DNA from: Eretmocerus hayati | Taxonomy: Eukaryota; Arthropoda; Insecta; Hymenoptera; Aphelinidae | DNA length: 64,000 nt | NCBI GenBank assembly: GCA_029851415.1 | Contig: CM056743.1 | Location: 96,198,501-96,262,500, forward strand | Direction of reading: 5' to 3' | Shown here: one piece after another, positions 1 to 64,000 of the stretch | Position numbering within the stretch: the stretch's first letter is position 1 | Layout of the letters: each line of letters begins with the position of its first letter | The notes under the pieces: generated by a model | The model's input: only the letters and a program-made list of their open reading frames with translations | Told to the model about the DNA's origin: nothing | Databases searched by the model: none | Program-made: the position numbers and the translations under genes

Positions 1-764
1 CTGTAATCAAGATTTCATTTTAATAACTAGACTCTATATTCATCATTCGAAGAAATTTCTATATTCAATTCGTCCAAGGTCTCCATCTCTCTCTTATCCC
101 AATAAAATTCTATGAATAACTACTCTAATGTTGATTCATCATCCTGGAAATATTTGTCTATACGGCAAATTGATTCCATTTCTCCCCCAATCAATAACAA
201 AGACTCGCTCATCATAGTGACATCACTGTAACACACTGCAATCTCATCCCAATTTCCATGATATACTGAGCCTAGACAAACAAACCGTAATCTATTTTGC
301 CTTCAGAACAATTTTTCACTCGAAAAATGTACAAAAACGAGATATGATGATCTATGTGGAGTATGGGCATCTGCGTACGGTGTGACGATTTTATGTGGAA
401 AAGATACATCAAAAACAAAATACTCGGAGGATATACGATCCATGCGAAATCATTCCGTGCAGATAATAGAATATAGATTGATCATGGAATTCCTTGGTGA
501 GTAGATCATATAGATTATAAAATCGAGAATATAATATATTTTTTCCAGGTGTATGTCGGATATTGATATTAGGATGTTTTAAACACTCATTTTTTATCAT
601 TTTTTATAGTTTCAAGAGAAATTTGCATAAGATATTCTGAATAATTTCGTGCAAAGAAAATTGTTGGTGAGAATGAAAATGCTGATGACATTAGATTCGT
701 TTAACGGTGTATAATGAGATCATTTAGAAGGAAAAAATTCATATCTTTAACGATTGTAACATGA
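1..764. other. AT-rich DNA, no feature recognised
   Basis: No coding region, RNA gene, tandem repeat or long inverted repeat is apparent. The only open frames are short and have no recognisable motif. It is probably degraded intergenic or repeat-derived DNA. Confidence 0.5.
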
Positions 765-810
765 ATGGGAGAAGAGAAAGCATTCCGCAAATGTCTTTTC
801 AGCGTATTTC

Positions 811-961
811 ACACGTTCGCTGCGACGGGTCCCACCGGTGGGACCCGCTCGTCCTCTTTTGTGTGCGACGGTGATCAGAATCCCATTAAATGGGTCCCAC
901 CGGTGGGACCCGTCGCAAACAGAGAAGAAACTGTGGTTTTTCGCGTCGCAGCGAACGTGTC
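811..961. repeat. Nested inverted repeat with two identical 20-bp palindromes
   Basis: The perfect palindrome GGGTCCCACCGGTGGGACCC occurs at 827-846 and again at 892-911. With flanking bases, 821-846 and 892-917 form a perfect 26-bp inverted repeat. An outer 16-17-bp inverted repeat joins 811-827 with 944-960. The result is a double hairpin of about 150 bp, resembling the core of a miniature inverted-repeat element. It abuts the next foldback at 961. Confidence 0.7.
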
Positions 962-1321
962 AATGAGTGTGATTTGTGAAAATAGTGCGAGCTGGATGAT
1001 ATGGTCTTTATACCATTTTGTCATGGAGATCTCTTTTATACACCTGCTGCAGTCAGGTTAGAGTTTATTTCTGATAATTTCACTTTATCTGCCTGCTGGC
1101 AGTATTTTGTGATGAAGAGTAAAATTCAGCTGAGCATTTAAACCTGTGATAGAAAAACACCATGTGTATCCTGCACATACAGTAACAGGCCATCATTCTC
1201 ATCCGATGCTGTGTAATGTCATAACCTGACTGCGGCAGGCATGTAAGAAAAATTTCTATGACTGAATAAGACAAAAGCCATATAACTCAGCTCGCACTAT
1301 TTCCACAAATCGAACTCATTG
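961..1321. mobile_element. Small foldback (MITE-like) element
   Basis: The first ~34 bases (961-994) are the inverse of 1288-1321 with only a few mismatches, both containing the core AATAGTGCGAGCTG. Similarity continues inward at lower identity to about 1066 and 1222, where both arms carry a CTGC-GCAGTCAGGTT block. It has no coding capacity, so it would be a non-autonomous DNA transposon mobilised in trans. The superfamily is not identifiable. Confidence 0.65.
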
Positions 1322-1612
1322 GAAACTTTCTCCATTGCACGCCGCTGAGTCAGGTTTTCATCATCCAACAGCACACAACAGGACAAGCTGTGTATGTAAA
1401 CGGAACCACGCGGGCTCTTTGCTGTCGACGTCGTCTCACAGTATGCGCAGCAGACGGAGAATACCGAATTCAGCCAAAACGGTGAAAGTCCGGGTCGGCC
1501 TGGCAGATCTCGCTTGGACAGCGAGCAATTTTCACTTGCTAGCCGAGCAAAAGCTGCCGAGCCCCGCATGGTATAACTCACTTGGCAGCGCGGAGAGTTG
1601 CTGCTTGCGCCT
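1322..1612. other. Spacer between foldback elements
   Basis: Somewhat GC-richer DNA. Open frames on both strands here have no recognisable domain, and I see no repeat shared with the rest of the window. Confidence 0.4.
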
Positions 1613-2127
1613 TCGGCACTGATTACCGCTCCCTGGTCTCAGTGAGTGTGCTTAACCCGGTGGGTGTCAGTCTGCATTTCTTATTCATCTCAACCGGAGC
1701 GATTTGGGGGCAGCGGGCTGTACTGCACAGCTGACTCAGTCAAGTAATCACATAGTTAGCGAGGGTCATGCCGGACGTCCGCTGGGCACAGCTCAAGATC
1801 CAGCTAGCTTCATGTCACTCGTCATCCCGGCCTGTGCATGACATCAAGATCAGATGAATATTCATTTCCCCAATCATCAAATGATTCTTTCTCTCTTTAA
1901 AATCCCGAGGAAGTGGTTCTTTGTTGTACGTTTTAATTCCCAGTCCCTTGCGGCAGTAGAGCTGTATCTTTGAGAATTTCATTTGGTTTTCATTCGTGTG
2001 CGTATGTTCTTCCTGGTCCTAGATATACTGTCCATATTTACCATCAGGCATTGTGCAAACTTGCTCATTTTTTCAGTGTCAAATCTGGAGATCTTGCTAA
2101 CAAATCATAATGCATATGCTTTGACAA
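1613..2127 (+). repeat. Left inverted arm of the 5.4-kb element
   Basis: Inverse of 6475-6997. Matching landmarks, in order from the outer end, are the GGTCTCAGTGA block, a GCTGACTCAGTC/GCTGACTCGGTC block, AGTAGAGCTGTATCT and a CAATCTGG-type inner end next to the minisatellite. Confidence 0.65.
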
Positions 2128-2148
2128 TCTGGTCCTGCACCGATCATC

Positions 2149-2445
2149 GTTGAGGATCGATTGGTCCCATACCGGTCATCGGCGAGTATTGATCTGGTCC
2201 TGTACCGGTCCCCGACAAGTAGCGATGTAGTTCTCTACCGGTCCTCGGCGAGTGTCGATCTGGTCCCGTAAGGGCCCTCGGCGAGTGTCGATTTGGTCCC
2301 GTACCGGTCCTCGGCGAGAGTCGATCTGGTCCAGTACCGGCCCTCGGCGAGTGTTGCCTTGGTCTCTCACCGGTCCTCGGCGAGTGTCGATCTGGTCCCG
2401 TACCGGTCCTCGGCGAGTCTCGATCTAGTCCTGTACCGGTGATCG
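2149..2445. repeat. 33-bp minisatellite, about nine to ten copies
   Basis: Diverged tandem copies of a 33-bp unit containing TCCTCGGCGAGTGTCGATCT followed by GGTCCCGTACCGG. Because 33 is a multiple of three, several reading frames stay open and would give an RTGTGPDRHSP-like peptide repeat on the minus strand. I treat those frames as by-products. From about 2465 the unit appears once in reverse orientation, so the array turns around near its inner end. A single degraded inverse counterpart lies near 6440-6480. Confidence 0.8.
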
Positions 2446-2539
2446 GACAGGTGTGATTCTGATTCCGCACCGACACTCGCCGAGGGCCGATATGGGACCA
2501 GATCGACCTTCACCAATGACCGGTATAGGATATATCGTG

Positions 2540-5500
2540 GAAGTTAGCCGGAGTAAATCATTTTCTGCGCAGAATCTATCTGGGGCCTTCTCCACCGAGG
2601 AAACCGTTTTATCAGCCTGCGGGCACATCCAATGGACCTCTCTGCGGTATTTTCAGTCATTTCCGAGCATGCGCAAGATGGGAATCGCATGTTTTGTGGG
2701 TCATTGCACGATTCTTTCGGGAATTCAAGGATATAAAGTGGGAATAGCACCTTAACAGGGTTGTAGAAGCACCTAGAATCGATCAAATGATGTTTAAACA
2801 TTAAATAAATACCCTTTTGCAGTATTTCTAGACACTTAGGTGTATGCGCGAGTGAGGATTTGCTCACTTTTCGTCCCTACGGAGGGTTTTCCGATGGTTC
2901 GATCGCATTGTACGAATGTGAGACTATCGCGAGGTCCTGTCCACCCGAGAAAACAATCAGAAAGTATACTGACAATGTATAGATATGATTTTCAATAATA
3001 TCCCTCCGCCTCTGAGTATGAGTATAATACGAGTCTCATGTAGACGCGAGCTTACCAAGAGTGGTCAATATGTCCTTACCGAGTCATGTCCTAAATTTTA
3101 GTTGCACATTTCAATCCTGTAGCTTACCGAGATATTCAATCAGTCTTGATTCGTCACCAATCAAACATCAAAATTGGGTTATGAAACAGTAATACTATGT
3201 ACAAATCGAGTATCAAGTCTTACCTTGAAGTTGTCAGAACACAGTCGACACTCTATCCTGGGATTCCGCAAACTCCTCGAATGCTGCTCAATAAATTGAC
3301 TTTCCGGCTTGCGAATTGCTCTGAATGGGTCTACAATGGCGGTAATTGATCTCATGATTACCTCACGGTAGTCTCACATTCGTACAATGGAGAACCCTTC
3401 GTTTCGGACGAGGAGTGGGTGAATTCTCACTCGCGCATACACCCTAGTGTCTAAAAATACTGCAAAAGGGTAGTCATTTGATGTTGAAACATCATCTGAT
3501 CAATTCTAGGTGTGGACACAATCCTGTCGGAGTGCTATTCTCATTTAATGTCCTCGGATTGTGGAGAGAATCGTGGAATGACCCACAAAACATGCGATTC
3601 GCATCTTGTGCATGCTCGGAGGTGACTGGAGATACCGCAGAGAGGTCTATTGGATGTGCCCGGAGCCTGACACATCGGTTCCCCCCGTAGACAAGGCCCC
3701 AGATATATTCTACGTGGGAGGATAATTTACCCCAGCTAACTTCCCACGGACGAAAAAGCTCAACACGGGCTCCCGCATGCTCCGAGGTGGGGGAAAACTA
3801 TCCGAGATCATAGTTATACGTCATAAATATACTTTCTGATTGTTTTTTCGAGTGGACAGGACCTTACGATAGTCTCACATTCGTCCGATGTGATGGGGAA
3901 CCATCGGAAAACCCTTCGTTTGGGACGAAAAGTGAGCAAACCCTGACTCGCGCATACACCTAAGTGTCTACAAATATTACAACAGGGTATTTATTTGATG
4001 TTCAGACATCATTTGATCAATTCTAGGTGTTTACACAATCCTGTCAAGGTGCTATTCCCACTTTATGTCCTCGAATTTTCAAAAGAATCGTACAACGACC
4101 CACAAAACATGCGATTCCCATCTTGCGCATGCTCGGAAATGACTGGAAATACCGCAGAGACATCTATTGGATACGTCCGCAGGCTGCCAAATCAGTATCC
4201 TTGGTGGCCAAGGCCCCAGATAGATTCTGCGCGGGAAAATAATTTACCCCGGCTAACTTCTCACGGACAAAAAAGCTCAACACAGACTCCCGCATGCTCA
4301 GAGGTGGGGGGAAACTATCCGAAATCATAGTCATACGTCATGAATATACTTTCTGATTGTTTACTCGGGTGGACAGGACCTTACGATAGTCTCACATTCG
4401 TCCGATGTGATGGGGAAGCATCGGAAAACCCTTCGTTTGGGTCGAAACGTGGGCAAATCCTCACTCGCGCATACACCCAAGTGTCTAGAAATACCACGAA
4501 AGGGTATTTATTTGACGTTTTACATCATTTGATCGATTCTAGGAGTTTACATAATCCTGTCAATGTGCTATTCCCTCTTTATGTCCTCGAATTCTCGAAA
4601 AAAATGTGCAATGACCCACAAAACATGCGATTCCCATCTTGCGCATGCTCGGAGATGACTGAAAATACCGCAGAGGGGTCTAGTAAATGTGCCCGCAGGC
4701 TGACAAATCGGTTTCCCTGGGTACCTATTGAAGTAACTAGTTTGCAATCCGCACAGCGCAGCGCGCGCTCGAGAACTTTTCTCGCGGGCGTAAAATGAAT
4801 ATTGATTTTTCGTGTCGACCACGGAAATCGTCTGCTGAGCATTTTTTTGATTAAGTTGCATAACCCCCCACCACGTGCTCTGCCTAACACTAGATATATT
4901 TTAGTGTTTACCAGCCTGGTGAATCCAAAAATCACTCATATACCCTTAAGCTTCTGTGAGTCTTAAAATCAAAAATTAATTTTTTACTGAAACGTCTCTT
5001 AAGTATGATGTAATTCCGTTGAGGTGCAGATTGATGTGTTGATGAGCAATATGCATGTATTAATCACCTTTCGTGTAATATGATTTTACTAGGTAAAACC
5101 AAAATATGATTTTACTGGGGTATTTTGATAACTTCTAAAATCATGCCTGCTTCCCTCAGAATTTGCTTAAATTCAAACTATGATGCTTCAGTATTAAGCT
5201 ACATATCAGCCGACTGAACTAATTTTAGGTGGATCAATGAATCCAGAGAGTCAGCGGATATCTCCGGTGATTCAGTCAGCTTCAGGAGAAAAATTATTGA
5301 TCTACCTAAGATTCGTGTGAAAATGGTACATGAATTATTACTTGGTTGATGTGTAGTTCAATACTCAAGCATCATATTCCAAATTGACGCGAGTTTTGAG
5401 GAAGGGGGACATGATGTTGAAAGTGATCAAAATACTCTCGCAAAATCATATTTTGGTTTCACCTCATAAAGTCATATTGCACAAAAGGTGATTGATACAT

Positions 5501-6430
5501 GCATATTGCGTATCAACACATCAATCCGCACCTCAACAAAATTACATCACACTTAAGACCTGTTTCAGTAAAACATTAATTTTTGATTTCAAGACTCACA
5601 GAAACTTGAGGGTATACGTGTGATTTTTGGATTCATATCACCAGGCTGGTAAACACTAGAATATATCTAGTGTTAGGCAGAGCACGTGGTGGGGGGTTAT
5701 GCAGCTTGATCAAAACAATGCTCAGCAGACGATTTCCGTGGTCGACAGAAGAAATCAATATTCATTTTACGCCAACGAGAAAAATTCTCGCGCGCGCGCG
5801 CTGCGCTGTGCGAATTGCAAAATTTTCACTTCAATAGGACCCCCGGTGGACAAGGCTCCAGATAGATTCTGCGCGGGAGGATAATTTACGCCAGCTAACT
5901 TCTCACGGACGAAAAAGCTCAACACAGGCTCTCGCATGCTCAGAGGTGGGGGGAAACTATCCAAAATCATAGTTATACGTTATAAATATACTTTCTGATT
6001 CTTTTCTCGGGTGAACAGGACCTTACGATAGTCTCACATTCGTACAATGTGATGGAACCATCGGAAAACCCTTCGTTTGGGTCGTAAAGTGGGCAGATCC
6101 TCACTCGATCATACACCCAGGTGTCTAGAAATACTACGAAAGGGTACTTATTTGATGTTGCAACATCATTTCATCAATTCTAGGTGTTTACATAATCCTG
6201 TCAGTGTGCTATTCCCACTTTAAGTCCTCGAATTTTCGAAAAAATCTTGCAATGACCCACAAAACATGCGATTCCCATCTTGCGCATGCTCGGAGATGAC
6301 TGAAAATATCGCAAAGGGGTCTATTGGATGTGCCCGCAGGCTGACAAATCGGTTTCCCTGGTGGACAAGGCCTCAGATAGATTTTGCACGGGAGAATAAT
6401 TTACCCCGGCTACTTTAGCCCGGCTAACTT
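2540..6430. repeat. Dispersed/tandem ~500-bp repeats (five copies, one inverted)
   Basis: A minus-strand copy lies at about 2540-2990. Plus-strand copies start at about 3360, 3861, 4377 and 6020, each beginning near TAGTCTCACATTCGT. Spacing is 500 and 516 bp. The third plus copy is split by a nested foldback at 4724-5838; without that insertion it is about 520 bp. The region between the minus copy and the first plus copy (about 2990-3360) is unique. Open frames read through the units are weakly conserved between copies (for example the NDPQNMRF stretch). The copies are diverged and broken, so I do not call a gene. Confidence 0.7.
4724..5838. mobile_element. 1.1-kb near-complete palindrome inserted in a ~500-bp repeat
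   Basis: The outer ends are CCTATTGAAGT (4724) and ACTTCAATAGG (ending 5838). The arms pair across almost the whole length, converging near 5280: the GCTCTGCCTAACACTAGATAT block near 4880 mirrors the one near 5660, and blocks near 5040-5110 mirror 5450-5530. Flanking sequence on both sides is one interrupted ~500-bp repeat unit, which shows insertion. No protein is encoded. The DNA could form a very long hairpin; mechanism unknown. Confidence 0.75.
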
Positions 6431-6474
6431 CAACGATATTTATAGGATCACATCGACCCTCAACGATGGTCGAT

Positions 6475-6997
6475 ACAGTACCAGATTGTTAAACCATATG
6501 GACCAGGATTTGTGAGCAAGATCTTCAGTTTCCACGCTGAAAAATCAGCAGGTTTGCACAATACCTGATGGTGCATATGGACAGTATACCTGGACCCAGG
6601 GAGAACATACACACACAAATGAAAACCAAATAGAATTCTAAGAGATACAGCTCTACTGTCGCAAAGAATTGAGAATTGAAATATACAACAAAGAATCACT
6701 CCCTTGGGATTTTGAAGAGAAAAAAATCACTTGATCTCTGAGGAAATGAATACTCGTCTGATCTTGATGCCACGCACAGACCGGAATGACGACTGATAAG
6801 AAACTAGCTGAATCTCGAGCTGCGCCCAGCGGATGGCTGGCTGAACCCTCGCTAACTATGTGATTACTCGACCGAGTCAGCTGTGCAGTGCAGCCCACTA
6901 CCCCAAAATCGCTTCGGTGAGATGAATAAGGAATGCAGACTGACACCCGCCGGGTTAAGCACGTTCACTGAGACCAGAAAGTGGTAATCAGTGCCGA
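6475..6997 (-). repeat. Right inverted arm of the 5.4-kb element
   Basis: Inverse of 1613-2127 at moderate identity, with insertions such as a longer tract near 6530-6560. It ends in CAGTGCCGA at 6997. Confidence 0.65.
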
Positions 6998-7180
6998 CGC
7001 ACAGTGGGGCGAAACATCGATTTTGGGCCGGAAAGTGCATCCGCGCGAATTTTCGACCGATTGACTTGATCCAAAAAATATTCCCTTCGTTTTTCCATCC
7101 TCCACCACGGGGCACTGCAACGATTTTGATCAAAACCTTCCTGGAGGGTGGAGAAGACACTAAACGTTGCAATGAATTCG
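6998..7180. other. Short spacer between two foldback elements
   Basis: Starts with CACAGTGGGGC, which resembles the terminus of some DNA transposons, but no matching second end was found. No coding evidence. Confidence 0.3.
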
Positions 7181-7439
7181 AGACGGGAATACGCTAATTC
7201 CTTGGGCACCCGGGCTGTATTCGGCGGCTTGACATCGTCCAAACCGACCTATATGGTCCTTGGCATGTGTACACTACCCTTCAACACTTTCCTGAACCAT
7301 TTAATCGTTTGTGATGGGTTGAATGTGCTCAGAAATGGTGAAACTCGAACCTATGTTGATATACACGCTTTCTAGACCCCTTTGAGGGAGAATCGATCAA
7401 CTTGGGAGTATTGAACGACTTGCAGGCTCTGAAAACGCG

Positions 7440-9600
7440 ACAGGTACCATATCACATGATTTAATTATCGAATTCTTCAAAGCAAGAGTCAAAGAATTGC
7501 CGCTGGGATTTTTTAGAATATTCCTCCGCCGGGAAAAATGGCAAATGATGAAACGACTCTAAAGATCATGGAATCTAGGTGTCTTTCGGAACTTGCGGGA
7601 CTTGGAAAATACAACAAACACCATTCTACGTGAATAACTCATCGAATGCTTCAAAGCACTATTCATGAAATTGCCGCTGGAATGTTTTATGACCGTTTTT
7701 GACCGAGAAACACTCGAAAATCGTGGAACGACCCCCGAAACCCATTGGTTTCATTAAATCTAGGGGTCTTTTGAAACTTGCGGATTTTGACACAACGAAC
7801 ACCATCTCACGCGATGGAACTATCGAACGCTTTCCAGCAGGTATTATACAATTGCCGCTGGAACGTTTTATGGTCAATTTTTACTGGAAAACACTCGATA
7901 ATCGTAGAACGACCCCCAAAATCATGAAATCTAGATTTCATTTGAGACTTGCGGGATTCGGACTAAACTACAGGTACCATCTCTAGTGATCAACTAATCA
8001 AATGCTCTGAAGCGGGTGTCATAAAATTGCCGCTGGGATGTTTTCGGGCCTTTTTTCGCGAAGAAACGATCGGAAATGAGAAAACGACTTTGAAAATCAT
8101 GGAATTCAGGTGTCTTTTGGAACTTGCGGGATTTGAAAAACACTACACATACCATTTTATCCAAGTAACTCAATGAACGCTTTAAATCAAGTTTCATAAA
8201 ATTGCCGCTGGAATATTTTGTGACCGTTTTTCACCGGAAAACACTCGAAAATCGTGGAACGACCCCCGGATTCATGGAATCTAGGTGTAATTTGAGACTT
8301 GCGAGGTTCTGAAAATACCACGAACACCATCTCACGCGATGAAATTATCGCACGCTTTCCAGCAGGTATTATAAAATTACCGCTGGAATGTTTTACAGTC
8401 AGTTTCCACCGGATAACACCCAAAAATCGTAGAATGGCCCCCAAAATCATGAAATCTAGCGGTCATTCAAGACTTGCGGGATTCGGAAAAATCTACAGGC
8501 ACCATCTCATCTCATCAACTGATCGAATGCTTCGAAGCCGGTGTCATGAAAATACCTCTAGGGAGTTTTCGGGCCCTTTTTCGCCGAGAAACGATCGAAA
8601 TTGAGAAAACGACCATAAAAATCATGGAATCTAGGTGTGTTTTGAAACTTGCGGAATTCGAAAGATACTACAGACGCCATCCTATTCGGGTACCTCAATG
8701 AATGCTTTGAAGCAAGTTCCATAAAATTGCCGCTGGACTGTTTTATGATCCTACTTCACGGGAAAACACTCGAAAATCATAGAGCGACGCCCGGATTCAT
8801 GGAATCTAGGTGTCTCTTGAGACTTGCGGGGTTCTAAAAACACTATGAACACTATCTCATGCGATGAATCTATCGCACGCTTTCCAGCAGGTATTATAAA
8901 ATTGCCGCTGGAATGTTTTATGGTCAGTTTTCACCGGAAATACTCGATAATCGTAGAACGACCCCCAAAATCATGAAATCTAGGTGTGATTTGAGACTTG
9001 CGGGATTCGAGGGAAACCACGAATACTATCTCAAGTGATCAACTAATTAAATGTTCTGAAGCGGGTGTCATAAAATTGCCGCTGGGATGTTTTCGGGCCC
9101 TTTTTCGCCGAGAAACGATGCAAAATGAGAAAACGACCCTGGAAAGCATGGAATTTAGGAGTCTTCTGGAACTTGCGGGATTCGAAGAACACTAGAGACA
9201 CCATTCTATTCGAGTAACCCAATGGACGCTTTGAAGCAAGTTTCATAAAATTGCCACTGGAATGTTTTAGGGTCAGTTTTCACCGGGAAACACTCGAAAA
9301 TCGTAGAATGACCCCCAAAATCATGAAATCTAGGTGTCATTTGAGAGTTGCGGGATTCGGAACAACCTACAGGCACCATCTAACGTGATCGACCGATTGA
9401 ATGCTCTGAAGCGGGTCTCATAAAATTGCCGCTGGGATGTTATCGGACCCTTTTTCGCCGAGAACCGATCGAAAGTGAGAAAATGACCCTAGAAATCATG
9501 GAATCCAGACGTCTCTCGGGACATGCGGGATTTGAAAAACACTACAGACACCATTCTATCCAAGTAACTCAATGAACGGTTATGGATTTTCTTGTTGAAT
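7440..9600 (+). repeat. Left arm array: 175-bp monomers in trimers
   Basis: The marker TTGCCGCTGG or a near match starts at 7497, 7671, 7852, 8027, 8202, 8377, 8552, 8727, 8902, 9076, 9251 and 9426. Nearly all steps are 174-175 bp. Monomers fall into three types by the sequence after the marker (TTATGACC-like, TATGGTCA-like, TTTTCGGGCC-like). These recur in order, giving a ~525-bp higher-order unit. Short open frames in every copy are by-products of the repeat. Confidence 0.85.
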
Positions 9601-9779
9601 AATACTGGCGGATAGCAGAGCGACCCCAGAATAATGGAATAGAACTGTCATCTTAAACTTGTGGAAACTCGAAAATACTGCGGAGGCCATCTCGCATGAT
9701 CTGGATATCGAATGCTTCGAAGTAGGAGTGCGAAAATGGTCCCTGGAATTTTTAAGGCAATTCCACTGTCGAACCATTG

Positions 9780-10900
9780 TCAAGAAAACTATGAATCTCG
9801 TTACCGTTCAACAGACCTTTTGAATCGGATCAGAAAAGTCCCTTCCATACATGAACCAATCGTGGAATGATTGTTTTTCCATTTGACTAGATCCAGACAA
9901 GGGGGCGTGATTGTGTGTATTTAAAGAAGACAACAAAGATCTTGTTAATGAAAATGTCAAATATAATATGAAAATAAATCATTCACAGGTTTCGTTGAGT
10001 ACAACTCCTCCTCTCCTGAGAAAGAGGATATCCCCTGAATGTGGCTCAGGATCGACCTTCTTGGGTTGAGTTCATTTCTACACGAGTTCTATCAAATTTA
10101 CCGACACCAGCTACAGCACATAGGATATTTCCCATCAAAATTCTCGCTGAAATTTTTGAGAAACTCTTTTCCCTTCGCACAACGCAACTTACACTCACAT
10201 GCAGATTATCTCGGAATTCGCATGGGATAGGGCTCAACGAAGATAATTTCGCATTAGTGTGGTCCAAAATAAATCTTCCTCGAGGATCGCTTACCATAAC
10301 TCGGGACTCACTGTTTTCTGGCAAGTGGTATCTTTAGCTGTACGCTCGAAGCTGAGTTTCTTTTGTCGAGCAAGAGCTCTAAAATTTTGGTGAAAAATAT
10401 ATAGGTAATGCCATTACAGAGCTTCTACTCCCCTCGAAACCAGTAGTGCCGTGAATATTGCGTTATAGACTTTGCGCGGACGGCTTCACCTCTTTTTATC
10501 GTGGTAATCCAATCTTCTCAACACGATTACTGTGGTTGTGCGGTTGTAGGATCCAGAGATGCGCCAAAAACGGGTCATCATTCCGTGGTTCCAGCCACTT
10601 TTCATCGTTTATCTCGAAATTCGCCTTTTTCCACTACTTTACCTCTCGAATCCATGATGCATCATGGCTTCCTGAAACCACTAGGATCATCTTGAATGGG
10701 GCAAAATACCCCACACGACAATCATAACGCAATATCCTCAAAATATATTATTGAAAGGGGGAAAAAGCCTTTGATGGCATTTTCTGAACATTTCCAACAA
10801 AACTTCAGAGTTCTTGCTCCACCTGAAAGACACAACTTTGAGCGCGCAGCAAAATTCTTTCATGCAATTTTCCGATGTTTGGGTGCTTACAAAATTGCAT
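9780..10900. other. Loop of the 6.5-kb foldback, no recognised gene
   Basis: The longest open frames, around 10040-10340 and 10458-10727 on the plus strand, show no domain I recognise. They could be transposase debris or chance frames. No repeat structure is obvious. Confidence 0.4.
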
Positions 10901-11039
10901 AAAATAGCATTCGCGCCTCGATCATGAGGTTCCCCGCTTCCGAGCGATTATTTCGACCCTCGCCTGCGGCTCGTGCCGAAAACCAATCGCTCAGAAGCGA
11001 GCTACAACCTCATAATCTCGGTGCGAAATCTACTATTTT
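10901..11039. repeat. Imperfect 139-bp palindrome
   Basis: AAAATAGCATTCGCGCC at the left pairs with the inverse of GGTGCGAAATCTACTATTTT at the right. Pairing continues through ATGAGGTT / AACCTCAT and GAGCGATT / AATCGCTC. It sits inside the loop of the larger foldback, so it is a candidate independent MITE insertion. Confidence 0.65.
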
Positions 11040-11320
11040 GCAACTGTGTGCGTGAAGTTGTAAAAAAATGAGACTTCTCTTCATCATTTACAGTGCGAGA
11101 AGTAATGCGTGAATGACTTCTCGCACAGTTTTACATTTACGCACTGGTGAAGTGTGCATAAATGTAACTTCTCGCTCTAATGCATTTTCATTCACGCACA
11201 GTTCCAAAATATGATGTCACGTCATCCCTCTGAATTTGGCCTTTCTTGAAAACTTTGTTCTCAAGATGATCTTGCTCGGACAGTGGTGCATTTAATTACA
11301 ACTTCGCGCACAGTTGCAAA

Positions 11321-11579
11321 AAATAGTATACGCAACACGTGCGAGAAGTTTCCGCACACGTTGCCAACTCGCGCGAGAAGTAACATTCACGCACACTTCG
11401 AAACTTCTCGCACACCCAGAGGTACATATTTACGCACGCTCGCTTCGCGAGCGTACGTGAATGTGTTCTTCTGGCTGTGCGAGAAGTTCCAAAGTGTGCG
11501 TGAATATTAACTTCTCGCACTCGTTTGGCAACTTGTGCGGAAATTGACCTTCTCGCACTTGTTGCGTAATATACTATTT
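11321..11579. repeat. Imperfect 259-bp palindrome with repeated TTCTCGCAC words
   Basis: Outer ends AAATAGTATACGCAACA and TGTTGCGTAATATACTATTT pair, and the arms meet at ACGCTCGC / GCGAGCGT (11436-11454). The words CTTCTCGCAC and its inverse GTGCGAGAAG recur from about 11090 onward, including outside the palindrome. A 156-codon minus-strand frame (11296-11766) runs through it and is best explained by the repeat. Confidence 0.7.
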
Positions 11580-11899
11580 CATACCTCCTTACCAGAAGGC
11601 AGTGAATCCTGACTAATGCTGAGCGGTTCCTGAAAGAAAAAAACGTTTTTTCGACCCACATTATCATGCATCGTGAGATCATCGCAACATATGACACTGA
11701 AGGTGAATGACACTCCAGAAAACGTACGGAACTTGGGAATCTGTTATGAATGCATGAAGGAATCAACTCTTCACACTACAGAAAATCTGAATAGAGAACT
11801 GGAGCTTTTCTACGAAGTAGAATTCACAGGACATTTGTACGGTACATGTATCATGAAGAATATTTGTACATTAAACTATCATTCTACATAATTCTTATC

Positions 11900-13490
11900 T
11901 TACATAATGATTCTGCAGTTTTCGAGTGTTTTCCGGTGGAAACTGACCATGAAACATTCCAGCGACTATTTAATAATACCTGCTGGAGAGCGTGCGATAG
12001 TTTCATCCCATGAGATGGTGTTCGTAGTGTTTTCAGAATCCGCAAGTCTCAAAAGACACCTAGATTTCATCGATTTCGGGGGTCGTTCCACGACTTTCGA
12101 GTGTTTTCCGGTAAAAAACGGTCGAAAAACATTCCAGCGGCAATTTCATGAATCGTGCTTTGGAGCATTCCATGAGTTATTCACGTAGAATGGTGTTTGT
12201 AGTATTTTTTAAGTCACGCAAGTTCCAAAAGACACCTAGGTCCAATGATCTTCAGGGTCATTTCCTCATTTTCGATCGTTTCTCGGCGAAAAAGGGCCTG
12301 AAAACAACCCAACGACAATTTCATGACACCCGCTTTGAAGCATTTGATCAGTTGATCTCGTGAGATGGTGCCTATAGGTTCCTCCGAAATCTCGCAAGTA
12401 CCAAATGACACCCAGATTTCATGATTTTGGGGAACGTTCTACGATTTTCGATTGTTTTCCGGTGAAAAATGGTCATAAAACATTCCAGTGGCAATTTCAT
12501 GACACCCGCTTTGAAGCATTCGATTAGTCGATTGCATGAGTTGGTGCCCGTAGGTTTTTCAGAACCCCGCAAGTCTCAAATGACATATAAATTTCATGAT
12601 TTCGGGGGTCGTTTTACGATTTCCGAATATTTTCCGGTGAAAAATGGTCATTAAACATGCCAGCGGCATTTTTATGAAACTTGCTCTGAAGGATTCGATG
12701 AGTTACCCGTATCGAATAGTGTCTGTAGTGTTTTTCTAATTCAAGTTCCAAAAGACACGTAGGTTCCATGATTGTCAGGGTCATTTTCTCATTTTTTATC
12801 GTTTCTCGACGAAAAAGGGCCTGAAAACACCCCAGTGGTAGTTTCATGACACCCGCTTTGAAGCATTCGATCAGTTGGTCTTGTGGGATGGCTCCTGTAG
12901 ATTTCTTGGAATCTCGCAAGCCTCAAATGACACCTAGATTTCATGATTTTGGGGGTCGTTCTACGATTTTCGAGTGTATTCCCGTGAAAGACGACCATAA
13001 AACAATCCAGCGGCAATTTCATGATACCGGCCTCGAAGCGTGCGATAGTTTCATCGCGTCAGATGGTATCTGTACTGTGTTCAAAACCCCGCAAGTCCCA
13101 AAAAAACACCTAGATTTCATTGATTTCGGGGGTCGTTCCACGATTTTCGAGTGTTGTCCGGTGAAACCAGTCATAAAACATTCCAGCGGAAATTTTATGA
13201 AACTTGCTCTGAAGCATTCGATGAGTTACCCAAAAAGAATAGTGCCTAGTGTTTCTCCAATCCCGCAAGTTTCAAAAGACACCTAGATTCCTTGATTTCC
13301 AGAGTCGTTTCATCATTTGCCATTCCTTTCCGGCGAAAAATATTCTAAAAAATCCCAGCTGCAATTTTTTGACCCCTGCTTTGAAGAATTCGATAATTGA
13401 ATCATGTGAGATAGTATCTGTAGCGTTTCCCAGAGCCCGCAAGTCGTTCAACACTCCCAAGTTGATCAATTCTCCCTCAAAGGTGTCCAG
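11900..13490 (-). repeat. Right arm array: 175-bp monomers, inverted
   Basis: The inverse marker (CCAGCGGCAA or variant) starts at 12134, 12309, 12485, 12660, 12832, 13007, 13183 and 13355, steps of 172-176 bp. The same three monomer types as the left arm are present in reverse orientation. Confidence 0.85.
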
Positions 13491-13679
13491 AGAGCGTGTA
13501 TATTAACATAGGTTCGAGTTTCACCATTTCTGAGCACATTCAACCCATCACAAACGATTAAATGGTTCAGGAAAGTGTTGAAGGGTAGTGTTCACATTAC
13601 AAGAACCATATAGGTCATTTGACGTCAAGCTGTCAAATACAGCTCGGGAACCCAAGAAATCAGCGCATTCCCGTCTTGA

Positions 13680-16068
13680 CAGAAGAACTAGCCTTGCAGA
13701 TAGTGCAGCATGGCCCGACTCATCAACACAACCCCAATGTATCCCATACATGGATTGATCACATCTACGTAGATGACAACGACACCATTACTAACTTTCA
13801 CAACAGACATCTGCCCAGTTTCGGTGGGCACTCGGTCATTGACGTCACCATCAACGTCTTCACCCCTACTCCGCCAAAAAATTCCTTCAAGTATAGGGAT
13901 TTTTGTAACATCGCTCCGGAGATATTGAATGACCGTCTGCTCCGCTGTGACTGCACAGCTCTTGAAAATGCCGAAACCAGTTTGGAAGACGCAATTCACT
14001 GCTTGAATGAAAATTTAATGATCGTTTCAGATGAATTAGCACCGGAAAAAACTATAAACCCGCGTAAAAATGATGCTCCTTGGATTGGTCCTGAGTTAAG
14101 GGTGCTCATGAATGAGCGAGACGCGACGCGCAGGCGTTGGGAGCGTATGCAATGCAACCAGTGCAAGTGTCCTAAGCTTCAAAATGAGTACTTTCGGCTT
14201 AGCGAAGAGGTCGATCTGCGCATTGAGCAAGAGCGTAATTCCTTCCTTCAAAACCATCTCTCAGACGCTCTTGAACAGAACAAGAATATTTGGAAGGAGA
14301 TGCGCAATCTCGGCCTCTTGCCCAAGAGCAAAGAGGAAGAACTTCACGGTTTCACACCGGATGAATTGAACGCTCACTTTGCGGGGGTTTCCGTTTCGCC
14401 CCACGAAAATATCAATGAAGCAATGGACGATATCAACTCTGCATCGGAGGAGGGGTTTAAATTTAAGCCCACAAATTTCAATGATGTAGTCCTTGCTATT
14501 AAACATTTCTCCTCGCAGGCCCGCGGGGTGGATGGGATCCCCCAGAGCGTGATCGCGAAGGCTCTTCCGGCAATTGGTGATCTTATTGTACATATTTCCA
14601 ATCCCTCTTCCGCTCATAGCGTTTTTCCCGAAGCTTGGAACCAAGCGCAGCCGATCGCATTGAAGAAGGCTGCAGCTCCATCAACGGTCTCGGACTTTCG
14701 TCCCATAGCGCTGCTGTGCTTCCTTTCCAAGGTTCTGGAAAAAATTGCACATGACCAAATCACGGAGTATTTAAAAGGAGAGAAACTTCTTGATCGCTTC
14801 CAGACTGGTTTCGGGCAATACCATAGCACCCAGACAGCTTTACTAAAGTTGACGGATGACATCAGAGTAGGCATTGATAGGAAGAAGATAACCTTACTCC
14901 TACTATTCGACTTCAGCAAAGCTTTCGACACAATAACACCGTCAAAGCTGTTGAGGAAGCTCCGAAACCTTGGATTCTCAAGATCGGCACTTCTGTGGAT
15001 AAAATCATACTTACAAGGCCACACCCAAATAGTCACTTCAAAATCTAGTAGTTCTGATTGGCTCGAAACCAATCTGGGTGTTCCACAGGGATCCGTTCTC
15101 GGGCCTTCACTCTTCAGCTTATATGTTAATGACTTACCTGGTTTGCTAGACGGAAAGTCGGTATATCATCTATCCTATGCGGATGATCTTCAAATTTATC
15201 TCCAAGTCGAGAAAACTAAGATCAAGGAAGGCATCACTCGGCTGGGAGAAGTAGGACGACTAATTGCTGAATGGGCCAGAAGTTCCGGCCTGCGTCTCAA
15301 CGCTGGCAAACCAAAGCAATCTTCTTCAGCTTTGAGAGGAACATCAAAGATCTGAAAAGAATGGACTTGCCAGGGGTTGAGATACAGGAAGGAAAAATCA
15401 TTCCGTTCAGCGATACGGTCGTGAGTCTTGGTGTTACACTTGATAGTGAACTGACGTGGAAGCCGCACATCGACCAAGTAACTAAGAAAGTGAACAGAGC
15501 CCTTCACGGATTGCGGTTTTTTAGGGCGTGTATCACCAGAACTCTCCGAATTCGCCTAGTCGAGTCATTAGTTCAACCGCATTTAGATTATTGCACTGCC
15601 GTGTACCTCGACGCCACGGACGAACAGCGGCAACGGATACAACGACCAAGCAATTCATGTGTGAGGTATATTTTTGATCTTAGGAGAGACGAGCATATCA
15701 CCCCGTTTAGGGAGCGTTTGGGTTGGTTACGTACTGATTCGCGGAGAATGTACTTCGCAGCTCTGTTAATGCACAAGATCATGCATTTAGGAGAGCCTGG
15801 CTACCTAGCTGCGATGTTCACCAGGTACCAATCTGAACGCCCCGCACGCGGTGATGCAGAAGAGCGGGTACTCAAAGTTCCCAATATGATACTTGAATAT
15901 GGAAGAAGATCTTTCCAGGTTCAATGTGCTCATTTGTGGAACTTTCTCCCTCCGGCCTCTCCGCAGCTGGGGAAAATGTCATTATTCAAAGAGGCTATGA
16001 AGGATTTTTTGCTCACACAGTCTCCCCAGAGGATTGATGTGGAGAAGAAGCATTACTTCAATCTCTAA
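13680..16068 (+). pseudogene. CR1-like ORF2 (endonuclease C-term, reverse transcriptase), frameshifted
   Basis: ORF2 polyprotein of a non-LTR element; it would nick target DNA and copy element RNA. Visible are the end of the endonuclease (SHTWIDHIYV, then GGHSVID near 13750-13850), the RT with DFSKAFD (about 14910), GVPQGSVLGP (about 15080) and the catalytic YADD (about 15178), and a C-terminal region with HLDYC and a WLRTDSRR-type block. The N-terminal endonuclease is missing by 5' truncation. The frame breaks once near 15300-15340, just after the conserved LNAGK, and resumes in another frame to a stop at 16068. Dead copy, but relatively young. Confidence 0.85.
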
Positions 16069-16393
16069 ACTTTGAAAGGCTTGGGCTGACTTTTTGCTTG
16101 ATTCGTTCATCTAGAATAAAATTATAAGTATACGTGTGACCTTTCGTCAATCGACTGAACTTTTCTGTAATATGACTGTGAGCCCTGCCATTTTATTTGT
16201 ATTTTTATATTCTGAGTGCTCTTCTGAGTGCTACCCGACTAGTCACAAATTGTGATATACTTAAGATTTGTCCTTGACCAAATGACTTCATTATCTTTAT
16301 TAATGTGCACTATTGATCTGTGATATATATATCACCATATGTAACTGATTATTCTCTTCTTTTCTTCGAACGAATAAACGGGCATCAATCAAT
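13680..16393 (+). mobile_element. CR1-like non-LTR retrotransposon, 5'-truncated copy 1
   Basis: Starts within the endonuclease domain directly after the 6.5-kb foldback. It continues through reverse transcriptase and a CR1/L2-type C-terminal region, then a 3' UTR ending in TCAATCAAT (16385-16393). A second copy of the same family lies reversed at 29209-30285; the two share UTR blocks, including a GACTAGTCAC-type block and a terminal GAATAAA. Microsatellite-like tails are known for CR1-type elements. The start of the next element follows immediately. Confidence 0.8.
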
Positions 16394-17281
16394 ATGGTGA
16401 GTAGGCCAACACGCTCCTTACATCGCTCCTCAAAAGAATATCCTTCCACCAGAAAAACTTCGCCCGAGAGGGAAAATTCTTGCAGTTGGTGTTCTCCTGC
16501 AGGCTCTCGCACTACTTGGAGCATAAAACTGCTTGGCTCCTTCTCATATGAGCCTGGGAGATCATCCTAAACTGCTTCATCAGCTTTGTGGCTTGACATC
16601 ACGTCTCGGCGTCCATCTTGCCGTTATTATCCATCGAGCTAGTCGTCTGCTCCGCACAAATTTGAGATCTTCTCAATATTTGCGTTACCTGTGAGGCAAG
16701 GCCTGTAGAATTGTACTGTTGAGCTGCCTGTCAAATGTGATGCCATCATCTGGAGACCCATAGAGAGGGCTAGACACCTATGGTCATTTTCATCGCTATC
16801 CTGCAAATTGCTACATCGTCAGCTGGACGCAGTGCTCCAGGTATCCTCGCGCAATGGCCAAGTGTCATGTGTAGTGCTGTCGATTCTGTGAGAGTTTATA
16901 TGGTGTGCCCGCGGATCATAGTGAGTTATGGAATGCCGTCCAGCAGGACGGCAAATCGTCAAGCCAAATTGTTCCATTATTGTAAAGTGTTGCTAGAGTG
17001 TCAGTTTTGATTTTGATCATTTTAACGAAACAAAATTAGCATAATCATTGCTGTATATGTATGTGTGTGTGTGTATCGAGTCAAATCTGTTGTTTACTCG
17101 GCCACCTTGCGCCATCTATGAGCAGAAAGGGTGAATCAACTAGATAGCTCATTTTCTCTGTTTTATCCGGTGACTTGGGTAATGTCATTTCCTGAATTAT
17201 TACCTGACCTATTTTACGATCAAGTCATAAACAGCTAACATAGCAAGTATTGAAATTAGACGTGACACAGACCCATCATCA

Positions 17282-18368
17282 ATGCGTAAATGTAGGAGGT
17301 GTAGGAAGAATATCGTCCACACCTATAAAACTTGCCATACCTGTAATAGTCACTTTCATCTTGGCTGTGTCTTTGGATTTATCGTAAATAAGCCTAAAGA
17401 CTTTTGCTGTGTCCGCACATTTCATGACACTTTACGCCGAAATAGTCTACTAGGTAATAGCACATCCACTTCGCCGCTCAGTGATAGAAAACTTGCTCGT
17501 GATGAAGCTTATAATAAGCAAAGGGATTTGTCGGAATGTGCTACTGATGAAAGTTCCGATAACTTAATACCAGCTGATTTGAAAATTACCGAAAATCAGA
17601 GCACAGGGCAAATTCAAACCATGACCGATTTACCAGACGGGTGGGAGAATTTTACCCCATCACAACAGTTCTCAACGCTTTTCACCGCTATAAATTCAAA
17701 TTCAACCGCAATAAATTCTAAGTTGACTGATCTGAATGAAAAATTCGATTCCTTTAAGAATCAAATAGATGCGCAAGCTGAGAAGATAATCAAGTAGAGG
17801 AAGAGAATACCTTGCTCCGTGATGAGCTAAATCAGCTCAAAGAACTTCGCGTGTCCGGTGCGCCATGTCCCGAGTTAAAAGTAAATCGTTTTCCACGTCC
17901 ATGTGATCTTCCACTGAATACTCTCTCCAGAGGTATTTTGAAAGAGCTCAAAATTGAGAATCCGTATAGTGATTCCTTGAGGACCGCTAATTCAAGATAA
18001 AAAATCCTACTCGTAATGTGGATGTGGCAAGTTCATCGCCCGCCACTCAGACGCGTGAAGATCTTTATCCATTTGTCCTCAAATTCAAATTTGTTAATAT
18101 TTGTGACCATGTGATCAAAGCTAAGCGAGACTATGGAGAATTAAAATTTGACAAGATTGTTCCGAATGCGGGGAGTCAGTCTAAGATATTCTTTCAAGAA
18201 ATGCTGCCTTATGTACTGCATAATCTTCGCTTGATGGCCAAAGATCGTGCCAAGCACTATGGTTATGAATATGTTTGGGTTCGTGAAGGTGTGATTCATG
18301 TACGTAAAGATGATGGTAGTGACCGTATTCCGATAGTGACTGAAGCGGATTTGGACAATATCGCGTGA
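17282..18368 (+). pseudogene. CR1-like ORF1 (PHD-type finger, coiled coil, FP-like domain), broken
   Basis: The ORF1 product of such elements binds element RNA. An ATG at 17282 opens a Cys/His-rich N-terminus with CRRC, CHTC and HFHLGC, typical of a PHD-like finger. After about residue 115 comes a heptad-like region (repeated AINSNSTAINSK, then LNEKFDSFKNQ) that should form a coiled coil. A frameshift near 17790 interrupts the coiled coil, which resumes in another frame (LLRDELNQLKEL). A second break follows near 18000. The last piece, 18018-18368, resembles the baculovirus FP-like domain found in arthropod CR1-type ORF1s (VIKAKRDYG...DKIVPNAGSQ). Function inferred from family. Confidence 0.7.
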
Positions 18369-18371
18369 CTA

Positions 18372-21300
18372 GCACCAGTTCCAAATCTTGTACGTAAAAG
18401 CAGATCAGTCCGCACTTTTCTTCGCATTGCGCAATTGAATGTTACTCCTCTCAAGAAAAATTTTGATGATGTAAAGTTGTTTTTAGAAAATCATGATGTA
18501 GATATTCTCTCTGTCTCCGAAACATGGCTCACTCCTCTATGTCATGACTCAATGCTTTCAGTTCCTAATTTTGTACTTGTTCGCAACGACCGTGGGCTAA
18601 AATCATCCACAGGTAAACGTGAGTTCATGAAGGGTGGTGGGGTGGCCTGTTATATTCGAGACGGATTATCGTATAAAGTAGTTGGATCTTCTACATTGAA
18701 GCACGTTGATGAAACAGGGTACCTTTTGGTTGAAGTTAAAACATCCGGTGATGAGAAAATTCTAATTGGCTCTTTGTATCGGCGACCGAACGGACATGTA
18801 CTGACAAATTTTTTCGCAGACTTCCAGGAAATATCTCAGTTATATAGGAACTTTGTTCTCGCTGGTGATTTGAACTTGGCTTGCTATCAAATCGCTACTA
18901 TGGAAATCATTTGCGCGAGTTATTGGCTGAAAACTCTTTTTACTTTGTACCATCAGGGGCGAGTCATCATCTTAATGAGTCTGACACTTGGATCGATGTT
19001 ATCATTCTTGATTCTGCTTCTAAACTTTTGAGTCACTCAAAGTCACGAGCTCCATACATACATGGTCATGACTACATTGTCATAGATTATAAGTTACCCA
19101 TTCAAATTTAAGAGCCACGGAAAATTACTTCCAGAAACTTCAGTCAGTTTGATCCAAAGTTGTTCTCCAAAGAACTCGAATCTGCTATCGTAGAGCATAA
19201 CTTGTTGCAGCCCTCAGATGTAAATGAATCCTTAGGAAAATTTCAAAAGTTAGCAACAGACTTACTAGACCAGCATGCGCCAGTGAAAACTCGCACTATG
19301 CGAGAACATGAGAATCCGTGGCTGACAACTGATCTTCGCGATGAGTGTGAACTGCGAGATAAAATGTATCGAATTGCAAAGAGGACTGATAATAATGAGC
19401 TGATGGGTAGATACAGATCGTTGCGAGCAGAATTGAAGCGTAAAATTGCAAAGGCCAGAAATGAGTATTGCTTACGATCCCTTAAAGAGGCGCCAAACTG
19501 TTCTGGGTACTGGAAAATTCTTCAAAATCTTGGGTTGATAGGGAGTGGCCACAAGTCACCCTTAAGCAAGTTCTCTGCTAATGAGCTAATGTGTCATTAT
19601 TCTAATATATCTAGTTGTCATGAGAATTATACCGTAGAAAGACTTAGAACTATTATTGAAACGCCAATAATATCAGATACTCCACTCTTCACGATAGCAC
19701 CGATAGATGGGATACAGGTTTACCAATCGTTAATTGACTGTCTACCAAAGACAAAGGGGAAAAGCAGCGATGGCCTGAATATTTCATATTTTGAATCAGT
19801 TTTTAGCTCTTTAGTGCCGTTTCTGACCAACTTTTTCAATTTATCGATATCAATGTGCGAGTACCCCGACTTGTGGAAAAGATCCTTAGTTATACCTTTG
19901 AGTGAAGTTTCATCCCCATCTTGTCCATCTGAGACGAGGCCCATCGCAAATATTCCTCACTTCGCTAAGGTCTTCGATAACCTTGTCACACATCAGCTCA
20001 TTGATCACCTTGAAGAGTACAAACTCCTGTCTGAATGGCAGTCTGGTTTTCGGTCCTCTCATAGTACCCAAACTGCATTATTAAAAGTTTCTGATGATAT
20101 ACGTCTTGGAGTCAAGAAGGGTTTGGCTTCTGTACAAGTACTATTCGATTTTGAATCTGCTTTTGATTGTATCAAACACGAGGAGCTCCTCATGAGGATG
20201 AGAGAGCTAAACTTCTCTAGCGAAGCCTTAAAATGGTTCCACTCATATCTGACTAAACGTTCTCAAGCAGTAATCGATGAATCCAACGAATTATCAGAAT
20301 ACATGCCCAATACATCTGGCGTTCCTCAAGGGTCAAAACCAGGACTGATCATATTCCTCATTTTCATCGATAGCATTTGATCAATTTTGAAGTATTGTAA
20401 GGGCCTGCTATTCGCAGATGATCTCCAAATTTATATTCAATGCAAGCCATCTGATCTTCCAAATATCATCAGACTGATTAACGATGACATAAGTCGAATT
20501 GTCGCTTGGGCGCAAGCACACGGGCTGAAATTGAATCTCCAGAAAACAAAAGCAATACTTTATGCCTCTGTCCAGTACCATATGAGACTCGATTTGAATT
20601 CTTTACCGGAAATAATTGCCGATGGAATATCAGTGCCATTACAAAGTACAGTAAAAAATCTCGGAGTCATATTCACGCAAGATTTGTCTTGGAATCCCCA
20701 CGTAGCAGGAATTTGCTCGAGAGTTGACGGCGTGATGCATACTCTTCGGTATGAAGGCCACTCCTTGTCACCTGAAGTTAAGCGTTTGCTCGTGGTTGCC
20801 TTAGTCACCCCTCATTTTGATTATGCTTGTCTCGTATATAACGATATGTCAGGTTACCTCGAAACTAAATTACAGAGACTCTACAACATGTGCGTACGAT
20901 TTATCTTTCACTCAAGGCGTGACGCAGCTCTCAAGCCTCATTATGAGAAATTACGTTGGATATTACTCAAGTCGCGACGTCAATACTTCCTTGGTGTTAT
21001 GATGTATAAAATCTTCACAACATCAAAACCTGATTATCTTTTGAATCATTTTCTGATAGAAAACGATTTGCGTCGTTCTGCCAGAAATCAATCATCACAA
21101 TTACGTATTCCAAATACGCGCACTACTACTTATGAAGGATCTTTCTCAGTGCAGGCTAAACTGTCCTGGGAAAAGATCCCTTCAAGTATTCGGATGTTGA
21201 GCTCTTTGGGCCTTTTAAATCCGCCCTATTTGAGTATTTTTGTGGAAAAGAGGGACTTGCTTGATATGCGAGTGTCTAAATGTATGTGCAATTATATTGT

Positions 21301-21427
21301 TTACAATGGTATATCTAAATGTGTTGACATTTTCGATTTGATAAATTCTCTAGTCAATTACGATGTGCTTGCGATATTTATAATATTTATAATTTTCATT
21401 GTTGAGACGCGCCTCAAACTTGTATGA
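18372..21427 (+). pseudogene. CR1-like ORF2 (endonuclease + reverse transcriptase), broken
   Basis: The apurinic-type endonuclease keeps its landmark residues: N in AQLNV (about 18430), E in SETW (about 18520), GDLN (about 18870), SDTWIDV (about 18980) and HD (about 19065). A frameshift near 18885 splits it. The RT follows in 19160-21427 with LFDFESAFD (about 20145), SGVPQGS (about 20320) and FADD (about 20413). An in-frame TGA at 20378-20380 lies just before FADD. The C-terminal region ends at 21427. At least one frameshift and one stop make it non-coding today. Confidence 0.8.
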
Positions 21428-21634
21428 TATGTTAATGTAAATACTGAACTCATCCGTTTGTACTTCTTAAGCCATATTCGTGTTAGTATGTATTTTCTCA
21501 TGAAATGATATTTTTTTATCAATAATTTTTGTGAAACTTTGTAAACCTTCACCTTGTGAACCACTGGGATTTTCCATTTGCCTTACGGTCTATCGAGACC
21601 TAGGCAGAATGAATACTTTTTCAATCAATCAATC

Positions 21635-22159
21635 TCTCTCTCTGGCGGTGAGTATATCCACACGCATATAACATCGCTCCATGTTTGGACGTTTCATTGA
21701 CCATCGAAACGTTGTCCTGAGTGGCACTTTTTCGCAGATTGGACTTCCTCCTGCAGGCTCATACCTCTGGAGCATCACTGCATGGCTCCTGTACGAGCCT
21801 GGGAGGAATAATTCCAATTCTGCCCTTCCAACAACAACATCTGATCGACAGTGCTTGGCGCCGAATGTGAGCTCTCTGCGCATGCTCGGAAGTCGTCTGC
21901 TACACCGGCCTGCCTTGCTGTCCTGCTGTCTGCTGCATGATGAGCGACAACGCCTGCTGTGTCTGCTACTGCACCTTACGCGGAGGCAACAGAGAATGCG
22001 GGATCTGCAAGAAATCAGCACACGTCAAATGCTCCAGATTATCCAGAGGAACAGTGGTATGCGAACGATGTCTGCAGGTGAGCGAAAATTCAACTGCCAA
22101 ATTAACAACGAGTGCATCGAAGCAGACGACTTCGGCTTCTTGCCTCAACACCCAGGCCG

Positions 22160-22161
<2 letters not shown>
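21635..22161 (+). mobile_element. 5' end of a third CR1-like element (PHD ORF1), truncated
   Basis: Begins at a short TC run right after copy 2's TCAA tail and resembles the 5' UTR of copy 2 (shared CTCCTGCAGGCTC and GAGCCTGGGAG blocks). From 21937 an ORF opens with a Cys-rich PHD-type finger (CCVCYC, CGICKK, HVKC, CERC). It stops being element-like at 22162, where an AG microsatellite begins. Everything after the finger is lost. It is the third member of a head-to-tail series. Confidence 0.65.

Positions 22162-22257
<96 letters not shown>
22162..22257. repeat. Compound microsatellite (AG)n then (GATA)n
   Basis: About 49 bp of AG repeats followed by about 47 bp of GATA repeats, directly joining a CR1-like 5' fragment to an R1-clade 3' fragment. 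It is a plausible target or junction for the truncated insertion that follows. Confidence 0.95.
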
Positions 22258-23066
22258 CTGTCGAAGAGTGGCAGAAAGAATGGGATAGCTCAACGAAAGG
22301 GAAGTGGACGCGAAGATTGATCCCCAACATAGCCAGGTGGATCGATCGAGCTCACGGAGAGTTAGATTATTGGCTGACGCAGGCGCTCAGTGGTCATGGC
22401 TGCTTCGGGGAGTACCTAGAGCGGTTCCAGAAGAGGGAGACCTCGGTCTGTCAGATGTGTGAGGCAGACTGGGACGATGCGGAGCATGCACTCTTCCAGT
22501 GCGTGGACACAGCGATGGAGAGAGCGGAACTCGTGGACTGGCTTGGGAATCAGATCACCCCTGAGACTCTAGTGCCGTCCATGCTCCGCAGCAAAGAGAC
22601 GTGGGATAAGATTGCCGCCTATATCAAGACGGCGATCACCCGAAAAGAAGAGCGAGAACGGGCATTGCAGCGCCAAGCAAGGGGCGCTGTATAGCGAACA
22701 ACGACGACTTGAAGAGTGAACAAGGACGACGAAGAGAGAAGACAGGAGAGCGGACACACCAAAGAGGAACGCCCCTTGGCGCGCGATACGCCTCCCACCC
22801 TGAAGTAATGCTAACGCGGTTCCGGGGTGGGTTGGTTAGATAGTGGTTAGCTGCCCCCAGTTCTGCAATGATGGCTTGCCAACATCGTAGGGCTGAGAGC
22901 AGAAGGTTTTAGCCCCCAGGGCACACGGGCGTTGGATTCATGCTCATCCGGTTTACCGGGTGAGCAAAATGAAAGCGCTCATGGTCTGCCGGTGGGAGAT
23001 CCATTAGGGATAGCCTGTCATCAGATTTTTCCTTATATTCCACTTAAAAAAAAAAAAAAAAAAAAA
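22258..23066 (+). mobile_element. R1-clade non-LTR element, 5'-truncated 3' fragment
   Basis: Contains the last ~145 codons of ORF2 (22258-22694). This includes the C-terminal zinc-binding cluster (CQMCEADWDDAEHALFQC), the basic tail ending in RQARGAV, a ~350-bp 3' UTR and a poly(A) of 21 (23046-23066). Downstream of 22363 it matches the 3' end of the next tandem unit essentially without change. Upstream of 22320 it carries private differences. This pattern marks a recombination point (see findings). Confidence 0.8.
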
Positions 23067-24044
23067 GATAGATAGATAGATGTCCTTTATTCCCCAGGAA
23101 CCGTGTTGAGGTAGAGCATTCTCCATGCTACTGGGTGCGTCCTCAGGGTGCGGATAGTGGCACGGCCAGAGTAACTGGGGATTGATTTGATCCTCAGTAT
23201 CTCTGGTTACTCGTGAATATGCAGAGTATGCAAAATAAGCGAGCGCAGACAAGGAGCCGCAGATACACAATACAACATCACACTGGCACAATAAGTGAAC
23301 CCGCGTGGACATTCTGAGCCGACCGACGACGGCCATGCTGGCTTCGAGGGGCACACCGAAAGTTGGTGAGAAGCAACGCGGTGACCTTGTCGATACAGGG
23401 TATCTCTATCGTATATGCATCGGATCACAAGAGTGACGCGAGGGCCCGAATCAAGTCGGGCATTCTCTCGCTGAGTGGTAACACGATCTTCCCCAAGGAT
23501 CCACAAAAACCCTCTTGGGGATAGGGATCGGCCGAACTAGGGAGTGCTACCACGATACCAGTTGGCATGGCGATTGGTCGAGACTCCGGTGGAAACGCGG
23601 GCGAGACTGATATTACACTGACACCACACACACAGCGCGTCACTCACGCCACCAGTGCAACAGTCCCCGGGAGGGGATCCTTCCACTGCTGTGTCCGTGC
23701 CCACTCTGGAGGGTACCGCGTTAAAACCAGTGATCGCTCCTGGGCCGCCGGTAGTAGGGGGACCCGAACCCCACGCTAACCACGAGGGGAGGCAGTCCCG
23801 TACAACGGTAGGGGGGATACCCCAAATCCCGCTCCTGTGGTAGTGCCGGTTGGTGACCGGACGGGACCATGCTGCAGGGTGCGGGGGTTGGAACGTCTTC
23901 TGAGGCCACCGGACTGTAGGCGCGATCGGCAAGTGGGAGGATCCAAGAACGGGGTACTCGGACTGGTGGGCGGGGGTAGGTGGGACCACTAACACAAACA
24001 AAGACACAGTAATCCGAGGGGGATAGGAGAGAAGGGGGAAAAAA

Positions 24045-24404
24045 ATGGCAGAAACAACAACGAATTTGGAAATTTTCAGAGCGAATCTGCCAACTGGGTG
24101 TCCCACCCAAACACAACCATCAACATCAAACAAGGAGAGAGTTGATGCAGAAGAGATGGAGACTGGCGAAGGAAAGACGCCTGGCGCCAGTCAACAGAGG
24201 TCACGCGGAACTAATTCCGCTGACCTCAAAACGAGCTGGGGTAAGTTCAAAGAGGCTCACACGAGAGAGGAAGAACTCCTGAAGAGAATCCTCAAGGTAC
24301 TCGATGACATAACCAAGGAAGTCAACGAGCACGCGACAGCAAAGAAGTCGACCAAGAGGCTTGTACAGAAGGCCAGCAGCCTACGTGAAGGGCTAGAAGA
24401 TTAG
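24045..24404 (+). pseudogene. R1-clade ORF1 N-terminal part (unit 1)
   Basis: A 119-codon frame with an ATG start preceded by an A-rich run. The product is hydrophilic, with a predicted coiled coil in the second half (EELLKRILKVLDDITKEV) followed by a basic stretch. Its position before a gag-like segment suggests the N-terminus of the ORF1 RNA-binding protein. It stops with TAG at 24402. The following ~270 bases have no continuous frame, so ORF1 is split. The same frame is repeated 3066 bp downstream. Confidence 0.55.
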
Positions 24405-24675
24405 TACAAGAGCTTCAGAAATGAGAGAGGCAATCAGCTCCAGCCTAGAGATAATGGCCGAGGACTCCGCTTGATCAACATCCTCGCTGGCCCCACCTCC
24501 ACAAAGAGCGGGATGGGGGAGCCAAACGAAGAGAGGCCGCACAAGCCCCATCAATAGGGACCAGGAAGCCGATATCAAAAGAGCAAAGAGAGCAGCCCTC
24601 AAACCGGAGCAGCTCAATTTTGCAGGACAAGGGGCTGGACTGTTCAGGACACCCCCATCCACGCCAGGGACACCA

Positions 24676-25035
24676 ATGACAACCTGGTCCGATAACGGTC
24701 GGCTCTCGGACGCTGGTTCCGGCTGGCAACTTGCGGGACGGAACAGGGGACGTAGGGGAAACGAGAGGCGTCCCAAGGATCAGGGGAGAGCCGAAAAGAA
24801 GGAAAAGAAGAGGAAGAACAAGGGAAATAGGAGAAGGACTAGACCCGACGCACTCCTCATAGAAGTGAAGGAAGATGGTTTGTCCTACGCGGACATGATC
24901 AAGAGAGTCAAGCAAGGAGACGAAACGAGGCAAGTGGCTTCGAAAGTCTCCAAACTCCGGAAGACGAAAGAGGGTCATCTCCTCATCGAGCTCGAGAAGG
25001 GGGTGAAAACAGAAGAGCCTTACTCAGCACCGTGA
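24676..25035 (+). pseudogene. R1-clade ORF1 gag-like central part (unit 1)
   Basis: A 119-codon frame with a very basic stretch (KKEKKRKNKGNRRR) followed by RPDALLIEV, SYADMIKRVK and KEGHLLIEL. These blocks resemble the conserved gag-like core of R1-clade ORF1 proteins. The zinc knuckles that normally follow are missing. The frame ends within ten bases of the junction to the ORF2 C-terminus, so the internal deletion breakpoint lies near 25026-25035. Confidence 0.65.
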
Positions 25036-25760
25036 GCTATTCCATCATGCTGTACGGTGCACCAATTTGGGGGCAGGTAGCTAGAGGGTCCGTAATCGAT
25101 GCAAAGCTAGGTCCAGTCCAGCGGCGTTTCACGCTACGGACGATCAGTGCTTATTGCACGGTGTCTGACCACGCAGCCTGTGTGCTTGCGGGTACACCAC
25201 CCATTCGACTGCTTGTAGCCGAGAGAGTACGGGTATGGAAACGCCAAGAAACCCTCAAGAGCGATGGAGTCGTGCTCAACCCCACTCGCAAGGCCCTCAT
25301 ACGAGACGTCGAGAGGGGGGAGACCGTCGAAGAGTGGCAAAAAGAGTGGGAGAGCTCAACGAAAGGGAAGTGGACGCGAAGGCTGATCCCCAACATAGCC
25401 AGGTGGATCGATCGAGCTCACGGAGAGTTAGATTATTGGCTGACGCAGGCGCTCAGTGGTCATGGCTGCTTCGGGGAGTACCTAGAGCGGTTCCAGAAGA
25501 GGGAGACCTCGGTCTGTCAGATGTGTGAGGCAGACTGGGACGATGCGGAGCATGCACTCTTCCAGTGCGTGGACACAGCGATGGAGAGAGCGGAACTCGT
25601 GGACTGGCTTGGGAATCAGATCACCCCTGAGACTCTAGTGCCGTCCATGCTCCGCAGCAAAGAGACGTGGGATAAGATTGCCGCCTATATCAAGACGGCG
25701 ATCACCCGAAAAGAAGAGCGAGAACGGGCATTGCAGCGCCAAGCAAGGGGCGCTGTATAG
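25032..25760 (+). pseudogene. R1-clade ORF2 C-terminal fragment (unit 1)
   Basis: 242 codons covering only the region after the RT. It starts at SIMLYGAPIW, continues with a QRRFTLRTISAYCTVS block and ends with the zinc-binding cluster CQMC...HALFQC plus a basic tail. In intact family members this follows endonuclease and RT domains; both are missing here. Catalytic activity is impossible. The open frame, kept in three tandem copies, is most simply explained by recent duplication rather than selection. Confidence 0.8.
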
Positions 25761-27110
25761 CGAACAACGACGACTTGAAGAGTGAACAAGGACGACGAAG
25801 AGAGAAGACAGGAGAGCGGACACACCAAAGAGGAACGCCCCTTGGCGCGCGATACGCCTCCCACCCTGAAGTAATGCTAACGCGGTTCCGGGGTGGGTTG
25901 GTTAGATAGTGGTTAGCTGCCCCCAGTTCTGCAATGATGGCTTGCCAACATCGTAGGGCTGAGAGCAGAAGGTTTTAGCCCCCAGGGCACACGGGCGTTG
26001 GATTCATGCTCATCCGGTTTACCGGGTGAGCAAAATGAAAGCGCTCATGGTCTGCCGGTGGGAGATCCATTAGGGATAGCCTGTCATCAGATTTTTCCTT
26101 ATATTCCACTTAAAAGAAAAAAAAAAAAAAAAGATAGATAGATAGATGTCCTTTATTCCCCAGGAACCGTGTTGAGGTAGAGCATTCTCCATGCTACTGG
26201 GTGCGTCCTCAGGGTGCGGATAGTGGCACGGCCAGAGTAACTGGGGATTGATTTGATCCTCAGTATCTCTGGTTACTCGTGAATATGCAGAGTATGCAAA
26301 ATAAGCGAGCGCAGACAAGGAGCCGCAGATACACAATACAACATCACACTGCCACAATAAGTGAACCCGCGTGGACATTCTGAGCCGACCGACGACGGCC
26401 ATGCTGGCTTCGAGGGGCACACCGAAAGTTGGTGAGAAGCAACGCGGTGACCTTGTCGATACAGGGTATCTCTATCGTATATGCATCGGATCACAAGAGT
26501 GACGCGAGGGCCCGAATCAAGTCGGGCATTCTCTCGCTGAGTGGTAACACGATCTTCCCCAAGGATCCACAAAAACCCTCTTGGGGATAGGGATCGGCCG
26601 AACTAGGGAGTGCTACCACGATACCAGTTGGCATGGCGATTGGTCGAGACTCCGGTGGAAACGCGGGCGAGACTGATATTACACTGACACCACACACACA
26701 GCGCGTCACTCACGCCACCAGTGCAACAGTCCCCGGGAGGGGATCCTTCCACTGCTGTGTCCGTGCCCACTCTGGAGGGTACCGCGTTAAAACCAGTGAT
26801 CGCTCCTGGGCCGCCGGTAGTAGGGGGACCCGAACCCCACGCTAACCACGAGGGGAGGCAGTCCCGTACAACGGTAGGGGGGATACCCCAAATCCCGCTC
26901 CTGTGGTAGTGCCGGTTGGTGACCGGACGGGACCATGCTGCAGGGTGCGGGGGTTGGAACGTCTTCTGAGGCCACCGGACTGTAGGCGCGATCGGCAAGT
27001 GGGAGGATCCAAGAACGGGGTACTCGGACTGGTGGGCGGGGGTAGGTGGGACCACTAACACAAACAAAGACACAGTAATCCGAGGGGGATAGGAGAGAAG
27101 GGGGAAAAAA

Positions 27111-27470
27111 ATGGCAGAAACAACAACGAATTTGGAAATTTTCAGAGCGAATCTGCCAACTGGGTGTCCCACCCAAACACAACCATCAACATCAAACAAG
27201 GAGAGAGTTGATGCAGAAGAGATGGAGACTGGCGAAGGAAAGACGCCTGGCGCCAGTCAACAGAGGTCACGCGGAACTAATTCCGCTGACCTCAAAACGA
27301 GCTGGGGTAAGTTCAAAGAGGCTCACACGAGAGAGGAAGAACTCCTGAAGAGAATCCTCAAGGTACTCGATGACATAACCAAGGAAGTCAACGAGCACGC
27401 GACAGCAAAGAAGTCGACCAAGAGGCTTGTACAGAAGGCCAGCAGCCTACGTGAAGGGCTAGAAGATTAG
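27111..27470 (+). pseudogene. R1-clade ORF1 N-terminal part (unit 2)
   Basis: Same product as 24045-24404, exactly 3066 bp downstream, with the same stop. It is a duplicate created with the tandem unit. Confidence 0.55.
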
Positions 27471-27741
27471 TACAAGAGCTTCAGAAATGAGAGAGGCAAT
27501 CAGCTCCAGCCTAGAGATAATGGCCGAGGACTCCGCTTGATCAACATCCTCGCTGGCCCCACCTCCACAAAGAGCGGGATGGGGGAGCCAAACGAAGAGA
27601 GGCCGCACAAGCCCCATCAATAGGGACCAGGAAGCCGATATCAAAAGAGCAAAGAGAGCAGCCCTCAAACCGGAGCAGCTCAATTTTGCAGGACAAGGGG
27701 CTGGACTGTTCAGGACACCCCCATCCACGCCAGGGACACCA

Positions 27742-28101
27742 ATGACAACCTGGTCCGATAACGGTCGGCTCTCGGACGCTGGTTCCGGCTGGCAACTTGC
27801 GGGACGGAACAGGGGACGTAGGGGAAACGAGAGGCGTCCCAAGGATCAGGGGAGAGCCGAAAAGAAGGAAAAGAAGAGGAAGAACAAGGGAAATAGGAGA
27901 AGGACTAGACCCGACGCACTCCTCATAGAAGTGAAGGAAGATGGTTTGTCCTACGCGGACATGATCAAGAGAGTCAAGCAAGGAGACGAAACGAGGCAAG
28001 TGGCTTCGAAAGTCTCCAAACTCCGGAAGACGAAAGAGGGTCATCTCCTCATCGAGCTCGAGAAGGGGGTGAAAACAGAAGAGCCTTACTCAGCACCGTG
28101 A
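27742..28101 (+). pseudogene. R1-clade ORF1 gag-like part (unit 2)
   Basis: Same product as 24676-25035. The deletion junction to the ORF2 C-terminus is also the same, so the internal deletion happened before the tandem duplication. Confidence 0.65.
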
Positions 28102-28826
28102 GCTATTCCATCATGCTGTACGGTGCACCAATTTGGGGGCGGGTAGCTAGAGGGTCCGTAATCGATGCAAAGCTAGGTCCAGTCCAGCGGCGTTTCACGC
28201 TACGGACGATCAGTGCTTATTGCACGGTGTCTGACCACGCAGCCTGTGTGCTTGCGGGTACACCACCCATTCGACTGCTTGTAGCCGAGAGAGTACGGGT
28301 ATGGAAACGCCAAGAAACCCTCAAGAGCGATGGAGTCGTGCTCAACCCCACTCGCAAGGCCCTCATACGAGACGTCGAGAGGGGGGAGACCGTCGAAGAG
28401 TGGCAAAAAGAGTGGGAGAGCTCAACGAAAGGGAAGTGGACGCGAAGGCTGATCCCCAACATAGCCAGGTGGATCGATCGAGCTCACGGAGAGCTGGATT
28501 ACTGGCTGACGCAAGCGTTTAGTGGGCATGGCTGCTTCGGAGAGTACCTGGAGCGGTTCCAGAAGAGGGAGACCCCGGTGTGTCAGATGTGTGCGGCAGA
28601 CTGGGACGATGTGGAGCATGCACTCTTCCATTGCATGAACACAGCTACGGAGAGAGCGGAGCTCGTGAACTGGCTTGGAAATCAGATCACCCCTGAGAAT
28701 CTATTGCCGTTCATGCTCCGCAACAAAGAGACATGGGATAAGATCGCCGCCTATATCAAGACGGCGATCACCCGAAAAGAAGAGCGAGAACGGGCATTGC
28801 AGCGTCAAGCAAGGGGCGCTGCATAG
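28098..28826 (+). pseudogene. R1-clade ORF2 C-terminal fragment (unit 2)
   Basis: 242 codons, equivalent to 25032-25760. The first ~130 codons are almost identical to unit 1. The rest differs at many positions (for example AADWDDVEHALFHC in the zinc cluster and a final RQARGAA). Both versions keep the frame and the Cys/His ligands. Confidence 0.8.
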
Positions 28827-29178
28827 CGAACAACGACGACTTGAAGAGTGATCATTGACGACGAAGAGAGAAGACAGAAGAGCGGACACACCGAAGAGGG
28901 ACGCCTCATGGCGCGCGATACGCCTCCCACCCTGAAGTAATGCTAACGCGGTTCCGGGGTGGGTTGGTTAGATAGTGGTTAGCTGCCCCCAGTTCTGCAA
29001 TGATGGCTTGCCAACATCGTAGGGCTGAGAACAGAAGGTTTTAGCCCCCAGGGCACACGGGCGTTGGATTCATGCTCATCCGGTTTACCGGGTGAGCAAA
29101 ATGAAAGCGCTTATGGTCTGCCGGTGGGAGATCCATTAGGGATAGCCTGTCATCAGATTTTTCCTTATATTCCACTTG

Positions 29179-29208
<30 letters not shown>

Positions 29209-29210
<2 letters not shown>

Positions 29211-30285
29211 TGTCCTTTATTCGTCCGAAGACAAAAAATACAATTACATACACCTACATATGACCGTTAAAATGTAATAACACGTATAAGAATGAATATA
29301 ATATATGTACAACAAAATAATAATGATAATTTCAGTCAATTACTGGTTTGGTCAAGGACAATAATTATCACAATTCGTGACTAGTCAGGGTGCATACTTA
29401 GAAGTATAAAAAGAGGGGTAAGGGCTCACACTAATATCACAGCTATAGATCACCAATTGGGTGACTGAGGTCACATGTAAAAATACTAAATTAAAGAAGA
29501 GCCCTTCCCATTACAGATTAAAATAATGCCTCTTCTCCACATCAATCCTCTGGGAGGACAGTGTTAACAGGAAGTCTCTTAAGGACTCTTTAAATAATGA
29601 TATCTTCCCAAGCTGCCGAAAGCCCGGAGGGAGAAAGTTCCACAAATGAGCACACTGAACCTGGAAAGATCTTCTTCCATATTCAAGTCTCATGTTGGGA
29701 ACTTTGAGTACCCGCTCTTCTAGATCACCCCGTGCGGGGCGTTCGGATTGGTACCTGGTAAACATCGCAGCTAGGTAGCCAGGTTCTCCTAAGTGCATGA
29801 TCTTATGCATCAAGAGAGCTGCGAAGTACATTCTCCGCGAATCGGTACGTAACCAACCCAAGCGCTCCCTAAACGGGGCGATGTACTCGTCTCTCCTAAG
29901 ATCAAAAATATATCTCACACATGAATTGCTTAGTCTCTGTACCCGTTGCCGCTGTTCGTCCGTGGCGTCGAGGTACACGACCGCGCAATAATCTAGGTGC
30001 GGTTGAACCAATGACTCGACTAGGCGAATCCGGAGAGGTCTGGTGATACATGCCCTAAAAAACCGCAGACCGTATAGGGCTCTGTTGACTTTCTTAGTTA
30101 CTTGGTCGATGTGCGGTTTCCATGTCAATTCACTGTCAAGTGTAACACCGAGACTCACGACCGTATCACTGAACGGGATGAACTTTCCTTCCTGTATCTC
30201 AACCCCTGGCAAGTCCATTCTCTTCAGATCTTTGATATTTCTCTCCGAGCTGAAGTAGATTGCCTTGGTCTTGCCTTACGGTAGC
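29209..30285 (-). mobile_element. CR1-like element, 5'-truncated 3' fragment (family of copy 1)
   Basis: Reverse-strand copy of the 3' part of the element at 13680-16393. The coding part is 29511-30284 and the 3' UTR is 29209-29510, ending in GAATAAAGGACATC against the poly(A) of the R1-clade unit. It is 5'-truncated just after the conserved KTKAI-type motif following the RT. It is flanked on its 5' side by an AG microsatellite. Confidence 0.8.
29511..30284 (-). pseudogene. CR1-like ORF2 C-terminal fragment
   Basis: Open frame of about 240-255 codons equivalent to 15310-16068. It has the same blocks (VSLGVTLDSELTWKPHID, HLDYC, WLRTDSRRMYF) and the same final HYFNL. The RT proper is absent. 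Few differences from copy 1 suggest the two inserted at similar times. It is non-functional because the catalytic domains are missing. Confidence 0.8.
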
Positions 30286-30287
30286 CT

Positions 30288-31276
<989 letters not shown>

Positions 31277-34200
31277 ATGGCCAGGGGTAGACCGAAAGCT
31301 TTGCCACCGCGACCTATGATCCCAGGATTGCTCAGGTGCGGAGATATGGAGCTCATAGCATTGCTGGAGAGGGATGAACGCTACCAGCGGGTAGCTCAAT
31401 TGATTTTCGCGTTAGATGGGGCAGCGGTAACGAGACAGCTGCAAGCAAAAGGTCTGAATGATAGAGGAACTCGTGAAAGCACGCGTTCGCGACTGGTAAG
31501 GGCGGAGCTCAGAGAGTGTTTCCCAGAAGCAGATGTACCATGGGAACCAGAAGTAGACGAGGCCGGGGGTGTGGACCCCTCCGAACATCCAGAGTCATGG
31601 CGACGTTCGGAACGGTCTCGCCGTGATAGGTCCCAACAGAGTAGAACCATAACTAGTACGGAAGCCGCAGTGACCGAGTTAGTTTCGTCAACTACAGTTT
31701 CTCTGTCAACCACGACTTCCTCGTCGACGGGATCGCGCAGCGGGGTCGCTGACTCGACGTCAACTCTGCCGCGGCCTGCAACTTCCGGATTACCACCCTT
31801 TTCAGTTGCTCCAACCCTCACGACCTCATCGACCGTTGTGACGGTTGCCGCGACGACTATGGTAACCACATCAGTGACGACGACTACGCAATCTGCCGTG
31901 CGGGTGACGAGTAGTATTTCGGGTCCCATTTCCTCTCCAGCTGTTAGCCATGTGCCGTTTCAGTTGCCGAGGAGTAGTTTGCTGATCTCGCAATCGAGTC
32001 ATCGATTGATGACCCAGATGGCCGCGATGTCGGGTGCTATATTAGCAGGCGCCGCGATTCCAGATGCGCTGATATCCGCCACGGGATCACAGCAGCCGCA
32101 CCCCGTATATGCCGACGACTTGTTGTTCAATCCGAGCCCTAGGAGTGGTGCTATTCCACGAACCAGGCCTAGCGGGACTGTGGTTCCACCGGGTTCAGTC
32201 AGTTCTAAGCCAGTGAATGCCAGACGCGTCGAGATTGTCGAGGAGAGTCAGTCTTCGGAAGCTGAAAGTAACAGTGAGTCTGCGAGTCAGCGAAGTGGAA
32301 CAAGCCAACGAGGTTTGCCTGTAGATCCACCATATTTGCCAATGCCACCACAATACCCAGTGGGACATCGCCTATTAGGAACAGACTATCGGACGCTGAA
32401 TTGACTCACCGAGCGCAACCCTGAATTGTCGCGTGGAGAAACCATGTGGTGGGACCACGATGGAATTCCGTTTGGTATTGATGACCCTCGGGAAAATCGG
32501 CCACGTTCAAATCGTACTAGTTGCCGTGACCCCCAGCTCAAGCGAGTAGATCATCGAGACTCGAGTGACGACGACCCGCCACCAGGTTACAAGCTCGATA
32601 GTTCGAGGCGTCGTGATCCCTCACTTGACAGCCTCAGCAGTGGTGCGGATCAGCCGGAATTTCAACCCAATGCGTGGCGCTCGCGCGTACCGCCTACCGA
32701 TAGCGCGACTGCTAACGCGAATCCGCGCGTAACTGAACGTGCATCTAGTAGGCGTCCCAGCCGGGTCGAGTCGATACCGATAGCATCAGAAATGCGAGAG
32801 CGCTCTCCACTGATTCAGGGCCAGCGAGCCAATATGAATGCGAATCAGCACCCTCGTGAGCCACCGGGGGACAGCTACCGGAATCGTGCCGTGTCGGAAC
32901 AGGAGCGTGTGGGTCCAGATCATGCTCAAGAAGCAGAGAGCCGACGTGTCAGATCGAGTGCCGTGCCGCGCGAACGCGAATATCCTGTCCAGGGCTCCCG
33001 CAGTCGCGTCGATCCACCAACCTCACACCGAGGCCAGCGGTGCTCGTCGCAGATCAATCATGCTGGTCAACGCCAAACTTCGAGTGATCATACGCACCGT
33101 CGCCGCTCCGGGGACCACCGAGATTGCCGGAATAACTCCCGAGATGCCGATAGGGGGCGGGATAATCGCCATGGTAACCGAGTTAGCCGAGATAGTTCGT
33201 CCGATAATTCTCTCCCGCGGGACTCGCGCCGTAATAGACGTTCGGGGTTGGATTCGGATAGGTCTAGGCGGCGAGTGGGGTGACGTAGGTCACGTGATTC
33301 TCGGGATGGTCACCGCGAAAGACGTAGGAATCACAGACGTCGGGAGAGTAGCGAATCTGAGTATGATACCCCCGATGATGACTCTAACTGGAGTCAGGCG
33401 GGTCAGGCAAATGCAAGAACATTTCAAATCATTAAAATGCTGCAGAGCATGAAGATTAGCTTCGGTGGGGGAGACAGAGAAGGCCCGGAGGAGTTCCTGG
33501 CCAACCTCAAGGACTGCCGGCGGATGCTGCCAGTGACGGATGCCGAGATGTTATCTGCCGTGCCTGCCGCGCTGACTAGAGATGCCCGCAGTTGGTACCG
33601 TGATCATCACGATGAGTTCGAGACGTGGCCAGAGTTTAAGCATGCCTTCAGAGATCAGTATGTCGGGCATTTGGACCGTCAAGATGTGATGGACGAACTC
33701 CAACATCGCACCCAGGCAAAGGGTGAAGAGGTTGCCAAGTATTTGACGTGCATGAAAATAATCTTGGGTCATTTCAAGAGACCGCCTCGTGACCGTGATG
33801 TGTTTGAGATTGTGCGTTGGAATTTATTGCTAGAACTGCGCAAGTACTTGGAAACCAAGAGAGTTAGAACGTTAGAAGACATACAGTACTATGGCCAGAA
33901 ATTTGAGAGAAGCAAAGACCTAGATGCCCGCTATACCGCACCGCCCCCCAAAGAGAGGTCGCGTATACCAGGTGCCGCATATCAAGGATCGAATCAAATC
34001 CCTCCACGGGGTAAGCCGAGGCGAAATGAGACTGCCGGGATGGAGCCTACCGATGCCGAGGCCCCCAAACCGGGGGTGAGTGCTCAGCAGAACCGCAACA
34101 GAAATCAGAGTGGTAAAACTGGTGCCAAGGTTACTCAGCCGAGTACTCCAGCCGCCCCGGTCGACACTCCGACAACGACCGCACCTTCGACGAGTCAACC

Positions 34201-34681
34201 TCAGCCAAGTGCTCCACCACCAACGACTCAGCCACAACCTGCCGCGATGGCGCCCTGGATGCCAGATCCCGGAAGATGGCCACAGTATCCGATGATGTAT
34301 CCCTATCCACCGTATGCCGGATATGGACAACGCAGGCCACCAGGCACGGGTCGAGCGAGGGTCAGTGGGGACCGTATGATAAAAGACGAGCAAATCAGTA
34401 AGGGCCTCTGTTCCAACTGCAATCAGCCGAATCACTATGCCCACAGTTGCCCCACCAGAGAGTGCTATAAATGCTCTGCTCTGGGTCATACTGCCAGTGA
34501 GTGCCCAGAAGCTACTGCACCTGCTGGTGCTGCCGCGTCAGCCGTGGAAAAATGCTAGTTGTGCAGCAAAGTCGGAGTGACAGCACAGACGTGCCCAGAT
34601 TGTAAGTTCAAGCTAGAGTACTTGGGAAACGGCCCAGCGGGGGCCCAGAGAAACCCAGGTACTGCGTCCCCGCCAAAATAA
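31277..34681 (+). pseudogene. gag of the gypsy-type element, interrupted by three in-frame stops
   Basis: One reading frame of about 1,135 codons with TGA at 32402, TGA at 33281 and TAG at 34556, ending at TAA 34679-34681. Order: N-terminal part (31277-32404) ending in a Ser/Thr-rich stretch; a long Arg/Ser-rich region (32426-33400); a capsid-like retrotransposon gag domain (from about 33437, with SWYRDHHDEF and WPEFKHAFRDQY); a Pro/Gln/Thr-rich linker; two CCHC zinc knuckles of C-x2-C-x4-H-x4-C form (about 34405-34510). The TAG sits inside a third Cys pair (C-stop-L-C), followed by a CPDC pair. The protein would package element RNA. The very long N-terminus is unusual. The stops look like decay by transitions, but readthrough at the TAG cannot be excluded. 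Confidence 0.75.
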
Positions 34682-37600
34682 GCGTGCCCTTGGTGGCAAA
34701 AGAGGAACCTGGGGGCCTTGACGAGGCCTTGCCAGCAGTCGAGAATGTAAAAAGAGAAGGTGATGCCACGTGTGGGAATTTTGAAGTTCAGTCGGAGAGT
34801 CGAGAGCGAATGAAGGATTCTAAAAGCCTTGTGAGTGGCCAAGTGGAAGAGAAGAGACCTTATACACCATGGGTTGACAAACCTGAGCGCCTTTGTGAAG
34901 GTATGGTGGCAGAACGGTCAAACACACCATGGGTTAGCGAACCTGAGCGCCTTTGTGGAAGTATGGTGGAAGAACAGCCGGTGACCACGGCCGTGCCGGT
35001 GACGTCATGGGTAGAGGTACCTGAGCGCCTTTGTGAAGGTATGATGGGGCTGAAAGTGGAGAAGCCGTGGCCAGTTAGAACCAAAGACCTTTTGAGAAAA
35101 CGACTGGACCTGAAATTCCCCAAGAAGCGTTGGGTGGAAGTGGAACGTGGTGACGAGACCACCGATATTACACGGAAGGTGTATACCGGAGCCAAGTGTG
35201 ATGATTTTCTTGTGGGTTTGCGCGAAGCGAAGAAATTCTCCATCCTGGGGGCCTTGAAAGCTGCTGTGAACGACGAGTTGAACTCGAGCGTGCCGGAGCT
35301 ACCAGCCCCGGAGCAGAACCCGGGCATGCCGGAGTGCGAGACTCAACCCCTAGTGGAGACCCAGCCTGACATTAATACATGCCTTGGAACGGGAGAAACC
35401 AGCCAAGCAGTCAAAAATTACCGGGCCTGGTTGAAGTTCATGAAGAATGACGCGGTTGAATCCACTGTCGAAATCTCTGAAGAAGCCGGCGTGACCGAAG
35501 CTCGGAGCTTCGAGGATGGACAATTCGAACACGTGGATCTGGAAAGTCGTGTAGTCGCCGAGGTATTGCCGTGGACCGCTCCGGAATTAGCCCAGGGGCC
35601 TAAGCTGAAGCCTGTACCGAGGAATTACATTGAGGTAGTTCTGGGTGGTCAGTCTTTTGCCGCTCTCTATGACCCAGGAGCCCAAGTGTCCATGGTGGGT
35701 CCTAAGGTCTCAAAGTTTCACGAGAAGAGAATCTAGAGACCGACTGGCTACCTCAAAAGTGCGGTTGGGAGGAGTGTGACCCCAGCGGTCGGGTTACTGA
35801 GAGTGAATATGGAAATTGACGGAGTCTCGCGACCTCTGGTGATGCAGGTGGTGAAAGAGCTCAACCATGACATGGTCCTGGGCATGGATTTCATGAAAGC
35901 CTGGCAATCGGACTCCGAGAATGCCGATGGTCGCTGGAGAGTCATGAAGGGAGAATATAAGGAATTCATTGGGGTGGGCCAGGCCCCTGAGAACCGGATT
36001 TTTGCCGAGTGTGCCGAATTGGCTGTAGGAAAGCCACATGAAAAAGCTGCCCTGGAGAAGATGGTCGAGGATATGATCGAAGCTGCCGGGAATAGCCTTG
36101 GGTTGACTACGTTGGCTGAACATCGAATCGAGGTCACGGACCCCACGCCAATCAGGCACAAGTATCGAAGGATGGCCCCTGCCATGCTAGAGATAGCACG
36201 TGAAGAGGTGAAGCGTTTAGCGGACGCTGGTCATATTGAGCCGTCGAAGAGTGCCTGGAGCAGCGCGCCAGTTTTAGTCCGGAAAAGCGATGGAACCTAC
36301 CGGTTTTGCATAGATTTCCGTGATTTAAACAAAGTGACGAAGAAGGATGCCTATCTCTTGCCGAATATGAACGCCATACTGGACAAGTTCCGAAAGTCCC
36401 AGTACATCTCGAAGATAGACTTAAAAGAAGCGTATTTGCAAAGCCCAATGTCTGAGGACAGCAAGGACTATGTAAGCTTCTCAGTACCAGGCGTTGGAGC
36501 CTGGAGGTTCAGATCCATGGCCTATGGCTTAACCAATGCTCCAGCGACCTTTCAGCGACTTATAGACCAATTATTCGGGCCTGAATTGGAGCCATTTGTC
36601 TTCGGGTATTTAGATGACATCATCATTGCGACAGACACTTATGCCGACCACTGTAAGTACGTAAAACTAGTCATGGAGCGCTTGATAGGAGCCGGGTTGC
36701 GAGTCAATCGGAGAAAGTGCGAAATTTGCTGCCAACAGATCCGATATCTGGGTTTTCTGCTCGATGCCGAGGGGCTGATGCCTGACCCAGAAAAGGTTGC
36801 TCCAGTTCGGGACTACCCACCTCCGAAAAATCTGAAACAGCTCCGATCGTTCTTGGGTATGGTGGGATGGTACTCAAGGTTCATAGAACATGATGCCGAG
36901 ATCAAAGTGCCGTTGCAAAAATTGCTGAAGAAAGACCAGCCGTGGAAATGGGAACCTGAACAACAGGAGGCGTTTGAGAAGCTCAAGGAAGCGTTGACGT
37001 CTGCTCCGGTGTTGTCGAGACCTGATTTTTCAAAGGTCTTCACGATACAGACCGATGCGAGCGCGCATAGCCTGGGAGCTGTGCTGACACAAGAGGGTGA
37101 TCATGGTGAGCACCCCATCCTTTATTGTAGCCGAAAACTCACGGATGCCGAGAAAAACTTCACCGCCACAGAACGTGAAAATTTGGCCGTGTTGTGGGCT
37201 ATTGAGAAGATGCGACCCTATGTCGAGGGTTCTTATTTTAAGGTCATCACAGACCACAGTGCATTGAAGTGGTTGAGGGGTCTGAAGGACCCCACCGGTC
37301 GTTTGGCTCGCTGGGCCCTTAAGCTTCAGCAGTGGGACTTCGAAATCTTCCACCGCTCCGGGCGGCTCCACAGGGTGCCAGATGCCCTGTCTAGGTTACA
37401 TGACCCTGCCGATGCCAAGCCCGACGAGGAGCTGGAGGTTGCCGCGATGGAAGTCGATTCTGACCCATGGTATGTGAAAAGAATGCAAGAAGTACAAGCT
37501 GCTCCAGAGAAGTGGAGAAATTGGAGAGTGGACGACGGTCGATTGTATCGCTCCCGCACAGACGTGATGTTAGACCCGATAACCTCACCACACGAGAAAT

Positions 37601-38696
37601 GGCGGTTGGTCGTGCCATCGACCCTGCGCAAGAGAGTGCTGGAAGATGCCCACTGCATTGCCTCTGCCGGACAGTTAGATGTACAGGAAACGTATGACCG
37701 AATTGCCCGTGAATACTCCTGGCCGGGGCTGTACCACGATGTGGTATCATTCATCAAGCAGTGCCAGACCTGTCAGATGTATAAAGTCTCTCAACTTCGA
37801 CCACAAGGCTTAATGGGGTCTCGCATCGTAGAAGCACCGTGGGTTGCTCTATCTGCCGATTTAATGGAATTTCCGCCGAGCAAGAGGGGGTTCAAATACC
37901 TCCTTGTATTTCAGGACTTATTTACGCGCATGATCGAGACTCGACCGCTGCGTAAAGCAGACGGTAAGTCGGTTCTAGCTGGGGTGGAAGAGTTGGTCTT
38001 GTTCCGATGAGAAACGCCGGACTACCTGGTCGTGGATAACGTGAAAGAGTTTGATAGCAAACTCTTGGCGGAGAGGATGGCCGAGTATGGGGTGAAAATA
38101 GCCTATACCCCTCTTACCACCCCCAATCTAACCCTGTCGAGAGGGCCAACCGTGGATTGAAGACCATGATTGCGCAGTTCGTGAAGGACGATCACCGCGA
38201 TTGGGACCTACATGTCCATGAGTTCAGGCATGCCGTGAACACTGCCGTTCAGTCGACACTCAAAGTGTCACCTGCGTTCCTAAATTATGGTAGGAATCCG
38301 AAGCCTGTCAAGAGTTTACGTCGCGAGCTAACTGCCGGGAAACCCGTTGAGAAAATCGATGAGGCCGCGTGGGTGGATTGGATTAAGGGGTTAGATGCGT
38401 TGAGGGATCTAGTACCGATGAACATCGACAAAGCTCGTGAGAAGCAAGCTAAACACCACAATAAGGGTCGGAAACACGCCGAATTTCAGGTAGGAGACAT
38501 GGTTTGCCGTAAAACCCACTTCCTGTCTAATGCCGCGAATAAGTTCTCCCGGAAGCTTGCACCGAAGTTCGAGGGTCCATTCAAAGTTATTGCCGTAAAT
38601 TCACCGTTAGTATACGTGTTAGAAGGGGAAATAAGTAGGAGGCTGCCAGAGGCCCACGTCTCCCAACTCAAGCGCTGGATCCCACCCCGGGAATGA
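34606..38696 (+). pseudogene. pol (protease, RT, RNase H, integrase) with stops and a frameshift
   Basis: Polyprotein in the -1 frame relative to gag, overlapping it by about 76 nt. The N-terminus has three copies of an ERLCEGM-like motif (about 34880-35045). The aspartic protease site reads YDPGAQVS (about 35667) rather than the usual DTGA/DSGA. An in-frame TAG follows at 35734. RT: CIDFRDLN (about 36307), LTNAPATFQ and catalytic YLDD (about 36608). RNase H: TDAS (about 37050), ATERE and TDHSALK (about 37250). Integrase: HCIASAGQ...CQTC (the second zinc-site His is replaced by Gln), SADLM, VVDN, then VERAN in another frame. TGA at 38008 and a frameshift near 38110 break the integrase. The C-terminal GPFKV...LKRW block ends at 38696. 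Confidence 0.85.
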
Positions 38697-38775
38697 ATCT
38701 GCCTGGTGATGGTGCATGCCATGTTATATGCTGGAATGAGACCTAGAATGGGTCTGACGTTACTGTTTGTTTCAG

Positions 38776-40050
38776 GATCGCAACATGAAGAGGCCAACAC
38801 CCTTGCCGACTTGACCGAGTTCCAGGTCGAGATGGACCGCTACTTTACCGAGGTCCAGGGGAGGAGGTCCGAAGAGGCCACGGTAGTAGACCCACCGATG
38901 GAGGTGGATGAGCCCCCCCCCCCGACAAAGCCGTGAGGCCGAGGACGTTGCCGAGGACCACTCGGTAGAGTTGGTCATAGACCTGGGAGAAGGGGCCGGC
39001 GCCGCCCTTGCCGAGGACTATCCAGAGACGCTGGTTGGGGAAACTCTCGAGGGAGTCAAGCCAGACTTTTCTGAGATGTTCCCCAACCCAGCCGACTTTA
39101 TGGAGGCCGAGAGTCTCTGGGAGTCGGCAACCATGGCGAACGGGGACGAGGAGCTGCCACCCATCCCCCAACTCCACGACTTGCCTACCCCCGAGGACAA
39201 GCTGGACACCTTGCGGGTATGGGCGACCCGGGTCGAGGTCATGGCGAGTCGCCGCAAGCTTTTCACGGGCGGGAACCAGCGGACCACCAGCCCTACCACC
39301 GCGCCACCAGCGGGCTCTACCCCCGATTCTGAGTCCAATGCCGCTACAAAACCGTGCAATCCCCCACCTGCTCCCCCTGCTCGCAGTGATGGCGCAGCCA
39401 GCTCTGTGGCAGCGCAAGTGGCAGCGATGGAGATTGACGGCGATCACCCGTCGGCGGGACCGGATGCTAAAATTAGCAGTGCCGAGACGAGTGGAGGACG
39501 GGTAGGCATCCCACCCCCTCGTGCCCTAGTCGATGTTCCGGACAACGAGGAGCCGACCCCAGCTCGCGACAACGACGAGAGCAGCCCTAAGAGAGTTCGG
39601 ATGGAGGTCCCCGAACCCAGGGTCATGCTTCACCCCCTCTCGGAGGAGGAGCTGGCGGCTCACCGAGCTCGTGGAGCCATCCCTCGAGTCTCGCAGAGTC
39701 CGAGCCAGGTCGAGTCAGCTGCGCCCCCAGAGGGGGCCTCCGGGGCCCCAACCGAGCCCTCGATGGGGGTTATGGAGTCGCGCCAGGCCGAAGCGGAGCT
39801 GATCCTGGACTGGACCGAAGATCTGGGGCCCGAGGACGGGATTCCCGAAGATGACCGCGTTACCCGAGAAGCCTTGAGGCGGATCGCCACACCTCCACCC
39901 GCATATCAGGATGACAACACCCGAAGCCTGGTCGTTCGTCCGATGCCGCGTGCCGAAGTACTGCCGCCCAGTACGAAGCCTCCGAACCCTCCACAGGCAC
40001 CGGAGGCATCCCGGAGCCGCTCTCCCCGACGCACGGCAAGATACCCGTGA
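38776..40050 (+). pseudogene. Extra ORF downstream of pol (acidic, Pro-rich), frame broken at a C-run
   Basis: The frame beginning after a good splice-acceptor-like TTTGTTTCAG (ending 38775) reads an acidic peptide to about 38912, ending MEVDEPPPP. An 11-base C run (38913-38923) follows. The protein then continues in another frame (REAEDVAEDHSVELVIDL...) to the stop at 40050. The two halves have matching acidic, Pro/Glu-rich composition, so I infer one ORF with an indel in the homopolymer. It sits in the envelope position, but no signal peptide or membrane segment is visible. Function unknown. Confidence 0.5.
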
Positions 40051-40118
40051 ATTCCTGTGCCACTAAATGCATGTAATCATACGGGCTTAATGGCACAACA
40101 TTTACCGGACTGCCGGTA

Positions 40119-41477
40119 GTGCGACGGCAGCCTGAGATTCGGCCCATATCGCCCCCGATGTGGCGCGGAGAGCCATCGTCAGCGTCATCCAGGGCGAACC
40201 TAGACAACTTGCCGCGCCTTCGTCATGACACGAGCAGCAAACGACGGGCATACAACCCACGAAGGCAGCTGACGATGGAGGACTATGAAGGAGGTCCTCC
40301 ACCCTACCAGGGAGTCATGGACGTGGAGGAATTGGGTCCAGACCAGTTAGTCCGTCGTTTGCCGTTAGAGCGACCGCGCATTGATGCCGTGCCGAGGGAA
40401 TGTGACTCCGACACTCGTGGGGGTCCGTCCCGAGAGACCGTGCCGCGTACCAGTGTTGGCACACCGAGGGAGCGGGCCACGTCATCCCAGCGACGAGGCG
40501 GGCGGGAACCGGAGCCTAACTCCACCAGGCCCCGAGGACCCTCCCCGTCAAAGTCCTGGAGTCCCATGCGGCCAGCGGAGTCCAACCACCCACCATCAGA
40601 TGCGAGACCCCGAGACGTCCACCTCACAGCTCCTGCCGCTGCTCGGAGGCCACCACAGGCCCGGAACCAACCACTGCCGGTGAAGAAGAAGGGGCTGTTC
40701 CTCGATGGCCTGTCACCCATCGAAACCGACGCGAGCCTGGATCCACCACCCTTCAGCTGCTTCAACTGCTGGGTGGTGGACAGCGGTCACACCTCCGCGC
40801 GCTGCCCCCGAGCCCAACAGCGTTACTGTAAAAACTGCGGTCGGAGGGGTGTCCATGCCTCGACTTGCCCTCGTTGCCGAGAAGCTTGGGTGGCATGGAA
40901 TAGCCGGCACGGTAGGCGTCGCCAAGCTGAAACCACCCAACGGGAGCAGAGAGAGAGAGAAGAACGGTTGCGGACTCAGGGTCAGGAGGCCGAAAAACGA
41001 TCTGCCGGACGACATCCGCGAGGCCGAGGAGCTCCTCGGCAAGGGCAACGGCCCGAAGAGGCCCCTGCCAGTGGAGCTAGGGCGAGATCACCCGCCACCC
41101 TACGGCAGGCCGAGGATCGCGCTCGAGAAGCTGCCGAGGAGGCCCACAGGGCTCAGATCGCGTATGCTCGTCTCCGGGAAGAGGAAGCCAGAGCCAGGGA
41201 AGCTGCTGCACAGGCCCACCGCAATCACGAGGAGGCCGCTACCCAGAGAGCAGAGCGAGTACGTGCCGAGCGCAGACAGGAAGAGGCCCGGATACGGGGA
41301 GCGGCAAAGGCCCTACCACCACCTCGGACCAACCCACAACCGGCGGAGCTTTCCTTTGCCGAACAAATGCGGCAGGCCTGGGAAATGACACAGCAAATGG
41401 TTCCCGAGGCCCGGGACGCCATGATGCAGGCCTTCTTTGCTGCCAACCGACCCGGGCAACCCCCGAACCCTCGATAA
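40119..41477 (+). CDS. Extra 3' ORF with zinc knuckles and a coiled coil
   Basis: About 450 codons without a stop; no ATG is evident near the start, so translation may need splicing or a non-AUG start. The first third is basic and Pro/Arg-rich. A Cys/His cluster at about 40755-40880 (CFNCWVVDSGHTSARC, then CKNC...HASTCPRC) resembles paired gag-type knuckles with non-canonical spacing. A long Glu/Ala/Arg-rich stretch (about 40920-41330) should form an alpha-helical coiled coil. The end (LSFAEQMRQAWEMTQQM) is hydrophilic. This looks more like a nucleic-acid-binding, gag-like accessory protein than an envelope. The long open frame in a decayed element is notable. I do not recognise the family. 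Confidence 0.5.
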   Translation: MRRQPEIRPISPPMWRGEPSSASSRANLDNLPRLRHDTSSKRRAYNPRRQLTMEDYEGGPPPYQGVMDVEELGPDQLVRRLPLERPRIDAVPRECDSDTRGGPSRETVPRTSVGTPRERATSSQRRGGREPEPNSTRPRGPSPSKSWSPMRPAESNHPPSDARPRDVHLTAPAAARRPPQARNQPLPVKKKGLFLDGLSPIETDASLDPPPFSCFNCWVVDSGHTSARCPRAQQRYCKNCGRRGVHASTCPRCREAWVAWNSRHGRRRQAETTQREQREREERLRTQGQEAEKRSAGRHPRGRGAPRQGQRPEEAPASGARARSPATLRQAEDRAREAAEEAHRAQIAYARLREEEARAREAAAQAHRNHEEAATQRAERVRAERRQEEARIRGAAKALPPPRTNPQPAELSFAEQMRQAWEMTQQMVPEARDAMMQAFFAANRPGQPPNPR

Positions 41478-42062
41478 ACTCAAGTGGTCCTGGCCCTGTC
41501 TCCTCGGCCCTCCTGCTAACAGGAGGGGACAGGGCCCACCGCAGGTTGTGACCTGCCAGTCGAGGGCCGGCGGTTAGCAGCCGTGCCGTGCCGAGACGCC
41601 CTTGTCAGGGCGACGGAAATAAATTGCCGGAGCCAGCCATGTTGCCGTGAAGAAGTCCATCACCCTAAGCGGGACGACGCTTTGCCAGAAAGTAAGATGC
41701 TAATGGTTTTTATTCTATCTGATTATTCCCCTTTTCAGCGAACGAATGTAGAAAAGTGTTCATGTCTTTAGGGTCCAGGTGGGGCCTTCTTCCCTCCCTA
41801 GTAGACGTAGTATCTAGTTCCTTGAGATGTAGGACCCCGTAGAATTATGTCCCTTCAGCGTGATTGTGTGAGAGAGTGGATGGGTGATTCCCCTATGATG
41901 AATCTATTATATATATATAAATATTCATGATATTTGATTTACGAACTGCCGGGTCGAGGCTACGGCGAGAGAGCTCACTTCTAGGCGAGAATGCGCCACC
42001 TGAGTTTTGATCAAGGTCACTCCCTTCCGGAGGACCCCCCCCCCCCTTAAAACCGGGGGTAA
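41478..42062 (+). other. Untranslated 3' region of the gypsy-type element with polypurine-like end
   Basis: No coding frame. Notable are a GC-rich inverted repeat around CTCCTGCTAACAGGAGGGGA near 41510-41530, an AT run near 41908-41925, a C tract (about 42036-42046) and the stretch AAAACCGGGGGTAA just before 42063. The last is in the right place for the plus-strand primer of the 3' LTR. Confidence 0.45.
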
Positions 42063-44687
42063 TGTGACGGTAAAACCGTCACAGCCGTTGAGGAGAAAAA
42101 TGAGCAAATCTCTCTCGTCGTGCCTCGAGCCAGCAGCCTCTGAAAACCCGTATTTATACACAAAATACGTCTATTTTGAGGTGCTGCTGCTCGAGGCGAC
42201 GACGATGCCGTGTACCCGAGTTGATGCGGTTATGCCTGGGGGCAGGCAACCCGGCCTACACCTATGTTGGCCGCAACCACCAGCCTATAGGAGGCTGGTG
42301 GTATTCTCCACAACAAACATCAGCTGGTGAAGCCCAGGGCGGGCTACCTGGACAAAATGATGCGGTTTTGCCCTTGTCGGACCCACCCCGTCACACACAT
42401 ACCCCGCGGCACCAAAGGAGGGGCCCGGGGCCCGTGTTACACTCACGACGGATGCGGAAAACTTGCCGATGCCCTCGCCTCCGGGTGAGCGAGGGCAGAC
42501 GGAAATAACACGCGGAATTCTGCACTTTTGCACTGAAATGCGGTGTTTGGGGTGGGAAATGGCAACGGTCCCGGTGCCCGCGGACCCCGTGCTGCACCCA
42601 AAGCCCACCCCCAACAGCTATGCACGCGATCCTAAGTACCCCATCCCGAGGTACCCTTCACACCCGCATGCCCCGCAAAGCCACAACATAGTTGCCGACC
42701 CGGGTGTGCCAGGATGATGCCGCGGAGACGATGACGACGAGATGATGCAGGAGCCCTGTCAACGGTGCCGTGCACCCGGGGGAGTTACCAAGGGCTATTT
42801 GCCATCCGGGCAGTTGCCCCATACAAAAATAGCCCCTTATGCTGCGTGGCACAGCTGATGCGAGGTTATTGGTGCATGCAACCTTTGTTGCATGCGACCG
42901 AGATGCACCAGCTCACTGCCGACACCCGCACGATCGCGCACACACCTAGGGGTGTTACCCACACCCGGACAAGCACGCACGACGACACTGAGACACCCGG
43001 GTGACCCCGAGAACAACGACGACGAGGATGACGACGTGCACGCGGGCTCGCGCAGACGACACACTGCCGTGCTACTGCTGCCGGCGCGAGGGCGCTGCCA
43101 ACGGGTATACCTACCTCAGGGTAGGTTACACCGCATTTTGCCGACCCGGGGGCCCTGATGATACCCGGACATCCACCGCTGGGTGGAAAATGGTATGCAG
43201 ACGACACACACAGGCCATTATGTATGTGTGTGGACATGTAGGAGATTGCCTAGGCAGACTGCGAGTGAATATTATTGCCGTGATGACTGCTCATATAGGT
43301 ATAGCGTTGCCGTGACAAGTATATATAGGTATATATATGCTCGTGTGCCTGATTGCATACCGTGAAAATACGAAGAGTGGAGGCAATAGCGAGTTGCGCA
43401 GAGCCTCCACGCTTACATATGCTTGCCGTGGGTGCGAGTGAGATAGCATAGGCATCTGGTGGAGGCAAGAAAACAGTGCTGTACCCACAACCAAGCAGAT
43501 TTCTGCCGTGAATTCTATATCTTGTTGACGATTTGCTGCCTTGCGCTCGAACGCATAGTTCATAATTTGCCGCGCCCCAGCCACCAAAGGGCGACGTTGG
43601 CTTTTCGCGGATTTTGAGAGCCAATCAAAATTATTGCTGCCGACCAATCAGAGAGCTTCATTTATTGAGGAAGAAGAAGAGCTTCTGCCGGCAGGAAGCC
43701 GGCCATTGTGCCACTTGTTGGATTGCCTCGAGAGTGACCACACGTTTTTGCGTTTTTGCCTCGTGCTCCAGAGTTTTTGCCGTGAGCCCCCCAGGAGTCC
43801 AGGGTTGCTCACTCGACGACAAGGGTCGAATATTAAGATTATTGGAAGGAAGTCAAGGATTCACTGCCAGAAATTGCCAGGATGTCGTATCATAGCGGTG
43901 AGTGGTCTTGATTTTTCTATTAATAATTGGTGAATTTTCTCGCGCGTCCCTCGAAAGCCTCGTGCGCGCGTAGTTGCCATCGTCGGGCTTTGCCGAACCG
44001 GACTCCTGGGGAGGCTGACGGTGCTGGAGTGCACCTTGACAATTTGCCGAGACTCCAGCACACCCCAGCAGTCGCGGGCATGTCGTGATCACCCAAATTA
44101 GGTGGGTGAAATTCGTGCGTGGGCAGATAGACATTTTGCCTCGCGTCGTGAGCGTGGCGTGGAAATTGCCGCGGAGCAGCCATCTTAAGTGCGTTTCGGA
44201 GCAGCGTGCTCTCTCCCAATTCTAGAGTCCAAGTTTTGTCAGAGTTTGCCGAGACAGTGTGCCGAATTAGTGAAGTGGATTTTCTTGTATTCTTCAGGAA
44301 ATTGTGAGAGACATTTGAGAATAATTCGATTCCCTAGTCATGAATTTGTAGCGAATTTTAGAGTCATTCTGCGAGTATGTTGTCGCGAAGAATTTGATAT
44401 GTAGATTCTTGTATCGACCGCGTAGAAGCAGCGTGTACAGAATATATGTTGCCGAAATTATCTTATTATGAATTGCGATTATTATTTCGAGTGTGAGCGT
44501 CCCCCCCCTCCTTTTCTTCCGAATTTCAGGTGAATATACGGTAAGTGGACGAGACTTGGAGAGAAGCTGTGTTCCAGAGCAGTTTCAAAGTTGCGTTCGC
44601 CGATTATTGCGCGAGATCTGCGATTGTAGGCCGAGAGTCCTGATTAAATAAATAAGTGTGATAGGTAAAATCATTTGCCACGTCACA
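42063..44687 (+). repeat. Probable 3' LTR, about 2.6 kb
   Basis: Begins TGTGACGG right after a purine-rich stretch and ends CACGTCACA, giving inverted termini of the TG...CA type. It contains a TATA-like tract (about 43318-43341), a splice-donor-like GCGGTGAGTGG (about 43905) and an AATAAA signal at 44647-44652, 35 bases before the proposed end. It has no long coding frame. I count about 23 TGCCG words against roughly one inverse. No second copy is present in the window, so both borders are inferred. Confidence 0.5.
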
Positions 44688-44769
44688 ATGCCAAAAAATT
44701 GGTTTCCCCCATCCCGGGTCCCGAAAAAAAAATTAAACCATGCCGCGACAAGCCGACAGTTAGTGGAAT

Positions 44770-45730
44770 TGAATCAAAAACTTTCGTTTTTGATTCTCCG
44801 ACTGGGCAAGATTGGACTACTCTGTTCAGCTTCCGGGGGGGGGGGCTGGAAAATACCTCTCGATACCATTTTCCGTGTGAATTTTCATGCTGAATTCGAA
44901 TTCGCCCCCATATCGGAGGTTAGAGTGAGCTGGAATGGTCAAAATTGCAGTTTTACGCAGAATAACTCGTTTTTTCATACCTTCTCTCCTCATTTGGGCC
45001 AATACGAACGGACTAAAACTCCGCAAAAATTTTTGCACAATGCTGTTTTCCACGTAAAATTTTGTGTTAAATTTGAACCCGCTCGCATATTAGGGGTTGA
45101 AGTGAGCTGAGGTGGTCGAAATTGCAGTTTTACGCAGAGAAACTCTTTTCTCATACCGTTTCTTCTCACTTTGGCCGATACGAACGGACTAAAACTCCGC
45201 AAAAATGTTTGCACATTGCTGTTCTCCATGTAAAATTTTGTGCTGAATTTGAATCCGCCCTCATATTGGAGGTTAGAGTGGGCTAAGATGGTCAAAATTA
45301 CAGTTTTACACAGAGAAACTCTTTTTTCATACCTTTTCTTCTCACTTTGGCTATTACAAACGGACCAAAACTCCGCATAAAATTCTGCACAATGTTGTTT
45401 CCCATGTAGAATTTTATGCGGAATCCGAATCCAGTACTATCCCAGAGCTTAAAGTCAGTCCCGATGGCAAAAATTGCAATTTAACGCGACGAATCCCTTT
45501 CTCCTCACCGCTCTCCCTCATTCCTCCTCGTACAAACGGACCAAAACTCCTCAAGAATCCTGCTTCACGTTGTTTCCGTGTGGTTTTTCCACCGATTCCA
45601 AATTCAGCCCCAAATCTGCCAGTTGAGTAGCTTGAATTAGTCAAAATTTTGATTTTATGCAGAACAGCTCTCCTTTTTCCACTGTCTCTATTGGCTCTCC
45701 TTCGTACTAACGGACCGTCGTTGTTCACGA
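44770..45730. repeat. Degenerate tandem array, 175-bp unit
   Basis: The marker GTCAAAATTGCAGTTTTACGC or a variant starts at about 44937, 45115, 45290, 45465 and 45640, spacing 178, 175, 175 and 175 bp. Units share ACGGACTAAAACTCCGCA and a TTTTGTGCTGAATTTGAAT-type block. Short frames in several units are by-products. Sequence is unrelated by eye to the other 175-bp arrays in the window. Confidence 0.85.
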
Positions 45731-46262
45731 ATTACGGATGATGATTTCTCTTCCGTACTGACCATAAAGTTTGCAATCTCGATGAATGACACAGAGCCAT
45801 TTGATTCCGAAAAAGTTGATTGGGGTAACATTACCTATAGGTTTTGGGTTGTGAGAATAGAACGGCGCGGGAGCGGGAGCAGAAGACACACGACGGATAG
45901 CAGCAGCATGCGCGAAGCGATTTTGCATTTCCACCCGCAAGATCTTTAAGTTATGAGATGCGTAATTTTCGTAACTGAACAACTGTTTCTTGTTGTTTAT
46001 GAAAAGAGCAAATCAGGAATGGCGCTAAGAGTAACCTGGATTGTCGGATTTTGAATATTCCAACACCAAGTCAAAGACTGCAAAAACCAGCTGACGAGTG
46101 TGTTTGTTATGGTTCTAGTCAGTGCGCTGTGTCAGTGTTGTTACCAATCACCAGTGTTTTTCTTACAGGAAACTTTCTAGAGAGCACTATCAAAGGCGTG
46201 TTACAATAACGGAATACTTATCAATTTCGGTGAGTTGAATAAATCTCTCATCCATTCGTGCT
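45731..46262. other. Unassigned DNA
   Basis: No coding motif or clear repeat. A short GC-rich patch (CGGCGCGGGAGCGGGAGC near 45865) stands out but has no interpretation. Confidence 0.4.
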
Positions 46263-46462
46263 AAAGCCTCAGGTTTCTTAATCTACCACATTACGGTATA
46301 TAAGACCAATACCGGTGTGGCGGTGTGTTACACCGGTGGTGTGTTATTTTGCCCTATTTCGCCTCCATCCTCGCACTGCTCTAGTTTTCATCAGTCGAGA
46401 GACAGTAATACTATCCAGATTACACAAAATTCATCATTTTTTGAGTCCCTGCCGAAAAATAC

Positions 46463-46590
46463 CAGCTGATTTCTCAGCTGAGAAATCAGCTGAGATCATA
46501 GGTGAATTCACAGCTGAGATCTCAGCTGAGATCACAGCTGATTTCTCATGCCAAATTCACAGCTGAATTCTCAGCTGTGATCTCAGCTGA
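46463..46590. repeat. 12-bp minisatellite: nine CAGCTG boxes
   Basis: CAGCTG starts at 46463, 46475, 46487, 46511, 46523, 46535, 46560, 46572 and 46584. Steps are 12, 12, 24, 12, 12, 25, 12 and 12 bp, so the boxes come in three groups of three. CAGCTG is a palindromic E-box, a known binding site class for bHLH factors; whether it acts here is unknown. Confidence 0.85.
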
Positions 46591-46654
46591 TATTTTAAAA
46601 TTCATTTATTACAAATAAATTCCTCTCCAAGCTTTCTAGGCTAATTTTTCATGT

Positions 46655-46812
46655 TCTAGGTGGTTGAGTGTCGCAACTAGATTAAGAAAGAACGTATTTA
46701 AATCATTAAAAATTTGCACTTACGGGGATTTGAACCTGGACCCTTCACCTTACAGCAACTCACTAGCCACGACACTTAGCCGCCTGCGCCATCGAGGATG
46801 TGTCAGTGGGGG
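46655..46812 (-). mobile_element. tRNA-derived SINE or tRNA-like relic
   Basis: On the minus strand there is an A-box-like TGGCGCAGGCGG (46780-46791) and, 43 bases further, a perfect B-box-like GGTTCAAATCC (46726-46736). This spacing is wider than in a standard tRNA and fits a long-variable-arm tRNA or a SINE head. The T stem and acceptor stem do not pair well, so I do not call a functional tRNA. Confidence 0.5.
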
Positions 46813-46899
46813 ATATAGAACAGGTATATCAGGATTTCGGTCTGTCCTGGATAAGGTTCAGAGTGTAATAAAATAACTGTTACAATATTTGCTAACTCG

Positions 46900-47104
46900 C
46901 TTGACTTGAAGTACCGCTATTTTCGTACTTTATATTTAATTCTATGAATGATCCAGAGAAAAAAATACTCCAAAATTAATGGAACAGGTGGAAGGGGGAA
47001 ATCATTCATATAGCTTTCGGTTCTCTTTTGTTGGGAGGAGAAAACCAACTTTCGGCCGATTGAGCCTTCTCCTTCCTCTCTTGTTGCTTTTACGGCCACG
47101 TATA
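46900..47104. other. Unassigned DNA
   Basis: No motif recognised. It ends in a short ATATATAA run just before the repeat element that begins near 47105. Confidence 0.35.
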
Positions 47105-48025
47105 TATAAGGTAAGTGTACCTAATATCCCCCCTAAGCCGTTTTGCCCATAGTTTTTGTGCACCCGAATATTTTTCAACGTCCCTTAGCTTACTTTGAAG
47201 CTTGTTCCAAGGCCTTCAAAACGAGCTAAGGTAGGTTCAATCTCGACCGACTCGAGCTGAGCCATCACAATTTTGCCAAGAAATGTTTTCTTGCGAGTTT
47301 GCAAAAGGGTGTACCCAACGTGCCCCCATTAGCAATTTCCTCAACAGCTCTGGTCTACCTCAACATTTTTTAATGTACTTTGGTTATTATGAAGCTTATT
47401 TTAAGACCTTAAAATTGAGCTAGAGTACGTCTGGTTTCAATCAATTAGAGACGAGCTGTCTTAATTTTGTCCCCAAAAACGATGTAAGTCGTCGATAAAG
47501 TGCATGAAATTGTTCCCATCGGCGTGCGACTACATTTGGGGCTTTACTTGTGCTTGACCAAAAATATATTTTCTTCCTATTTTGACGTGACAAATACGTT
47601 CTGCGTGATAAAAAGAGTCTTACAGCGTGCCTTCTTGTGATCACCATACGAGGGCATGTTGGATACCTCCGATTTCGGCTTTCTTGTTCTACAAATCATT
47701 TCGGTATTTTCCTCATGAATCCTCCCCAAATCCGAGTTTTGCATTTTCGAGAGGAGAATTATTGAAGGTTTCCGAAAGAGGAATCTAATGCGCTGAGGTA
47801 CGTTGAGACTGGTGGCACTGAACGCAATTTCCTTTAGAGATACGAAAAATGGAAAAATCACTTTAACTTTTCTGGGAAACACAGAAATGATTCGGGGTCG
47901 ATCTAGACTACTTATTTCGTCATATTTCGACATAACGAATGTGAAAAGAATTTGAACTAAGGTTAACTTGTGCCCATTCTTGAGATCGACATATGGGGGC
48001 AAGTTGGGTACACTTACAGCCCCCC
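47105..48025. repeat. Repeat element with GTAAGTGTACC-type inverted ends
   Basis: Near the left end is GTAAGTGTACCTAATATCCC. The inverse of a similar sequence, containing AAGTGTACCCAACTTGCC, ends near 48020. Further related copies occur inside (about 47310 forward, about 47645-47670 reversed). The minus-strand frame 47577-48002 shows a weak internal duplication but no known domain. It could be a small DNA transposon or a repeat cluster. Confidence 0.4.
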
Positions 48026-48155
48026 TAAAAGATAATGAAGAGTAGGGTGTGCGTTACATCCCAACTCTGGATTTTCCACGATACCATCGTGGATTTACTA
48101 TTTTTGATATAAAAAAAAGGCAAAAACTTTTGCCGCTCCCTGTATACGACGTATT

Positions 48156-50426
48156 AGTCCGGTCTCCGGCCGACCTTTTGTTGGTCTGTTGGCCTCCAGC
48201 GAGGTGACAATTTGGCTGGATAAGAGCCAAAATTACAAGAAATTACCGCCAAAGGTGGACACTCTACGTGTGGTACAAGCTGAGATATGGATTTTTTAAA
48301 TAATTAATTTGTAAGCGTTATATGTCCGTTATCCTCCAGTGGCCACCCTATGCTCATTTGGAAGCTCACGAAACGTATATTGAAATGGAAAGAAGGTGGA
48401 CAGTCCTAGTGTGGTCGGAATTGGGGTATAGAGGGCCTAAAGGTCAAATTTTCGGGTCAAAATGGCGAAAATGACGATTTTTCGCGTATAACTCAGAAAC
48501 GATGCACCTAATCGAAATTTATTTCAGTACTTTTTTGTTCATCTTGTTAAGATCTTGAAATTTTTATTCGCGTAATTTTTCTCAGAAATGCGTCATTTCT
48601 GAGATAATGGCGTTGCGAGTTGTGAAAAGTAGACGCTCAGACCTCCTGAAACGTACAACTCAAGAACGGCGCACTTGGTCAAAATTTTACATCAGTACTC
48701 TCTTGTTCGTCTTGTCAAGATCTTGAAATTTTTATTCGAGTAATTTTTCTCAGAAATTCGTCATTCCTGAGATAATGGCGTTGCGACTTGTCAGGATTAG
48801 ACGTTGGGATCTCCGGATACGTACAACTCGAGGTACAACTCAAGAACGACGCACTTGACCAAAATTCAATATCAGTACTCATTAACTATTCATGTATTTT
48901 GAGATCTTTAAATCTGTATACGAATCTTTTTCCTCAAAATCGGATAATTTTTGAGGTATGAACATTATCAGTTGGGGCTAGCAGGCCCCTCGAATGTCCT
49001 TTGCATCATGGATATAGAAGCGTGGAATCGATGTGGCTGGACCGACAACGGAGAGAGCCTGGATATTGTGTGGTTTGATGGTAATCCGTCTCCAGAAAAA
49101 GTAACAGATGTTCTTCATGACGACGATGATCGCAGTCAAGATGAGGTCAGTGGTGATTCTGATGGTGATTTGAGAGACTTCGATATGTATGCTACCGATG
49201 AAAGTGATGAGGAACGATGGTAATTTTGTACGATAGAAATGTTTCACTGTTTCAGTTATGTACGGTACAAATTCGACATATGAATAAATTCAAGTACCCT
49301 CTCAATAGGGACTCATTTTATTTCGAAAAATCAGAGATTTTGAGACTGAAATCTTATAACGTTAACGAAAAAGAACGAACATAGAATAACGTTCTATCGC
49401 ATCAATCTCCATATGTACACAAGAAAGCGTCTGGTACGATTAATACCCGCAACTAATAATGTTCATACCCCAAAAATTATCCGATTTTGAGGAGAATGAT
49501 TCATATACAGATTTAAAGATCTCAAAATACATGAATAGTAAATGAGTACTGATATTGAATTTTGGTCAAGTGCGTCGTTCTTGAGTTGTACGTATCCGGA
49601 GATCCCAACGTCTAATCCTGACAACTCGGAACGCCATTATCTCAGGAATGACGCATTTCTGAGGAAAATTACTCGAATACAAATTTCAAGATCTTGACAA
49701 GACAAACAAAAAAGTACTGACGTAAAATTTCGACCAAGTGCGCCGTTCTTGAGTTGTACGTATCCGGAGATCCCAACGTCTAATCCTGACAACTCGCAAC
49801 GCCATTATCTCAGAAATGACGAATTTCTGAGGAAAATTACTCGAATAGAAATTTCAAGATCTTGACAAGACGAACAAAAGAGTACTGATGTAAAATTTTG
49901 ACCAAGTGCGCCGTTCTTGAGTTGTATGTATCAGGAGGTCTGAGCGTCTACTTTTCACAACTCGCAACGCCATCATCTCAGAAATGACGCATTTCTGAGT
50001 AAATTACCCGAATACAAATTCCAAGATCTTAACAAGATAAACAAAAAAGTAATGATGTAAAATTTCGATTAGGTGCATGGTTTCTGAGTTATACGCGAAA
50101 AATCGTCATTTTCGCCATTTTGACCCGAAAATTTGACCTTTAGGCCCTCAATACCCCAATTCCGACCACACTAGGACTGTCCACCTTCTTTCCATCTCAA
50201 TATACGTTTCGTGAGCTTCCAAATGAGCATAGGGTGGCCACTGGAGGATAACACGGACATATAACGCTTACAAATTAATTATTTAAAAAATCCATATCTC
50301 AGCTTGTACCACACGTAGAGTGTCCACCTTTGGCGGTAATTTCTTGTAATTTTGGCTCTTATCCAGCCAAATTGTCACCTCGCTGGAGGCCAACAGACCA
50401 ACAAAAGGTCGGCCGGAGACCGGACT
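48156..50426. mobile_element. 2.27-kb foldback with tandem repeats in its arms
   Basis: AGTCCGGTCTCCGGCCGACC at the left pairs with its inverse ending at 50426. The arms stay highly similar to about 48960 and 49470. Within each arm the block GATCTTGAAATTTTTATTCG recurs (48551, 48719, diverged at 48903), so the inner arm is built from ~170-180-bp repeats. The ~500-bp loop holds a small acidic ORF. It directly abuts another foldback at 50429. Confidence 0.8.
48951..49223 (+). CDS. Small acidic ORF in the foldback loop, unrecognised
   Basis: The frame opens at 48951; the most likely internal ATG gives a protein beginning MDIEAWNRCGWTD. It continues with SLDIVWFDGNPSP and ends in an Asp/Glu/Ser-rich tail (LHDDDDRSQDEV...ESDEERW). 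The single-ended acidic tail and its position in a transposon loop suggest the C-terminal remnant of a transposon protein. I do not recognise the family. No zinc-finger or DDE motif is visible, and an upstream exon cannot be excluded. Confidence 0.35.
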   Translation: MRYEHYQLGLAGPSNVLCIMDIEAWNRCGWTDNGESLDIVWFDGNPSPEKVTDVLHDDDDRSQDEVSGDSDGDLRDFDMYATDESDEERW

Positions 50427-50428
50427 AT

Positions 50429-50888
50429 ATCCTGTTTTGCCACTCGAATATTATTTCAATCAACATTGAGAAGCCTATTCTGAGAAGTTTGCCCTCCCAA
50501 CCCTTCGTGTCTCTGAGATCGCTGTGATTTTTTATAGCTTCTTTTAAAGCCGAAAAATTATTAAAATACATGATTTCCACGTGAAATTCCACGAGAAACA
50601 CGATGGAATTGTCAGTTTTGACTTCCAAAGGGACCCCGGTGAGACATCAGTGATTTTTTGGAAGAAACGCTAATATCAAGCCGGGATCACTCTGAAACTC
50701 CTAACTGACAGTTCCATCGTGTTTCTCGTAGAATTTCACGTGAAAATGATGTATCATGATGATTTTTCAGCTCTGAAAGGAGCCACGAAGAATCACAGCG
50801 ATCTCAGAGACAAGTGGGTTAGGAGGGCAAAGTTCTCAGCATAGGCTTTTCAATGTTAAGAAGGATATCCGAGCAGCAAAACAGGATA
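50429..50888. mobile_element. 460-bp foldback (MITE-like)
   Basis: TATCCTGTTTTGCC at the left pairs with the inverse ending AAAACAGGATA at 50888. The arms share CTCTGAGATCGCTGTGATT and ACGAGAAACACGATGGAA blocks and meet near 50650. No coding capacity. It is joined directly to the foldback on its left. Confidence 0.75.
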
Positions 50889-51540
50889 CGTGGTACAGGG
50901 CAGGATGGTACTCTATCGATTTTTTATGACACGTGCGTAGTGCTCTTGATATAAATTGAAGAATCGTCGATAAACGTACTTTTTCAGTGTAACTGGCGCG
51001 TTTTTCGGAACCGTTCGGCCTCTGGAGGGAATAACACTGTCCCAAAAAATTTGAAAAAATTCCAGCTGACTCTTCAAACCTGATATAATCATAAGGCATT
51101 TGTCTTAATAGCGACTCAGGTCCGTGGTCAACACAGGGCTTCCATGAAAAGTGTAACTCACTTTTTGGAAAATACTCACTTCCTCCACTGTTTCGTAAAT
51201 CAAAAAAATAACATTCGAGCTAGGATGAATCAGGTGATGGGAAATTGAAGAGTAAGAATAGACGATCAAAATGCTTCTTCATTTGGTAGCGACACATTAT
51301 TCTGGTCGAAGATCTGTGACGTTGAACTTGCGAATTGGTCGCGCCCATCACCTCAAAAAAGGACATAAATCTCTGTTACTCAAACAATGAGCAGATGTCG
51401 CTCCCAAATCCTATTGCCCATACTTTGACGTATGATGAATTACTATGCACTGCAGGTGAGGTGGCTATAACGGTTGTTATTCGAGGGAGGAGCTCGGGAA
51501 ACTTGTTCAGCCCCTGAAAGCTGATTTTTTTGGTCGGTAA
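50889..51540. other. Unassigned DNA
   Basis: No recognisable coding sequence, inverted repeat or tandem repeat. Confidence 0.4.
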
Positions 51541-51559
51541 TGATTCACGTAACAGTCCA

Positions 51560-53215
51560 CACAGCATGGAAATATTTCAAAGAACGATTCAGGGAAATAT
51601 TCCATTGCAATCTCCCGGGAAGCTTGCGGGGATATTGCAGGAGATATTTCAAAATGTTCCGTGGCAATATTTCAGAGAAAGCTTCCCGGAAGCTCCCGGA
51701 AATATTTCAAAGAATCTTACACTCAATCTTTCAGTAACCTTGCACTGAAATATTTCTGAAAGATTCACGAAAGCTTTTTGAAAGATTCCTTGAAACAATT
51801 CACTGAAATATTTCTGAAAGATTATCGAAAGCTTTCTGAAAGATGTAAGTGCAATATTTTGGGGAGAAGTTTTGGAAGAGTTACGAAAGCCTCTTGTGAA
51901 GTTTCACTGCTATGGGGAGAATCTCCTGGAAATGTTCCACCGATATTGAGTATAATATTATATCATGACGAGGCCCCAAAATTTTCTGGAGGGTTTGCTA
52001 GCTTCTACGGAGGGCTACATTTTCAGACCAGTTTCAAATAACATCGTGCTTGCAGTTCTTTTAGGCTGGGAAATCTTCAAAAATTCTATGATGGATTCTC
52101 AAAACTCACCGCGTTCTGATACTCTAGATGGAGCACTTTGTGGCTGTGAGTTATCCTTCCAACTCACGATATGCAACGTACCACTTTGGATTGAGCTGGG
52201 AAAATCAATTTGATTCTGGTTTTCATTAAATCAATAGATTTTGGGAACATTTCAAGGAATTCCTCTATAAGTAACCTCTCTGCCACTCAATTGCACCTAA
52301 TGAAATTGAAAAATTTCTGAATACCTTCTAAAAGGTTCCGAAAATATTTCTAGCAATTATTTCACCGGTAATCTTTCAGAAACGTTGCACTGAAATATTG
52401 TTGGAATATTTACGAAAGCTTTCTGGAAGATTCCAATGCAATATTCTTAGGAAGAGTTTCCACGAAATTTTTGTACGATATTGAGATCAATGAAATATTT
52501 CTTTGCAATCTCCCAGGAATCTTGCAGGGATATTGCAGGTGATATTTCAAAATGTTCCGTGGCATTTTTTCAGAGGAAGCTTTCCGGAAGCTCCCGTGAA
52601 TATGTCAAAGAATCTTACACGCAATCTTTCGGAAACCTTGCACTGAAATTTTTCTAAAAGATTCACGAAAGCTCTCTGGAAGATTTCTTGGAACAATTCA
52701 CTGAAATATTTCTGGAAGATTTACAAGCCTTCGCTGTGATATAGGCTCATTGATTTCCTAACTTGTTCGAATCTCTTTTGAATTTAGGCTAATCACTAGT
52801 CGTCGCATATAAATAAAGCCATCATAATAATAGGTTTGTGGAAGCTCTCTGACTGATTCCGTACATATTTCTTGGGAACATTCCACAGGTACTCTCCCAG
52901 GAATCTTGCACTGAGATATTGTTGATAGATTCTCCCAAGCTCCCTAAAATCTTTCAGGGTAAAACTATGTGACGGGGTACTGCATATTAATACCGAAAAC
53001 CGTTACAACCGAGGTAAGAACATATTATACTGTTAAAGTATTGCGAGGAGTAATTCTTAACGACTTGAATCTGTGGGATATGACACATAAATATTGCGGT
53101 GGAACATTCTGGGAATCTTTCAGTAACATTGCAGTGAAAGATTGTAGGAATCTTCCAGAAACATTGCAGTGAAAGATTGTAGGAATATTTCATTGGAAGA
53201 TTCTATTCCCGATAG
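51560..53215. repeat. Degenerate short-motif repeat region
   Basis: Variants of CACTGAAATATTTCTG, GAAAGATTCACGAAAGCT and TTGCAGGGATATTGCAG recur irregularly. A larger direct repeat of about 240 bp links 51612-51860 with 52507-52730. Open frames such as 51540-51748 reflect the repeated GAAATATTTC word. Origin unknown. Confidence 0.6.
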
Positions 53216-53961
53216 ATGTCGCGTAACACACTTCAGTTCTCAAATTTCGTTCTCAGGAATTATATGGTTTTTGGGAAACTATCTATCAGGAAATTTGGTG
53301 GTAGTATCAAATGATCTGTCATGTGTGATAATATACCCAGGACCAGCTATGCATAATGGTCTGTAAATGATACGTGAAGATTATTTGAAGATGCGTAAAG
53401 GCTTTCTCGCAAGCGTTCACAATAGACGCTGGTTAGTATATAAGACAGGAGGACGGCTTATCGGTTAGGTGTCGCATACATCGAAGAGTCCATAAAACCT
53501 GGATGAATCTTACGTGAAGCTTTGGATTCAACGTCACAATGGAGTTGAAGTACGTCTAATAGTGACGAAAGCGTAATAGACCAATTCCACCTCACTGTTT
53601 TCAGGGGATTAGCATCTCTCAAGAATGGTGGGCACAACTTTTTTTCACATTTTAAAGGTACCAAAACACTATGGAATTGGTTTCAAAAGCGACAAGGAGG
53701 GAAAATTTTTTTTTCTCGGATGGTCCAAAAGTTAAAGGTTAGGTAGATTTCTTCATATACTTCAAACATTTTTACTCATTTTTCAGCTTATCTCAGTCGA
53801 CATTGAAAGTTTAAATAAATTATCCATTAATCAATCACTTGTATTCTTAATGGAAATAATTTGATCGTAAAGTCTCGAACGGGATGCTGTAGGTCATTCA
53901 AAAATCTTCAAGTTTGGTCTCCTGTGAAATTTTTGTGCGACCCTTTCCATCGGAGCCGCGA
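53216..53961. other. Unassigned DNA
   Basis: AT-rich, with short frames only and no motif recognised. Confidence 0.4.
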
Positions 53962-54390
53962 GCGCTGGAAAGAAACTCATTATTGAATCGATCCTTACGG
54001 AGATACCCAGGTATGCACCACTTCCATCTGTTCAGCCTCTATTCCCAATCCAGAATACATTCCAAAAATTATCAGGATGCATGATTCCGATGTAAACTCC
54101 TCTGATCTTTCAGAACATGCTATCAGATTTTGTCTCTGACGTGATCTAGGGAAGTACACTCTCATTTGGTCCTGTTTTTCGAGTAAAAAATTGAACGCTA
54201 TCACAGGTCATGTCTGAGAGGAAATTTGATAGTATATTCTGAAAGACCAGAGAATTTTACCTCGGAAGCACGCATTACGATTATTTTTGGAATGTATTCT
54301 GGATTGGGAATAGAGGCTGAACAGATGAAAGTGGTGCATGCCTCGGTATCTCCGTAAGAATCGATGTAATAATGAGTTTCTTTCCGGCGC
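53962..54390. mobile_element. 430-bp foldback (MITE-like)
   Basis: GCGCTGGAAAGAAACTCATT at 53962 pairs with the inverse ending TTTCCGGCGC at 54390. The arms share TGTTCAGCCTCTATTCCC and CCAGAATACATTCC, and meet near 54170. No protein. Similar minus-strand frames on both sides are mirror by-products. Confidence 0.8.
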
Positions 54391-54599
54391 ACTATGCCTC
54401 CAGGGAGTCAACTCTGGCAGGAAATCGCTTCACTCGAATTCATGAGCTATTGAGATGAAACAAATTGGGTTTTCTTCGTAATCGTCTCAGCTACAAGGTG
54501 TGCCTACCTGTTTTTTCCTTAAATGCGATGGGCTGGGTGTGGGGGCAGTTGAATGAAGAAAACTGAATAAACACGAAATAGCCCAAAAAATAAACTTAC

Positions 54600-57500
54600 G
54601 GCATGTGATACACAGATTCTACTGCCACCTGGAAAAGTCTCCCCCTACATTCTGGAAGCGCGTAACTGGCAGTTGGCCGCATTCTCGGGTCTGGGAATAG
54701 GTGCTGGGATTCTCTAGGCCGACTTTTGTCGACAATCGAGTATTAAACTATAGGGATTTCAACAAAACAACGACTTTTAGGGGGTTTGCGGTTCTGCTGC
54801 CACCTTGCAGCAACTTGGAGAGTATAGTGTGGTTGATCACAAAAATTTTAAGCCCAATCTCGAGTCTGGGAATTGATGCTGGCAGCTTTGACATCGATTT
54901 TCAGCGAGAGGTGACCATTAAGTCCTGTGGACATCGATATATGACCAATTCTAGGTTCCTCTTTGATATGCTGCCAACTTAACGAAATTTGTGTCATATC
55001 CTGGGTGACTATATCGGCATTTTGAGCCCAACCCCGATTCGAGGAATCGATGCCAGGAGATGCCAGCTCAAGTTTGTCAGAAAAATCACAAGATTTGAGC
55101 TCGATTTTTATTGCAAATGCTCGATTCTAACTGAAAACTCGATATGCTGCCACCTTGGAAACTATTCAATAACGAAGTTCATTAATTCAACAAAATTTTC
55201 GGTCCAAGCAAACATCTGAGAATGTGTGCTGGGATTCTTGGGGCCAATTTTCGTCGACGATGGGGTATTGAACTAGAGGGATTTGAACAGAACGACGATA
55301 TTCAGGTAGTTTACCATCCTACTGCCATCTTGAAACAATTTCTAGTGTATATTGTGGTTGACCAACAGAATTTTGAGCCCATGAACGAGTGTGGGAATTG
55401 ATGCTGACAGCTTCGACATCGATTTTTTGCTAAAACTACCCCTAGAATGCGATTAACATCAGTATATGACCAATTCTAGGTACGATCTCGATATGCTGCC
55501 AGCTCAACAACGACTCTGTCACATCCTGGGTGGCTCGTCCTGTATTTTGACCCCAGCCCCGTATCCAGAAATCGATGCCAAGAGATACAAGGGCCATGTG
55601 ATGCCGAAAATTACACGATTCCGGCCCATATCTAACTGCGAATGTCCGATTCTAACTAGGAATTCGATATGCTGCCAACTTGGAGACAGTTGAATCACAA
55701 AATTGGTTGGTCACACAAAATTTACAGCCCAAGCATGGGTCTGAGAACAAGTGCTGGGATTCTCGAGGCCCATTCTTGGCGAAAATCCAGTGAGAAACCA
55801 TAGAATTTTCAACAAAATCGCGGAATTTAGGTCGTTTTCAGTCCTACTGCCATCTCCGGAAATGTTGGAGTGTATAGCGTGGGTCATGCACAGAATTTTA
55901 AGCCCAATCTCGAGTCTGGGAATTGGTGCCAAATGCTTTGACATCGATTCTCAGCTCCAACTGACCCTCAAGTACTCTGTAAACACCCATATGTGACCAA
56001 TTCTAGGTAGGATTTCGATATGCTGCCAGCTCAACAACGTTTCTGTCACATCCTGGGTTGCTCGTAGTGTATATTGACTCCATCCCCGCATCCAGGAATC
56101 GATGCCAAGAGATACGAGACCCATGTGATGGCGAAAATTACACGATTCCAGCCCATATCTAACTGCGAATGTCCGATTCTAACTAGGAATTCGGTATGCT
56201 GCCAACTTGGAGACAATTGAATCACAAAATTGGTTGGTCACACAAAATTTACAGCCCAAGCATGGGTCTGAGAATAAGTGCTGGGATTCTCAAGGCCCAT
56301 TCTCGTCGAAAGTCCATCGAGAAACCATAGAATTTTCAACAAAATCGCGGAATTTAGGTCGTTTTCAGTCCTACTGCCATCTCCGGAAATGTTGGAGTGT
56401 ATAGCGTGGGTCATGCACAGAATTTTAAGCCCAATCTCGAGTCTGGGAATTGGTGCCAACAGCTTTGACATCGATTCTCAGCTCCAACTGACCCTCAAGT
56501 ACTCTGTAAACACCCATATGTGACCAATTCTAGGTAGGATTTCGATATGCTGCCAGCTCAACAACGTTTCTGTCACATCCTGGGTTGCTCGTAGTGTATA
56601 TTGACTCCATCCCCGCATCCAGGAATCGATGCCAAGAGATACGAGACCCATGTGATGGCGAAAATTACACGATTCCAGCCCATATCTAACTGCGAATGTC
56701 CGATTCTAACTAGGAATTCGGTATGCTACCAACTTGGAGACAATTGAATCACAAAATTGGTTGGTCACACAAAATTTACAGCCCAAGCATGGGTCTGAGA
56801 ATAAGTGCTGGGATTCTCAAGGCCCATTCTCGTCGAAAGTCCATCGAGAAACCATAGAATTTTCAACAAAATCGCGGAATTTAAGTCGTTTTCAGTCCTA
56901 CTGCCATCTCCGGAAATGTTGGAGTGGATAGCGTGGGTCATCCACAAAATTTTAAGCCCAATCTCGAGTCTGGGAATTGGTGCCAACAGCTTTGACATCG
57001 ATTCTCAGCTCCAACTGACCCTCAAGTACTCTGTAAACACCCATATGTGACCAATTCTAGGTAGGATTTCGATATGCTGCCAGCTCAACAACGTTCCTGT
57101 CACATCCTGGGTTGCTCGTACTGTATATTGACTCCATCCCCGCATCCAGGAATCGATGCCAAGAGATACGAGACCCATGTGATGCCGAAAATTACACGAT
57201 TCCAGCCCATATCTAACTGCGAATGTCCGATTCTAACTAGGAATTCGATATGCTGCCAACTTGGAGACAATTGAATCACAAAATTGGTTGGTCACACAAA
57301 ATTTGCAGCCCAAGCATGGGTCTGAGAATTAGTGCTGGGATTCTCGAGGCCCATTCTTGGCGAAAATCCAGTGAGAAACCATAGAATTTTCAACAAAATC
57401 GCGGAATTTAGGTCGTTTTCAGTCCTACTGCCATCTCCGGAAATGTTGGAGTGTATAGCGTGGGTCATGCACAGAATTTTAAGCCCAATCTCGAGTCTGG

Positions 57501-58455
57501 GAATTGGTGCCAACAGCTTTGACATCGATTCTCAGCTCCAACTGACCCTCAAGTACTCTGTAAACACCCATATGTGACCAATTCTAGGTAGGATTTCGAT
57601 ATGCTGCCAGCTCAACAACGTTCCTGTCACATCCTCGGTTGCTCGTACTGTATATTGACTCCATCCCCGCATCCAGGAATCGATGCCAAGAGATACGAGG
57701 CCCATGTGATGCCGAAAATTACACGATTCCAGCCCATATCTAACTGCGAATGTCCGATTCTAACTAGGAATTCGATATGCTGCCAACTTGGAGACAATTG
57801 AATCACAAAATTGGTTGGTCACACAAAATTTACAGCCCAAGCATGGGTCTGAGAATAAGTGCTGGGATTCTCAAGGCCCATTCTTGTCGAAAGTCCATCG
57901 AGAAACCATAGAATTTTCAACAAAATCGCGGAATTTAAGTCGTTTTCAGTCCTACTGCCATCTCCGGAAATGTTGGAGTGGATAGCGTGGGTCATCCACA
58001 AAATTTTAAGCCCAATCTCGAGTCTGGGAATTGGTGCCAACAGCTTTGACATCGATTCTCAGCTCCAACTGACCCTCAAGTACTCTGTAAACACCCATAT
58101 GTGACCAATTCTAGGTACGATTTCGATATGCTGCCAGCTCAACAACGACTCTGTCACATCCTCGGTGGCTCGTACTGTATTTTGACCCCAGCCCCGTATC
58201 CAGAAATCGATGCCAAGAGATACAAGGGCCATGTGATGCCGAAAATTACACGATTCCAGCCCATATCTGACTGCGAATGTCCGATTCTAACTAGGAATTC
58301 GATATGCTGCCAACTTGGAGACAATTGAATCACAAAATTGGTTGGTCACACAAAATTTACAGCCCAAGCATGGGTCTGAGAATAAGTGCTGGGATTCTCG
58401 AGGCCCATTCTTGGCGAAAATCCAGTGAGAAACCATAGAATTCTCAACAAAATCA
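54600..58455 (+). repeat. Left array: ~175-bp monomers, 527-bp trimeric HOR
   Basis: The word CTGCC at the monomer start recurs at 54622, 54797, 54971, 55147 and 55322, steps of 174-176 bp. From about 55700 the array is homogenised into a 527-bp unit: equivalent points lie at 55751, 56278, 56805, 57332 and 57859. Within one unit the three monomers are 176, 175 and 176 bp (57077, 57253, 57428, 57604). Recurrent 77- and 81-codon frames are repeat by-products. Confidence 0.9.
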
Positions 58456-59060
58456 TCCCAGCCCCACGAATCGATGCCAGGAGATTCCAGATCCAATTCA
58501 TGCGAAAATTGACATGAGATCAGTACCAATCAGATCGATAATGGTCAATTCGAAATAAGTATTTGTTACGCCCCCAACTCAAAAACTATGTAGTCATATC
58601 TTTGGTTCGTGAATATAATTACAAGCCAATCCTCAGTTCTGGGGATAAGAGCCGCAAAATACTCGACCCTCTCCTTGCAAAAATGATATAGATCAGTTCA
58701 AAGTCTATTGCAAATGTGCTCTTCCAGATGGGATTTCGTTCTCCTACATACTCAAAAACGGTCGAATCATATTTCCGTATAGCTAAGCCGAATTTTGATT
58801 TCAATTTCGAATCGAAGCATTGGTGCCGAGAAATTCCGGAACCTTTCTTGCTACAAATAGTATCGAATCAGTCGAAATGTAATTGATGGATACCGAATCG
58901 AGATGGGAATCACGTTATGCTGCCAACTCGAACAGCTCATCATGGCATCTCAAAACTAGTGGAGTAAATCCTGAGCCAAATCAAAATTCTCAGAATCGGT
59001 GCCGGAGAATCTCAAGTTCATTTTCCGCGATTATTTACATGAGATCAATTCAGAATCCAT
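58455..59060 (+). repeat. Left inner arm, diverged monomers
   Basis: Inverse of about 60470-61062. Monomer landmarks (ATGCTGCCAACTCG at 58917, ATACTGCAAATTC near 59091) keep the ~173-bp period but are not homogenised into the 527-bp unit. Confidence 0.8.
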
Positions 59061-59511
59061 TCAAAATTCTCATTTCCGATATGATTCGGATATACTGCAA
59101 ATTCAAAGGAACTCATCGAATTTCGGGGTAGATATACAAAATATAAATTCCAACTGCAAATCTGGGAATTGAAGCTGTAAATTTTACGATTGATATATTG
59201 AAGATGGTGGCTTAGCATCAGTTCAAATATACTCGAGGATGATAGATACCCTATTCCGGCTGGAATACGTTTTACACCCACTGAAAAAACTTCTGATTAT
59301 ATCCTGGAACGATCGCGACAAGAAACATTCAATGAAAGGCCATGCAATTGAATAAACTCAGTATCTTCACTATATTTAATTCGTATCTAGTACATCTTAA
59401 TTAACTTCCAGCTATAACCCAAAAAAACAGTTAATAATGATCATTCAAATAAAATAAAAATCGTAGTCATATTGATAATATCTATGCATCAAATACATAG
59501 TTTATAGATAT

Positions 59512-60225
59512 TTATAACTCGTGTAATGAAGCACACAATTGCTGTGTACTCTGACAGTTATGAATAGGAAGAGTTGACGTCTTAATCATTGACACTTTCT
59601 TGACAGACGACTTCCCATAACCTCCTCTGCCCCGCAGCCGTCTTTTACCATGTCCTCTAGTGTAGTACTTGTCTTGAAATCCTGCATGGTTCACTAGAAT
59701 CTCCGCAATTCTGCGGCGGATTGAGTCCATCGCCATGTCGTTAAATTCTTGTGCCTGTCCGGAACATATGATGGAGCTCCACGTCATCACATGGGGGCAA
59801 CAGTTCATTGTTAACAATCTAGACTTGCCCTCACCGCGATACTGCGTTGGGGTATCGCGTGGAGTGAACAGAGTCCACTGGGCGAAGTCTAACTTTTTAC
59901 CACCCCACCAGTGTCGACGGATGAAGCCAGATACTCTGTAAAGATGCATGGGGTTCAGATCCCCATGCATCGAATCAAGGTAAATCATGAGACTCTGCGC
60001 TGGGACTATTACTAGCAAAGTCCAATGCTCGTTGACATTGATGGGTAATAACCATATTTTATAGTGACTAAGGTCGACAGCTTTCACCCACTGTTCGAAT
60101 CCCCCCAATGATCCATCGCCAATAATTTTCTGCACCAAGTGAATATCGAAAGGCAAAATGTTTGCTCCTCTACTTCTCGCATCGCAGCAGATTAACCTCA
60201 AAAAGCTATTTGTAATGTCACTTCA
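59512..60225 (-). pseudogene. Ulp1/C48-type cysteine protease, broken
   Basis: The 229-codon frame (59512-60201) resembles the SUMO-protease (C48) fold as found in transposon-encoded proteins. Visible are FLRLIC at the start, the catalytic His in NEHWTLLV (about residue 59), Asp in YLDSMHG (about 76), Gln in DTPTQ (about 120) and Cys in NCCPH (about 134). The usual D-C-G around the Cys is altered and the Gln-Cys spacing is long, suggesting a local indel. The same frame continues upstream through an in-frame TGA (60223-60225) preceded by PDE. The C-terminus is Arg/Lys/Gly-rich (RGHGKRRLRGRGG). It lies in the loop of the giant foldback and is likely a transposon gene, now defective. Confidence 0.65.
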
Positions 60226-60470
60226 TTCATCAGGTCTCTATTCTTATATTAATTATATGTTGTGCATCATAGTAAACTGATCTCGTTTTGTAAATAACTC
60301 TCAACTGACTGGAATTAATTAAAGTGGAACTAGAATTGAAAGAGAATCCTAGTTGTTGCGTATGCGTAATCTTTTGATCTTCTCTATTTCCCCAGAAAAA
60401 TGATGAATACATTTCCTACATGGAAGCATATCGAATACTAATCTAGAATCGAACATTTTCGATCATATTT
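60226..60470. other. Loop sequence between the protease gene and right inner arm
   Basis: AT-rich, no motif. It could hold an upstream exon or promoter of the protease gene, but nothing specific is visible. Confidence 0.35.
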
Positions 60471-61062
60471 GAACGGATGTCATGTAAGTTCCTGCTGGAA
60501 TGGATTTGGGATCTTCTGCGCCGATTCCGAGAATTTTGATTCGGCTCAGGATTTACTCCACTAATTTTGGGATGCCATGATGAGCTGTTCAAGTTGGCAG
60601 CATAACGTGATTCCCATCTCGATTCGGTATCCATCAATTACATTTCGACTGATTCGATACTATTTGTAGCAAGAAAGGTTCCGGAATTTCTCGGCACCAA
60701 TGCTTCGATTCGAAATTGAAATCAAAATTCGGCTTAGCTATACGGAAATATGATTCAACCGTTTTTGAGTATGTAGGAGAACAAAATCCCATCTGGAAGA
60801 GCACATTTGCAATAGACTTTGAACTGATCTTTATCATTTTTGCAAGAAGAGGGTCGAGTATTTTGCGGCTCTTATCCCCAGAACTGAGGATTGGCTTGTA
60901 ATTATATTCACGAACCAAAGATATGACTACATAGTTTTTGAGTTGGGGGCGTAACAAATACTTATTTCGAATTGACCATTATCGATCTGATTGGTACTGA
61001 TCTCATGTCAATTTTCGCATGAATTGGATCTGGAATCTTCTGGCATCGATTCGTGGGGCTGG
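60470..61062 (-). repeat. Right inner arm, diverged monomers
   Basis: Inverse of 58455-59060 with few differences. It includes the inverse TTGGCAGCATAACGTGATTCC block near 60595. Confidence 0.8.
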
Positions 61063-64000
61063 GATGATTTTGTTGAAAATTCTATGGTTTCTCACTGGAT
61101 TTTCGCCAAGAATGGGCCTCGAGAATCCCAGCACTTATTCTCAGACCCATGCTTGGGCTGTAAATTTTGTGTGACCAACCAATTTTGTGATTCAACTGTC
61201 TCCAAGTTGGCAGCATATCGAATTCCTAGTTAGAATCGGACATTCGCAGTTGGATATGGGCTGGAATCGTGTAATTTTCGGCATCACATGGGTCTCGTAT
61301 CTCTTGGCATCGATTCCTGGATGCGGGGCTGGGGTCAAAATACAGTACGAGCCACCGAGGATGTGACAGAGTCGTTGTTGAGCTGGCAGCATATCGAAAT
61401 CCTACCTAGAATTGGTCACATATGGGTGTTTACAGAGTACTTGAGGGTCAGTTGGAGCTGAGAATCGATGTCAAAGCTGTTGGCACCAATTCCCAGACTC
61501 GAGATTGGGCTTAAAATTTTGTGGATGACCCACGCTATCCACTCCAACATTTCCGGAGATGGCAGTAGGACTGAAAACGACTTAAATTCCGCGATTTTGT
61601 TGAAAATTCTATGGTTTCTCGATGGACTTTCGACGAGAATGGGCCTTGAGAATCCCAGCACTTATTCTCAGACCCATGCTTGGGCTGTAAATTTTGTGTG
61701 ACCAACCAATTTTGTGATTCAATTGTCTCCAAGTTGGCAGCATATCGAATTCCTAGTTAGAATCGGACATTCGCAGTTAGATATGGGCTGGAATCGTGTA
61801 ATTCTCGGCATCACATGGGTCTCGTATCTCTTGGCATCGATTCCTGGATGCGGGGCTGGGGTCAAAATACAGTACGAGCCACCGAGGATGTGACAGAGTC
61901 GTTGTTGAGCTGGCAGCATATCGAAATCCTACCTAGAATTGGTCACATATGGGTGTTTACAGAGTACTTGAGGGTCAGTTGGAGCTGAGAATCGATGTCA
62001 AAGCTGTTGGCACCAATTCTCAGACTCGAGATTGGGCTTAAAATTTTGTGGATGACCCACGCTATCCACTCCAACATTTCCGGAGATGGCAGTAGGACTG
62101 AAAACGACTTAAATTCCGCGATTTTGTTGAAAATTCTATGGTTTCTCGATGGACTTTCGACGAGAATGGGCCTTGAGAATCCCAGCACTTATTCTCAGAC
62201 CCATGCTTGGGCTGTAAATTTTGTGTGACCAACCAATTTTGTGATTCAATTGTCTCCAAGTTGGCAGCATATCGAATTCCTAGTTAGAATCGGACATTCG
62301 CAGTTAGATATGGGCTGGAATCGTGTAATTTTCGGCATCACATGGCCCTTGTATCTCTTGGCATCGATTTCTGGATACGGGGCTGGGGTCAAAATACAGT
62401 ACGAGCCACCGAGGATGTGACAGAGTCGTTGTTGAGCTGGCAGCATATCGAAATCGTACCTAGAATTGGTCACATATGGGTGTTTACAGAGTACTTGAGG
62501 GTCAGTTGGAGCTGAGAATCGATGTCAAAGCTGTTGGCACCAATTCCCAGACTCGAGATTGGGCTTAAAATTTTGTGGATGACCCACGCTATCCACTCCA
62601 ACATTTCCGGAGATGGCAGTAGGACTGAAAACGACTTAAATTCCGCGATTTTGTTGAAAATTCTATGGTTTCTCGATGGACTTTCGACAAGAATGGGCCT
62701 TGAGAATCCCAGCACTTATTCTCAGACCCATGCTTGGGCTGTAAATTTTGTGTGACCAACCAATTTTGTGATTCAATTGTCTCCAAGTTGGCAGCATATC
62801 GAATTCCTAGTTAGAATCGGACATTCGCAGTTAGATATGGGCTGGAATCGTGTAATTTTCGGCATCACATGGGTCTCGTATCTCTTGGCATCGATTCCTG
62901 GATGCGGGGATGGAGTCAATATACAGTACGAGCAACCCAGGATGTGACAGGAACGTTGTTGAGCTGGCAGCATATCGAAATCCTACCTAGAATTGGTCAC
63001 ATATGGGTGTTTACAGAGTACTTGAGGGTCAGTTGGAGCTGAGAATCGATGTCAAAGCTGTTGGCACCAATTCCCAGACTCGAGATTGGGCTTAAAATTC
63101 TGTGCATGACCCACGCTATACACTCCAACATTTCCGGAGATGGCAGTAGGACTGAAAACGACCTAAATTCCGCGATTTTGTTGAAAATTCTATGGTTTCT
63201 CACTGGATTTTCGCCAAGAATGGGCCTCGAGAATCCCAGCACTTGTTCTCAGACCCATGCTTGAGCTGTAAATTTTGTGTGACCAACCAATTTTGTGATT
63301 CAACTGTCTCCAAGTTGGCAGCATATCGAATTCCTAGTTAGAATCGGACATTCGCAGTTAGATATGGGCCGGAATCGTGTAATTTTCGGCATCACATGGG
63401 TCTCGTATCTCTTGGCATCGATTCCTGGATGCGGGGATGGAGTCAATATACAGTACGAGCAACCCAGGATGTGACAGGAACGTTGTTGAGCTGGCAGCAT
63501 ATCGAAATCCTACCTAGAATTGGTCACATATGGGTGTTTACAGAGTACTTGAGGGTCAGTTGGAGCTGAGAATCGATGTCAAAGCTGTTGGCACCAATTC
63601 CCAGACTCGAGATTGGGCTTAAAATTCTGTGCATGACCCACGCTATACACTCCAACATTTCCGGAGATGGCAGTAGGACTGAAAACGACCTAAATTCCGC
63701 GATTTTGTTGAAAATTCTATGGTTTCTCACTGGATTTTCGCCAAGAATGGGCCTCGAGAATCCCAGCACTTGTTCTCAGACCCATGCTTGAGCTGTAAAT
63801 TTTGTGTGACCAACCAATTTTGTGATTCAACTGTCTCCAAGTTGGCAGCATATCGAATTCCTAGTTAGAATCGGACATTCGCAGTTAGATATGGGCCGGA
63901 ATCGTGTAATTTTCGGCATCACATGGGTCTCGTATCTCTTGGCATCGATTCCTGGATGCGGGGATGGAGTCAATATACAGTACGAGCAACCCAGGATGTG
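61062..64000 (-). repeat. Right array: inverted 527-bp trimeric HOR, runs off window
   Basis: Equivalent points at 61416, 61943, 62470, 62997 and 63524 are exactly 527 bp apart. Two unit types can be told apart by the TTTCGACGAGAATGGGCC versus TTTTCGCCAAGAATGGGCC segment. Their order differs from that in the left array. Confidence 0.9.

Follow-up and report, generated by a model that had tools for sequence, protein, structure and literature searches.

Tetris, a foldback of Drosophila virilis, has terminal inverted repeats that contain satellite-like tandem repeats in variable number, and its description reports that a complete transposase-coding element was not found (PMC4079207). Foldback arms made of tandem repeats are already known from Drosophila and nematodes. 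According to the published annotation of Eretmocerus hayati, 32.39% of the genome consists of unclassified repeats (PMC10482854), of which satellite-armed foldbacks may form part. We describe here a stretch of E. hayati DNA of 64,000 nucleotides (the window), for which an initial annotation had proposed one repeat architecture, ~175-bp monomers in ~525-bp trimers, shared in length but not in sequence by several arrays, and explained either by a constraint such as nucleosome phasing or by descent from one foldback family.

Results

Arrays and foldbacks of the window

The proposed arrays exist with the periods given for them (Table 1). TRF finds 175 bp in E1 (7543-9578 and 11919-13445), 176 bp in E3 (44869-45419) and 168 bp in E4 (48524-48829 and 49545-50068). 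Autocorrelation of the window, which had been proposed as a check, gives 527 bp in E5, with values of 0.91-0.99 in five of the nine 1-kb blocks of 55-64 kb (those at 56, 57, 61, 62 and 63 kb) and no such signal in the 1-kb blocks of the core between the arms; in E2 it gives 516-517 bp at 3-5 kb (0.63 and 0.38, again in 1-kb blocks). Two details needed revision, as the range of ~168-184 bp suggested for E4 reduces to 168 bp, a 184-bp array not being found, and E1 starts at 7000 rather than 7181. Long inverted arms make up most of E1, E2, E4 and E5 and hold their tandem repeats; E3 alone lies outside foldback arms and has no inverted partner within the window. Counting inverted-repeat arms of every kind, they take up 24.3 kb of the 64-kb window; in the evenly spaced loci, 200 kb in total, they take up 27.4 kb. 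Ten open frames, including the inner frame of E4, matched no Pfam family at cut-off.

Table 1. Positions of the repeats, elements and associated features in the window
Feature	Position	Strand
E2, foldback-type element; outer inverted arms 1613-2171 / 6441-6997, 84%	1613..6997	.
E2 array, 516-bp unit in inverted copy	2536..3020	-
E2 array, 516-bp units resembling a decayed trimer of ~172-bp monomers	3360..4720	+
Nested palindrome between two E2 units	4716..5846	.
E2 array, final 516-bp unit	5841..6423	+
CGACG, presumed E1 left target-site duplication, right partner lost	6995..6999	+
E1, Transib-like foldback, left end CACAGTGGGGCGAAACATCG	7000..13679	.
E1 left-arm array, 175-bp monomers of types A/B/C, ~525-bp trimer	7404..9757	+
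E1 right-arm array, inverted	11911..13451	-
E3, 176-bp direct array	44850..45716	+
E4, foldback, ends TAGTCCGGTCTCC, arms 91% identical	48155..50427	.
E4 left array, 168-bp monomers	48485..48958	+
E4 right array, 168-bp monomers	49436..50095	-
CGGCG, E5 left target-site duplication	54385..54389	+
E5, Transib-like foldback, end CACTATGCCTCCAGGGAG, cut by window edge	54390..64000	.
E5 left-arm array, 527-bp trimer a/b/c	54687..58454	+
Ulp1/Peptidase_C48-like open frame, E5 core	59512..60222	-
E5 right-arm array, inverted	61066..64000	-

The three monomer types suggested for E1 were recovered, monomers 0, 3, 6 and 9, monomers 1, 4 and 7, and monomers 2, 5 and 8 being most alike, and the 527-bp unit of E5 has a clear sub-period of ~175 bp (z 12.2). 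The ~500-516-bp repeats of E2 had been noted as close to the trimer size; indeed, the 516-bp unit shows a weak ~175-bp sub-period (z 3.1, exceeding 60 of 60 shuffles, with z -1.6 to 0.0 in four control stretches), so that this unit also resembles a trimer that has decayed. Four other long units (466 and 642 bp in locus L009, 318 bp in L020 and 288 bp in L014) have no internal sub-period (z -2.7 to 1.0), and trimers are therefore not general.

E1 and E5 are Transib-like insertions

The right end of E5 was read in locus L029 and corresponds to window position 65657, beyond the window, where CGGCG directly follows it. Target duplications are exact in 7/7 E5 copies examined, which are those matched at both outer ends among the matches listed (CGGCG five times, CGTCG and CGCCC once each), and CACTATG stands at 14/14 E5 ends. 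Most E1 copies end in CACAGTG or CACAATG, with decay at the left end of L031, the right end of L032 and the left end of L033; in the four copies with both ends read, the duplications match at 5, 5, 4 and 3 of 5 bases, two of them thus being exact. The true right end of the window E1 is missing, and a reverse-transcriptase frame comes next. Judged from these termini, both elements are Transib-like: as insertions they end in CAC[AT][AG]TG and are flanked by 5-bp duplications that are mostly CG-rich. Their CGNCG-like target agrees with that of Transib elements. A Mutator-type foldback was rejected for both, the duplication being 5 bp and not ~9 bp as in Tm1. Near the ends of E2, no target duplication of 5 bp or more was found, and E2 lacks this Transib-type feature.

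Both elements are abundant, with at least 130 genome matches to E1 (40 of 233 candidates scored) and at least 175 to the E5 trimer (39 of 455 scored). Types A/B/C and a/b/c are common to copies on different chromosomes, which indicates that the arrays travel with the elements. Among relatives of E5, single-type runs (bbbb) occur in L035-L038 and abcabc runs in L040-L041. Long arrays within inverted arms are difficult to assemble, but an assembly artefact is highly improbable, since E5 copies lie on three chromosomes, each with its own 5-bp duplication, and the assembly is reported to come from PacBio HiFi data (PMC10482854).

Profile searches connect E1 with E5

The initial claim of shared length without shared sequence stood at the level of pairwise blastn, which found no inter-array match at E<=1e-3, but it failed for E1 and E5 once profiles were used. 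A profile of E5 type c (20 monomers from nine E5 loci) was searched against 38 non-overlapping loci (315 kb, including 200 kb of evenly spaced genome). Beyond E5, its matches at E<=1 were confined to E1 arrays, 28 in total, with eight in the window E1 and 20 in 9/9 other copies, so that 10/10 E1 copies were reached; ten matches had E<=0.01 (best 9e-5), and none appeared at E<=1 in the 200 kb of evenly spaced loci or in reversed sequence. Five of them fall in the left arm of the window E1, all at phase C and ~525 bp apart where the trimers are regular, and the circular consensus alignment of E1C with E5c gives 58% identity (z 6.1). The reciprocal search was weaker, the E1C profile reaching E5 at E 0.02 at best (14 matches at E<=1) and the E1A profile at a single match of E 0.9. 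The E5a and E5b profiles had no E1 match at E<=1, and the E1B profile, which gave chance matches in reversed sequence down to E 0.03, had no E5 match, all in 315 kb. In the 315 kb, each of the overlapping E1 pairs L003/L031, L006/L030 and L008/L032 entered once, L029 was not counted beside the window, and L001 was left out. The monomer sets behind the E5c profile, the consensus alignment and the tree contain no such duplicates, and the L027 profile was left out of the kinship analysis for its reversed-control matches at 3e-8 (low complexity).

On this comparison of sequences, the E1 monomers and E5 type c are distant homologues, and inheritance therefore accounts for some of the length that their units have in common. 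Similarity of E2 to E1 (E 0.2-0.4 in 315 kb, 0.003-0.005 with the E2 array searched alone) is suggestive of kinship. The proposed descent from one foldback family is thus supported for E1 and E5, whose homologous monomers point the same way with respect to the element ends and whose ends and target duplications are of one type, and is suggested for E2; it finds no support for E3 and E4, whose profiles matched none of the other arrays at E<=0.01 in 315 kb.

Monomer phases cluster across loci, and a branch with 100/100 support separates E1 from E5. Types A/B/C thus group together and apart from a/b/c, so that tripling probably took place at least twice and the trimer is hard to maintain as one inherited architecture. 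The trimers probably arose separately in E1 and E5, although homogenisation within E1 could mimic this pattern.

Co-inheritance of arrays and ends has a competitor. The terminal ~300-440 bp between ends and arrays do not align between E1 and E5 (z 1.2) while the monomers do, and arrays could therefore have been exchanged: E1 and E5 would be separate Transib-like lineages, one of which gained its arrays by conversion, either from the other lineage or from a satellite. We regard such exchange as unlikely, as the non-repetitive domains may just have evolved more quickly and the monomers of both elements are oriented alike.

E4 probably belongs to another lineage

The E4 profile matches L025 at 5e-14 and L013 at 9e-4 (3e-4 and 0.004 in the reverse direction), and both loci are foldbacks whose arms carry monomers homologous to those of E4. 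These homologous units measure 155, 168 and 179 bp; unit length thus drifts in this lineage. We consider E4 a separate foldback lineage whose own satellite has units of 155-179 bp, and E3 an array standing alone; the near-175 length of both would be either a coincidence or an instance of the common 150-180 bp satellite habit.

Unit length, nucleosomes and binding sites

Direct-repeat offsets were surveyed in 20 evenly spaced 10-kb loci (23 clusters, shortest offsets). The survey is small, contains many two-copy clusters, includes the kin loci L013 and L025 and counts a 162-bp cluster of L027; within it, 10/23 clusters fall at 141-195 bp and 0/23 at 500-550 bp, and of nine foldback-arm clusters, four are at 150-185 bp, two of these being arms of one palindrome. 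A broad distribution lacking any peak around 175 or 525 bp had been named beforehand as evidence against a common architecture; the lengths are indeed broad (offsets of 108-1034 bp are also present) and lack a peak near 525 bp, but there is an excess at 141-195 bp.

That excess, in clusters overall and in foldback arms, would be expected if amplification or retention in chromatin favoured about one nucleosome repeat, so that unrelated arrays converged in length. Satellites with 150-180 bp units are reported to be frequent (PMC5615363), and in 5/11 consensus monomers AA/TT/TA recurs every 10 bp at p<0.05, without correction. However, all E5 types lack this periodicity (p 0.22-0.38), homologous units in the E4 lineage vary in length, and the sample is small with offsets well outside the favoured range. 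We therefore hold a nucleosome-length constraint to be a minority reading, with perhaps some chance of being correct.

Alternatively, each monomer could be bound by a host protein or the transposase, so that the ~175-bp spacing would itself have a function. This has been proposed for Galileo, whose long repetitive arms are described as carrying extra transposase binding sites (PMC3688188). The 97.8% identity of the E5 arms over 4 kb would suit such a module. We find it rather improbable, however: the element end was not found inside the monomers, the profile matches that fall in the terminal domains of E1 and E5 lie at the inner margins of these domains, at the start of the first decayed monomer, and the segments of E1 shared with E5 and E2 are no better conserved than others (rank 75 of 174 shifts, in an 85-monomer set with some monomers present twice). 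By this measure, the E5/E2-like segments do not coincide with the conserved segments of E1. An array origin from the element end, as in Tetris, was likewise discarded, monomers and terminal domains sharing no sequence of that kind.

Discussion

We consider it probable that most of the arrays are satellite arms passed down in Transib-like foldbacks; a nucleosomal preference may add to this. A Transib-type transposase would mobilise the elements by acting on the short ends. Within the arms, copy number would change and trimers would form through replication slippage or unequal exchange, and gene conversion between arms would keep them alike. The ~175-bp length in E1 and E5 would then be kept mainly by descent, and their array lineage probably includes E2 in a decayed state. 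A bolder reading, which we think doubtful, is that in the arms of these RAG1-related (Transib-type) foldbacks the ~175-bp length of a satellite lineage outlived most of its sequence, with trimers recurring, because chromatin or transposition complexes select length. If it were true, the wasp genome would offer a natural series from transposon arms to higher-order satellites. Copies of graded age would allow a direct test of inheritance against selection as the source of satellite unit length, a long-standing problem of the field.

Among known systems, Tetris is similar in being a foldback with satellite-like tandem repeats in its inverted arms; its unit is given as ~220 bp, ~94% similar among copies and with 37 bp in common with the flanking domain (PMC4079207), whereas in E1 and E5 the units are ~175 bp long, fall into strongly diverged types and form trimers, and the element end was not found within the monomer. 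Galileo, of the P superfamily, is also described with long inverted repeats containing tandem repeats (PMC3688188), but E1 and E5 belong to another superfamily, with 5-bp duplications and CAC-heptamer ends. These 5-bp duplications and RSS-like CAC heptamers are reported for Transib and RAG-like elements (PMC8355894, PMC7204232), from which E1 and E5 differ in their kilobase-long satellite arms and E5 in the Ulp1-like frame of its core. The Mutator/Foldback element Tm1 of Meloidogyne likewise has composite inverted repeats with a variable number of tandem units, although these are described as ~14 bp long, with 9-bp target duplications (PMC3169594). Finally, monomers of 150-180 bp are common in classical satellites, for which higher-order units of several monomers are on record (PMC5615363), but here the arrays are short and sit within dispersed mobile elements. 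What sets the E. hayati elements apart is that Transib-type ends are combined in them with monomer types that have diverged strongly, with trimers that recur and with a high copy number.

Results

The initial annotation held that the tandem arrays of this stretch (E1 to E5, see table) have unit length in common but not sequence. Pairwise blastn between different arrays indeed returned no match at E<=1e-3, but profiles built from their monomers (types A, B and C in E1; a, b and c in E5) show otherwise for E1 and E5. Circular alignment of consensus monomers (55 pairs) gave a first hint, with z 3.9 for E1C-E5c and 3.3 for E1C-E2c, which would not be convincing alone given the number of tests. At the sequence level, profile searches can be taken to settle the E1-E5 kinship. 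A window-derived E5c profile matched four E1 copies (E 0.001-0.007), and the five E5c profile matches in the left E1 arm of the window all fall on phase C. Enlarged to 20 monomers from nine E5 loci and searched against 315 kb with overlapping loci left out, the profile gave 28 matches in E1 arrays at E<=1, 10 of them at <=0.01 (best 9e-5); matches were present in 10/10 E1 copies searched, while at E<=1 the 315 kb outside E5 and E1 gave none, as did reversed sequence. The reciprocal E1C search of the 315 kb reached E 0.02; at E<=1 its matches beyond E1 itself were 14 in E5 and two in E2, with no others. The E1A profile had a single E5 match (E 0.9) and E1B none in the same 315 kb, and among the E1 types only E1B matched reversed controls (seven matches, best 0.03). 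Aligned to each other, the E1C and E5c consensuses are 58% identical (z 6.1), with one gap of 10 bases and one of 8.

The monomer profile comparison proposed earlier thus yields a partial kinship: E1C and E5c are distant homologues, E5a and E5b have no E1 match at E<=1 in 315 kb, and a relation of E2 to E1 is suggestive only. E2 and E1 have in common a core of about 33 bases, recurring in E2 units about 519 bp apart, and their profile match has E 0.003-0.005 when E2 alone is searched and 0.2-0.4 in 315 kb.

Other E1 copies place the element start at 7000, not at 7181 as first annotated. The terminal sequence is CACAGTGGGGCGAAACATCG in E1 and CACTATGCCTCCAGGGAG in E5. Both outer ends were located in seven E5 copies, the one in the window and six elsewhere, the one-sided copy at C4:24.09 Mb being left out; all seven are flanked by an exact 5-bp duplication, CGGCG in five, CGTCG and CGCCC in one each. 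For E1, flank identity over 5 bp is 5/5 at two other loci (L030, L031), 4/5 at L034 and 3/5 at L033; in the window copy, as in L032, only one end could be read. The Transib target consensus is CGWCG. A 5-bp duplication and an RSS-like heptamer are given as Transib features in passages of two papers (PMC8355894, PMC7204232). The ends and duplications of E1 and E5 are such features, and the putative Transib-like class rests on them. At another locus (L026, 5642-5824), a small element with the same kind of end (CACAGTGGGGCC / CACAATGGGGCC) and CGATG on both sides is likely a short Transib-like relative.

The unit lengths first claimed were borne out for E1 (175 bp, TRF), E3 (176 bp, TRF) and E5 (527 bp, autocorrelation). 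For E4, annotated at ~168-184 bp, TRF gave 168 bp; for the ~500-516-bp repeats of E2, thought close to trimer size, autocorrelation gave 516-517 bp. Within the E2 unit a period near 175 bp is weakly present (z 3.1, against -1.6 to 0.0 in four control stretches). Inverted arms hold four of the five arrays, E3 being the exception. In E1 the three monomer types succeed one another as A-B-C, though irregular stretches such as CACC occur. The E5 types are 45-49% identical to each other within one unit, and about 60-62% as family consensuses under another alignment.

Some E5 relatives have trimer arrays (abcabc in L040 and L041), whereas others repeat a single type (bbbb in L036-L038, bbb in L035); monomer spacings are mostly 170-180 bp. 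A tree of 84 monomers, 14 sampled per type, splits E1 from E5 at 100/100; E5a forms one group across loci, as does E5b, and E5c does not, while E1A, E1B and E1C cluster by type in 12, 10 and 8 of 14. The simplest reading would be that the E1 and E5 trimers arose separately, before most copies of each lineage spread, although homogenisation inside E1 could yield a similar tree. No alignment was obtained between the terminal domain of E1 and that of E5, so that arrays might have been exchanged between the two lineages.

The E4 profile matched two foldbacks (elements with long inverted arms) from an evenly spaced sample, L025 (155-bp array, 5e-14) and L013 (179-bp array, 9e-4), with reverse searches at 3e-4 and 0.004. 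E4 and L025 have terminal domains (z 25) and ends TAGTCCGGTC in common; by eye, their flanks suggest AT-rich 3-bp duplications. Homologous units of 155, 168 and 179 bp therefore span 24 bp, and unit length in foldback arms is not rigid.

Features of the window
Feature	Position	Strand	Remarks
Palindrome	953-1330		short
E2	1613-6997
33-bp minisatellite	2127-2440		units partly palindromic; just outside E2 arrays
E1	7000-13679
Inverted pair	15305-16068, 29511-30275		about 90% identical; first copy preceded by reverse-transcriptase frame
Recent tandem duplication	22260-29222		3.9-kb stretch overlaps own 98.6% copy, offset 3,066 bp
Its longest frame	24843-25760		no Pfam family
LTR-retrotransposon-like frames	31262-38696
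One of these frames	35737-38010		reverse transcriptase, RNase H and integrase zinc-binding domains
E3	44850-45716
194-bp direct pair	47115-47469		another dispersed repeat family; relatives in L020, L032, L026, L028, L010 and others
E4	48155-50427
Acidic 91-aa frame	48948-49223	+	E4 core; no Pfam family
Palindrome	50428-50888		short
Palindrome	53962-54390		right arm seemingly split by E5 insertion; outer sequence picks up again past E5 in L029 (by eye)
E5	54390-64000
Ulp1/Peptidase_C48-like frame	59512-60222	-	core of E5; 8 database relatives at E<=1e-3, all E. hayati, on four contigs

Discussion

Unit lengths were surveyed in 20 evenly spaced 10-kb loci on chromosomes C1 and C2, where palindromes of all sizes are frequent and inverted arms make up 27.4 of 200 kb. 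The 23 direct-repeat clusters, many with just two copies, have shortest offsets of 108 to 1034 bp: 10 lie at 141-195 bp, four at 165-185 bp and none at 500-550 bp. Four of nine foldback-arm clusters fall at 150-185 bp, two of these being arms of one palindrome. TRF periods of at least 60 bp were 466, 318, 311, 179, 155, 119, 108, 87, 85 and 76 bp. In this small counterpart of the genome-wide histogram proposed as a check, lengths are spread broadly; values near nucleosome size are over-represented yet form no sharp peak, and 525 bp shows no sign of generality. A 10-bp AA/TT/TA signal reached p<0.05, uncorrected, in 5 of 11 consensus monomers and was absent from all three E5 types. For the common length of E1 and E5, and perhaps of E2, the best explanation is inheritance within Transib-like foldbacks. 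Descent from one family, one of the two explanations first suggested for the arrays, is not supported for E3 and E4, whose lengths need either coincidence or the general habit of satellites for 150-180 bp units described in PMC5615363.

For the 692,130,109-bp genome of this aphelinid wasp, Eretmocerus hayati, in which the window is C3:96198501-96262500, a passage of PMC10482854 gives 53.58% repeats, with unclassified repeats making up 32.39% of the genome. By term search, the words satellite, tandem, inverted and TIR are absent from its main text, and satellite, foldback and Transib from that of PMC13116730. Among the titles listed by searches of an open library, none was on Transib-type foldbacks with satellite arms, which is weak evidence of absence. 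Tandem repeats inside foldback arms are present in the known elements Tetris, Galileo and Tm1.
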